A program made the position numbers and the translations under genes. From Cenococcum geophilum 1.58 (taxonomy: Eukaryota; Ascomycota; Dothideomycetes; Gloniales; Gloniaceae): a stretch of DNA of 64,000 nt. The DNA is taken from positions 1,488,001-1,552,000 of the forward strand of contig KV748183.1 of assembly GCA_001692895.1 (NCBI GenBank), written 5' to 3'. Positions within the stretch are counted from its first letter, which is position 1; every line of letters begins with the position of its first letter. The notes beneath the pieces are model-generated. The model was given only the letters and a program-made list of their open reading frames with translations, made no database searches and was not told where the DNA came from. This document shows positions 1-64,000 of the stretch, piece after piece.

Positions 1-744
1 TATAGGGAGTTAAGTCTTTATGGGAGTAAGTAACGCAGCGTTTAGAGATAACTTAATAAGTAGATGTAGTACGGAAGGATATTTGTTTACCCTATTTAGG
101 GGACTAATTAACTGGCGCTCTACTAAGTAGATGTTAGTAATAAAGTTAAGCACTAAGGTAGAGCTTATGGCTCTGTTATATATAGGCACGGAATTAATTT
201 AGTGGAGTTGCTTCTTTAAAGAAATCGGATTAACCTTAGATGATAGGTAGACGATTAACTATGATAATCTATAGACGATTTAACTGCTTATAAAAGACGG
301 ACTAGAGCTATTTATGAAGCTCCGATATGTTGATATATACTACTACTAGTTACGTTAAGAGGTACGTGACGATTAAATTAAGATTAATTGGATGCCTACT
401 GCAGTAATGGTAGTAGATGGCCTAACTAAAGCTCTACTAAGGCAGAAGTATAAGATATTTGTTTATTAATTGAACCTGGTTAATATTAAGGAGAGGATCT
501 AAATTAATAAAGGTAAATTTGACTTAATACTATACCAAGACTTATGATATAGCTTTGACCTATAGGATAGCTTAAAGCTGGGGGGGTATATTGACCGTGA
601 CGGGTACTGTTAGATATTAGCTTTAGATTTGTCTTAACCTGGTTTTAATTTAGTTTTACCGATTCTCTAGGGACCCCTATGGGGGGTACTACCTCATGTA
701 TATATAGTCTTTTTCCTTCATAGTTTGAATAGACAGAGTCCTTA
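1..744 (+). mobile_element. Ty1/copia-type element, 3' end (RNase H tail and start of 3' LTR)
   Basis: Fossil of a copia-superfamily LTR retrotransposon that enters from outside the window. Reading forward, the region around 300-470 gives the end of the copia RNase H domain, including the DGLTKAL motif near 420 and a run matching the usual REVRD..IKINW stretch before it. A G-rich polypurine tract (577-586) precedes the 3' LTR, which I place at 589. The LTR runs to 2128 but is split by a younger element at 745-2084. Without that insertion it is about 195 bp long. The coding part is heavily RIP-mutated and broken many times. Family and orientation are confident; the exact LTR start is inferred from similarity to the inserted element's LTR. 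Confidence 0.7.
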
Positions 745-948
745 TGTCGACCTGAGTCGGGTGTCATGCCGCCGACTCAGTTACCTACTCCTTGACTCGG
801 TCACCGACTCAGTCACCGACTCCCTATTACGTACCCCCCCCCTGTACCTGCATCTACCTTATGTATATATAGCCTCTTTTTCTTCATAGATCAATCGAGA
901 CACGAGTTCTTCTTTTCTTATAATCGGTGCACGGACTTCCGATTGACA
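745..948 (+). repeat. Left LTR of the non-autonomous element
   Basis: 204 bp, TG...CA ends. It contains repeated ACTCRGTCACC-type GTCACCGACTC units near 795-825, a run of nine C, and a TATA-like TGTATATATAG at about 862-872 that probably serves as the promoter. Confidence 0.85.
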
Positions 949-1134
949 GTTATGAGCCCGGGGTTGTTTCCTATGCGCCAATTATTCTTTTAATCAGCTG
1001 TTCCTACAGGCTCGTGTCCGGGTACTTCAGTCATTAACGTACTCGTGATTACCTTTACATTAAACGACGTCCTTCCACCAATATTACGACCGACGATGCC
1101 TACAGTGCCACAGCTAGTAGAGCGCGCCAGAGAC

Positions 1135-1245
1135 GAGACAGCCAGACACAAGGCAGGTGCCAGGAGCTAGACACGAGGCAGCAGAGCCAGACACGAGGCA
1201 GGTGCCGGGTGCTAGACACGAGGCAAGAGTCAGAGACGAAGCCGC
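1135..1245 (+). repeat. Degenerate repeat of about 20 bp (GACACGAGGCAG-type)
   Basis: Four to five imperfect copies built on the core AGACACGAGGCAGGTGCC lie in the interior of the non-autonomous LTR element. No coding sense is evident. Confidence 0.6.
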
Positions 1246-1357
1246 TTAAGAGTTTAAGCTTGTGGGGCAGCGACCCAGTATCAGATAGGACCAGACGCTG
1301 GCACCGTACTGCTAAGGACCGACAAGACTCCGCGCCGATTTGCCTACGGATACCAGC

Positions 1358-1582
1358 CAGTCGCTAGCATCGTACTGCTATTTTACCTCGGAGCTAGCAC
1401 CTTACTGCTACGTTATCGTAAAGCTGGCGCATTGCCGCTTTTACCCAGAGCTTGCACCTTACTGCTACGTTATCGTAAAGCTGGCGCATTGCCGCTTTAC
1501 CCCAGAGCTGGCACGTTGCCGCTTTTACCTAGAGCTTGCACCTTACTGCTATGTTATATCGACGCTAGCACCGTACTGCTAA
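1358..1582 (+). repeat. Imperfect tandem repeat inside the non-autonomous LTR element
   Basis: Half-units of about 28 bp, built on GCACCTTACTGCTA and GCGCATTGCCGCTTTTACC, alternate to form roughly 57-bp units. Open frames across it code only for a repeated LAPYCYVIVKLAHCRF-like string, which reads as repeat translation and not as a protein. Confidence 0.7.
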
Positions 1583-1877
1583 GGACAAGACAACAACCGA
1601 GCTACTACGGCGTAGCTGGATATTAGATAGACAATTAATGGACAGCATAGGAGGATCTAGGCATAGATGGACGATTGCTGAACTGTATACAAGGATCTAA
1701 ACACCAGTACGGCTAGCATTAACCGGACGAAGACTGACAACGTGGCTGCTGACCTGCGGCCTTATCAACAAAGTTGGCCTATATATGGCCTTACCGACGA
1801 TATCCTATCTGAGATTTGGATTTGGATTTGATTTTGATTATCAGCTTGAGCAGCACTGCTGCTAAGCTGGGAGGGTG

Positions 1878-2084
1878 TGTCGACCTGAGTCGGGTGTCAT
1901 GCCGCCGACTCAGTTACCTACTCCTTGACTCGGTCACCGACTCAGTCACCGACTCCCTATTACGTACCCCCCCCCCCCTNTACCTGCATCTACCTTATGT
2001 ATATATAGCCTCTTTTTCTTCATAGATCAATCGACACACGAGTTCTTCTTTTCTTATAATCGGTGCACGGACTTCCGATTGACA
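1878..2084 (+). repeat. Right LTR of the non-autonomous element
   Basis: 207 bp and nearly identical to 745-948. The extra length is in the poly-C run, where the assembly also has one N (1980). It is followed by the CCTTA duplication. Confidence 0.85.
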
Positions 2085-2089
2085 CCTTA

Positions 2090-2128
2090 ATCTTACCTTA
2101 CAATCGGTGCACGGACTACCGATCGACA
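2090..2128 (+). repeat. Terminal piece of the outer copia 3' LTR
   Basis: The sequence resumes after the CCTTA duplication and ends CGATCGACA. It closely matches the last 30 bases of the inserted element's LTR, which shows that the two LTR families are related. The reverse-strand copia element starts immediately after. Confidence 0.7.
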
Positions 2129-5100
2129 GCTAGGTACTCTGCCACCGTGGATGACGTCGCCACTGTTGATTGCTTCTTTGAAGCCCATTTGATTGGAGCT
2201 CCAGTCAGTTTGATGAACCAGCCCTGAGTCGATTTGCGGTCATCCAGATCATCACCGTGAGCTGTATTGACGTACACCTCTAGGTCAAGTCTCCTGGGGT
2301 TGTACTGCTTGCCGCCATATATTATTCCATGGTCTTTCGTGCCTTGGATGTATCCAAATACTCTCTTGACATGCGCCTGATGTTCGTCAGGTGGATTAGC
2401 TGAATATCGTGATAGCTTTCCTGTAGCCGTAGATAGGTCTGGCCTCGTCTGACACGAGAGCCAGGTGAAGGATCCAATGGCTTCCAGGTACCACTTCTTG
2501 TAGGCCTCATCTGCGAGGTCTTCTGGATGGCGCTTTCTCAATTGAAGGCCAGTAGCCATTGGTGTCGCTTTTGGGTTGATTCCAGTGAGCTTGAAGGACT
2601 CGAGGATCCTCGCCATATAGGCGTCCTGCACGATCGCGATCTTTCGATTGACTCGGTCGCGTACCACACGAATCCCTAGGAAGAATCGAAGCTCTCCTAG
2701 GTCCTTGATCTCATATTGTTTCCGCAGGAGCTCCTTAAGGGCCTCGATCACCAGTATCGTCGCCGCCGCAATTATGATATCATCTACGTACAAGCAGAGA
2801 TAGGCGTCCTGGTGTTCGCGATGTCGAAATACGCAAGGATCTTCGTCAATTGGCTCAAATCCTATCGTCTTTAGATACTCCGTCAGAGTGTCGTACCACA
2901 GCAGAGGTGCCTGTTTGAGGCCATATATCGCCTTCAGTAATAGACAGACTAACGTGCGGTCGTCATTTTCGAATCCTTTTGGCTGTCGCACGTAGATCGA
3001 GTGCTTCCTTATGAAGCTGTTCAGGAAGGCCGTGATAACATCGATCTGGTGAGCCTCAAGGTCATGCACCGCAATCAACGCCAGTAGGATCCTACACGCA
3101 GTTGAGGTCACTACCGCGGCATACGTACGGTCGTAGTCGATATCCGCCACCTGGTGGTTACCGCATATAACCCACCGTGCCTTGTACCGGATCACCTCTC
3201 CAGATGCGTTGTATTTGAGGTCGAACACGAACTTCGATGGTAGTACTCGTGCGCCCTTTGGTCTCTTGACCAATCGATACGTCTTAGCTTTTTGGTGTTG
3301 AGTCATTTCAACCATTAGCGCTTGACGCCAGTGAGGAGCTTCTGGTGACTGTAGAGCCTCCTTCAACGTTCGCGGTATCTTGATCTTGTGCGGAGCTTCT
3401 GGATGAGGTTCCTGATGAGGCTTCGGAGGGGTCGACTGTATATGTGCGTAAGACGAGCATGCGACTGCCGTATAAGAGACCTTCTTTGGTTGAGCAGTCA
3501 CTGTCTCCACACTCCCCTCAAGCTGTTGGTCAATTGGGTAGACGCCTCTGTCATCAGAATCGACGTCGTCTTGATCGTTATGACCTTCGTCGCCCTTGGC
3601 GATCGTCGGTATCATGCTCTCCCTGCCTGCGAGGAGTGAATTAGCAGTTAATTGCCGTGCTGTCTCCTTCGCAGTAGGTGTAGTTCGAGAGATCTGGCGC
3701 TTTGCCTTCAAGGCGTGCGCAATATATTGAGGCTTTGAAGCCTGTTAAACGACATATAGGCCGTTCTTACAAGTCGCTCTGCCCACTACCAAGTCGTCGG
3801 AGTACCTCCGAATTGTACGGCCACCTGTTTCCTTGCCAGGCCCAATGTAGAGCTTCTTGCGTTTCTTAAGAGAAGACTCCAAGAGAAGCTTATAAGGTAA
3901 TTTGGGTGCGTAGTAGGCCTTAGTGGTTACCGTATAGGTGTTGCCGTCGTCTATTAGTATGGGTATATATACCGTTCCTTTGCCGGTTGCATAATAGATA
4001 GTCCCTCCTAACGTTCCTATTGTGGTAAGTATTGATAGAGTCTTATAGTTAATAAACTCGCTTTAATTATTGCTTATTATAATATTGGAATAGGAGTTAA
4101 GGAACCAGTTATCCTAATTACTGTCGCCTAAGCCGTCAACTATAGCTATACTGCTAATAAATAGGCCTTCTGCTAAGCCTCTGCCTATCATTCCAACTTG
4201 ATAATTTAATATAGTCTCCGCCCCTTCTTCCTGGGGTGGATCTATGCATAATATATGCTTTTTATAAGGCCTCCACGCCGGATATTAAAGCTCCGGGTAA
4301 AGGTAGAAACACCTCTCTTTATTACTAGGGTGCTTACCATTATAATATAAGTAGCGCTTAAGTTCCTTTTCTTCTAAATTAGATTTTAGTTGATTGTCTT
4401 TAAATAGGTTCTTGCTAACTAAGGATATTGCAATAGAGGTAGCTAGTTAAGTACAACTCTCGTCCATAAGATTGCTTACTAGCTCCTCTATTATAATAAG
4501 GTCTTCCTCCCTTATAACTCTCCTAGCTACCTCTTATCGATTAGCCGTCTATATAGGAAACTCCTCCTCTACCGCGTAAAGTAGTCAGGCGTGCGCTTGC
4601 TTCCTTAATATTGGCATTAACGCTACGTTTAATTTCCTTATACCCAAGACAAAAGCTTCTATATAGGCTTTAAGCGAGGTATAGTCTTTACAACTAAGAT
4701 TAAGCCATTAATTCTATATCTAGTAGTCGTAAACGAGACCTTGCGCGGTATATAGTAATCGAATTAAATTAAGCAAATCCTTAATAGAGTCGCGCGGCTT
4801 ACCTAATGTAGCAAGTCAATCGCGAATTAATTCCGACACTGCGCCCTTAATTATCTCAAGTCCTATTATCTGTTTATGTCGCCATTCTTAGCGTTCATTT
4901 ATATTCATTGGCGGCTCTACAGCCGTACCTTGTATCAGTGGTAGGAGGTCTTAAAGCTCAAGTCGTCATACGATTTGACGATACCATTCTTTATAATTGC
5001 TCTCCCCTTTTAATAGAGGAACAGCCCCAAGAGAGCTGTGGTATTCCTTTTTCTGTACTATATCCGCCATAGTATGCAATTAACCGGTTTAACCATATCG

Positions 5101-5419
5101 TGGGTGGCGTATATTTATATTAGTTTGTTATAAATTCTATCGCACCATGCCTAGCTCTAAATTTAAGGGTATATAGCTTTGTGTCAACCAATTAATTAAA
5201 TAAAATAGCAGCTGATAGAGCTTTAATAGAAGCTATAAGAGGGCTTATAACCTGTTAAGGCACTGAGCAGGCTAATAGAATGATACATATAATACTCTAT
5301 AAGGAAGAATCTCAGGGGCTCGAAGGCCCCGAGAAGATATCTACACGATGGCCCGCGCGCTGTCACGTGACACGTCGCTGAGCTCAAAGAGACTGCCCAA
5401 GTACCCCCCCCTACCAACA
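2129..5419 (-). mobile_element. Ty1/copia element, reverse strand, broken
   Basis: Fossil LTR retrotransposon reading right to left. The LTR is at 5182-5419. A Gag start is at 5070 (MADIVQKKEYHSSL), a zinc-knuckle region lies near 4330-4240 and protease-region sequence near 4120-3780. The reverse transcriptase and the start of RNase H lie at about 3400-2129, with the YVDD catalytic motif near 2790 and the RNase H entry motif KKQSTVATSSTVAEYLA at the left end. It stops at 2129 where the forward copia LTR begins, so that element probably inserted into this one and its 3' end lies outside the window. The left half (2129 to about 3900) has normal composition, while the right half is RIP-mutated. 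The element is broken many times overall, although one stretch of about 530 codons (3711-2119) still reads open. Confidence 0.85.
5182..5419 (-). repeat. 5' LTR of the reverse-strand copia element
   Basis: 238 bp, reading TGTTGGTAGGGGGGGGTAC from the right and ending GGTTGACA. A second, solo copy of the same LTR lies at 33765-33958, and comparing the two fixes the boundaries. Confidence 0.8.
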
Positions 5420-7261
5420 TATTATAATATCGCTAATCCGTTCTAAAGTCTTTTAAGCAGTTTACTATACAATTAATAAGCCTATATATTAAACTAATCC
5501 TATACAGCTTTATATAGCCTATACTACTATTAAGTAGCGCGTACTTAAGTAATTTAAAGTTATAGTCCTCCTTAATTAAAATTAACTCCGCTTTAGTAAA
5601 GGCGTTAGTAATAAGTAAGTAATAGCTTTATAGCTATTTAGTAAAGGCGCTAAGCTTACTATTTAATTATTTAATATCGCTATAGGCGGGGCTACTAGGT
5701 AGTAGGCTTATAGGTATAGTTAAGGGTAGATAGTAATAGGTAGGCGTTTTAGAGGATAAAGCTAGAACCGATGGAGCGCTTTATAATAACGGCACTAATA
5801 AGGATCTTATATTTAGTGTAGGATCCACTATAAAATAACTATTAGCGATAGTTAGTTATACGGAAGGAGGTATTGCTACCTATATAGTATTCTATACCTA
5901 TTATATCATCTACTAGTTTTACTACTATATCTAGTTTATTAAAACTATTACTGCTACTAAGTCTTACTGCGGAATAGGATTGGCTGGTAATTATATAACT
6001 ATAGTATAAGCCTTTCCTCGTTATTACTGTTGTCTTAAGGGGGAGCTTATTAATTTATTTATACTACTAGAGTTACCTTAACGGTGCTTATAGCTATCCA
6101 ACTTTATATCTTTTTTATCCTTCTTATCCTATATACGTTTACTATACCTAATCTTTAATAATAGCGGTAGATCTAGTATGTTAAGCGTAGCTTTCTTCTA
6201 TTTAATTACTTCTAACCAGCGCGCCTAGTGGTAAGGTTGTAATATATAGTGCTTTAATTCGAATTTAAGACAGTATATAGCGCCGTGCTTTTTATTCTTA
6301 TAGTGCTGTTAAAGGCAGCAATAACGTTTAAGTAGCGGGTATAAATGCTTGCCTTTAGCTTCTGCATAATTATATCGTTCAGCAGCCTCTTTCTACATTT
6401 TAGTGGTAGTTAATCTCTTCTTTTTACCAATAACCTCCTCTACTATACCTTTATAATCCTCACTAGAGGACCCTACTTTCTTACTAGCTACTACTTTAGT
6501 TAAAAAACCTGCCGCTTAAAGTACTGCCTTAATACGCGTATTAACAGCCGCAGTAATTTTAGTATCTCTAGCTTTAGTAAACGCGTTAAGAGGCGTAGCA
6601 GTAGTCTTGTATCTAATTATAAGATTAACCCAAAAAGCCTTTCTCGCGTACTTTAATTATATCTCTATTATTCCCTCTATTTTACGCCATTTATCTATTT
6701 TATTAACTTCTTTGGGTATTATAGGATCCTTTAGACTTAATGTAATAATAGCAGTTAATTAATTAGGCTAGAAAGAATAAAGGCCGTAATATTTACTAGC
6801 TTAACGCATATTTTCGGTAATAAACTTCTAGAATTTAAAGACTCCGAATAAGATAGGTAGAATATTACTAAATAGCGTTATGCTATTAGTATACACAGCT
6901 ATACTTAAAAGAAAGGTTTAAGAGCCTTTAGATTGTTCTACAGTAGTAGGAGGCATTAGTGCAGATTTGACGGTAAGGTCTACTTCTTAAGGCGCTTTAG
7001 AAGTATTCTTTATAGTATTCTTAGGTGCTTTAGCTCTCCTCTTATGTGCTATAGCGCTAACTACAATAGGAAAAAAATATAGGCTTTAAATAGCTTTAAA
7101 AAATAGGTAACGGCGATGTATTGGTATAGAGGATGGGTAGTGTCATGCGTGGGTATAGAAAAGTGGTTCAAACAGGTAAGGATTCGGTAAATTTCTATAC
7201 TTAATTATAGTTTCTGACATAAACCCATCCTTTTCTAAAGCGACTGTAAGAGCTTGCAGGA
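5420..7261 (-). pseudogene. Unrecognised RIP-degraded sequence with a possible reverse-strand gene
   Basis: No known domain was recognised. On the reverse strand, from a candidate ATG at 6956 down to about 6200, one frame is coding-looking between scattered TAA and TAG codons. It includes stretches such as NILPILFGVFKF, DPIIPKEVNKIDKWRKIEG and KKRLTTTKM, and a lysine-rich tract around 6450-6400. The extent, the start and even the gene status are uncertain, because stop codons are abundant everywhere in RIP-mutated DNA. The rest (5420-5900) shows nothing recognisable. Confidence 0.3.
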
Positions 7262-7300
7262 GCTAGTAGGGAGGGCGGCTGAGCCGCACCAAACATACCC
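7262..7300 (+). repeat. Hairpin motif copy 1 (GGGAGGGCGGCT...GCCGCACC)
   Basis: CTAGTAGGGAGGGCGGCT is followed by GAGCCGCACC, a 5-bp GC-rich stem (GCGGC/GCCGC). Related copies lie at 33680-33718, 39161-39200, 44376-44419, 49945-49990 and 54079-54120. It sits about 40 bp left of the first LINE copy. Confidence 0.6.
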
Positions 7301-7341
7301 TTGTAATAAAGCTATAAGGGTCTACGGCAACTAACCAAGCT

Positions 7342-10300
7342 AAACTTTTAAAAGAGGAGGATATTTATCTTGGACATTCTTTTAATCAAATCCTAGTCTT
7401 TTATTTAGCTAGTTCCCGCTACAAGGCGGCCCCTACGGCCTACTAAACGAAGCCCTAAAGCCCTAATAGCTGCTTTGACCCCTAAACGCGTATTAGTAAC
7501 ACTACCTCTAGATCCGCCAGCAGCTCCACTAAGACGTATAAAGAAACTAAGCGCGAAGGTGCTAGAGACCTAGCAGTTGCTAAGGACACGCTCTTAACAA
7601 TTAGTATAGTTTAAATAGTAGATAACCGCACTATAAATCGGACTATAAGCTACGCAGCATATACTGCCTTTATTCCCTATAGTAAGAGTCTCTACCTTAC
7701 CTAAATGTAAAGGAGGAGGTATTAATTATAATAAATTTTATTAACTTATTAAAAGCCTTAAAGAAACTATAGTATAGCAGAGCAATATCATTATAAGCTA
7801 AAATAGCATTATTAAGAGCATTAGAAATAACCTAGTAGATATTAAATCGGAATAGTAAAGCCTTAAAAAGCAAAACGCCGAACTCTAAAAGGCTATTTAG
7901 TCCTTACAAGCACAACTAAATACTCCCTTAGCTTTAATACAATTATAGGTGTTAGTAGCGGCTAGTAGAGGCACGGCAAGTAGAGGCACAGTAGGGTTAG
8001 AGATAACTTTATTATAAACGATAAGCGCTAGGAACTCTAAGGAACCCAACTAGCAGCTAGTAATAGACGTTAGCCGTATAAGTTTAGAGGCAATAGAGAA
8101 GGTAGCTACTACTAAAGTAGCAAAATAAACTATTGTATAAGGTATAAAGGATATTAACAGGCTTACGGGAGCTATACTTAAGGACTTCCGCGTATGGCGA
8201 ATAAGCAATAGCGTAAGCATTATTAGATTCTTAGTGGAAAAAGACAAAAAAGCTGCGTTTAGGTAAACGACTACTTAATAGCTTAAACCGTATATCCCTA
8301 GGGCGAGGCTTATCGGACTTAAGTAGTATATAGTTAAGGCGGACTGGGTTAAAGTACCTCTAGCAATAGATATTAATAGTAGGAAAGTAAGTAAGTCAGC
8401 TATAGAGCGCTTTAGGATAGAAAATAGTGTAGAGGTATATATAATAAGATAGCTCGGGCAACTAAGGCCGCGCAGCTAGCACGTATTAGTAATTATTAAA
8501 GTAGCAACAAAGGAGGATATAGAGAAGCTGCTTATATTAGACAACGTATTATTTAGGGGAGGCGCGATTATTATATCACTATTTAAAGAGCGACGCACCC
8601 CTATAGCATACTATAAATGTAAAAGGTTTAGATATAGGGCTAGAGACTATACGTGACCTAATATATGCGAAATATATGGGCGGGAAGGCCATCTCCGGTG
8701 TAAGACGGTTAATTTATACTGCGTAAACTATTAGGGTTCTTACTAAGCCTTATACTGTAAATGCCTAGTATATAGGAAAGAGATGGACAGGATTCTTATA
8801 TAATAGCGCTATAAATAGAGAACTCTGGATTATCTAGGCGAACTTAAGGAAGTATAGGGAAGCGTAGTATACGCTATATAATGATAAAACGCTGGCAAAC
8901 TTCTACTTTATTTTAGGCCAAGAGCCTTACTACTTTCTCTTAGATAGGGAAGTGGTGCTAGCTAGCTTAAACCCCTAGTAGATAAGGTTTATCCTAATGG
9001 GCAAAAAGTAGTAGCATTTCCTAGTTAGGTTATGTATCTAGGCATCTAAAAAGCTAGCAGCTACACAGCTACAGGTAGATTTAATAGACATTATAGTAGT
9101 AGTGGCGTACGTCGGCTAAAGGAGACTTATAAGTATGTCGGTATATATTCTAGATAAATACTTAAGGAAAACTAAAGAGGAGAATTTAGAGGAGCTCTCT
9201 AGTAGGCTAGAGATAATTAATAGGCTAATTTAGGGTAAACTATTACGCGACCTATATACCGAGGTAGTAATTATAGGCGACTTTAATCGGCACAATCCGC
9301 TATAGGGAGGAAGTTATATTAGTACTATATTAACGCAGGAAGAAAGCGCGCTAATTATTAAATTTATAGCGGACCGGTTACTCTAGAGCCTACTTTTAAT
9401 AGAAGTACCTATATTTAAGAGTAACGCGGGGCAAATATTAATAATTAACCTTATACTTGCAACCCTAGGCCTAGCGAGTAAACTAGTAAAGTGCGCCATT
9501 TAGGAGTATAAGTATGGGTTAGACTATAGAGCTATTTATACTAGCTTTTAGGTTAATATAGGTACGTAGGAGAGCTAGGAGAGGCTGCTTATTAAGAATA
9601 TAAACTAGGATAAGATTTAAGAAGATATAGAGCAATAAAAAGAAATAGGATTTCCTATAAAAGATATAGATAAAATAGTTAACTGCCTTAATAGGTGGGT
9701 TAATAAAGCCCTTAAAGCACACTGCTAGAGGGTTAAGCTATTACTATATATAAAAAGATAGTAGAACAAAGACCTTATAACGCTAAGAAAGTTATATATA
9801 TACTAGAGAAATAGAAACAGTACAATATAGAGGTAAAGAAGGGACGACCCTAAGCTATATAATATCGTAGTAAGAGTAAAGAAGCTCTTTTATAGGACTA
9901 TTCGGCGATATAAAAAGCTCTATTAGGACGAATTCCTTAGTAATAGTAACAATATATAAAAAGCGTCAAAATACCTTAATCCGCAGGCTATATCCGCGTT
10001 CGCTAGAATACCGCCAATTAAAAAGGCTAGAGGATAGGGAGAGGTTATTATAGAAAACTATAATATTGTAAGAGAACTACTCTAGGCATTCTTTCCAGTC
10101 CCGCCGCCGTGTAAATAAGAAAAGGAAGCTATAACTAGCCATAACTAATTGCTATAGAAGCCTATCGCCAAATATAAGGTTAAGGCAGCTATATTTAGGG
10201 CTAGCCTAGATAAGGCTCTTAGAAGAGACGGCCTACTAGCTAGGGTATAGCGAGAGCTATAGCCCGTACTAAGCGGTAAGATTACTACTCTCTTTACTAA

Positions 10301-13056
10301 ATTACTTAAGATAGGGAAAGTACTATAGAAATAGAAGGTAGTAAAGATTATACCACTATAGAAGCCGAAGTGGGGGGATTATATAGTAGCAAACAACTAT
10401 AGGCCAATCTCCCTCCTCCTAATGCTAGGAAAAGCACTTAAATCGCTAGTAGCGGAGAGGATAGTATACCTAGTAAAGGAACACAGCCTATTACCTAAGA
10501 TATACTTTAGAGCTAGGAAGTAAAGGTTAATAATATATTCGCTATTATATCTCTATAAGGACGTATTTAGAGCATAAAGAAAAAAGAAAACGCTATCTCT
10601 AGTATTATTTAATATTAAGGGTGCGTATAATAATGTGGCTATAGAGCCGGAAATTAGGAGATTACGGCAGTAATAAATACCTTAAACAATTATATAATAG
10701 GTATAGGACTTTTATATAAACTATTAAGCCTATATTTTAGTTAATAGATATATATTAGAGGTACAGGCGCTCCTATAAGCGGGTCTCCCGTAAGGATTAG
10801 TACTAGCCCTAATACTCTTCCTATTCTTTAACGCGGATCTTATATAAAGCGCACCTAGAAATAGTAGCTCTATAGCCTTTATTAATAACTACTTAGCATA
10901 GGTTATAGGCCTTATGGTAGAGGAAAACACGCAGATTATTTAAGGCAAGATTATACTAATGCTTAAGAAATAGGAGAGGACTAGTGGAGCTTAATTTAAA
11001 GCAAAGAAAACGTTATTTATCTACTTTACTAGATATAAAGAAGCGGGTAGGGATGCCACCACGCCACTCTAATTTAAAGAAAAAGAAATCCCCCTAATAC
11101 AGGAAGTTAAAATCCTTAGGGTAATTCTTAATAAGGAGCTACGGTTTAAGGCATACCTAGTAAATAAGGCAGGTAAGGCTACTAAGGTGGCGCTAGCGTT
11201 ACGTAGATTAAAGGGACTATAGTTTAAGAGTGTTAAGCAGCTAGCTAAGAGCTTAGTCCTACTAGTAGTAGACTACGCGTCGCTAATATAGTACCTACTT
11301 ACGATATAAGAGTTAAAGTAGCTTCTCTAGTAGGCGCAAAGGATTACGGTATAAGCTATTATTAGGGGGTTCCGCACTATTACTTTACTAATAGCGGAGG
11401 TAAAAGCAGGCTTACTCCCTCTTAAGTAAAGGCTGCGTAACTAGGCCATTGCGTTCTAGGTATTAATCTATAAACTAGGCAAATTATATCCTTATTAGAT
11501 AATTTAAAGACAGAGGCTCTATAGATGGCACTGGTCGCCGCTCTAGAGGATAGTAGAGATATATAAAGATGTCTAGGTAAATAGGGTGCTAAAGGTTAAA
11601 CTATATATATACCCGCCGTAGATAGCTAAGCCTAATGTAGTAATATATAAAGACAAAGAGTATACTTAAGCTATTATTAAAGACTATAAGCCAGGGCAGG
11701 CCAACATATACATTAATATATTGGTACGTAATAGTAGGGTAGGAGTTAGCGTGTATGCTACGCTATCTAAAGCAACGCTTTCAAAAACAGTAGCGGGCTC
11801 TAAATAGGCCGACGCCTACCTAACAGAGCTTCTAGCAATTAGCGAGGCAGCTAACTAGCCGTAGGACCCCACATACACGGCTATTAACTAAGCAGGTTTT
11901 CCAATACCTGCTTCTAATATAAGAATATTCTCCGACTTATAATTAGCGTTACTATTAGTACAGAGCTAGAGGGTTAGAGCCTACTAGGAAATAGTTATAG
12001 AGATCTTAAAGAAGCTCTAGCTAAATAATATTATGCTATACTGGATTCTAGGCTACTTAGGATTTATAGGAAACAAGAAGGCTAATAAGCTTACTAAAGC
12101 AGCGACAAGACTAAAGGGCGAGGAGCTACTATAGAGAGACGGCCTCCTATAGTACCTTATAACGCAAGTCTTAAAAAAAGCTAAGATAACAATAGGACCG
12201 CTTCTATTAGGAAGATCTAATATAGGCAAGTTTATAAGGAAGATTAATACAGTACTCCACCTTAGAAAGGCTGTAGGATTATACCAGCAGCTAATTAGCT
12301 CTAAAGCTACTATCCTTATATAGCTACGGACCGGCAAGTTATTCCTAAAGGAATATCTCCACAAAATTAATATATTAGAGACGGCGTTATACAACTATAG
12401 GCTCATAGAATTAATATAGCACTTCCTCTTTTTTTATAAGAGGTGGACACAGCAGAGGTTTAAACTAAGAGAGTAGCATAGAGATCGATTTGGGGATCTA
12501 TTATATGCATTAGGAGGCTACTTACGCAAATAAAAAGGAGGCAGGAATATTAACGGCCCAATTAAGCGCTAGAAGCCAGGCATTAGCGTAGTTAAAGCTA
12601 TAATTAAATTTATAAAGGAGACTAGACGTTTATACTTAAGCGTATAAGATATAGAGAGTATAGAAGCCAACGTTAATAAGCGAAGACTCTTAAGAATTCC
12701 TCTAATTATCTAACCGAATATACCGCGAGCCTCCTCTATATGTGCCTCTATTGGTGCGTCGCCGATTAAGAAGCGTATAACGCTGGAATAGCCCTACGGA
12801 CATAAGGCGTTAAAAACTTAGGCTCGCCTCTAAACTCTAACTTTCTTCTAATAGTAACACATTACTTTCCTTTATTTTTTCCTTAGTTAAGTATAGTGTT
12901 AGGTAATAGATATATAGTTCTTATAGTTGGCTTCTAAACCAGAGCAAGCATGTTAATAGTAGGAAGTATTTAGTTAGCGCTCTATAACGGCCTATTCCCT
13001 AAATAGTGTATAGCTATAATAGAATATACATATATATATATATACGTAATAAAGCT
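7342..13056 (+). mobile_element. Tad1/I-like LINE, copy 1 (near full length, RIP-inactivated)
   Basis: Non-LTR retrotransposon with two ORFs. ORF1 (about 7420-8800) ends in CCHC zinc knuckles at 8600-8770 (CYKCKRF and CEIYGREGHLRC). ORF2 has an endonuclease with the GDFNRHNPL motif (9280-9300) and a target-binding region to about 9560. The reverse transcriptase (about 10350-11000) shows NNYRPISLLL (10391-10420), AGLPQGL near 10780 and a degraded YVDD-box equivalent near 10880. An RNase H-like segment (FSDLQLALLLVQSQR) lies near 11930, then a C-terminal region to about 12650. The 3' UTR ends in a TATATA tract and TAATAAAGCT. Many CAG/CAA codons have become TAG/TAA by RIP, so it is not translatable. 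It is the reference copy for the three partial copies that follow. Confidence 0.85.
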
Positions 13057-13057
13057 A

Positions 13058-13642
13058 TTTAGATTCTAGGCTACTTAGGATTTATAGAAAACAAGAAGGC
13101 CGATAAGCTTACTAAAGTAGCGACAAGACTAGAGAGCGAGGAGCCACCGTAAAGAAACGGCCTCCTATAGTACCTTGTAACGTAAGCCTTAAAAAGAGCT
13201 AAAATAATAATAGAACCGCTTTTAGTGGGAAGATCTAATATAGGCAAGTTTACAAGGAAAATTAACGCAGTACTCTACCTTGGAAAGGCTGTAGGATTAT
13301 ACTAGCAGCTAATTAGCCTTAAAGCTGCCATTTTTACGCAGCTATAGACCGGCAAGTTATTTCTAAAAGAATATCTTCACAAAATTAACGCATTAAAGAC
13401 GGTATTATGCGACTATAGGCTTATAGAATTAATATAGTACTTCCTCTTCTTTTATAGGAGGTAGGTATAGTAGAGGCTTAAACTAAAAGAGTAGTATAGA
13501 GATTAATTTGGGGATCTATTATATATATTATAAGGCTACTTAAGCAGATAAGAAGGAGGTAGGAATATTAACGGCCTAATTAAATGCTAGAAGCTAGATA
13601 TTGGCGTAATTAAAGCTATAATTAAATTTATAAAGGAGACTA
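13058..13642 (+). mobile_element. LINE copy 2, left part (5'-truncated)
   Basis: Starts in the middle of the RNase H region, matching copy 1 from about 12042, directly after the tail of copy 1. It continues to the TA target at 13641-13642, where a 2.96-kb TIR element is inserted, and resumes at 16605. It differs from copy 1 mostly by C-to-T and G-to-A changes. Confidence 0.85.
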
Positions 13643-13916
13643 CATCGGCAAAATATTGTCCCTTGTAAATGACCTCAGCTGCTAGAAGTTAGCGTCGTTA
13701 GCGGGCCATTAAGGGCATTAACCAACTTAACAAACCAGCCTATGTTAAGTTCATTTGACACGCAGCCTACGCGCAGCCTGCGCATAGCCTATATAACCTA
13801 CGCAACCTACGCAACCTACGCAACCTATATAACTTATAATTTTAGATAATAAAGGCTACTTTAAAGCCGTTTATAAAGCTAGCAAGATAAATTGTATACA
13901 CTTCTTTATATAATCT

Positions 13917-14412
13917 ATTATATCTATATCTGCTACCTATCTGCATTATCTACCTATCTACATCACCTACCTATCTGCATTACCTACCTATCTACATTAC
14001 CTACCTATCTACATCGCCTACCTATCTACATTATCTACCTATCTATATCATCTACCTATCTATATCACCTACCTATCTGCATTACCTACCTGTCTATATT
14101 ACCTACCTATTTATATCGTCTACCTATCTACATTACCTACCTATCTACATTACCTACTTATCTATATTATTTACCTATCTGTATTACCTACCTATTTATA
14201 TTACCTACCTATCTACATTGTCTACCTATCTGCATCACCTACCTATTTATATCGTCTACCGGTCTATATCGTCTACCTATCTATATTACCTACCTGTCTG
14301 CATTACCTACCTATCTATATCGCCTACCTATCTGCATCGCCTACCTGTCTACATCGTCTACCTATCTACATTATCTACCTGTCTGCATCACCTACCTATC
14401 TACATCTGCCTA
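13917..14412 (+). repeat. 17-bp minisatellite, about 29 copies
   Basis: The consensus is CTACCTATCTACATTAC with C/T and A/G variation. Three units make 51 bp, so a 17-residue peptide period (THLPxYxxYLS-like) appears in the open frame. That frame is a by-product of the repeat. Confidence 0.85.
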
Positions 14413-14415
14413 TAG

Positions 14416-15607
14416 TGTCTAATTCAATTCGGGGGAGAGGTCGGCCCGATTAAAGGCTCTAATTGATTCGAATCGTTCTCCATAGCCGTTCGCTGGCTGT
14501 ACATTCAAACAGTGGTCATCTAGGGTGCCTCCCTAGGAGGCCTTGATTCGATTCGATTCGGTAATAGGCTCTAGATTAATTCAATTGATCGATTGAATCG
14601 TTCATGGTGTTTACTGGCTGGTTGTTCGAACGGTCGTCGTCTGGTTCTGGTAACGGTCGTCTGCTAGTTCTGGCGACGGTCGTCTGGTTTTGGTGACGGT
14701 CGTCTAGTTCTGGCGACGGTCATCTAGTTCTGGCGACGTTCGTCTAGTTCTAGCGACGGTCGTCTAGTTCTGGCGACGGTCGTCTAGTTCTCGCGACGGT
14801 CGTCTGGTTCTGGCAACGGTCGTGGCTCTGGCGACGGTCGTCTGGTTCTGGCGACGGTCGTCTGGTTCTGGCGACGGTCGTCTGGTTCTAGCGACGGTCG
14901 TCTGGTTCTGGAGACGGTCGTCTGGTTCTGGCGACGGTCGTCTGGTTTTGGTGACGGTCGTCTAGTTCTGGCGACGGTCATCTAGTTCTGGCGACGTTCG
15001 TCTAGTTCTAGCGACGGTCGTCTAGTTCTGGCGACGGTCGTCTAGTTCTAGCGACGGTCGTCTGGTTCTGGCGACGGTCGTGGTTCTGGCGACGGTCATC
15101 TAGTTCTAGCGACGGTCGTCTAGTTCTGGCGACGGTCGTCTAGTTCTAGTAACGGTCCTACCTGCCTACCTGCCTGCCTACCTACTTGTCTGCCTACCTA
15201 CTTGTTTGTCTACCTACCTACCTGCCTGCCTGCCTGCCTACCTGCCTGCGTCAGTGTCTGGTTTAATTCGGGGGAGGAGTCGGCCTGATCGAAGGCTCTT
15301 ATTAATTTGAATCGTTCTCTATGGCCGTTTACTAGCTATACATTCAAACGGTAGTCGTCTAGGGTGCCTCCCTAGGAAGTCTTAATTCGATTCGGTGACG
15401 GGCCAATATTAAAGCTCTAGTTCAATTCGATCGATCAATTAATTAAATCATTCGTGGTGTTTACTGGCTAGTTATTTAAACGGTCGTCGTCTGGTTCTGG
15501 CGACGGTTATCTGGTCCTAGCGACGGTCGTCTGGTTCTAGCGACGGTCATCTAGTTCTGGCGACGGTCGTCTGGTTCTGGCGACGGTTATCTAGTTCTGG
15601 CGATGGT
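14416..15607 (+). repeat. 839-bp direct duplication, second copy incomplete
   Basis: The block beginning TGTCTAATTCAATTCGGGGG at 14416 recurs at 15255 (TGTCTGGTTTAATTCGGGGG) and runs in parallel through the flank and into the 20-bp GACGGTCGTCTGGTTCTGGC array. The second copy ends early at about 15607. The GGTGCCTCCCTAGG and GTGTTTACTGGCT landmarks occur in both copies. Confidence 0.75.
14630..15150 (+). repeat. 20-bp minisatellite (GACGGTCGTCTGGTTCTGGC)
   Basis: About 26 copies with mainly C/T and G/A variants, and a shorter block at 15480-15607. Reverse-strand open frames of the type RTRRPSPEPDD are repeat translations. Confidence 0.85.
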
Positions 15608-15719
15608 CCTTTACTAGCTGCCGTTCCAGTGCCTCCTAAGGTAGAGAGGATGTAAGGAAGGGTAAAAAATAAGGTGGCTGTAAAGGGGGTAACTTGGCAG
15701 AGGCACGTGCGGGGACCTG

Positions 15720-16105
15720 ATATAGAGCTTCGTGTAGAGCCTCCGTACGCAGAGCTTCGCGCAGAGCCTCATGCAGAGCCTCTGTACGTAGAGCTTCGTG
15801 TAGAGCTTCGTGCAGAGCTTCGTGTAGAGCTTTGTGCAGAGCTTCGTGCAGAGCTTCGTGCAGAGCTTCGTGCAGAGCTTCGTGCAGAGCCTCTGTACGC
15901 AGAGCTTCGTGTAGAGCCTCGTGTAGAGCCTTATGCGAAGCTTCGTGCAGAGCTTTGTGCAGAGCCTCTATGCACAGAGCTTCGTGCAGAGCCTCTGTAC
16001 GCAGAGCTTTATATAGAGCTTCGTGTAGAGCCTCTATGCGCAGAGCTTCGTGCAGAGCCTCTGTACGCAAGCTTCGTGTAGAGCCTCGTGCAGAGCCTCC
16101 AAGTA
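15720..16105 (+). repeat. 12-bp minisatellite (CAGAGCTTCGTG)
   Basis: About 30 units. Because the unit is a multiple of three, open frames of over 100 codons exist on both strands (EALHEALRTEALH on one, RAELRAEL on the other). Codable on both strands and with no start context, it is treated as repeat, not gene. Confidence 0.85.
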
Positions 16106-16194
16106 ATAAGACTATAAGATTGTATAAGATTGTATAAGATTATATAAGATTATATATAATAGTTAAATATATAGCATATAACTTTACCTTAATC

Positions 16195-16545
16195 GCACGT
16201 TAAGAAATATACAGTTAGCTTTTAAAGTTGTTAAGTAGGTTAACTGCGTATTATTTAACTTTTAAGTAGGTTAACTGCGTGTTAAAGAATATACAGTTAG
16301 CTTTTAAAGTTGTTAAATAGGTTAACTACATATCGAGTTAGTTAAATTGTATGTTAAGTAGGTTAATTGCGTGTTAAGTTAGTTAAATTACATATTAAGT
16401 AGGTCAACTGCGTGTTAAGTTAGTTAAATTGCATATTAAGTAGGTTAACTGCGTGTCAAGTTGGTTAAATTGCATGTTAAGTAGGTCAACTGCGTGTTAA
16501 GTTAGTTAATTGCGTGTCGAGTTGGTTAAATTNCATGTCAATTAC
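16195..16545 (+). repeat. Tandem repeat of about 20 bp (GTTAAGTAGGTTAACTGCGT)
   Basis: About 15 units alternate GTTAACTGCGT and GTTAAATTGCAT variants. Contains one N at 16533. Confidence 0.75.
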
Positions 16546-16604
16546 GCGAAACGCGAAAACCAAAGTCTACTTAAATCTCATCCTGCGAATATTTTCCCGA
16601 TGTA

Positions 16605-17032
16605 GACGTTTATACCTAAGCGTATAAGATATAGAAAGTATAAAAGCCGACGTTAATAAGCAAAGACTTTTAAGAATTTCTCCTTTAATTATCTAACCGA
16701 ATATACCACAAGCCTTCTCTATACGTGCCTTTACTAGTACGTTACCGATTAAAAAGCATATAATATTAGAATAGCCCTACGGATATAAGGCATTAAAAAC
16801 TACTTACTTAGGCTTGCCTCTAAACTCTAACTTTCTTTTAATAGTAATATATTACTTTTCTTTATTTCCTTAGTTAAGTAGAGTGTTAGGTAATAGATAT
16901 ATAGTTCTTATAGTTGGCTTCTAAACTAGAGTATATATATTAATAGTAGAAAGTATTTAGTTAGCGCCCTATAACGGCCTATACCCTAGATAGTATATAG
17001 CTATAATAGAATATATATATATAATAAAGCTA
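16605..17032 (+). mobile_element. LINE copy 2, right part (C-terminus and 3' UTR)
   Basis: Resumes after the TIR element and matches copy 1 from about 12627 to its tail, ending ATAATAAAGCT. Confidence 0.85.
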
Positions 17033-18603
17033 TCCTAATGCTAGGAAAAGCACTTAAATTACTAGTAGCGGAGAGGATAATATACCTAGTAAAGGAATAT
17101 AGCCTACTACCTAAGATATACTTTAGAGCTAGGAAGCAAAGGTTAATAATATATACGCTATTATATCTCTATAAGGACGTATTTAGAGCATAAAAAGAAA
17201 AGAAGACGCTGTCTTTAGTATTATTTAATATTAAGGGTGCGTATAATAATATAGCTATAGAGCTGGAAATTGGGAGATTATAGTAGCGATAGATACCTTA
17301 GATAATTATATAATAGGTATAGGACTTCTATATAAACTATTAAGCCTATATCCTAGTTAACGGATACATATTAGAGGTATAGGCGCTCCTATAAGCAGGT
17401 CTTCCGTAGGGATTAGCACTAGCCCTAATACTCTTTCTATTCTTTAACGCGGATCTTATATAAAGCGCACCTAAAAATGGCAGCTCTATGGCCTTTATTA
17501 ATAACTACTTAGTATAGGTTATAGGCCCTATAGCGGAGGAAAACACGCAGATTATCTAGGGCGAGATTATACCGATTCTTAAGAAATAGGAGAGGACTAG
17601 TAGAGCTTAATTTAAAGTAAAGAAAATGTTATTTATCTACCTTACTAAATATAAAGAAGTGGGTAGGGATGCTACTACGCCGCTTTAATTTAAAGGAAAA
17701 GGAATCCCCCTAATATAGGATATTAAAACCCTTAGGGTAATTCTTAATAAGGAACTAAGGTTTAAGGCATACTTAATAAATAAGGCAGGTAAAGCTACTA
17801 AGGTAGCGCTAGTATTGCGTAAATTAAAGGGACTATAGCCTAAGAGCGTTAAGTAGCTAGCTAAGAGCTTAGTCCTACTAGTAGTAAACTATATATCGCT
17901 AATATAGTACCCGCTTACAATATAAGAGCTAATATAGTTCCTTAAGTAGGTATAGAGGATTATAGCATAAGCTATTATTAGGGGGTTCCGTACTATTGCT
18001 TTACTAATAGTAGAGGTAGAAGCCAGCCTGCTCCCTTTTAAGTAAAGGCTGCGCAACCAGGCTATTGTGTTTTAGGTATTAATTTATAAACTAGGCAAAT
18101 CGCATCCTTATTAGATAATTTAAAGACAGAGGCTCTATAAATAGCACTGGTTGCCGCTTTAAAGGATAGCAGAGATATATAAGAATATTTAAGTAAATAG
18201 GGTGCTAGAGGTTAAACCGTATATATACCTACTATAGGTGGCTAAGCCTAATATAGTAAAATATAAGAATAAATAACATGCTTAAGCTATTATTAAGAAC
18301 TATAAACTAGGGTAGGTTAATATATACGTTAATATATTAGTGCGTAATAGCAGGGCAGGAGTTATCGTATATGCTATACTATCTAAAGCAACGCTTTTAA
18401 AAACGGTGGTAAGCTTAAATTAGGCCGACGCCCACCTTATAGAGCTTTTAGTAATTAGCGAGGCAGCTAACTAGCCGTAGAACCCTACGTGCACGGCTAT
18501 TAACTAAGAAGGTTTTCTAATACCTACCTCTAGTATAAGAATATTCTTTAACTCGTAATTAGTGTTACTATTAGTATAGAGCTAGAGGGTTAGAGCCTAC
18601 TAG
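17033..18603 (+). mobile_element. LINE copy 3, left part (5'-truncated in the RT domain)
   Basis: Begins directly after the TAATAAAGCT tail of copy 2, matching copy 1 from about 10420 in the reverse transcriptase. It runs to the ACTAG target (18599-18603), where the gypsy element is inserted. Heavily RIP-mutated. Confidence 0.85.
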
Positions 18604-19023
18604 TATTACGGACGCTTTAAGTACAATATTACGACTACTAGGAGAAGAGTCAAAAGAAGCTAGTTAGTTAATTCAGGCACGGTCTAGGGTGGAGCCAATA
18701 GAGCTATATAACGAGAAATGGTAACTAAGGTCACATAACGTAATCTATATAATCTGTAGAATCTATAGAATCCGTAATAGAGTAGATAGAGCACACGTAC
18801 ATTATATATAAGAAGGATTTCTTAGGAGTATAGTTATGTATTTAAAGGACTATAGTCCCTACCCAGATAGTTCTCTTCCTTATAGTAAATCTTAAAATAT
18901 AATTAGAGTTAATCTATTAGGCAACTACTCCACTAGTTATATTTATATTGTTAACTATTCTATACCTATATACCTAGCCCATTAATAAGCCTACCGTAGT
19001 ATTTCCTACAAGGCTTCGTTATA
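18604..19023 (+). repeat. Left LTR of the gypsy element
   Basis: 420 bp. It starts TATTACGGACGC, the RIP form of the TGTTACGGACGC seen in the right copy. Confidence 0.8.
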
Positions 19024-22000
19024 CATTTACTACTAAGGTTATAGTAAAAGAAGTTAAATAACATATTACTAAAAGCAGTAGCTATAACGGCGTCTATAGC
19101 AGCGACTACCTTAGGAACAGATAATAACACTAGTATAGCAGATACTGACTCGCAACTAGTTACTATTAGATAGCTATAGGAAATAGTTAATTAATTAACA
19201 GATAATAATAGGATACTTAAAGAAAGGATTAATGGAATCAGAGCAGCAAAGATTAAGTTACACTTAATTAAGCGATTCTTAGGAGAAAAGTTAAAACTTA
19301 AAGGATTCCTTACGCAAATGCACTTTAAGGTTATATAGGAAGGAGTAAAACTAGGAACGCCTATGGATTAAGTCGCTTATATAGGATTATTTTTAACGGG
19401 AAGGGCATTTAAGTAGTTTAAATCTTACCTAATAGAGGTATAGGAACATAGCATAACAACCACTAACCAGGAGGTACAGTATATATTCTTAAGTTAAAAC
19501 GGGTTTATAGAACGCTTAACGCAAATATTTAGAGACCTAAAAGTAACTACTACGGCGGAAAGAAAACTTTAAAACCTAGTATAAAGGACTTTAGTAATCG
19601 AATATACAACATAGTTTTAAATATTAGCAATATAAGTTAAATAGAATAATAAGGCGCTTATGGCACAGTATAAGTAAGGACTTAAGGCAAAAGTCTAGGA
19701 CGTAATTATTCTAATAGAAGATACGGACACTCTTAGGGAATTAATTAATTAAGTAATTAAGATCGACAATAGGATCTACTAAAGAGAGTAGACTAAGAAG
19801 GGTTAGGATAGAGTTCTATAGTTATATAAGGCGTAGAGTACGCAATAACAAAGTTAAAGTTAGAAACTATAGTATGGTATAAAGCTAATAAACCTAAGTA
19901 GTATTAAAGAAAATAAGAAATGGAATAAACGACTATAGAAACCTAGAGGATAAGGATTAAGTAATTAAAGGTCTAAGGAGTAGAGGCCGAACTAGGGATC
20001 TTAACAGTAGAAGACGTTTAGGCGGACTCTATAGCAAGAAAAATAGTTTAAAGAAGGGGCTTATATAAATTGCGGAAAATAAGGTTATTACGTTAAAGAC
20101 TATAGAAGTGGATAGAGCTACTATATAGTAAAAGGAATAAGACTAGTAGAAGATATATACATATAGAGGGATAATAGTATACTGCAAGAAATAAAAGAGT
20201 ATTTAATTAAAAGTTTCGCGTTTTGTTATAATAACGCATACTAAATTTATAAAGACGCTAAGTACGGCGTAAGCTATTAGCTATAGGAGCCAAAATTATT
20301 AGAGTTTAGAGGAACTAATAAACTATTTCGTAGATCGGATATTAAGGACAATAAGTTCGACATAGGTGAAATATTTAATAACAATAAGGCAACGAAGGTG
20401 GCTTACTAGGAGTATATAAACCTTAAAAATATTATAAAAGAGGTAGAGGATAATTCCACTATAGAATAGGGAATATTAGTAGGGATTAAGACCCCACTAG
20501 ACACAATATCTATTGCTTTACGAGATGCAAAAAAAGTAGGATAGCGAACTACTTCGGCACTTAATAAAGGCAAAAGGCTAAAAGCTTAAGATTCTTAAGA
20601 CGAGATAAGAGATAACTAAGATTCTTAAGATAAGATAAGGTAAGCTTAAGGACCCATAATGGACGAAAACCAATAGAGTAGAGTAACGGCTTAGTTTAGT
20701 AATATACAAATAAGCTTAGGACGAAGTTTCCTAAAGATATAAGACTCTTAAGACGAGATAAGTAAGATTTAAGACTCTTAAGATAAGATAAGAACACTAT
20801 AGAAGCCTAGTTAAACTAAGGTTAGAGCTAAGCTTAAGATAGAAGCAAGCTTAGGATTAAGAATCCTATAGAACTAAGACTTTAATATATAAATAAGGGC
20901 CATTAAGAAATATAATACCAAGATTAAGAAGTAAGAAAACTTTAAGGATCTACTTATAAGGCGAAAACTAAAAGAAACTATAATGGAGTTTAGATAGAGA
21001 ATCCTTATATAGCAAAAACAGAAACTAGACTAAAGATCTAGCATATAAGGTTATATAAGGGATAGAGCACCTATATAAAGAATTACTAATAGACCTAGGG
21101 TAGGCATACTAAGAGCTAAATGGCTTACTAAATTGGAGAACAAAGAGGATCTAGGGATCCCTACTAGATTTAAAGAACGATATATAAAAGGCTGTTACAA
21201 TATAGTAATAAAAAGATACTTCCTTACGGATAAGCCGTATACACTCTAGTAGCTGTATTAAAAGTAGTATAGATAACGACACAATAATAAGTGGGAAGAT
21301 TTCTATATATAGTTAGATAAATAAGTTATTTAAGACCACCCTATTACAGAAAAAGCAATAAGTTATATTAAAGGAGCTTTAATTATAATATTAAAGGATC
21401 TAGAGGAATAATTAGAGGACTAGAGAAGGAAAAGGCGTATCTTAGTACCTGCGAATAAAGTTATAATATTTAGATTAGTATAATAGAGGTTTAAACTTAA
21501 AGATAAAAATAAGTTAAGAGTTAACCTAAAGCACCTAGTATACTATATACTATTATGGATTGCATATATAGACAATATATATAAAATGCATAAAAATTTA
21601 AAAGAAAAGAATTAGAAATACCTAGTAAGGATATATTAGGCGCTAGATAAGCGATAATATAGAAATACTAAGTATATACACGGATAGCATCTAGTAGAAG
21701 TTTAGGAGTTAGGCAACTTAATACTTTAACTAGAAAGATTCCTTACGGAAGAATGCTTAGATAGATAATAGTGGTGGAAATACCTAAAGAATACGTATTT
21801 ATGGTATATAGAGGATAAAAAGCGAACGAGACATTAGCTAAAAAGTAAGCTAAGTATAGCAGGATTAAGTAGCTAATAGTTGGGAAAAGTAGAGGCCTAT
21901 AGGACTAAAGGAAGCTAGTAGTAGAGCCTTAGACCCTTAAAGGAATTTAAGGACAATACCTAAATTTATAAGTTAAATAGTAAGATTAGTAGTTTAAAGC

Positions 22001-24741
22001 ACTAATAGATAGTAGAGCGATAAGAAACTATATCTTATTAGTAGCAGTTAAAAGAATAGGATTACCTTATAGGCAGAAGAAGTAAGCTTATTTATTAGTT
22101 ATAATTTTAGGAGATCTAATAGCTTATAGAGGAAGGATTATTAATCTTAAAATAGGACTAATTTAGATAACTATTAAAGGGAGACAAATTAAAATATCTT
22201 TTAATATCCTACTATTAGGACGGGATAAGGCAGTATTAGGAATGCCTTAGTTATAGAAATATAATCTAAAGATTAATTGGATTACAGGATAGGTTAATAT
22301 TAAAGATACTTAACGCTATAAGATGTAATAATAAACTAAGTTAGTATAGTACTAAGTTAGAGTAATATATAAAGAGACTAAGTAAGGCTTAAGTTATATA
22401 CTAAAGAGATACCATAAATATAGCAAGAAACTATAGAGTCTAAAAAGTAAAAAGCTGGTAGATTATATAGTATAGGACTATAAGATAGAGTTAGAATTAG
22501 GAATAAGTTTAAGGTTCTTTCTAACCTATAAGCTTACTTAAGAGGAGTTAAGAGCACTTAAAGAGTTTATCTAGAAGAACTTATAAAAGGGATATATTAG
22601 ACTATTATAGTTATTAGTAGGTTATCCAGTACTATTTATACTAAAGAAGAATAGAAAACTTAGGTTATATATTAACTATANATANTTAAANAGCATTANN
22701 NNAAAGGATANGTANNCTTTACCCTTAATTAGCNAAATCTANNATNGNATNNGTAATGCGCAAATCTTTATAAAGATAGATCTAAGATAGGCGTACTATT
22801 AGATTAGAATTAAGGAAGGCAATAAATAGAAGACAGCTTTTAGATTAAAGGAAGGACTATATAAACTATTAGTTATGCAATTTGGGTTAATAAATGCACT
22901 AGTAATATTTTAGAAACGAATTAATAGCGTATTAGAAGAACACCTTAATGAGTTTATTATAGTATACCTTAACGATATTATTATCTACTTAATGACTAAG
23001 GAAGAACACGGGGAACATATTAAATGGGTTTTAAAGAGACTATAAGAAGAACAGATGCTAGTAATAATTAAGAAATACGAGTTCTTTACTAGGAAGACTA
23101 ATTTTGTTGGATTTATTATTAAACTAGGTTATATTAGTATAGACCTAAAGAAGATTAAAGCTATAGTAAGTTAGTAAGAACTAGAAAATGTAACATAGTT
23201 AAGGTTATTTTTAGGGGTTTGTAAATATTATAGAAGGTTTATAGCATAGTAGTTAAAGAATATTAAACCCTTTGCTGGGCTTATAGGGGAGGGGGGACTA
23301 TAGGTATAGGGAGGTAGATAAGGGAGGTTGTTTAAAGAACTTAAGGAGTTATTTACCTAGGAGCCAATCCTTAAAATCTACTAACTAGAACTAGACATGG
23401 TTGTGGAAATAGACGTATTAGACTACGTACTAGGAGTATATTTACTATAGAAGTATAAAGACGCATAGCATCTAGTGGTATATTATAGTTGAAAGATAAT
23501 ACTACTAGAGTTAAACTATAACATCTATAATAAAGAGTTGTTAGGTATAGTTATAGTACTAAAGAAATAGAGAGCATTCTTATAAGGTATAGAGAAACTA
23601 TTTATAGTTAAGACGGATTATAAGAACCTAAGAGGGTTCCTAATAATAAAAAAACTTAATTATAGATAAGTTAGATAGGCAGAGATACTTACAGAATACT
23701 ATTTTAAGATTTAGTATACTAAGGGAACTAAAAATATAAGGGCAGATATACTTAGCAGAAAGGCTAAACTATAAAATAATAAGAAACTATTAGGAGTAAT
23801 ACTACGCAGAGATAAAGACGGGCTAATTAGATATAATTACCCTAAGCTAGTAGCAACTTAAGAGGATAAGGAACTAGAAAGAGTCTATAAGATACTAGAA
23901 AGCTTTTAGGTATAAAGAATTCTAAAAGCATAGCTAGAAGATCTATAGATAGATATATACAAAAATTAAGAAGTAAAGTATATCTTAAAGAGCATAGCAG
24001 AACATTTTATAGAAGATTTCTATAAGGGAATAACTTAAGGACACAATAGAGCAATAGGCTTAGTATTAAGACTTTAAGAAGAATATATTATTAATAGAAT
24101 CTAGGGTATAGCCAGAAAAGTAATAAAGGAATATTTAGATTGCTAAAGGAATAAATTAATAAGGTATAAGCTATACGGAGGGCTATAACCTATTAAAATA
24201 CTAGAGAGACCATGGGAGGTTATATTATAGGACTTTATTATTAAGTTACTAAAGTTAAGAGATCCTATTACTGGATAGGAGTATGACGTAATCCTTATAA
24301 TAGTGGACAAGTTAACTAAGTAGGGCTACTTTATAGTATGCATAGAGGAAATCTTAGCGGAAGATGTCACTAGAATCTATATTAAAGAAGTATTTATAAG
24401 ATATAGAGTATTAAGCAAGATTATATCGGATAGGGATCTAAGATTTATAGCAGTATTTTAGGAAGTATTCTTAGTAGAGTAAGGAATTAGAGCAGTAACT
24501 TCTACCGTATATTATCTATAGATAGACGGTTAAACGGAAAGATTAAATTAGACGCTAGAATAGTATCTAAGATATTATATTAATTACGCACGAAATAATT
24601 AGGTATCGTTATTACTAGTTATATAGTTTATATATAATGTAACACCATAAAAAGGAATAGGCATATTACTATTTAAGGCGAATTATAGATATAAGCTAAG
24701 AACATCGTTATTACTACGGCAAGTAAAGAAAATAAGTAGTA

Positions 24742-25079
24742 CAGTAAAATCTCCTTAATACGATATGGGGTATATAACGATAACCTCTACATTACGATCT
24801 ACACCCCTTAATCAAGCCTTTTTTGGTGTAATATTACGATAATCTGACTTTTGGCAATATCGTTAAGCACCTACTACCAATATCGGTATAACCAGTAGAG
24901 AATTTGTATGGGGGAGGGCCCTATTTAGCCCGCGAGGTAGACATCCTAAGCCTTTTTAGGTATTAAGCTCCTCTTTTTCCTACTTATTCACCCAACACGT
25001 AACTCTTAATATAACAATACCATTGGTATTACGATACGCCTGGCCGAACAAACGGTATCGTACTAAAGAGATTTTACTA
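24742..25079. mobile_element. 338-bp MITE inserted in the gypsy integrase region (TA target duplication)
   Basis: Terminal inverted repeats CAGTAAAATCTCCTTA and its complement (TAAAGAGATTTTACTA at the right end) pair over about 24 bp. They are flanked by TA at 24740-24741 and 25080-25081, as for Tc1/mariner-derived MITEs. Inside are several copies of TACGATA/TATCGTA and a GC-rich centre (about 24903-24935). There is no coding capacity. It is less RIP-mutated than its host, so it is younger. No second copy was found in the window. Confidence 0.8.
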
Positions 25080-26338
25080 TATAGCTAAAGAAAGAATAAA
25101 GATACTAATAAATCTTTATATAGACCTTATAGAATTAGTAAAAAGGGTATAAGAGAGAATAAAAAAGTACTATAATGCTAAGAGATCTAAGGGACTAGAT
25201 CTTAAGGAGGGAGATAAAGTATAGCTATTACACAAAAATTTTAAAAGTTGACGACTAAGTAAGAAGTTGGACTATGTTAGACTAGGACCTTTTAAAATTA
25301 TATAAAGGATTTTACTAGTTATATTTAAGTTAAACCTACTAGCTAAAATAAAGATCTACCCTATACAGCACATTATAATGCTAAAGCTAGCATATAGGAA
25401 TATTAAGTCATTAGTTTACGAAGTAGACACGTATAGAGGATAAGAGGAAGACAAATAGTAAGTTTTAAAGATCGTTAGTTATAAGAATATTGACAATAAA
25501 ACATAGTATAAGGTTAAGTAGATAGGCTATAATAAGACTACCTAGGAGCTACTAAAGAGTCTAAAAAATGCTATAAGAAAGGTATAAGAGTATTAGAAGA
25601 AATTAGGTTAGGTAGTATTAATAAAAAAGGATCGCCAAAGAATAAGTTACCTAAGGGGAACTTAGGAGGAGCAGCTACTAAGCTACTCGGACCTATTTCC
25701 TTCTTAGTTAAAAGAGAATCTATTCTTTTGTTATTAAGTTCCTGCAAACCTTATTCTATAAATTTCCACTCCTTAAAACGGACCTTTTTACAGACTTTCT
25801 TAAGATGGACCCAGTAAGATAAGAATTAAGAGCCCTTTACTAAGCCTTAGCAGCCTCTTACTTAGCGTTATAAGAACAACGGAGTTCTAATAATATAATA
25901 GATAGTTTATTATCTAGCCGCGCAGTAGTAGATTAAATATAAGACCCTAAGATAAATTAACTAGGGGACCAGACAACTATTAAGAGTAATAGGACGCGTA
26001 TATTTAATATTAGAGACGGAGTAAACGTTACAGAATAAACAAATATTCGCTTTAGTGCACTCTAAGTAAGAGAACGGTTGTTATAAAAATAGACTCGCTA
26101 ACGCAATATAAACTAACCCCTCTTTTGTATAACGAGAATATAGAGATAGTATAATCTTATTAAGAGATAATATTGCAGCAACGGTATAAGACTGACGAGC
26201 TATAGATAAAGAAGAAGGAGCTTTAGGTATAATAAGTAATAATATTAACCAAATTAATTAAACGGATATTATACCTCTAGTAAACAACTTAGAGATATTA
26301 AGAGTCTTTAAGAACAAAGATAAAAAGGAGGGAGATAG

Positions 26339-26758
26339 TGTTACGGACGCTTTAAGTATAATATTATAACTACTATGAGAAGAGTTAAAAGAAGCTAGTT
26401 AGTTAATTTAGGTATAGTCTAGGATGGAGCCGATAGAGCTATATAATGAGGAATAGTAACTAAGGTTATATAACGTAATCTGTATAATCTATAGAATCTA
26501 TATAATCCGTAATAGAGTAGATAAAATATACATATATTACGTATAAGAAGGATTTCTTAGAAATATGGTTGTGTATTTAAAGGACTATAATCCCTACCTA
26601 GATAGTTCTCTTCCTTATAGTAAATCTTAGAATACAATTAGAGTTAATCTGTTAGGTAACCACTCTACTAGTTATATTTACGTTGTTAACTATTCTATAC
26701 CTATATATCCAGCCTATTAACAATCCTACCGTAGTATTTCCTATAAGGCTTTATTATA
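26339..26758 (+). repeat. Right LTR of the gypsy element
   Basis: 420 bp, TGTTACGGACGC at the start, followed by ACTAG (26759-26763). It aligns without gaps to the left LTR at its landmarks. Confidence 0.82.
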
Positions 26759-26763
26759 ACTAG

Positions 26764-27828
26764 GAAATAGTTATAGAGATTTTAAAGAAGCTTTAGCTAA
26801 ATAATATTACGCTATACTAGATTCTAGGCTATTTAGGATTTATAGGAAATAAAAAGGCTAATAAGCTTACTAAAGTAGTAATAAGACTAGAGAGCAAGGA
26901 GCTACTATAAAGAAACGGCCTTCTATAGTACCTTATAACGTAAGCCTTAAAAGAGCTAAGATAATAATAGAACTGCTTCTAGCGGGAAGATCTAATATAG
27001 GCAAGTTTATAAGGAAAATTAACGCAGTACTCTACCTTAGAAAGGTTATAGGATTATACTAGTAGCTAATTAGCCTTAAAGCTGCTATTTTTATGTAGCT
27101 AGAGACCGGTAAGTTATTTCTAAAGAATATCTTTATAAAATTAACGCATTAAAGACGGCGTTATGCGACTATAGGCTTATAGAATTAATATAGTACTTCC
27201 TCTTCTCTTATAGGAGGTAGGTATAGTAGAGAATTAAACTAAGAGAATAGTATAAAGATCGATTTAGGGATCTATTATATGTATTAGGAGGCTACTTAAG
27301 TAGATAAAAAGGAGGTAGGAATATTAACGGCCCAATTAAACGCTAGAAGCTAGATATTAGCGTAGTTAAAGCTACAATTAAATTTATAAAGGAGATTAGA
27401 TGTTTATACCTAAGTGTATAAAATATAGATATTATAAAAGCCGATATTAATAAGCAAAAACTCTTAAGAACTCCTTTTTTAATTATCTAACCGAATATAC
27501 CGCGAGCCTCCTCTATATATACCTTTACTAGTATATCACTAATTAAGAAGCGTATAATGCTGGAATAACCCTATAGATACAAGGTATTAAGAACTACTTA
27601 CTTAAGCTTGCCTTTAAACTCTAACTTTCTTCTAATAGTAATATATTACTTTCCTTTATTTCCTTAATTAAGTAGAGTATTAGGTAATAGATATATAGTT
27701 CTTATAGTTGGCTTCTAAACTAGAGCATATATATTAATAGTAGGAAGTATTTAGTTAGCGCCCTATAACGGCCTATACCCTAAATAGTGTATAGCTATAA
27801 TAGAATATATATATACGTAATAAAGCTA
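26764..27828 (+). mobile_element. LINE copy 3, right part (RNase H to 3' tail)
   Basis: Continues from the gypsy insertion and matches copy 1 from about 11983 to its 3' UTR, ending in GTAATAAAGCTA. Confidence 0.85.
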
Positions 27829-27859
27829 ACTATATATACGGACTTGGTTTTCATAGCGT

Positions 27860-29190
27860 AAACTTTTAAAAGAGGAGGAAATTTATCTTAAATATTCTTT
27901 TAATCGAATCCTAGTCTTTTATTTAGCTAGTTCCCGCTATAAGGCGGCCCCTATAGCCTACTAAACAAAGCCCTAATGCCCTAATAGCTACTTTAACCCC
28001 TAAACGCGTATTAGCAATACTACCTTTAGACCCGCTAGCAGCTCTATTAGGATATATAAGGAAACCGAGCGTAAAGGTATAAGAGGCCTAATAGTCACTA
28101 AGGACACAAACCGCTTAAAGATTAGTATAGTTTAAATAATAGACCGCACTATAAACCGGAATATAAGCTACGCAGCATATACTACCCCTATTCCCTATAG
28201 TAAGAGTCTCCGCCTTACCCAAACATAAAAAAGGAGGTATTAATTATAACAAATTCTGTTAACTTATTAAAAGCCTTAAAGAAACTATAGTATAGTAGAG
28301 CAATATTATTACAAGCCAGAATAGCATTATTAAGAGTATTAGAAATAAACTAGTAGATATTAAATTAGAACAGCAAAGCCTTAAAAAGCAAAATATTAAA
28401 CTCTAAAAAGCTATCTAGTCGTTATAAGCGCAACTAAATACTCCTTTAGCTCTACTATAGGCATTAATAGCGGCTAGTAGAGGCACGGTAGGGCTAAAGA
28501 TAACTTTACCATAAATAATAAGCGCTAAAAACTCTAAAGAACCTAATTAGCAGCTAATAATAGATATTAGCTAAGTGGGTTTAGAGGTAGTGAAGCAAAC
28601 TATTATATAAGATATAAAGGATGTTAATAGGCTTATAGGAGCTATACTTAAGAACTTCCGCATATAGCGAATAAGCAACAGCGTAAGCATTATTAGATTC
28701 TTAATAGAAAAAGATAAAGAAGTAGTGTTTAGGCAAATAACCACCTAATAGCTTAAACTATATATCCCTAAGGCAAGGCTTGTTGGACCTAAGTAGTATA
28801 TAGTTAAGGCGGACTGGGTTAAAGTACCTCTAATAATAGATATTAATAGTGGAAAAGTAAGTAAGTTAGCTATAGAGCGCTTTAGGATAGAGAATAGTAT
28901 AGAGGTATATATAATAAGATAGCTTAGATAACTAAGGCCACGCGGCTAGCACGCGTTAATAATTATTAAAGTGGCAATAAAGGAGGATATAGAGAAGCTA
29001 CTTACATCAGATAACATATTATTTAGGGGAAGTACGATTATTATATTACTATTTAAGGAGCGACGTACCCCTATAGCATGCTATAAATATAAAAGGTTTA
29101 GATATAAGGCTAAAAACTACACGTGGCCTAATACGTGCGAAATATATAGGCGGGAAGGCCATCTCTAGTATAAGGCGGTTAATCTATACT
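27860..29190 (+). mobile_element. LINE copy 4 (5' end and ORF1, cut off at 29190)
   Basis: Matches copy 1 from its 5' end (AAACTTTTAAAAGAGG) through ORF1 and the first zinc knuckles (CYKYKRFRYKAKNYTW, CEIYRREGHL). The match ends abruptly after AATCTATACT at 29190; copy 1 continues GCGTAAAC, whereas here unrelated sequence starts. ORF2 is not found elsewhere in the window. LINE truncation normally removes the 5' end, so loss of the 3' side points to interruption by another element. A 65-codon open piece (28971-29165) survives from ORF1. Confidence 0.85.
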
Positions 29191-29590
29191 CTATTAAAAA
29201 AGAAAATGGAGATCTAACTGCCGGTTTTGGAGGGTTCTGTCGCCGTTTTTAGAGGTCACATCACTAAAACTCCCCACCGCCCTAAGCCTCTTGCTTACCG
29301 GTCTAACGTTAAGCCTCTCGCTTACCGCCTTATACCCCTTACTTTTTAACAGGCAGACTATGATCCTTCTACGCGCCTAGCGCTAAAGCTATATATACTC
29401 TATAGCTCCTACCTCTAATCCGTTTAATCTAGGCCTTATTTCTCTTATTCTCTACCCTCCCATCTCCTTAACCCCACATTGCTCTTTAGATCCTTCCCAC
29501 CGTCATTACCTCCTACCATTACTACCCTAAGTTCTCTTCTAGCTCCCTAGAATGCGGCGCGCTTAATTATCAGATCACAGCTTATTATTT
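29191..29590 (+). promoter_or_regulatory. Leader region between the LINE break and the DUF3435 gene
   Basis: No gene. It holds a direct repeat of TAAGCCTCTTGCTTACCG (about 29283-29300) and TAAGCCTCTCGCTTACCG (about 29314-29331), then a TATA-like CTATATATACTCTATAG near 29388-29404. A promoter role for the downstream recombinase is inferred only from position. Confidence 0.4.
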
Positions 29591-29594
29591 AGCG

Positions 29595-32066
29595 TCACCG
29601 ACGATGAGTATATAGACACGGATAGCGACAGTGACAGCTACGGGATAGAACCGACCGTCTTTAACAGTAATACCGACAGTAATACCGATAGTAACGCCGA
29701 CTGCGACGCCGACAGTAGCATTAACTGTAACGCTAATAGCATTGCTAGATCTAACAATGCTTGCGAAGCGCCCGCTCAAGCATAGCTTTATAAGGATCAA
29801 GACCATCCACTAGAATACTACCTTAAACAGTTAGAAGAGTTTAAGGAATCCAATTTTACGACGTAGGACTATACCAATAGCAGTACGAATCTCCTTAACC
29901 ATATTAAAGATTAATAGTATTAGTAAGTAATAACCTATTCTACGGCTTTCTCTTAGGCTTAACCTAGAGCTAACGATTCCTAGATACTACACCTATATAA
30001 GGAAAGACCCCAAGAAAACGTACCAAGTCCTCTTGCTTTGGCTACTTTATAGCTTTTTTAACTAGCTCCTAAATTAGAAATAAGGGAAGGGGGGTAGGAA
30101 ATAATACGGGATAAAGCTTTCTAGCTCACTTAATATATACTAGAAGTACTATCGCCTTATATACAAAAGAGCAACCGGTAAAAAAATTGCTAGTAAATTA
30201 ACCCGCTAGATATATAAGGTAATTACATTTCTAGTTAACCCTTTAGCCTAGTAAAGTAAGGCGGAGCTAAAATATCTTTTTTAGGTACTTTGGAAACTGG
30301 CGAAGAAATATAGCTTAAGTAATAAGAAGTGAGAAAAACCCGTTATAGATATAGAGGATCTCGCCCTAGTTCTTAAGACCAACTTAGTTACAACCAGAAA
30401 GAGATATATAGTTAGGCGATATCGGATATAAGTCTATTTCTTACTATAGCTAGGCCTTTACACCGCAAGCTAACCTAAAGCTCTTCTTAACCTATGCTAC
30501 CGATATATAATAATTATACTTATTCGCGACCTAAAAGGTAGGCCTTATAAGATCGTGCTTAAGTTTACATTTAAATTTACTAAGGAATATCTTAGTATAA
30601 AAGAAGCGTATATTCCCTTTCTACCCTATTCCTCTCCTTATGCTTACGAAGAACTAGTAATACTTTCCCAATTCCTAAGATTATCTTCAACCCTTCGCTT
30701 ATTTTTAGCCCTTATGTCTTTCTCCTAGGCCTTCTTTTTGCTAATAAAGCTTTTACGGCCCCTAATCTAACGTCCGTAAAGCAGCTTAGTAAGCTATATA
30801 TTAAGCCTAGGCGTAATAAGTTACCGCTACCACTCTGTTTAGACCTAGATAATATCCCCGTATTTCAGCGATTAATTAAAACCCCCTACGGCTATAAGGT
30901 CTCACTTAACTAGCCTTTACTATACTTAACTCTTTTACCCTAGATTAAGGACCTTGGCGCAATTATAGGATTTTAGCAGGTTGCGCGCCTATATAGTCTC
31001 CGTTACGGCGCAGGTAAGGTATTTAATAAAAATAATAAGTTCTATTATATAGAGCTAGTTCTACTAAAACCTTTCTAACGCCTATACTACCTAGGTAATA
31101 TAAGTAACGCCCTCCGGAACCTAATAATGCAGCACGCCGACGCTTAAATATTCCTAAAGCACTACCTTCTACGGCGTGTTAGCGTAGATATATAGGCAAT
31201 TATTTAAGGCTTAGAGCCTTAAGAAAAGTTAATAAAAGCAGTATACTAAATAAGCCGATTAATTAACCCGTGGTAGCCATAGCACCTAATAATAGAACAA
31301 TCCTTATCGGTAAATGAGAACCCGCATATTTGTTCCTTAATTAAAGTTCGAAATAAGCTAAAGCTTAGCCTTAAGCGCAAAACCGCAGGAAGTATAGAAT
31401 ACTAAAAGTTTAGCTAAGAAATTACAAATAAAAGGCAACGTTAGAGAAATGCGCTATTAAAAAATATTAAGAAGAATTAGGACAACGAATAAGCTATAAT
31501 TAATATTAAGCGGCAACTTTCCGGGGTTATATTTAGCAAGGATATTAAAGCAACCTTAAAATCTAGTAATAATAGATCGGTTGAACATAAACGCCTTATT
31601 AAAGTAATTATAACGCTACCTAGTATATTACTAGAAGATAAGATACACAGACGCAATAATGCCATTAATGCGGTCGTAGATTACTATAATATTAAGGAAG
31701 GTAGAGCGTATCGGCCAAGTTATCGCTAGAGATAGTTTAGGATAGGTGTCGCCCTTAGCCAAGTTAAGATTAAAGAAGATACTAAGATTTTAAAAGCGGC
31801 TAAAGCGCTAGAGAGGGCAAAGTCATCCTTATATAAGGAAAAAAAACCAAAAATATGCTTTATCTACCTTAGAAATAAAAAGCTTGCAATTAGTAAGCGT
31901 ATATATAGGTTCTACACTCCAACTACTCTTACAAAGTATTTCCGATAAGCGCATCTCTCTAAACTCCTAAAGTAGGGTAAGATTAAATATAACGTTTACA
32001 AAGTAACCCTTAAGCATAAAATGCATCTTTAGAACTATGCGTATAGTATATATAAGACCTTTTCCT
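29595..32066 (+). pseudogene. DUF3435 tyrosine recombinase (Starship captain/Crypton-like), RIP-degraded
   Basis: DUF3435 proteins are fungal tyrosine recombinases; those that head Starship elements (captains) excise and integrate the whole element. Visible in order: an acidic DTDSDSDS-type N-terminus (29610-29720); a DHPLEYYLKQLEEFKESNF segment (about 29805-29850) typical of the family; a core helix equivalent near 30430-30480 (TAS.PKALLNLCYR in the RIP form); the box II equivalent YSLRYGAGK (about 30992-31018); the HAD..FLKHYLLRR segment with the expected tyrosine near 31162; the ESLSVNEN motif near 31300; the QAIINIKRQLSG and RRNNAINAVVDYY motifs (31490-31690); and a C-terminal C2H2-like finger (about 31855-32060). 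Numerous stop codons, mostly TAG and TAA, make it a relic. The start is not fixed. Its orientation, with a LINE broken just upstream, suits a left-border captain. Confidence 0.8.
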
Positions 32067-32192
32067 AGTTATTACGCGCTTATCTTATTATTCTTTACCA
32101 CTTTTTATTTTATTTTAGTTTATTATTATTTAATCCTATTCTAGTATTTAGTAGAATAGATATAATGACTAGGATTCTATAATTCGTCTAGG

Positions 32193-32300
32193 GGGGCAAG
32201 GGGTAATAGGTAAGGTAAGGGTAAGGTGAGAGTGAGGTAAGGGTAAGGTAAGGGTAAGGTAAAGGATAAGGTAAAGGATGAGATAAAGGGTGGGGTAAGG
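32193..32300 (+). repeat. GGTAAGG-type short tandem repeat
   Basis: Irregular alternation of GGTAAGG and GTAAGGGTAAGGT, about 100 bp. It resembles but is not the fungal telomere repeat (TTAGGG). Confidence 0.7.
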
Positions 32301-33124
32301 GGTGGTTATATACTTTACCTTAGGTAAACTAGTTTTGGTAAGAAGCTGTTAGAGTTTAAATTCTATATAGATAATATAGCTCCAACCCGTAAGTAAATAA
32401 GGGGAAAATTATACCCGTTCCGATTAGCATATAACCACATATAATAGCAAGCTAAGGTAAAACTAGAAAGCTTAATTAGAGATTGCTCTAAAGCGGACTG
32501 ATTTAAAACGGACTACTTAAGCCTATAAGCGAGAGAGGCGTTATAGGCTAAGAAACGACTTAGGAATATAATACTAATTAAACTTTGCCTAATGTGGCTT
32601 AATAGAGTATAGAGCCTTAATCTAAGCCACGGGAACGTATTACCCTATTATATAACCACTAACAATAGGGCACAACGCTAGGTAGACTATCCCACTATAG
32701 GTTTAGGGGGGACACCCTAAGAGGATATTTCCACTCTAAATAGCACTAGAGTGAAATTAGTCTTAGGGTAATGCTTTTAGGCGGCAAGACCGCATACTTT
32801 TTATAGCCGGCATATTTTTTACAGGCCGCTATTACTAGCACCTAGCTCCTAGGAGTTTAAAGCTCCTAAGACACTATTTTTAGGACCTAAAACTTCCTAG
32901 CTCCTTAGAGCTTAATCCTAAGGGGCTATCCCTAGGACCTAAAGACTCCTAGGAACTTAATAGGTATAGAAAGTACAAGGAGAATACCAGGCGCATTATC
33001 CTAGAGTGCCTAAATCTAGCCCTTACTAAATTTAGTCTTCTATTTTTAGGAGGCGAATTTTATAAGGCGTCTAAAACGGGCACTTAAAGCCTTAACAGTT
33101 GTTAGCGAAACTAGCTTCGCCTAT
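32301..33124. other. Non-coding interval with inverted and CCTAG-rich repeats
   Basis: No gene recognised. At 32713-32768 there is an imperfect inverted repeat (CCCTAAGAGG...CACTCTA and TAGAGTG...CTTAGGG) around an 8-base loop. At about 32850-32960 short CTCCTAGGA, TAGGACCTAAA and AGCTCCTTAG words recur in both orientations. Confidence 0.45.
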
Positions 33125-33382
33125 TCCCCTAGGGGAATAATCCCCTAGGGCTTCGTTCCCCTAGGGCTTCGTTCCCCTAAGGCTTCGTTCCCCCAGGGCT
33201 TTGTTCCCCCAGGGCTTCGTTCCCCTAGGGCTTCGTTCTCCTAGGGCTTCGTTCCCCTAGGGCTTCGTTCCCCCAGGGCTTTGTTCCCCTAGGGCTTCGT
33301 TCCTCTAGGGCTTCGTTCCCCTAGGGCCTCGTTCCCCTAGGGCCTTGTTCCCCTAGGGCCTTATTCCCCTAGGGCTTCTTTC
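33125..33382 (+). repeat. 16-bp minisatellite (CCCCTAGGGCTTCGTT), about 15 copies
   Basis: Each unit contains the palindrome CCCTAGGG. Variation is mostly C/T and G/A, and the array starts with an inverted CCCCTAGGGG block. Confidence 0.85.
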
Positions 33383-33734
33383 CCTATACTTCCTCTCCCC
33401 TTGGCCTCTAAGCTCGCTAAGATCTGCCCTTATACGCGGGGTAAACTAAAAGCATAAATTATACTTTTGGCTTACTAACGACGCTAAGAATACTAATATA
33501 ATATCTTAGCGTATATCTAAGCACGTATTAAACCCTAGCTATAAACTAGTTGTTAAGAAATCTACCTCTAAAAATAGATGCTTTGCGCCTTATTTTAAGG
33601 GTTAGGAAGTCTAAGGATAAAGAAAGCTTATATTACTATTTTATGCTAAATACTTCCTGCCACTAACGCTATAAAAACAAGGGTTTGGCTGGTGCGGGTT
33701 AGCCACCCTCCCTATTAGTATAGGCGACATATAC
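33383..33734. other. Interval without a recognised gene
   Basis: AT-rich RIP-mutated sequence. The only notable feature is a copy of the hairpin motif at its right end. Confidence 0.4.
33680..33718 (-). repeat. Hairpin motif copy 2 (reverse)
   Basis: GGTGCGGGTTAGCCACCC followed by TCCCTATTAG is the reverse orientation of the motif at 7262. The stem pairs GGTG..GGGTTAGCC-type halves. Confidence 0.6.
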
Positions 33735-34085
33735 ACCGTCTTAGCGCATCCGGTTAAAAGCGCGTGTCAATCTTAGTAATTAAATAGCAGAATTTATTAG
33801 ACACTAAGTAGACTAATAAAATAATATATATAATACTCTATAAAGAAGAATCTAAGGGGCTTAGTAGCCCAAGAAGGTATCTATAAGATAGCCTATACGC
33901 TATCACATAACCTATCGCGGAGCTTAAAGAGACTGCCTAAGTACCCCCCCTACTAACAGAATTTATACCTTTTAAAGTAATAAGCACGGCTATTTTAACG
34001 TATTTTTACCTACTTTTAGGTATAAATATACGCATTTTAGTTAGTATAACTAACACACGCCTTTAACCGGATGCGCTAAAACGGT
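33735..34085. repeat. Long inverted repeat enclosing a solo LTR
   Basis: Arms of about 31-33 bp (33735-33767 and 34055-34085) share AACCGGATGCGCTAA and ACCGT termini in inverted orientation with few mismatches. The spacer contains the solo copia LTR. Without that LTR the loop would be about 95 bp, so this may be a hairpin element that was later hit by copia. Confidence 0.65.
33765..33958 (-). mobile_element. Solo copia LTR
   Basis: 194 bp matching the LTR at 5182-5419, including the AATACTCTATAA.GAAGAATC and GACTGCC.AAGTACCCCCCC segments and the TGTCAA/AACA ends. No internal region is present, so LTR-LTR recombination probably removed the rest. Flanking bases do not form a clear target duplication. 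Heavily RIP-mutated. Confidence 0.75.
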
Positions 34086-34259
34086 ATACCTTCCTACTAC
34101 ACGTTATACTTACTTATATAACTTTAGTAGGGGTGGCTGTGCTAGGACTAGATAATTACGCTAGGCTTACTATACTAACTATCTAATACGTAGAAGTTCA
34201 AGTTTCTGGGTATAATATCTTGTGCTATATCCTACGGCCCTTATTCTTTGCTTTCGCTA

Positions 34260-37200
34260 AAGTCTAGAAGTATTTGCTTACTTTAACTAATACCCGATAA
34301 AGATAAGACTGCCCCTATCCAATACCGGCTCTTTAACTACCCTCTATAGGAATTAGGTAAAGGGGCTCATCTATATAAGGCTTTATCCTATATATAGGGT
34401 AATCCAGATAAGACTCTACCTATTTTTATAAACGAGCATTACTTTAACATCACCGTAAACCTTTACGCGGCGCTATTATATCTTTAGAACCGCTCTTTTA
34501 AACGAATTATATAGGTAGATACTGTTTGCATTAACCAAAAATATAAGTAAGAGAAAGAACTCTAGATTTAGTTTATAGCGAAGATCTACGGTTAAGTAAG
34601 CCGTATAATTATTTGGCTTAAAGAGACGGCAGATAATAGCGATTAAGCGCTTAAAGAAATACGCGTTACTCTAGGCAAGAAATCTATAAATTCTTTAAAT
34701 AACGAAAAGATCCTACATGCGATTCTCGCGCTGCTTCGGCGGCCGTGGTTTCGGCGTATCTAGGTAAGGTAGTAGGCGCTCGATAACATTCGTAGGAATT
34801 ACTAAAAAGTTAGTCTAGGTAATTTAGGAAGTTGCCGTAGCTTGATAAGTCCTAATTATATATAGTTTCACGGAGATTAACGGATACGCCTTCTGCTTAG
34901 GCTTGGACTTTTTATAAGATTTTTATAGAGATCGCCTAGACTTATAGGGTCCAATCTATTTAGTAACTTACCTAATAAGGGGAGCAATCTTCCGGCCTAA
35001 GTACATAATAAGTAGAGCGGGTAGGGTTTCTCTAGATATATACCCTCTAGGTGAGCTAATTGATATATACTATACCTATAAAGCTACTAATCACTATAAT
35101 AAGGTGTATGCCTTACTCGGCATAAGCTTAGATAATCTTAGCGAAGCTAGCTTATTACCTAACTACGGGGTTCCATAGAAGGAAGTCTTATAGCGACTTA
35201 TTAAATTTCTTCTCTATAAATAGGTGTTTGTGGAGACTTAGGACTATAAAGAAATATTAGTAATTAAAAGTAGGGGCTATGTTATTGACTAGGTATCTTT
35301 AGTAGAGAGAACCTAGGATAACAGACAGAATGTAAATATTATTTTTAAGAATATACCGGAATACCTAGGATATAATAAAGAATGGGAGACTTAATAAACT
35401 CTCTAGGCCTTAGCGAAATCCGTCTAAAACGGTGACCTTGTCTGTCTTCTTTAAGGAGCTTTAAAACCTATAATTATCCGACTATATAAGGATCATTTTG
35501 CGGTTATTATAATAGTAGCTACTCCTCCGGAGGCTATAAGAATGAAAAGTAGAAGTGTTAGACTGCTAGGGCTTTCCCAATTAATAAGAGACTTCCTATA
35601 TAACTTTCTACTTCTCTAGAATTGGGAAATATCCCTAGGGCAGTTACAAAATGGAGGAGAATACGAAACCTTAATAGAAAGAAATAGTTTAGTAACGGAG
35701 CATTTAAAGAGAGATTTAGATAGAGCGACTAGATTATTATATGTAGCGCTAGTATTAAAAGACTTAGAAGAGTATAGGGGGGTAAAATAGAGGCTTCGAG
35801 AAGCAATATAGGGCTTTAAGAGGGCGGTTAGAAAAGAGTATCTACATACGCTAATAGGCAAGGATAACCTCGCGTTACTATATAAGTAAAAAAAGCAATT
35901 AAAGGACGTAGAGGAGTTGTTTATGCAAGTAATATGTATAAGAAAGTGGGTATAAGGGCTAGCCCATCTAGATACGTTAAACAGTATAGCCAACCTTGCG
36001 TTAACCTATAGAGATTAAGGATATTTAGAGAAGGCAAAAAAGTAGGAGATGATAGTATATATACTTAACCGAGGAGCAGATAACGTATAGAGTATAAAAG
36101 AAAAGGCGGTCTAAATTGCAGGATTATTTGATAAAGAAGTAATAATACTTCTACTTAAGCGAGAAGGGGGCAAGGTCCAGATTATAGAAGAGGTGGTAAA
36201 GGCGGTAGTAGGGAATAATAAAAGTGGAAAAGAAGTAATAATGCTTTTACTTAAATAAAGAGGGGGCGAGGTCCAGATTATAGAAGAGGTGGTATTCTAG
36301 ATTGCAATAAGATTTAATAAAGAAGTAATAATACTTCTACTTAAGTAAAGAGGGGGCGAGGTTTAGATTATAGAAGAGATAGTAAAGGCGGCGGCAGGGA
36401 ATAGTAAGAGTGAAAAAGAAGTAATGATGCTTCTATTTGAGTAAAGAGGGGGCGAGGTCCAGATTACAGAAGAGGTAGTATTCTAGATTATAATAAGATT
36501 TAATAAAAAAGTAATAATGCTTCTACTTGAGTAAAGAGGGGGCAAGGTTTAGATTATAAAAGAGGTAGTAAAGGCGGTGGCAGGGAATAGTAAGAGTAAA
36601 AAAAAAGTAATAATACTTTTATTTAAGCAAAGAGGGGGCAAGGTCTAGATTATAGAAAAGGTAGTAGTCTAGATTGCAACAAGATTTAATAAAGAAGTAA
36701 TAATGCTTCTACTTAAGCGAAGAGGGGGCGAGGTTTAGATTATAGAAGAGGTGGTAAAGGCGGCGGCAGGGAATAGTAAGAGTGAAAAAGAAGTAATGAT
36801 GCTTCTACTTAAGCAAAGAGGGGGCGAGGTCTAAATTATAAAGGAGGTAGTAAAGGCGGCGGCAGGGAATAGTAAGAGTGAAAAAGAAGTAATAATACTT
36901 CTACTTAAGTAAAGAGGGGGCGAGGTTCAGATTATAGAAGAGGTGGTATTCTAGATTGCAACAAGATTTAATAAAGAAGTAATAATGCTTTTACTTAAGC
37001 GAAGAGGGGATAAGGTCTAGATTATAGAAGAGGCGGTAGTTTAGATTGCAACAAGATTTAATAAAGAAGTAATAATGCTTTTACTTAAGCGAAGAGGGGA
37101 TAAGGTCCAGATTATAGAAGAGGTAGTAGTTTAGATTGTAATAAGATTTAATAAAGAAGTAATGATACTTCTACTTAAGTAAAGAGGGGGCGAGGTTTAG

Positions 37201-38862
37201 ATTATAGTAAAGAGGGGCGAGGTTTAGATTATAGAAAAGGTAGTATTCCAGATTGCAACAAGATTTAATAAAGAAGTAATAATACTTCTACTTAAGCGAA
37301 GAGGGGGCGAGGTTTAGATTATAGAAGAGGTAGTAAAGGCGGCGGCAGGGAATAGTTAGAGTAGAAAAGATATAATAATGCTTCTACTTAAGTAAAGAGG
37401 GGGTAAGGTTTAGATTATAGAAGAGGCGGTAGTCTAGATTGCAACAAGATTTGATAAAGAAGTAATAATACTTTTACTTAAGCGAAGAAGGGATAAGGTC
37501 TAGATTATAGAAGAGGTAATAGTTTAAATTGCAACAAGATTTAATAAAGAAGTAATGATACTTCTACTTAAGCGAAGAGGGGGTAAGGTTTAGATTATAA
37601 AAGAGGTAGTAAAGGCGGCGGCAGGGAATAGTAAGAGTAGAAAAGAAGTAATAATGCTTCTACTTAAGTAAAGAGGGGGCGAGGTCCAGATTATAGAAGA
37701 GGTAGTATTCTAAATTGCAACAAGATTTAATAAAAAAGTAATAATACTTCTACTTAAGCGAAGAGGGGGCGAGGTTTAGATTATAGAAGAGGTAGTAAAG
37801 GCGGCGGCAGGGAATTAAGGAAGTGAAAAAGAAGTAATAATACTTCTACTTAAGTAAGAAGGGGGCGAGGTCTAGATTATAGAAGAGGCAGTAGTCTAGG
37901 TTGCAATAAGATTTAATAAAGAGGTAGTAGTGCTTCTATTTAAGCGAAAAGGGGGTAAGGTCTAGATTATAGAAGAGGTAGTAAAGGCGGCAGTAGGGAA
38001 TAGTTAGTGTAAAAAAGAAGTAATAATGCTTCTACTTAAGCAAAGAGGGGGCGAGGTTTAAATTATAGAAGAGGTAGTAAAGGCAGCGGTAGGGAATAGT
38101 AAGAGTAGAAAAAAAGTAATAATACTTCTACTTAAGTGAAGAGGGGGCAAGGTCTAGATTATAGAAGAGGTGGTAAAGGCAATAGTAGGGAATAGTATAA
38201 GTAGAAAAAAAGTAATAATGCTTCTGCTTAAGCGAAGAGGGGGCGAGGTCTAGATTATAGAAGAGGTAGTAAAGGCGGCAGCAGGGAATAGTTGGAGTGG
38301 AAAAAAAGTAATAATACTTCTACTTAAGTAAAGAGGGGGCGAGGTCCAGATTATAGAAGAGGCGGTAGTCTAGATTGCAATAAGATTTAATAAAGAAGTA
38401 ATAATACTTCTACTTAAGTAAAGAGGGGACAAGGTCCAGATTATAGAAGAGGTAGTAAAGGCGGTAGTAGGGAATAGTTAGAGTAAAAAAGAAGTAATAA
38501 TGCTTCTACTTAAGCGAAGAGGGGGCGAGGTTTAGATTATAGAAGAGGTAGTAAAGGCAGCGGTAGGGAATAGTAAGAGTAAAAAAAAAGTAATAATGCT
38601 TCTACTTAAGCGAAGAGGGGGCGAGGTCTAGATTATAGAAGAGGCGGTAGTCTAAATTATAATAAGATTTAATAAAGAAGTAATAATGCTTCTACTTAAG
38701 CGAAGAGGGGGCGAGGTCTAGATTATAGAAGAGGCGGTAGTCCAGATTGCAATAAGATTTAATAAAGAAGTAATAATGCTTCTACTTAAGCGAAGAGGGG
38801 GCAAGGTCTAAAAGAGGTAATATTTTAGATTATAATAAGATTAAATAAAGATAGGTAATTAC
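34260..38862 (+). pseudogene. HET-domain/TPR protein with about 30 tandem repeats, RIP-degraded
   Basis: HET-domain proteins trigger cell death when genetically different fungal strains fuse, and many belong to the fungal NLR-like repertoire. A HET domain (about 34360-35300) shows KALSYI.GNPDKTLPIFIN, VDTVCIN, the IYG..SRIIIWLKE and LLRRPWF motifs. A middle region (35300-35690) contains GYNKEWET and the LLQGALKP-like segment. Kinesin-light-chain-type TPRs follow at about 35760-36050 (LAHLDTLNSIANLALTYRD). From 36110 to 38862 a 30-32-codon unit repeats in one phase, with core KEVIMLLLK.RGGEVQIIEEVVKAA; two unit types alternate (KAAAGN and QIATRFN). I know the same repeat from Aspergillus and Penicillium NLR-like proteins. 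There are many RIP stops, so it is not functional. The start codon is not determined. Confidence 0.8.
36110..38862 (+). repeat. Coding tandem array of 90-96 bp units, about 30 copies
   Basis: Units of 90, 93 and 96 bp, all multiples of three, share GAAGTAATAATGCTTCTACT and GAGGTCTAGATTATAGAAGA. Differences between units are almost all C/T or G/A. Frame is kept through the whole array, showing that expansion happened while the protein was still under selection or very recently before decay. Confidence 0.85.
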
Positions 38863-39160
38863 AGAATTTTATATTTTTAGGTAGTAATAACACTGGCTTC
38901 TAGCTAGGCTATAACTATAGCTTAATTAGCGGGTTTACCCTTATAAAAGGCAGCTAATTATTATTAGTCTATAAACGTAAAGCTAAAATTGGTATTACTA
39001 GGGAACCTCAGAGGCGCAATAAAACATTTAATAGTGTCTTTACATCTTTTAAATAATACTTCTTATCCTTAGCCTAGATATATTACTAAATAAGTATATA
39101 ACCGCGTAAGTATACTTATAAGTGATATCTAACGATAATAAGCATAAAATATCGCCACCG
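38863..39160. other. Interval without a recognised gene
   Basis: About 300 bp of AT-rich sequence. A CAGCTAATTATTATTAG-like word and its neighbours carry no coding signal that I could support. Confidence 0.4.
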
Positions 39161-39200
39161 CTAGTAGAGAGGGCGGCCGACCCGCTCTAGCTATACCCTT
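39161..39200 (+). repeat. Hairpin motif copy 3
   Basis: CTAGTAGAGAGGGCGGCC followed by GACCCGCTCTAGCTATACCC. It starts a block of about 500 bp that is homologous to 54079-54640. Confidence 0.6.
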
Positions 39201-39402
39201 ATTAAGGGTCTACTTCCTAGGGAACTATAGTTAGTATTATTTTAAGTATGGCGTTATAGCGGTAATACACTACCTCTGCTATTTGGCGTTTAGCTTAGCG
39301 CGGTTATTAAGTTAACTAAACTATGCCAAAACCTAACTAGTCCTTAAGATAACTACCGTTTAACTTTAGGATATAGCCCATCTTATGCTATAACATACGG
39401 CT

Positions 39403-39790
39403 ATGTTTATATCGCAGCCTCCTCTAAAAGAATCTCAGCATATTATACTACCTTTAAGCTTTATAGGCGCGCCTTTAACGCCTTCGCCAACTGATGAGAA
39501 AGCCTTCACCTAAGCTCCCCAAGTTATTGCGCTTCTTAGAGACACAGCAATTAAAATCCATAGATATCCTTTTAGCTTATATAAGGGGAATATAATAAGA
39601 TAGAGCGTCGGCTTAGGCAAGATGAGTCGCTATTTAGGTTTATTAAGGACAAGATACGGTATATAGCCTCCGGCGGGGAAGAGGCACTAGCTAATAATGC
39701 CAGTTAAACAGATATAGCTAACAGCAGGAGGAATTAACTTATTATTCGTATACCTACTTAGCTACACTAAAGTAGAGCGCTTTTGAGCTT
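39403..39790 (+). pseudogene. Fragment of a fungal nuclease-like (restriction-endonuclease-fold type) protein, copy A
   Basis: ATG at 39403. The N-terminus reads MFISQPPLKESQ, then PLSFIGAPLTPSPTDEKAF, as in a widespread family of fungal hypothetical proteins. Family members continue with FQLAEGEYDRIERxLxQDE and a PD-(D/E)XK-like core. Here the matching segments are about 39565-39660 (EYNKIERRLRQDESLFRFIKDKIRY in parts, shifted in frame) and RIPTQLH near 39747, after which the match is lost. It is thus a 5' fragment. The name of the fold is from memory of the family, not from residues visible here. A second copy lies at 54347. Confidence 0.5.
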
Positions 39791-41840
39791 CTATATAAAT
39801 AAAGGCTTTATAGTAATAGGTAAAAGAGCTAGATAAAGGGCGGTATCCGGAGCGTATATATTTATTATCTCGCTACTAAATTAGCAGTTTATGCTATATA
39901 AGCTCGCTTAAAGGCATATTCTAGGCACTATCCTCTTAGTAGAGGCATCTATAGGAAAATATCCTCTTAGGATGCCCCCACTAAGCCTATAGTAGAATGG
40001 CCTGCTTAGCGCCCCTGCTTTATTTTATTTATAGAATACTATCACTTTCGCTGCGTTTTGGACATTGACTTATAGGTAGTATTACTAGATATTAATGTCT
40101 GAGATATAAAAGGATCTATATTTACTAGTTGGTGACGCCTATAAGGCTACTACTTAATATCTTAAAGCCTTACCACAGGCACCTTAAAATGGAATAGTTT
40201 AAATATCTAAGTGCATTTTCTTACTATATACAGCTGTTTTTATGCATCTTTGCTGCTAACACATCTGCACTAATATATATAAATCCAGCCTCATTTAAGT
40301 AGAGATAAGTATTAATAGTTTATATACCTACTAAAGTCCACTTTCCTTAGCTCTGTTCCATACTAATAGCTTTAAGAAATATTACTCTGTAAAAGGCTAT
40401 AAAACTATAAATTCCTATAAAAGAAGAGCCAGCATTCTGCCTTAAATTTATAAAATTATTCCTTACTATCTATAAAAAGCGGCTAACTCGTCTCTAAAGG
40501 TATACTATATATATTTAGAAAACACTCTTATATAGTTGCGGTTACTTTTACTCTAATAAGTGTACGCGTAAGTATAATACGGCTAAACAAAACGGCGTAT
40601 AGTATGCGGAAAATAATCTAAATAATATCTAGAATACGAGGACATTACAGGGTATATATAGCTATGATTTAGAGTATAGGACACCGGAATTGATATAATA
40701 AGCCTTTTAAAATTAGAAGTGCCTAATATAGCACTCTTTATTCATAGTTATAAATATAGCCAAGTTAAATAAAACCTTAGTTTCTTTTTAAATTCCTTTA
40801 GCTTTAAACAGAAAAACTTAAGAACATTATTTCTTAACTCTATCTCTTAAATTACTGTATATTTACGATTAATGCTTTATTATATTATTCCGGCCAATGT
40901 CTTCTACCTCTAATAGACATTTCCCCTTCTTAGGCTTTAAACGGTTCTTTCTTAACTTAGTATTATTAGCCAAATGTCCATTAAAGAAGCCTTTAATTAA
41001 AAGTACTTATAGCGGCTTTAAATTCTTGCCAGACATCTCGGGAGGTACTAGCGTTTACTATTTATATATAAATAGGGTGATCTCTAGGTCTATATCCGCG
41101 CCAGTTTTTAATATATCTAAAAGGAACCTCTAGCTTTGGTTAGTATTTATAAATTACTTTTAGTTAGTCGTTAATACGCCCTAAGAGTTTCGTATCTTTA
41201 AGAGTGTATACTATAAGTGTGCCACTTTAGAGGCGCAATTATAGAAGTTGGAGATATATATCCTCGCCGGGCTTAAAGCAATTAAGTAGTATCGTAATAT
41301 TTACAAGACTATACATTGTAGCAAAATGGCGAGGCTTGTTCCCTTTCTTATTAAGTATAGCGGTTAGACTAGAAATAAGGCTATTAAGCGCTATATTAAG
41401 ATCGGGGCCAATACAAATAAGAGTAACTAGAGCAAGCGTAAAGATAAGATGAGAATGCCCATTAAGAAGACATTCTAGATTTATTTAGACTTAAGATGCC
41501 ATAAAAGCAATCAGGCGGAGTGGAGAGTTATTAGTAGAATTTCCTATCGCTTAAATAATTAGCATTGCTGCTTAACTTAGGGCCGAGCGCTAAAGAGGAG
41601 GCAATGATGTTAAGGAGGTTTGGGGGGTCGAGTAGACCTTAAAAATTAAGTACCTAATTTTAGGCGTAAATAAAAGACTTTTTTAGGTCAGTCAGATGCT
41701 CCCTTAGTCATTGCTTATTATAAGGAGTGAGGTACATATTTTATTATCCTGGCCCTATACGCGGCGTAGCGTAGTATAGCACCTAGCTTAGTGTTCCTTA
41801 GGCGTGCGAAGCCTTATACTTTACCATATCTCTAATCTTT
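39791..41840. other. RIP-degraded interval, possible reverse-strand coding remains
   Basis: No family recognised. A reverse-strand frame around 41300-40800 reads plausibly (YIKNWRGYRPRDHPIYI, STSRDVWQEFKAAISTF) between TAG/TAA codons. A 78-codon forward open frame at 40897-41130 overlaps it and has no recognisable match. Neither is strong enough to call a gene. Confidence 0.25.
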
Positions 41841-41849
41841 TATTCTTTT

Positions 41850-44060
41850 ACTACCATCTACACTGTTCATAGTTCCTCTATAGTAATTGTATTAAAAAAT
41901 AAAGGTAGGAATAGGCAATTAAGATTAGTTCTTCTAGGATTAAGAGCCTCCTAGAAGCCCTAAATACAATACCTATTAAATTTATCTTTGCGTAAAGTTT
42001 ATAAATAGACATAGTAAGAGCTATATTAAGCTTTTTAGTTATAATAATCTATATATATAATTAACACACATCCCTATACACTGCAAAAATCTACGTTAAT
42101 ATTTACCCATCTAGTTCTAGGTATTCTATTAAACCTAGCAAATTAAATAGCTCCTCCTTTACAAGGGATCCATCCGTATCCTTAAGCATATATTTTCTCT
42201 CTAGAATTAGTCCTGAGAGGAGATTAAGAAAGTAAGTTATCTATTAACTACATTTATAGAGAAAACCACCACGTTCTTTATCTAAAATATTAATAAGCAA
42301 TTTAAAATCATCTACTGGAAGTCTTTTAATACTATAGGAAGTTAGCCTAGTATAGATTCTGCTAGCAGGAAGGAAGCTTACTCGCGGTTATAAATACCAA
42401 AATCACTATTAGTTAGAACTAAAGCAAGGATACTAGTACCAAATTGAGCTGCTAGTATATACCAGTTGCGTCCCTAACTAAGTCTATTTTTTAGGGTAGT
42501 TAGTTATTTATTATACTTAACTATATACCTTATAAGTTTAAGATACGCCTAGAATAGCATATTGTCTAGAGCGTGGGAAGTAGCCTAGCCGTAATGACCT
42601 AGTTCCGATATTCGCTCTTTATTCCGCTGACGTCTAGTTTACCGGACTAGTTAAAGCCGGTAATTCTGTTCTAGCCGCGTATAAGCTTCCACCAATCCAA
42701 TTAGGTGGAATTGCTTTATAACAAACGCTATAGTAAGTAAGACATTTAATTAATCTAGAGACTTTATGTTTACGAATACTGTATTACTAAAAGAAAGAAT
42801 AACTGTACTTATATTCTCCTAAATAGTAAGATAGGAATTCCGTAGCTATATAAAAGCATTTTAGCTAGCAACCGCGAAGAATAAGCAAGTAAGGAGCCAG
42901 AGCCTATTAGAATTATCTAATAAGCTACGGTTAGTAAAGGTTTAATATATCTCTATTAACGGAAATTTGCAGTTATAAATAGGTAGAATCTCCTTTAGAG
43001 TTTATTTCTGTAGCCTCTTAACCTTATAAAAGTGTTAATTGTTAACTTTTCGTTTGCTTTAAAGCCGCTCTAATATCGTCCTTCCAGACCTAGTAATCGC
43101 TGTGTTTAGTGTTTTGGTAGGCTTAGCTCGCTATAATTGCTTTTTATTCGCAGGCAATTATGCTCCTTCTTTTTAGTATATTTTGCTTTACGGTTTAGGA
43201 TCGCATCTAATAAGAGAGACGTCTTTTATACATTCTTCTATTATATTATCCCGTCCGTAAATATTATCTAACTCTGCCTTATCCTGCCCCTCTTTATGCG
43301 CCTATGTTTGGTCGTCCCGCCTTATATATTAGAGATCATAGTTAATTAGTTATTAAGGCTCTTTACGGTATTGCTTGTCTACCTAAGACAGTAACTATTC
43401 TTTCTCTCCTTTCTAGTTATCTATACAATTATAGGGTTAATTACTAAAACTTTACTGCAATATCTCCGCACTTTGGATTAATAAGTTTATAGCTACGAAG
43501 GGGAACTAGTTTTCCGTATAAAATAAAGGGTGTTAAAGAGAAGGCGCGGGAGACTTTTAGGGGGTCGTGTTAACGCCTTAAGATGGCGTTAAATCACCGT
43601 TATAAGAGGAAAACTAATTAGCAGTGCTTGCCTTGGTTTGTTTAGCTAGCTCACCTATAGGTAAAGGGGATAAGCTAGAAGCCAAAAGGAGCTTACTAGG
43701 ATCGATGAAATCACTATTATAATTCTGTAAATCTTCTTTAAATAAGTCTCTAATAGTAATATAGCATATAGCTATAGAATTAATAGCTACGGAAAGCATA
43801 AGCGCCTAATTATAGATTAGCTAGGAATACTTTAGATTTGTATCTAAGAGCCAGTTAAGCTTAAAGCAGACATTATATTAAAGGATCGTAAGTTCCTATA
43901 AATAGCTACATTAGTTATAAAAATTAAACGCGAAGGGGAAGTAAAGAAGGCATATATTTTTTATCTTGGCACTAATAGTATTAATTAGTATGCCTTAAGT
44001 CGGTTTGTTATAAGTAAGGGGATTATAGTTTAAAGGCGGACACTACGCTTATGCGTGTAA
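41850..44060 (-). pseudogene. Unrecognised RIP-degraded gene, one frame traceable for about 2 kb
   Basis: On the reverse strand a single reading frame stays coding-like over long distances, broken mainly by TAG/TAA, as expected from CAG/CAA under RIP. Landmarks: CFKLNWLLDTNLKYS and LASSLSPLPIGELAKQ (about 43870-43630, with an intact 61-codon stretch from an ATG at 43799), a glutamine/lysine-rich charged segment (43400-43150) with CIKDVSLIRCDPKP, ITRSGRTILERL near 43080, and NWYILAAQFGTSILALVLTNSD near 42450. Further down, KNVVVFSINVVNR and RMDPL near 42160 lie in the same region. I do not recognise the family. No transmembrane or catalytic motif is evident. It lies among HET/NLR-type relics and may be cargo of the same region. 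Confidence 0.4.
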
Positions 44061-45179
44061 GTAGAAGGTAGCAGAATAAAGTTACCTGTAGAGATATAGG
44101 TCTTAGCTTATTAACCGCCTAAATATTTTAAGTAATAAAAGGTAGACCCAGCCTTATAGGGCAACAGCTCTATTAATAACCACCATTAATAACGATCGCT
44201 CTAGGCCGTATATTTAAAATCCTAGATAAACCCACCTCCTATAATTATAGCGGCCGACTCTACAGCGGCCACCTTTCTTTAGCTAAGGAAAGAGGCTTTA
44301 GTTAAATAGATAACACCCTACGTAATAATTACGCCGAAGCTTTAACTGTTAATATCTAGGAAACGCCACCTTAATAAGGGTATAGCTAGTATAGGTTAGC
44401 CGCTCTTTTTACCCATTAGGACTAAGCTCTAACCTAGCCAAACTAACCTTAAAAAAGGTAGTAATGTCCCGTAATTAGGAGGTCGCTAGTTAGAATGCCT
44501 TATAAGCTCTCCATCCTATCCTATAGGTAGCGCACGTCTAATATTACCTGCCGCTATACGCGTCCTACTAAGCCTATTAATAAGCCTTAAATAGCCGCTT
44601 AAATTGATCGATATACGGCAATATTAGACAGCTAAACAACCGGAATAATTATAGGACCGACACTTTAGGTAGCCGTTATTTTAGCTACCCCGCGTTTATA
44701 AATACAGTTAAAGAAGTTTTACGTTAACTGCCTAATCTACTAGCTTTAAGACTTGTCGACTAAGGTTGGATTATCCTACCACCGTCTTATTTACGTATTA
44801 CCGTATTTCAGTTACCTACCCTTACTTTCCTATAACTTACCCACCTTATATATATTAAAAGGCTCCTAGAGCTACCTTAAATAGACAGACTTCCAATTAA
44901 TAAAACTTTACTGTTTTAGTTCGCCTTTAGATATTATATAGACCTAATTATTATAATGGCATTTATAAATAATAATTTATCTAAATGGGTTTATAAAGGC
45001 TTTTAGGTATATTTTAAAGACAAGCTAATAATAGGGCATTTAAGACTAATATAGATATAGAGTGTATGTTTAGTAAATAGTATAGTTCTTTAAGGTTTAT
45101 TCTCTAAACGATATTATAGGAGGTAAGGTAAAAGAGAAAAGAAAAGAAGGATATTACTTCTAAGAGATTATACGGTGAT
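44061..45179. other. Interval without a recognised gene
   Basis: RIP-mutated sequence with one reverse copy of the hairpin motif (44376-44419). Nothing else could be supported. Confidence 0.35.
44376..44419 (-). repeat. Hairpin motif copy 4 (reverse, diverged)
   Basis: AAGGGTATAGCTAGTATAGG followed by TTAGCCGCTC; matches the consensus body AAGGGTATAGC and the TTAGCCGC stem half, with RIP-type changes. Confidence 0.5.
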
Positions 45180-48105
45180 ATAAATTGTAAGTAAATATTC
45201 CCTAAGAAAGACGTAAGAACTACTAACTATAGCCTATTTATAGATATAGATTATAAGTGGACCTTTCTAAAAGAGACGCGAGAACCGCTGCTAATTAGGC
45301 CTGTTTATGGATATAGATTATAAGTAGACTTCTTTAAAAGAGATGCGAGAACTGCCGCTAATTAGGCCTATTTATAGGTATAGGGTATAAGTAGACCTCT
45401 CTAACAGAGACGCGAGAACCGTTGCTAATTAGGCCTGTTTATAGGCGTAGGCTATAAGTAGAACCTCTTTAAAAGAGACTTAAGAACCGCCGCTAATTAG
45501 GCCTATTTATAGGTATAGGGTATAAGTAGACCTCTAAGAGAGACGCGAGAACTGCTGCTAATTAGGCCTGTTTATAGGTATAGGGTATAAGTAGACCTCT
45601 TTAAGAGAGATGCGAGAACTGCTACTAATTAGGCCTATTTATGGGTATAGGGTGTAAGTAAACCTTTCTAAAAGAGACGCGAGAACCGCTGCTAATTAGG
45701 CCTATTTATGGGTATAGTATATAAGTAGACCTTTCTAAAAGAGACGCGAGAACCGCTGCTGATTAGGCCTATTTATGGGTGTAGATTATAAGTAGACCTC
45801 TTTAAGAGAGACGCGAGAACCGCTGCTAATTAGGCCTATTTATGGGTATAGCTTATAAGTAGACCTCTCTAAGAGAGACGCAAGAACTGCTGCTTATTAG
45901 ACCTGTTTATAGGCGTAGGCTATAAGTAGACCTCTCTAAAAGAGACGTGAGAACCGCTACTAATTAGGCCTACCTATAGGTATAGCTTATAAGTAGACCT
46001 TTTTAAGAGAGATACGAGAACTGCCGCTAATTAGGCCTGTTTATAGGTGTAGACTATAAGTAAACCCCTTTAAAAGAGACGCGAGAACCGCTACTAATTA
46101 GGCCTGTTATGGATATAGATTATAAGTAGACCTCTCTAAGAGAGACGTAAGAACTACTGCTAATTAGGCCTATTTATAGGCGTAGGCTATAAGTAGACCT
46201 CTTTAAGAGAGACGCAAGAACCGCTGCTAATTAGGCCTGTTTATAGGCGTAAACTATAAATAGACCTCTTTAAAAGAGACGCGAGAACTGCTACTAATTA
46301 GGCCTATTTATAGGTATAGCTTATAAGTAGACCTCTCTAAGAGAGACGCGAGAATTGCTGCTAATTAGGCCTGTTTATAGGTATAGGCTATAAGTAGACC
46401 TCTCTAAAAGAGACGTAAGAACCGCTGCTAATTAGGCCTACCTATAGGTATAGCTTATAAGTAAACCTTTTTAAGAGAGACACGAGAACTGCCGCTGATT
46501 AGGCCTGTTTATAGGTGTAGACTATAAGTAGACCCCTCTAAAAGAGACGCGAGAACCACTACTAATTAGGCCTATTTATAGGTATAGGGTATAAGTAGAC
46601 CTCTCTAAGAGAGACGCGAGAACTGCTACTAATTAGGCCTATTTATAGGTATAGGCTATAAGTAGACCTCTTTAAAAGAGACGCGAGAACCGCTGCTAAT
46701 TAGGCCTATTTATAAATATAGTATATAAGTAGACCTCTTTAGGAGGGACGCGAGAACTACTGCTAATTAGGCCTATTTATGGGTGTAGCGTATAAGTAGA
46801 CCTCTCTAAGAGAGACGCGAGAACTGCTGCTAATTAGGCCTATTTATAGGTATAGGCTATAAGTAGACCTCTTTAAAAGAGACGCGAGAACCGCTGCTAA
46901 TTAGGCCTATTTATAAGTATAACGTATAAGTAGACCTCTTTAGGAGGGACGCGAGAACTACTGCTAATTAGGCCTATTTATAGGTGTAGCGTATAAGTAG
47001 ACCTCTCTAAGAGAGACGCGAGAACTGCTACTAATTAGGCCTATTTATAGGTATAGCTTATAGGTAAACCTCTCTAAAAGAGACGCGAGAACCGCTGCTA
47101 ATTAGGTCTATTTATAGGTATAGCTTATAGGTAGACCTTTCTAAGAGAGACGCGAGAACTGCTGCTAATTAGGCCTGTTTATAGGCGTAGACTATAAGTA
47201 GACCTCTTTAAGAGAGACGCGAGAACCGCTGCTAATTAGGCCTATTTATAGGTGTAGATTATAAGTAGACCTCTCTAAGAGAGACGCGAGAACCGCTGCT
47301 AATTAGGCCTATTTATAGGTATAGTTTATAAATAGACCTTTCTAAGAGAGATATAAGAACCGCTGCTAATTAGGCCTGTTTATAGGTATAGGGTATAAGT
47401 AGACCTTTCTAAAAGAGATATAAGAACCGCTGCTAATTAGGCCTATTTATAGGTATAGGTTATAAGTAGACCTTTCTAAAAGGGACTCGAGAACTGCTAC
47501 TAATTAGGCCTATTTATAAGTATAGGCTATAAGTAGACCCCTCTAAAAGAGACGCGAGAACCGCTATTAATTAGGCCTGTTTATAGGTATAGGATATAAG
47601 TAGACCTTTCTAAGAGAGATATAAGAACTGCCGCTAATTAGGCTTATTTATAGTTGTAGCTTATAAATAGACCTCTTTAAGAGAGACGTGATAACTGCTG
47701 CTAATTAGACCTATTTATAGTTATAGTATATAAGTAGACCTCTTTAAGAGAGACGCGATAACTGCTACTAATTAGGCCTATTTATAGGTATAGGGTATAA
47801 GTAGACCTCTCTAAAAGAGACGCGAGATCTGCTACTAATTAGGCCTGTTTATAGTTGTAGTATATAAGTGGACCTCTCTAAGAGGAATGCGAGAACTGCT
47901 AATTAGGGCCTATTTATGGGTATAGTATATAAGGAAACCTCTCTAAAAAAAAAGTCGAGATAGCTGCTAACTATAGTATTTTAATATATATAGCGTGTAA
48001 GTGGATCTCTCTAAGAGAGGCATAATAACTGCTGACCATAATCTATTTATAGGTATAGCGTGTAAGTAGACCTTCCTAAGTAAGATATGACAGCTACTAA
48101 TTATA
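45180..48105 (+). repeat. 67-bp satellite array, about 43 units
   Basis: The unit starts GGCCTATTTATAGGTATAG, passes through ATAAGTAGACCTCTCTAAGA and GAGACGCGAGAACCGCTGCT, and ends AATTA. The period is 67 bp (for example 45232 to 45299) and so is not a coding repeat. Each unit contains the near-palindrome CCTCTCTAAGAGAG. Outer units (before 45230 and after 47950) are diverged, central ones are alike, and differences are mainly C/T and G/A. It separates the 41.9-44 kb relic from the HET gene at 48.2 kb. Confidence 0.9.
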
Positions 48106-48199
48106 GTTTGCGTATTAATGTAGGCTATATATTTAATATTTCCCCTAATTATCCTTTTTAAGTTTTAGTAATTAGGATATATACCTAAGGGCACTAGAC

Positions 48200-49900
48200 T
48201 TACGTACCAGATGACAATTTTATAGTGAATTTCTTTAGAACTAGCCAATAATCCTATATAAATCTCTCCGAAAATTCTCTATACTTTGTACTACTACACT
48301 AATAGTTCCGGGAATGCGATAAAAGCCATTAATATAACTAGAAAGCACTATTTTAGTCTATAAGGGTTATCTTTATTAGTAGTCTAGATTTTATAGAATT
48401 AGAACTCTAGAAAACAAAGCTAAAATAAAGAGAGCTATCTAATACAGATAGCTATACTGCGCTCTCTTACTATTAGGGTAATTTAACAGATAAAGAGAAG
48501 TAGCGGTTTTGCACTACCTGAGAAAATTACAAGCGTTAATTAAAACGGTTTAGCATGAATAATTTACTAAAGATATTTAAAGATGCTATTTGAGTTATAC
48601 GAGAACTTAGAAAGCAATATCTTTAGATTAATACTCTCTATATTATTTAACCAATATAAGAAAAAGAAGATAGCGACTGGAAATAGGAAGCTGGGTGTAT
48701 AGCAGATGTCTTTAGTAGAGCTTACTATACCTTTACTGCTAGTTTAGTAAAGAGCTGGAAAGAAGGTTTCCTTAAGCGAGAATCTATACCTTGCTATGTC
48801 TAAGCGCAACAAAAGTATTCTAGAAGATGGAAATATATCTATAACAACATAAATGACTTTAAAAATAATATAGACGCAGGTCCTATAAACCAAAGAGCAT
48901 AGGTACTATAAGAAAGAGTATTATCCCGCCAAACCATCTACTTCACTAAGAGGTATATATATTGGGAGTATAGCCAGGGAGTTTAGTGCGAAAATCTTAA
49001 AAGATTATAAAGGTAAATCTTAAGTTAATAGTCCTTAGTATATTACTTTATCCTTTAACTAAACTTTACTACATTATAGTCCACTATAAAGGGAGTACTT
49101 TCTTCTTAACCTAGACTTTCTATAACGTCTTAACTATATAGGCTTCGATCAATCTATTAACTTTATTTAGTTCCTTTTTAAGAAATATACACAATCTAAC
49201 CTTACTAAGAAATTAGATAGGGACGTTGCGATTTTAGGCCTAGTGAATTACATAGAAAATGTCTTGCAGACTAAAGCTAGATATAGCATTTTCGCATACT
49301 ACCTCTATTGGCTCCTTCTATGGCGACGTATAGACGAAAATATAAGAGGAATTGTATACGGAGATCAGCAGTTCCTATTATGGTCTTAGATAACGTATTC
49401 TAGCATCAAATTTTTGCCTCTTAGGCGCCTTAAAGTTCCAATCTATACAGACCTGCGATTTAACACTAAGCGGCGAGACGTATTGCTTATCTAAGTTAAA
49501 GCAATTTAAAGCTGCAGCTTAGAACTAAAGGAGGGTTAATATATTATTATAGATGCGAACTTAAAGGTTATAGGAGATTTATGGTTAGATATAATAAGTA
49601 ATACTTATTTCCAATATTATATTATTATTAGGATAAAAGATAAAATAGAGGTAGATCTTAAGAAGACTTATTATATTCTACTTATAAAAGAAATACCGTT
49701 AGAGAATAAGTATAAAAGGATTAGAGTAGGAAATATTAAGGCACGCTACGTATTAAGAGAAAGTTAGAAAAGGAAGCTATTATAAACTAATTATTACTAT
49801 CTAAACTTATATTTCCTTAAAAAGATTTAAAGTTTACACCCTAGATATTTGCCTTAGACAAGTCTTAGTATAGGGCATTTAACAGTAGGCTAATTAGTGG
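48200..49900 (+). pseudogene. HET-domain protein, RIP-degraded
   Basis: Forward strand. The HET domain is recognised from the remains of YCWGNLTDKEKQRF (near 48470-48500), an IRELRKQYL..DTLCIIQ stretch (48600-48650), DSDWKQEAG.IADVFSRAY (48675-48730), and the C-terminal signature DAGPINQRA..LQERVLSR with FTKRYIYWE (48870-48970). These are the three conserved blocks of the family. The rest (49000-49900) includes WRRIDENIRGI and KFLPLRR and is typical of the variable C-terminal half of HET proteins. It is closer to the classical HET type, with the WVLQER motif, than the gene at 34.26 kb. Many stops are present. The start is not fixed and lies before 48470. Confidence 0.75.
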
Positions 49901-50440
49901 TATTTAAGGTAGATAAAGAGAGTAAAATACTTTAGGCTCGCCGCTACTTATAAGGAGGGCAGCTAACCCGCTCCAGCCACGCCCTTATTTAAAAGTCGTT
50001 TAATTTTTAACGCGAATAAAGAGAGAAGTTAGTATTTAAACGCGCTTTTTGCCACAGAATGGTATACAAAGGTAAAGGTTGGTAGGGTAGATGCTAAGAG
50101 TTTTTAATGGCGGGGTAAATGCCAGCTAAAATTAGATAAGGATCTTTATAAGGGAACTTTAGAGTAAAAAATTTATTTCGCAATCCCTAAATACGTGGCG
50201 CACTCTCTATAAATTGGCTAGTTTAAATAAGGGACCTACCATAAGCGAAGCCTAGCGACGCGAATACTACCCTTTTTTATATTCGTCTTTATTACGGAGT
50301 CTATTATATTAATAAAGCGTCCGTAATCCCTTAGGTCACACATTTAGCGGTTTTTTATCTTCCTATAGGCGTAGTTGCCTTATCGCTACAGGGCATACTA
50401 ACTAGTATTTATACCTTATTAACAGTAGAAAATAAATTAA
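49901..50440. other. Interval without a recognised gene
   Basis: Contains hairpin motif copy 5 at its left end and otherwise only RIP-mutated sequence. Confidence 0.35.
49945..49990 (+). repeat. Hairpin motif copy 5
   Basis: TTATAAGGAGGGCAGCTAAC followed by CCGCTCCAGCCACGCCC; the GGCAGCT/AACCCGCTCC core follows the consensus. Confidence 0.55.
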
Positions 50441-50449
50441 CGCTTGATT

Positions 50450-51750
50450 TTCGCATGCTATCTTATTACATTTAATGCGATTTTAACTTCAATTAAATAT
50501 AGTGTTAAGGTTATATAATTTAAGCCCTTCTAACTCGCTTCCTGAGTAACGGTTATTTAAAACTCTCGTATAAGGCCAAGCTTATTATTACTATTACCGT
50601 TATAGACCATATTCGCGCCTAGGTTAATACTATCCTATTATCTTTAGGGAACTTTAAAGAACCTATACGTTAAATTTCCCCTTAATCTTATCTTAAACGA
50701 ATGTATTGCTCTCTAAACTCCTATTAATAAGTCCGCCCTAGACCTAACCCATTATCGCAATTATCCGCGGTTAACTCTTTTAAGATAGGCTCTATTATTA
50801 ACGCCTCTTCTATTACTTTACTTAACTCAAATATTAAGAAATTTAGAGAAAGACTATCTTAAGAAATGTTAAGTATAGTGTATATACGCGGATAATAAGA
50901 TTAGGTTAAGAACAGAACGGTAGTTAATATAGTACTAAAAAATTTCGGTATTAACAGTGCTAGTATTCCACCCTAGGCAAACGGCCCCTATAGCTATATT
51001 AAGAAAATATATACCAGTAGTAGCTACTAATAGATAGCCCAGACTAGTTTAATAAATAACTATATATTAACCTGTAGTGTAATAGAAAAATTAATTTACT
51101 AAGCTACTATTCTATTTTGCCTAACTAATAAACCTTGCTTTCTAGTTCTTTAAAGATAGCGGACTAAGTGTCTTTAATAAGCTCTTTATATTCCTTAAGG
51201 CATTCTCTAGTAAATATAATATTACCTATAGACCTATACTAGTGCTAGCTCTAGTCTATATAAGTACGCCTTTAATATATAACGCAACGTCTATTATTTT
51301 TATCACAATAGTAGATATATATATTTTCAAAGTATATATAAAGCTAAAGATATCCTGGCCCATATACTTAAATATAGCCCAGTTATAAGCACCTAATTAA
51401 GCCGCCTAACTAATCTGTTTATTAAGCTCTTTATAACACTTACTACAACTTTATAAAGGGAGCTCTAGTGCTATAAATTCGGCATTTATTATAGTTAATA
51501 TCTAAGCAAGCTTTTCTAATGCCGTATTAAGGGCTTTAAGCAGTTCTATAAGTTTAGGTATAGGGCTTTAGCTTAAAAGGCCTCTAGCTATAAGGTATAG
51601 CGATTAACTTAACTAAAGAGTAGATATTACTAGGTCCGCTAAATTAGAAGTATTTTTTATTAAACCTATTATTTTATCACTTGTTATATATTAAGATAGG
51701 GTATAACTTGCTAGATTTACCGCATTAAGCTATATATATAAAGCACGCTC
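50450..51750 (-). pseudogene. HeLo-like / fungal STAND N-terminal domain protein, RIP-degraded
   Basis: Reverse strand. The frame reads KIIGLIKNTSNLADLVISTL (about 51680-51620), then SQSPIPKLIELLKALNTALE-type helices. The hallmark LPLQSCSKCYKELNKQIS...NWAIFKYMGQDI lies at about 51490-51340, where stops stand at glutamine positions. This matches the N-terminal helical domain that caps many fungal STAND/NLR proteins and acts as a membrane-directed cell-death or signalling module (HeLo-like, Pfam Helo_like_N group). A C-terminal part includes LSKVIEEALIIEPILKEL and NGLGLGRTY (about 50820-50740). No NACHT or NB-ARC P-loop follows, so it resembles the stand-alone forms. It is broken many times. 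Start not fixed. Confidence 0.65.
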
Positions 51751-53480
51751 TTATCTTTAATTATCGCATTATTTAGGCCAGACTGCCATAAGAATAAGTC
51801 ACACTAGACACAGAGATAGCAAGTATAGAAGCCACGAGAATAGCTAGTAGGGTTAAGCAGGGTTATAGTATAGATCTATACCTATTAAGAGCGAATAGGA
51901 ATGTATATATTTGGCGTAAATAACATTCTATAGGCTAGATAATTAAAAGATACAGCCATCCTAAGAATACTATGGCTGTAGTATAAATAGACCTTCTATA
52001 TACTACTAAGTTGCGATAATAAATTAAGCAGCTCTAGGAAGCGATGCCGAAATATAAAGTAGTAGAAGGGTTTATAAAGACGTAGGTTATATAATTGTGT
52101 TTTTTAGGTATAGCTACAGCAAAAACTTATTTAGTAGATATAAAGTAAAAAATATGTTATAACTACCTACGTGCCACACGAATAATTAAGAGCCCCTTTT
52201 ATAGCCTATCCTAAGTTAGCCTAATTAGAAAGCCTACCAGGCGCTGCTCTATTATAGCTTAAGGCTAGTATATACTAAGGGTCTTACTACTCTTCGTTAT
52301 AAAAGGTTTTAAAGGCCACAAATTATACCAACTCAAAACCTAAATTGGTACCCTTTACTAATGTAATACCTCAATAACAGTAAGGCGCAAGCCTAGGCAT
52401 ATAATTACTATTACCTAAGTAATCTAGTTAGCTGTTCCCTTAATTTTAGTCATAAAGTGCCTTTTATTATTATTTAAAAAGATTAGAGGACGTTAGTATT
52501 ATAAAGCGACACTATTCTTCTAACTTAGATAAATCGCTAGATAAACTAGCGTAGTTTAAATAAGCGTATTTAAACAGGAGGATCCTTACGTGAAACTATT
52601 ATATAGTAAAGCATTATATAACTAAGCGCTCCTTACAGCTAGGCGTTCCCCTTTATTAATAATTCTCTCAATCCACTTATGGGTTTCTTAAGACTATACA
52701 GCATATCAAAACCATTGTCCCGCGTTATTTAAGTAGTACGTCTTAGCTTAATTAGCTGTAATCTAGATTAACGCTTTAAGACGCTTCAAAAACAACAAGG
52801 AAAGGAAAATTATAAGCTGTAATGCTACGTTTTAATAGTTAAAGGAATGATAAATACTGTTGTACTAAATTTAGACTTTCTCTGTAACCTTAGGGCTAGC
52901 ATTATAAATAGGATTATAGTAGTTTTAATAAGGGTCGTTTAGGCTAGTGACAAAACGCCTAAGACCGACGGCCAATAGCAGAAGGAAAAACTGCGAAAGT
53001 AGGATGCTTCGAGGCATTGTACGATAAATTTACTATTGCTAAAGTAAGAGACGTCTATAAGGAGATTGTTTACACAATCGGTGCATTTATAAATCTCCTA
53101 AGTTGGGGAGACAGCGCGTCTTTAAACCATGACGTAGTAAGGTAGCTTTATTAAGCTACCTAGAGTCAGCCGCGCTACGCTACACCCTTTAAGCTAAACT
53201 TTTAATTGTAAAAGCAAAGCAAAGTTCAAAACGCTCCGCGCAGCCAGTAAATATTATATTGCCCCCACCACAATTCTATATCTATAGCGATTTAAAAGTA
53301 GTCCTAAATAGCTTTATAAGCTTATCTCGCATATCTTTATATTCTATATCCAACAGCTATAGATAACGGGTTCAACCTTAACACGCTTTTACTTAAGAAC
53401 TTTAAGCTTATCTTAAGCGTTATAGCTAGTGAAGATAACAGCCTCTAAATAGAGCTATATATATACTATACTATATTAAA
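51751..53480. other. Interval with no named gene, some hairpins
   Basis: No family recognised in 1.7 kb. Two clear hairpins: GGAGATTGTTTACACAATC with AAATCTCC at about 53059-53100, and GGTAGCTTTATTAAGCTACC at about 53141-53160. The segment 52970-53260 is less AT-rich than its surroundings and may be less RIP-affected. Confidence 0.4.
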
Positions 53481-53489
53481 ATTAGAGCT

Positions 53490-53810
53490 GTTCTAGCGCT
53501 AGGGACCTTAAAGAAGCGATTAAGAAGGGGAAGCGGGCTGTTATAAAGATATAAGAAGAGTATAAAGCCTTTATAGGGAGGCTAAATAACCTAAGGGTTA
53601 TACTTAAAAGACAATATACACGTATAGGAAAGATAGAGAACCTTAAAGAGGCTATCCAAGTGGCGTGGTAGGCAGCCAACGTTACGCCTAAAGACCATCT
53701 AGATCTTATAGCTATATTAAGTGGCCTAGATTACAAGAAATTTTAGTAAGGAAATAATGGCACTTCTACTTAATTAAAGAGGGGGCGACGTCCTAATTAC
53801 TAAATTCTAA
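53490..53810 (+). pseudogene. TPR-protein C-terminal fragment with one EVM-type repeat
   Basis: Forward strand: ARDLKEAIKKGKRAVIKI, then a 40-residue TPR unit Y.RIGKIENLKEAIQVAW followed by TPKDHLDLIAILSGLDYKKF. This is the common fungal NLR/CHAT-type TPR (consensus DLEEAI..AR.AV..TPEDHPDRA). It then continues SKEIMALLLN.RGGDVLIT, the same repeat core that forms the array at 36.1-38.9 kb. The upstream part of the gene is not recognised. It links two of the region's relics to one protein family. Confidence 0.6.
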
Positions 53811-54078
53811 TCCAGCTAACTCAGTCCGTTACGTAATGCATACTCCATAATCAGCTCTTATAAGCTTATTAAACTTCCACCCCTAATACTAGTACATTTT
53901 TACTTATCTATAATTATTCTCTTTAAATCTCTATTTTATAGAGGGGCCTAGGGTAAGCGCAAATATATAGTAGGGTAATTTGCTACTTTATAGAGAGAAG
54001 CTTTTAGAAACTTCTAGATCTATAGCAAAATGTCCATTAACAGAACTACCTAAAAGTAGATAAAATACCTTAATTACG

Positions 54079-54120
54079 CTAGCAGGGAGGGCGGCTAACC
54101 CGCACCGGCTATACTCTTAT
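54079..54120 (+). repeat. Hairpin motif copy 6 (least mutated)
   Basis: GCTAGCAGGGAGGGCGGCTA followed by ACCCGCACCGGCTATACTC. It keeps CA where other copies have TA, so it is closest to the unmutated form. It lies 268 bp before the ATG of the nuclease-like fragment, as copy 3 does (242 bp). Confidence 0.6.
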
Positions 54121-54346
54121 AACGCCCTACCTTTTAAGGTTAAGAATAGAGAAAGTAAAGAAAGTAGGTAGCTATAGTATTAGAATAAAGAACTGTTATA
54201 GGCTTGCCGCTATCGGTTAAGTACTAGCCTACGAATTATATAAGGCGGATAAGTAGCACGGTTATTAAGTTAACTTAAACGTTAACTAAGCGACTATTAC
54301 TATTAAACTTCGCGATGTAGCCTAACTTATAATATAATATACGGCT

Positions 54347-54640
54347 ATGTCTACGTCGCAGACTTCTCTAAAGTACTATTAGTATATTACACCACCTCTA
54401 AGCTTTATAGGCACGCCTTTAACGCCTCTACTAATTAATAAAAAAGTCTTTATATAAGCTCCTAAGAGATAACGCGCTTTTTAAAGATATTAAAGCAAAG
54501 AAATATATTAAGTAACACCCGTAAATAGAATTTTAGCTTATACAAGAGGAATACGATAGGTTAGAACGCCGGCTTAAGTAGGATAAATTGCTATTCGGGT
54601 GTATTAAGGGCAAGGTACAGTACATAGGCTGGAATTTTAT
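54347..54640 (+). pseudogene. Fragment of the fungal nuclease-like protein, copy B
   Basis: ATG at 54347 with MSTSQTSLKYY, then PPLSFIGTPLTPL and DKKVFI, parallel to copy A at 39403. It continues through the equivalent of QLAEGEYDRIERxLxQDE (about 54530-54600, RIP form) and a GVYQGQGTVH-like end near 54625, then the match ends. The upstream 260 bp are also homologous to copy A. Both fragments therefore share promoter and N-terminus only, suggesting one duplicated and truncated block. Confidence 0.5.
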
Positions 54641-54644
54641 AAGG

Positions 54645-54890
54645 TCGATATAGATATAGTATTTAATTTGATCTATCTTCCTATTAATCGCCAATTTTTT
54701 ACCTATAAAGAGGCTCTATATAAGAAAGAGCAGCTAAATCTATCCGTAGTAATAAGTAAGGCTTAAAGCGCCTATAATAGAGAAAGGGAAAAGGAGTATA
54801 TTAGCCACGAAAAGGCTAGAGTAAAAGAAGACAGAACAGTAAAAGCTAAGGAGATGCCCTTATAGCAGTAAAAAAGAAAAAGAAAAGAGA
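54645..54890 (+). pseudogene. Unrecognised charged coding remnant
   Basis: Reads VDIDIVFNLIYLPINRQFF, then KEALYKKEQLNLSVVISKA and a strongly basic/acidic tail (EKEYISHEKARVKEDRTVKA and KRKRKEK) suggestive of a coiled coil or nucleic-acid-binding end, possibly the C-terminus of a transposase. Only one interior stop appears before about 54860. No family was assigned. Confidence 0.4.
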
Positions 54891-54899
54891 AATAAAGAA

Positions 54900-56020
54900 C
54901 TATAGTAAGGCAGGCCAATAGAAGAATTGTAAAGCTTATTTACTACTAGCCCTAAGGAGCGTAGCTACCTTTATATTCCTATAGTCTAGGAACTCTAGGG
55001 GAGACTTCTTCTATAAAGCCTATTCCTCTACCTTTATTATCTACTAAAGCTTTTAAACCACGAATAGGTCCATTATTTTAGCCGTAGTAGCACCTCTAAC
55101 CTTCTACAACGCGTCTAGCCACCACTTTCCCTCTATTCTTACTATAATGGCGGAAGACTTATCCTAAAAAGGACTAAGACTAGAACCCTTATCTCCGTCG
55201 TGTATATTATATATTAACATAATGTTAAGCCTGTAGGTCTCGGCCAACTCTAGCGTCTACTCCTTATATATCCTCTCTAGTATAATCCTACTATACCTTA
55301 TAGCCTTCCGGTATATCTAAAGCCTCCCCTTAACATTATAGCTAATAGGACGAAACTCCTTATAGATCTTTAGGGCAGGGCACTTAGTGCTATTAGGATA
55401 CTTAGGCCCCTTCGTAAGCATACTAAGATCTTCAATAATCCTACTATCCTTAGCCAAGAAACCGGATACTAGGCGTAGTAACCGCTCTTACTACTTAGGC
55501 GTTAATATATTGAGGACCCACAGCTAAAAAAATAGCGTTAAAGCCGCCCTTCCCTTCTAGTAGTAGCTTTCTCGCCTTATTTAAGACGGCCTTATCCACA
55601 AAGTCACCTATAATTAGGTAAACAGCCTTACTAAGGCCGCCGTTACCGCGTTTAAGTTTATAGGCCTTAACGTTGCTTATAGCGTCTATCTTAATCAGCT
55701 CCTTATAGACATTTATACCAATATAAACTCTAAAGTCCCCCACGCGGCGCTTTGCCTTAATAGCTACTTATATTAATCCTATACCTAAGTCTAGTATATA
55801 GTCTTTAGAAAAGAGGTTCGCGAGAACTATAAAAGGCGAGACGTTATAGAAATGGGTATAGTTAACTAGGTCGTAGACAAAAACCTATCCCTATATCTAA
55901 TTACTTACCTTATAGGCGGTATTAAATCAAACCATTATTTTATATATAAGGGGGAGCTTTACTAATATCGTTTAAAGCACGCGTTATAAAGCTGTTATAA
56001 TAGAGGGCGGAGTAACTTAG
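54900..56020 (-). pseudogene. Unrecognised gene, reverse strand, two coding blocks
   Basis: The first block (about 55900-55495) contains VYDLVNYTHFYNVSPFIVLA and an 82-codon intact stretch from an ATG at 55743 (GDFRVYIGINVYKELIKID, then LKRGNGGLSKAVYLIIGDFV and KARKLLLEGKGGFNAIFLAV). The second block, in another frame (about 55470-55050), reads LSMLTKGPKYPNSTKCPALK, EFRPISYNVKGRL, ETYRLNIMLIYNIHDGDKGS and KSSAIIVRIEGKWWLDAL. The frame change near 55490-55470 could be an intron or decay. Composition and motif density say real protein, but I do not recognise the family. RIP stops are few compared with neighbouring genes. Confidence 0.5.
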
Positions 56021-56169
56021 AGGTAAGTAATAGTTAGTAAGAGCCGAGAGAGGTAAAAGTCGTAAGGGAGGTAAAATAAGAGTAAGATAATGGCTGTAAG
56101 GAGGGTTTTTATAAGCATTAAAGGTGATATAGAACTTTAGGAAGTAGGACAAAGCTTTGCAAAAATATT

Positions 56170-57600
56170 AGAGACAGTATTATATAAGACGAAAAGAAGT
56201 CCGCGTAAGAGGCAGGGGTTTTTTTTACCCTTATTTAATATAAAAGTAAGAAGAAGCAAATCATTAACCTACTAATAGGCTTAATCGTCCTAGAAGCAAT
56301 AGTAGGAAGCTATTTAGCTTTCTAGACGCTAAAGGTAGCAAAGAAAAGGAAGTTAAGGTAAGATTTAGAAGCTACTAGCTCTAGAGCTTAATATTAAGGT
56401 TAGCAAGAGGTATTAAGGGCTAAAGGAGGGTTAATTAATGAAGTATAAAGGTATTAAAGGTAAGGAGTATGCGTAATAATATATCCGCGTAATAGGGCTT
56501 AAGTAGGTTAATTTTATCGTTAGCGCCGCCTTAAAAATAATGCCTTTACTAACCTACTTAAGTTCCTATTCCGCTATAGGTTACATATAGACGCGGATAA
56601 AAGCTCTATCTTCTTCTAGATTTTAGCTATTTAAAGACCTTATATATCGCTTAAGCCTCACTTTTTATTAAAATTAAGATTAAGCTTAAATCCTTTATCT
56701 TACCTACTACTACTTCCTTCTTTCCTTCCTTTATAGAGAGCGGCTTTATAGGTTATTTACTCTCTAATAGAGCTTCTTATTCGCTAGCGCTGCCCATATT
56801 TACTTAACAACCTTCTTTTTTTCCTATCCTCCTCTACTACAAGCTTACCTCTATTTACTCTCCCTTAGCTTTACTACCTTTTCTTAAGACTTTTAACCGC
56901 CGCAATTACTAGTAAGCTATTATATTCCTTAATATCCATTTTATCCTTACTTATTCTAAGGCTTCTTATCCTCACCTACCCTTAAATTTAATAACTTATT
57001 ATATTTCTGCTTCTTCTATATCTCCTTCACGTTTAGAATTAATAACTTAGCTTTAACCCCGTAACGCGCTTTACCGCGTAAGCGCTTATTACACTTACTA
57101 ACCTCTTAACGCTTAAGAAGAACTTCTGCCAATAACAATACCTTCTCTTTAAGCTCTCTCGGCCTTCTTCCTCTTTTATACTAGCAGCTTTTCCTCTTCT
57201 TCTTTATCCTAAGGACTAGTTACTACCTCCTCTAGCGCTCTATAGTTGTAATTTATAAGTAAACTACTTAACCTTTTCTTCTAAAGTAACCTACGCTATT
57301 TACTAATATCTTAACAGCTGTTTTACACTGCTGCTGCTGCCTCTTCCTACTATCTCTCTATCTCTCTCGCGCTTACTCTCTCGCTCTCTTTTTAGATCTT
57401 AGAGACCTCTAACTTCTACCCTTCTTCAATAAAGGTAAGCCTATATTATTCTTACGTCACTTACTAGGGCTAGACTAATTAACTAATATATAAAATAGAT
57501 AGACGGTAAATATAATAGCTGCGCTCTAGAAACCTGCTTAGGCTGTCAATAATAGCTACTATATAGTTGCCGCTGTTAGTACCTAAGGCACTTCTACTCC
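56170..57600. other. Interval without a recognised gene
   Basis: Pyrimidine-rich on the plus strand from about 56600 to 57440 (many CTTCTT and CTCTCTC runs; CTATCTCTCTCGCGCTTACTCTC near 57353 in parts). A low-complexity coding remnant or UTR is possible. Nothing could be named. Confidence 0.35.
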
Positions 57601-57699
57601 GCCCGAGAAGACTATATATATTAGCGCCGGCTTCTACACCAAACTTATTAGCCCTTTCCCCTATATAGCTAATATTACACCTAAAGTCTACTACGTAGT

Positions 57700-59340
57700 C
57701 AACAATATCTCCGCCCGCTATAACACTAAAACTAATACCATCTAGGTCTATAATAAGTGCATTAAAACTAATCCGGAGGTTTGCTTCTATAAGAGATTAT
57801 AAATAATACTAAAGGCGTACTTGTAGTCCCCTTTGCCTGGCTAGCGGTATATAGAGCTAATAGATATATAGGAGGATGCTTTTAGTGGGAACAAGTGCTA
57901 TTAGGGCAACTCCCTAGATAAGGCCAGGATTGTTACCCTTTAAAAAAAGTAGGGATTCTAAGCTAGCAATAATATGCGGTTTTTAAGACAGGAATAGAGG
58001 TTATAGCCGTCGGTAAGGTCTTCTCTTTTACCCTTTTTTCTTTCCTTCTTCTTCTAAATCTTGCTATCTCCTATAATGCTTCTCTTCCTCTACCTTTATA
58101 TCTTGGTGCTCTTATAGTATTACTACTACTTTTTACCTTAACTTCGCAGAATATTAATAGATATCTGCTTACTAAAGCGGGACCCTTAAGTAAAGAATCT
58201 AAAAATGTCTAGCTAGTGCAAACTAACCTAGGATATTTTAACCCCCTATAAAGAATAACCTTAAAGACATTTTAGCTATAAAGCATATCCAACGCTTCCT
58301 CGCTAACCTACCTCGACATAAAAACGGCTATATTTCTCTCTATATCAAGCCACTTATAGTACTTATCTAGCCGGGGTAAAAATTAAGGAAGTATAAATTA
58401 ATTAGCTCCCATTAGATAAGGAAATAGTGGTAGATCTCTTAACAGATCTCTAATAAAATACTAAGCAGACTAGCTAGTTGGTAGTATAGCGATCGCTTAA
58501 ACTTAATCGCAACTTTATATAGTTCTTAATATAGTTACTTATTTTATTAATAGGAAAAGTAGGCGTTGGTAAGCTATTTTAGGCCTTTAAGAGGTACTTA
58601 GTAAGTATAGTAGTAAGAACCAAGCAGCCGTACTTATTGCTTTATTTAAGGAGTACAATATTAATGGAAATATTAGGTATTTTATAGCCGATAATACGGA
58701 GTTAAATAATACATATATTAAAGCAATCCTTTAAGCTCTATATCTAAATATATTAGGGGTTGTTTAGTTATAATATAGAGGCCTTAGATTTAGTTTATAA
58801 TCTAGTAATTTAAAGTAATTTTGTCTGCATAGCCTTAAAATTTTAATATTCCTCTTACCGCTCGCAAAACGCCAGAATAGTACGCTAAAATATTAGCAAC
58901 TTTACCGTATATAGCTTCTGAAATGAAGTTCTTAGCGTCATTTTAAATTACTATTACAGGACTTAACCGTAACACCCTTTTCCTACTATTTTCCACCTGT
59001 TCTACCACCGTCTTCTACTACTAGAAGTCATCCGCTAGTAACTTTAAGGAACTTTAACCGGTCGTGGGCATTATATTATATATAAGGGCTATTTCTTAAA
59101 AGGCTTCCTAAATTCTATTAGAGGATTATCGCTTACGATTACAAATAGATATATAAGTATCTTCGGCACTCATACGGGCCTCTATAGAAAGGAACATTTA
59201 ATAATTAAGAGGTTAGTACAGTAGAGGAAAAGCCTTAAGCTCCAATTTTACTACTAGCAGAGGTTATAGCTACTTAGGCAGCTATTAAAAAGCTACTATA
59301 ACCACCACCACCAATTAAAGAGACTTAGGGATAATCTTTA
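57700..59340 (+). mobile_element. hAT-type DNA transposon relic
   Basis: Forward strand. The best block (about 58550-58790) reads KSRRW.AILGL.EVLSKYSS, KNQAAVLIALFKEYNING and NIRYFIADNTELNNTYIKAI. This is the fungal hAT transposase core, in which the D of the ADN motif and the following N-D/N-T-rich stretch mark the catalytic region. Upstream, 57820-58050 reads VPFAWLAVYRANRYIGGCF and GVIS-like pieces of the amino-terminal part. Downstream to about 59340 the frame is poor and the C-terminal dimerisation region could not be seen clearly. No terminal inverted repeats or 8-bp duplication were identified. RIP-degraded. Confidence 0.6.
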
Positions 59341-61554
59341 GCTAGCCAGCCCAGCCTCTTCCTCTTCTATAAATATGCGACTTTAATTATAACCCTAGGG
59401 TATTATACATTATTATGCCAAAATAAAGCGTCTGGCTTATATTTTGACTTTATACTAGGCGGAATATCATTAAGTAGAAAATATATCTTAGTTAATTAGG
59501 CTAGGCGCACTTTCCGCGCAAAAAGGGCTGCCCTATCTAATCCGCTGCGAATCACTTTTAGCTAACTTCAAAACCAATATATCTCATAATTACGCTCTCA
59601 TATTAATTATAGTGTTAAATTTTTTAACTTAGTCTAAGTATAATAGTTATATTATTGGCCTAAAATCTTAGGTCAGAAAAGAAGAATAAGGACTTTCTCT
59701 ATTAAATATAGCTCTAGGGCCTCTATATATATATAAGGAAGGTATAAAAACCTAGGGGGGGGGGAAGTAGTAACTAAAATAGGTAGAATAAAAGGGGTAG
59801 GCAACCAAAACAAATCCGATCCTAGTCGACATATATATATCCCTAGCCTTAGGTAGGATTAGACTGCTTTACCAATCTCCCAGATATCTTTCTAGAAATG
59901 ATTTGCCTCTCTCTATCTCTATTTAAAGGAACTCTTCTACTAAGGTAATTAAGTACGTCTTATTCCTTATTAAGGTGGGTATATACTTACTAGGATAAGC
60001 TAATAAAACTAAAGGAATAGTAAAGGGGTTAATAAAGGGATTGGCCTATATAGCGTGCGGGTATAAATATATTGGGAATATAATATCTGGCGTAGCCTAG
60101 CTATAGTTACCTAGCTCCTCCGCGGAGGATAATTCGTTAAGTCCCCCTAAATATTTAATTAAGATGCTTTCCTTATTAACTTCTTCTTCTTTATTGCTAT
60201 TTCTAAAGTCTTAACCTTTATACTTATAATCCTTATTCCTCTCTCTACATATACTATATAGATAAGCTCCATTATAACGTGCTTTAGATCTCCGGCAAGT
60301 AAGGTAGGTAGTTCGTTTCCGGCCAGTATATCGCCTTATATTTAAAGTAATAGGCTCCGCGTTAGGTTAAGAGCCGTTAATAGAAGTTTCTTTAGGAGTT
60401 AAAGGACACTGCTAAGAAAGAGAAGATTTAGTAAAAGAGTTAGTAAATTTACCGTCCGTAAAATACTATATATCCGTAGAATATACCGCATTCTATATTG
60501 GTTTTAGTAACTACTTTAGGCCCTTATCTAGCAGCACTAAAAGTTCTTAATTTAGATTTTAAGAATTTTATAAACTGTATTTCTTTATTTTATTTTTAGA
60601 GGCTCCTTTTTTTTCTAATAAGCTTTAAAGCTTCTTATTCTCTTCTAATAGGCGCTTAACTTTTCTTTTAAGGTCTTTAATTAATTCTCTCTGGCGTTGG
60701 CAAAAACGGGCTTAGTTTATACGCTTACGTTCCCGTAATTTCTATAGGCAAAACTTAGCATTAGATTATATTAATTAATTAAATAGATATTTACCTTAGC
60801 CGTCTCTAGCATGGCAATATAGCAGCTGGATATTAAAAGGGGCTATATTAAAGATTCTCGCGAAAGAGAGAGAAACGGCAGCAGTATATAAGTGTTTTAC
60901 TTCTAATATCCTTAGGGGAGGGAGTATAGGTTATATACTTAAAATGTAGAAATATATAGAATTAAAGATATAGACCACTAAGAGGAGGTGGGATATAAAG
61001 TTTCTACGTATCAACGTGGCGCTAATACTAATATTATATATATAAGATAGTAGAAGAATAAAATATAAAAAGTTGAAAAGATAGACTATTAGGGAGCGGA
61101 CTGCTAAGCTAAGCCTTTAGAAGTTTTTAAGAGTCCTATATCTAGGAAACGCTATATAGGTAAAAGGAGCGAGTGAGGAAAAAAGGCTATATTAATTACC
61201 TGTAATACTTATAGGGAACACGCGTTATACTTATTGCTATTATTTAGAGTATATATACTCCTAAATTGTTTTAGTTTTAAAACGGCTTATCTTCTTAAAT
61301 AGGCAATAAGCTTTGGGGATAAATCTAATTAGCTCCTACTAAGCCTATTAAATAATTATATTAAAGGCTTATAGAATATAGAGAGTTATAGAACAAGGCT
61401 TAGGTTATCTAACCTTAAGGATCTCCCGCAATTCGGCTTAGATTATATCCAGGATAATATTAAGAGGAAAGAAAGTAATATTAGCTTCTTAATTAGCTCT
61501 CGTCTAAACTATAGCGGAACCCTAAATAGTTTAGTAGCTTATAGTAACTACTAA
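59341..61554. other. Interval with unrecognised coding-like remains
   Basis: A G-run (GGGGGGGGG) lies at 59756-59764. On the reverse strand, 60770-60540 reads as a basic, coiled-coil-like tract (LRERKRIN.ARFCQRQRELI followed by KRKVKRLLEENKKL-type residues in neighbouring frames). No family could be assigned and no gene boundaries are supported. Confidence 0.3.
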
Positions 61555-61555
61555 A

Positions 61556-61690
61556 TGCTAGACGCCTTCGCACCGCAACCACTAAATTATAGACGCCTTC
61601 GCATTACGACTACTAAATTATAGATACTTCCGCACCAGGACTACTAAATTATAAACGCTTTATACCGTAAGCACTAGTATAAAGAGCCCT
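61556..61690 (+). repeat. Four-unit tandem repeat of about 36 bp
   Basis: Units carry CTAAATTATAGACGCCTTCG and a CACCGCAACCA-type second half; the last unit is the most diverged. Confidence 0.75.
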
Positions 61691-62930
61691 ATATTAAGAT
61701 CTAATCCAATTATAATATGCGTACTAGATTTAATAGTATTAGTAATAGATCCGGTAGCTCGAGATAGTGAAAAGGATATACTTATTACTTATCTAGTATT
61801 TGTCCAGAGGGCCCTATATAGTATTACGTAATACAAGCTCCTATATAAATACTTTATTAATTTCTAGCACTCTTTAGTAGCAACGGGGATCTTAGGTACC
61901 CTACTTTTCTAACGCTTAAAGTAATATACACTCTTTTAATTGGTAATCCTTTTTATTTAAGAATAAAATGCTTAAATTTATTGCTTTTATTTAATATCCT
62001 TTAATATCTATTCCCTTCTATTTGCTACTAGTAATATATAATTATACCTAGGTTCACTATAAGTGTTTTTATCTTTGCTATACCATAAGAGCTTAGTATA
62101 CAAAATACCAGAAGACGTAAAAAAAATATTTAGTAAACGTTGTTGTAATATAAGAGTAAACACTTAAGCCATTAATACATAACTAATTTTCTATTATAGT
62201 AAATACAGGCTTAATAAAAACTGTGGTGCGCCTCTATAGGTCTATACAGAGGCCTAAGAAGCTTATATAAGAATTTCTTCTAGGTGACTGCAAATATATA
62301 TTAAACTAAGAGGCTTACTTAAATATGTATAAGAAGGTAAAAGAGGAAATAATTTAACGAATATAAAGGGGGCTGCGCATTACTGGCAAAGGGCGTATAC
62401 AATTCTCTTCTTCGTAAATACACTGTAAATAAGCATTTAGGGTAGAGAAACTAAACTATCTCTAATAAAGCATTTGATGTGTTCCAAACCTAGCGATAAG
62501 TAATAGTTATATTGTATATCCGGCCCGAACGAAACTTGCTTTAAAACGGCCCCTAAACAATAAGACCTTAGATATAGGCTAGGTAAACCTTAGCATATAT
62601 ACTTATAACGTTCTACTAACCGCCCGTCCGTTAAATATATTTGATAGCTTTTAAATGGAATAGCGGTAAATAGCTCTTTGTACACTATAGACGGTATATA
62701 CACTAATATTTATAAAGAAACTAATTTATACAATAAATACATCTATAAAAACATCTCTACCTTACCCCCGACGTGCTAAACGTCGATATCCATTAAAGAG
62801 AAAAGATACCGACCTATAATACCGTTCATTTATATTATACAAAGATCTCACTACGCGAGTTAGTGTTTTAGAGGAGATGTTTAGGCTATCGCCTATAATA
62901 TAAGTGGACGAAGCCGCCTTTATCAAGGCC
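61691..62930. other. Interval without a recognised gene
   Basis: AT-rich, RIP-mutated sequence. I see no repeat, RNA gene or coding signal that I can support. Confidence 0.35.
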
Positions 62931-63470
62931 GTTACCGGTCATATTCTCGCCCTTAAGCATTATATAGGAGCTAGACATTTTCGACCCCCAAAGACAAAAG
63001 GAGAGTGGGATTGTCCTATTAAAGATTATAACAGAAATTACTAGCGTCTAGATTTATATCATAAGCATATTAAAACTTTAGAGGGGTTTAAGCATAAGAT
63101 TCTAAGGCATTATCTTAACTAGGATACGTATCTACTGTACAGCCACTAATTTAACTCTCCTACTGGTCTTCTTTAATATAAGCGGAAAGTTTATAGTATA
63201 GAAGCTTTATTACGGACTTAAATATTTACGCCATTTATAACGTATATTAAGAAGAGTATATTATAAGATTATATTATTTTAGAAATGCTTATAGAGATAT
63301 AAACTCGCAACCGGCGGAGGCTAATAATCAAATAAAATAAACGGAAGACTCTACTATTTATACGCCTTATACAAACTCGCCAAAACCTAGCTTTAATAGC
63401 GGTGGCTAAGGAGAATCTATTTCTCTAAGCGCTAAAATAGGCCCCTTAACTTTAAAAGCCGAAGACAGTA
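62931..63470 (+). pseudogene. Unrecognised coding remnant
   Basis: One frame reads HIKTLEGFKHKILRHYL, then NSPTGLL, the IEALLRT.IFTPFITYIKKS segment, and IILEMLIEI, between about 63057 and 63300 with few stops (TAG/TAA). It looks like a genuine alpha-helical protein segment, but I do not recognise the family. Start and end are not defined. Confidence 0.35.
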
Positions 63471-64000
63471 CTTAGATACCTATTCCAACGTCTTTTATAG
63501 AAGGAGACTTTGAATTCGCTATAGCACTAAGCACTGCACCACGTATAATTAAACCTAAAGCACTAAAAGGTAAAAGGGTATTTAAGTTCTCTATAGCACC
63601 GAGCGCTGCTAAAGAGGGCTTTAGATTTACTATAGATCTATAAACTAATTTTTCTATTAGACCTAAAGTTAGAAGGGATTTTAAGTTAGGGTTATTAAGT
63701 GCCGCTATAGGTAGGTTTAGTAGAAATAGTATTAAAAGGGATTTTAGATATATAGCTCTATATATAGAGTTTCCGGTAGGTAAACTGGGGGGTTATAGTA
63801 AAGGGATTTTTAAATTTAGGATGGAATCTTACGCCGCTATATTTGGAGCGGGCTAGGGTTACTAGTTATAGCTTTAGGACTCTTAATAAAGAGATTAGAT
63901 AAAATATATTTTAAATAATATAAACTAGTTACGTCTTACTACCTATTAAGTGGGCTTATTTCTATTCTATATATAATAAATTACCATTACTTTCCCTTCT
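63471..64000 (+). other. Coding-like repetitive tail at the window edge
   Basis: A frame from about 63500 to 63830 contains a loosely repeated AIALSTAPRI.KPKALKGKR and SIAPSAAKEGFRFTID motif with phenylalanine-glycine and lysine-rich periodicity. It may be the end of the preceding remnant. Too short and too degraded to classify, and the window ends here. Confidence 0.25.

Follow-up and report, generated by a model that had tools for sequence, protein, structure and literature searches.

The DNA analysed here, referred to as the window, is a stretch of 64,000 nucleotides from contig KV748183.1 of Cenococcum geophilum 1.58, and its right-hand part, from position 29191 to the window edge, is very probably the leading 34.8 kb of a transposon of Starship-like type with a length of at least about 54 kb. 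The best reading is that the window copy is a RIP-killed member of a high-copy Starship-like family, the notable aspects of which are the copy number and a conflict between the histories of captain and cargo. The Starship-like nature of the element, as proposed in a first-pass annotation, is strongly supported by sequence features, namely a TTAC-type target, putative HET and PigL_N cargo, and DUF3723 in a sister subfamily.

The left border lies at the 29190/29191 junction, where a LINE stops and a 3.1 kb DUF3435 recombinase module starts (Table 1). The LINE had been described as cut at this point, and so it is: the LINE at 8720 in the window and another at L039, the two places where LINE sequence beyond the junction was read, both continue through it, and 38 of the 40 LINE places listed (window copy counted) align within 2 bases of the junction. 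All 30 fetched copies of the module share the start junction and their left flanks mostly differ, with the BLAST alignments of the 29 other fetched copies beginning at 29179-29189. The base counts over the six target positions in these 30 copies are T26, T27, T28, A28, C29 and T29. Six empty sites were found for the left side, intact LINEs among them. The constant module start and the empty sites strongly support the reading, first suggested, that a transposon begins at 29.19 kb and had the LINE as its insertion target.

Table 1. Features of the element and of its left border in the window.
Feature	Position	Strand	Basis or remark
5' part of LINE, insertion target	27859-29190	+	Cut at 29190; 83% identity to window LINE 7341-8720, which runs on
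Target site at left junction	29186-29191	+	TATACT in window; family majority TTTACT
Conserved 5' captain module	29191-32308	+	Sharp left end; at least 40 loci; 29 other fetched copies aligned
DUF3435 tyrosine recombinase (captain) pseudogene	30351-31684	+	Pfam PF11917, two frames
Subfamily A segment	32309-33713	+	Wholly or partly common to L010, L012 and L017 only, among 30 fetched copies
HET pseudogene, then tandem array (possible HET-TPR, NLR-like)	34374-38851	+	Pfam and repeat analysis
5.2 kb DNA element with inverted ends	39152-44412		Genome comparison
67-base satellite, about 40 units	45177-48107		Tandem repeat
Repeated segment carrying PigL_N relic	49951-53559	-	Genome comparison and Pfam
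Segment common to two other places, C88 and C27 (among places scored)	54036-59572		Genome comparison
Start of 3' section, shared with subfamily B	59570-64000	+	Runs on past window edge

The first recognisable gene of the element is the captain, which faces inward; its first domain match lies some 1.16 kb in from the left end. Positions 1-96 of the PF11917 profile match in one frame (E 6.6e-15), and a second frame (E 4.3e-77) matches in two stretches, profile parts 86-210 and 212-418, that map to 30656-31684. The DUF3435 relic reported to face into the region is thus a full match to the family on the plus strand, and the suggested captain-first layout is strongly supported. Within the two stretches of the second frame there are 8 TAG and 7 TAA in-frame stops, one of which falls on the codon aligned to what is presumably the first catalytic arginine of the recombinase, and for this reason the window copy looks dead. 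When the captain relative in the best state of preservation was searched against PDB, there were 0 matches. The captain module ends in a GGTAAG-type tract, judged by eye to lie at about 32190-32310.

Decay by RIP is strongly supported, and the decayed state recognised at the outset is evident both from the stops in DUF3435 and from divergence that consists mostly of transitions. The window differs from L010 by 267 transitions and 1 transversion over 2899 bases, and the comparisons with the other 28 copies gave 251-360 transitions each, with 5-48 transversions.

For about three quarters of 29191-64000 there are related sequences at other places in the genome, most of them 84-93% identical, and the 5.2 kb element with inverted ends is part of this repeated share, so that the early picture of a region whose repeats came down to one solo LTR and one hAT relic was misleading. 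The gene relics first listed for the region fared differently. The HET relic is present (E 2e-16, about 34374-34760); for the TPR/NLR-like relic the HET part stands and the TPR part is limited to a weak TPR_10 match (E 0.0049) that does not reach its cut-off and lies after HET, where a 2.7 kb tandem array has its edge; and the HeLo-like relic corresponds to PigL_N (E 1.5e-11, about 51181-51651, minus strand), a domain assumed here to be HeLo-like. The nuclease-like gene was not confirmed: a six-frame comparison of 54010-64000 with Pfam gave no family at E<=0.1. Six frames of 39210-44201, within the 5.2 kb element, likewise gave no Pfam match, and Pfam found no nuclease, FRE or PLP in the stretches scanned, which did not take in 36063-39209 and 44202-48989.

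The captain module occurs at no fewer than 40 loci in the genome, window included. At C1 and C3 the captain, the 5.2 kb element and the 3' section follow one another in the window order and on the same strand, and C11 has the order in part, with the captain, then 1 kb out of the 5.2 kb element, then the 3' module. Cargo is partly shared between copies: HET-TPR is missing from C3, where 33710 is joined to 39337, and was not seen at C1 or C11; C1 has the PigL_N segment in inverted orientation and at a different place. The conserved 3' module lies downstream of 8 of the 39 other captains, on the same strand and within 60 kb, where 0.26 would be expected (P 1.8e-10, from a uniform model in which repeat clustering is left out of account); three control arrangements gave 1, 0 and 0. 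Subfamilies B and C share the left end of A and have interiors that are different or shorter. Within subfamily C, C9 and C52 are 90% identical over 12.5 kb from the left end, and C5, C6 and C45, with insertions, track C9 over the next 10 kb, giving colinearity over 22.5 kb in all. DUF3723 is a usual Starship passenger, as are FRE, PLP and NLR genes, and it was found in the C9 copy only, that is, in a sister subfamily (E 2e-49 and 4e-29), together with Pkinase_fungal (E 9e-55).

Could the mobile unit be the captain module and nothing more, a recombinase transposon of about 3.1 kb followed by ordinary recurring repeat-rich sequence? In nearly all copies the module does end near the GGTAAG tract, at 32220-32308, after which the classes split, and solo DUF3435 genes are common according to a portion of PMC12134995, but within classes at least 12.5 kb downstream is colinear though the left flanks differ, and the 3' module is enriched on the same strand downstream of captains; this explanation is distinctly improbable. 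An arrangement of two abutting or nested elements, in which a subfamily A element ends before 59.57 kb and the tail of a B-type element follows, would accommodate the match of 59570-64000 to sequence about 2 kb after the captain module of C25 (a B copy). It is nevertheless unlikely, since the succession of A captain, 5.2 kb element and 3' section recurs at C1 and C3 on the same strand, even if no captain stands directly before 59570 in the window.

That the family arose without transposition, by segmental duplication of heterochromatin in which a DUF3435 gene happened to lie, is hardly credible. This account draws on the shared left flanks of a few copies: the flanks of L020 and L037 match in register over 1.4 kb, and L015, L022 and L036 have a common flank. 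Apart from these and 66 matching bases between L010 and L028, however, no in-register match was found between any two of the 30 fetched flanks, the module start is constant and there are 6 empty sites. The constancy of the left end refutes duplication for most of the fetched copies.

The element of the preferred reading, a single long transposon, extends to the right of the window, and position 64000, up to which the region was first described, is the window edge. Similarity to other copies reaches 19.4-20 kb further, save for a 6.7 kb interruption, giving a total of about 54-55 kb. The 3' module of the window contig is broken 8050 bases downstream of 64000 and resumes at 14770; from there L063 and L064 match at 84-90% up to 19288 and 19364, where the L063 and L064 pieces stop, and L062 matches at 77-79% up to 20000. 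The identity of the 3' section to L062 and the C copies is only 75-79%. The remainder of the LINE, predicted to lie beyond the right edge, was not detected by blastn in the 20 kb that follow the window, up to 1572 kb of the contig, or in 20 contig samples of 210 bases, spaced 1.5-4 kb over 1576-1611 kb; where the continuous read stops, the element is still running. The right-hand portions of four other copies likewise yielded neither the LINE remainder nor a right end. Over the stretches read, no copy showed a right end, a terminal inverted repeat or a direct repeat on the right side, and a motif scan over 28 kb of the C9 copy gave no right end. A left-end motif scan of 48 kb of downstream DNA, run without a chance control, matched at best 18 of 25 bases, and a search with the target-site continuation of L031, its results swamped by repeats, gave no match on C11. 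Two candidate right ends were rejected: 8 listed copies run through L040:3053, and 20 of 20 fetched right-module copies extend past L040:8073. None of the 20 contig samples, which lie more than 24000 bases downstream of the window, matches the C9 copy, and the last part of the window element, if present, therefore differs from subfamily C.

In common with Starships, the window family has a captain that comes first and faces inward, insertion into other transposons, putative cargo of the NLR-like (window) and DUF3723 (C9 copy) types, and a size above 15 kb, with 22.5 kb colinear in the C9 copy and probably some 54 kb in the window copy. Cryptons are likewise tyrosine recombinase elements, of a few kb and without cargo; the window and C9 copies are long and colinear well beyond the recombinase, and Crypton identity was rejected. 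A passage of PMC12134995 describes the Crypton recombinase as only very distantly related to captains. Printed Starship targets include TTAC(N7)A, as for Hephaestus, and ATTAC is printed for direct repeats (parts of PMC12153272 and PMC12257634); the family target, compared over the TTAC part, resembles them. Limos and other ATTAC-flanked Starships, compared by their description in sections of PMC12257634, also have (A)TTAC at the border and RIP-affected copies that differ mostly by transitions. Unlike known Starships, the present family has 40 or more loci of one captain module in a genome and heavy RIP, the window target reads TATACT, and the right end and direct repeats were not found in the stretches read.

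Site-specific recombination by the captain recombinase would once have mobilised the element in one piece. The family may then have multiplied before RIP mutation, and the present variation would reflect insertions nested in copies, deletions inside them and exchange from one copy to another. It is possible, if somewhat doubtful, that a Starship family has here turned into a high-copy repeat (40 loci or more, at least 12 of them spanning >10 kb) whose copies exchange captain modules and cargoes in new combinations, the switch point being a minisatellite junction some 3.1 kb in from the left end, with a different captain type, as judged from coordinates and match pattern alone, heading the same cargo at C12. 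Captain and cargo distances correlate at 0.14 over 153 pairs, a value distorted by L029 and set aside, and a transversion test of A-cargo swapping between captains had too few sites.

A Starship is bounded by the starfish tool where there is a well-resolved empty site, as stated in a passage of PMC12153272. With dozens of RIP-mutated relatives in one genome, a common left end together with empty sites in other transposons provides a way to trace the history of Starships even where no other isolates are available. Should captain and cargo histories truly conflict, the question of whether captains or cargo are swapped among Starships could be addressed directly with this material, and the conflict would suggest that in a large fungal genome giant elements can come to form a bulk fraction of the repeats. 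Captain swapping, raised as a question in part of PMC12134995, would, if the reassortment reading is true, be made testable in this genome.

The genome (177 Mb, 162 contigs, numbered C1, C3 and so on, with pieces read from them numbered L001 onward) contains the window at C8:1488001-1552000, and positions marked ds are counted in the 20 contiguous kb past it (C8:1552001-1572000, pieces L040 and L041). The window is heavily RIP-affected, as the RIP indices show: of the eight stretches measured, all but 1-4000 (1.21 and 0.91, respectively) have a TpA/ApT of 1.5-1.8 and a (CpA+TpG)/(ApC+GpT) of 0.40-0.62, and five of these seven lie from 29191 on.

The proposal of the first-pass annotation that a LINE is interrupted at 29190 agrees with related copies, since the LINE 5' part (27859-29190) is 83% identical to another LINE of the window, at 7341-8720, and also matches one elsewhere in the genome (L039), both of which run on past the cut point, and a 3.1 kb module with the captain, the DUF3435 recombinase that leads Starship elements, starts right after it. 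This module is present at 40 loci or more, window included, a lower bound because 40 of 191 candidates were scored; 30 of the 40, again with the window, were read and compared. In all 29 others the BLAST alignment to the window begins at 29179-29189. The bases preceding the module are T26 T27 T28 A28 C29 T29 (counts over the 30 copies; TATACT in the window), nothing left of this six-base target is common to the 30, and the module's own start is CYATTAAAAAAGAAAATGGAG, with minor variants in L011, L016, L018, L036 and others. At this start the inverted arms CTCYATT / AATGGAG flank an A-rich spacer and could be recombinase binding sites. Left flanks alike in register with the junction occur among the 30 copies in L015/L022/L036, L020/L037 (1.4 kb) and L010/L028 (66 bases) and in no others. 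Six counterparts lacking the insert were identified: one for the LINE, four for the targets of L011, L018, L016 and L032, and a weaker one (79% over 58 bases) for L020. The left flanks of L020 and L037 lie in DNA that is 76-80% similar to ds 4452-5485, a part of the window's own element, so members of the family may have inserted into each other.

The window captain shows DUF3435 in two frames, profile positions 1-96 and then onward to 418, with 8 TAG and 7 TAA in two later stretches. Judged by eye against the better preserved relative L001/L005, it keeps the SLRYGAG and KHYL motifs, has a stop in place of the first-box arginine of L001, and ends in a C-terminus resembling the zinc-finger-like end of L005; that arginine and the two motifs are presumably the catalytic residues. 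Captains of other types lie in L001, L006 and L007. The first two are 83% identical over 3.1 kb, and both, with L007 over 56-84 bases, have a left-end motif of their own (TTTACTACCTTAAACAATCAGACGG in L001). In a copy of the L001-type left end within the L026 flank this motif is likewise preceded by TTTACT, so that this other type of captain apparently shares the target.

Behind the common left end the interiors differ. Assigned by eye from pairwise alignment ends, the 30 copies comprise subfamilies A (n=4, window included), B (n=18) and C (n=6) and two singles. Nearly all part from the window sequence at or beside a GGTAAG tract (32220-32308), where A copies continue; L023 is already out at 32127, and L029, a B copy, diverges early. 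In C copies the captain is directly joined to a section that in the window's element sits near ds 18980. The C copy on contig C9 carries Pkinase_fungal and DUF3723; it holds 90% identity with that on C52 over 12.5 kb from the left end and is tracked by those on C6, C5 and C45, with insertions, over the following 10 kb, and is therefore at least 22.5 kb long. The Pfam scan of the window's element, run outside 36063-39209 and 44202-48989, gave no match in 54010-64000, nor did it show a match or a recognisable transposase domain in the 5.2 kb element. A 350-base repeat at L068:2093-2441, with more than 20 other genome places among the matches listed, is possibly a short interspersed element.

Cargo features of the window element
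Feature	Window position	Strand	Basis or remark
HET relic			Pfam match
Tandem array			weak TPR match at array edge
5.2 kb element	39152-44412		70-base inverted ends, 70% complementary; many copies
67-base satellite	45177-48107		about 40 units; inside element
PigL_N relic		minus	Pfam match
3' section	from 59570		

Among the places scored, the first part of the downstream DNA matches the A copies at C1 and C3. It also matches C25 (L011, subfamily B), C6 (captain at 1191267), C3:1217111 (captain at 1227524) and, following a DUF3435 gene at C12:1596074, the stretch C12:1603028-1610581. For a 2.57 kb module at ds 5505-8050, the matches listed give 39 further places (69 rows merged by hand). Within 60 kb it lies downstream, on the same strand, of eight of the 39 other captains of the window's family (C19, C63, C3, C29, C9, C11 twice, C1), once on the opposite strand and never upstream; P is 1.8e-10 for the eight, under a uniform model that ignores repeat clustering and takes the top-scored matches of both lists only. 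On the window's contig the module is interrupted from about ds 8050. Similarity picks up again at ds 14770 and extends, at 84-90% identity, to the ends of the pieces L063 (ds 19288) and L064 (ds 19364), and to ds 20000 against L062 (77-79%) and C copies (75-77%); the element is thus at least about 54 kb long. The 6.7 kb interruption (L040:8050 to L041:4770) has a similar junction in L029 (74%) and may therefore have been inherited as an insertion or represent an alternative module. No Pfam match was obtained in ds 501-5492 or ds 15001-19992.

How captain and cargo came to be combined can be considered from a captain-module tree with purine/pyrimidine coding, in which neither A nor B copies are grouped: the window captain differs from L010 by one transversion, from L011 and L013-L016 (all B) by 5-10, and from L012 and L017 (both A) by 27. 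C captains cluster, joined by L023, whose cargo is different. When the B copies other than L029 are compared (17 in all), one purine/pyrimidine site and a deletion of some 103 bases with identical edges are common to L014, L027 and L030-L032, which are spread over three captain clades, and this suggests captain/cargo reassortment. Repeated deletion at one place may instead account for these five, and against reassortment stand the pairing of L026 with L036 in captain and cargo alike and conflicting sites inside the captain module itself; the A segment by itself offers too few sites to bear on the matter. At C12:1596074-1610670, known from coordinates only, a differently patterned DUF3435 gene lies 2.2 kb upstream of the 3' section found in A and B. 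Its Pfam match pattern (1-210) is as in L006 and L007, unlike that of the window's family, and on coordinates and pattern the arrangement would be a possible captain swap, a process posed as a question in print (PMC12134995).

In published accounts, Starships span about 20-700 kb, 18 of 20 curated elements have TIRs and 19 of 20 direct repeats, TTAC(N7)A is the canonical Hephaestus target, and those of A. fumigatus are without copy number variation (PMC12153272); Gaeumannomyces Starships span 34-688 kb (PMC11905480), and solo DUF3435 genes are reported (PMC12134995). RIP is described there for Gaeumannomyces elements (PMC12134995) and for Limos, which have ATTAC repeats and RIP-affected copies (PMC12257634), so RIP-mutated Starships are already known in print; in V. 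dahliae Starship regions the signature is missing from most transposons (PMC12289983). Among the open-access papers listed on Cenococcum with Starships or DUF3435 and on high-copy Starships, no title or abstract start describes a family like the window's.

The LINE remainder, expected beyond the right edge, is absent from the 20 contiguous kb after the window and from 20 contig samples between 1576 and 1611 kb; none of these samples matches the C9 copy, and three (L072, L074, L075) match other repeats or flanks met in the analysis. It may have been lost, may lie at a greater distance, or may have been moved away by a rearrangement. The best reading of the region is a decayed Starship-like element, as first proposed, a reading tested on the left half of the element. 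The element is ordinary in kind, and what is unusual is its copy number and its mosaic subfamilies.
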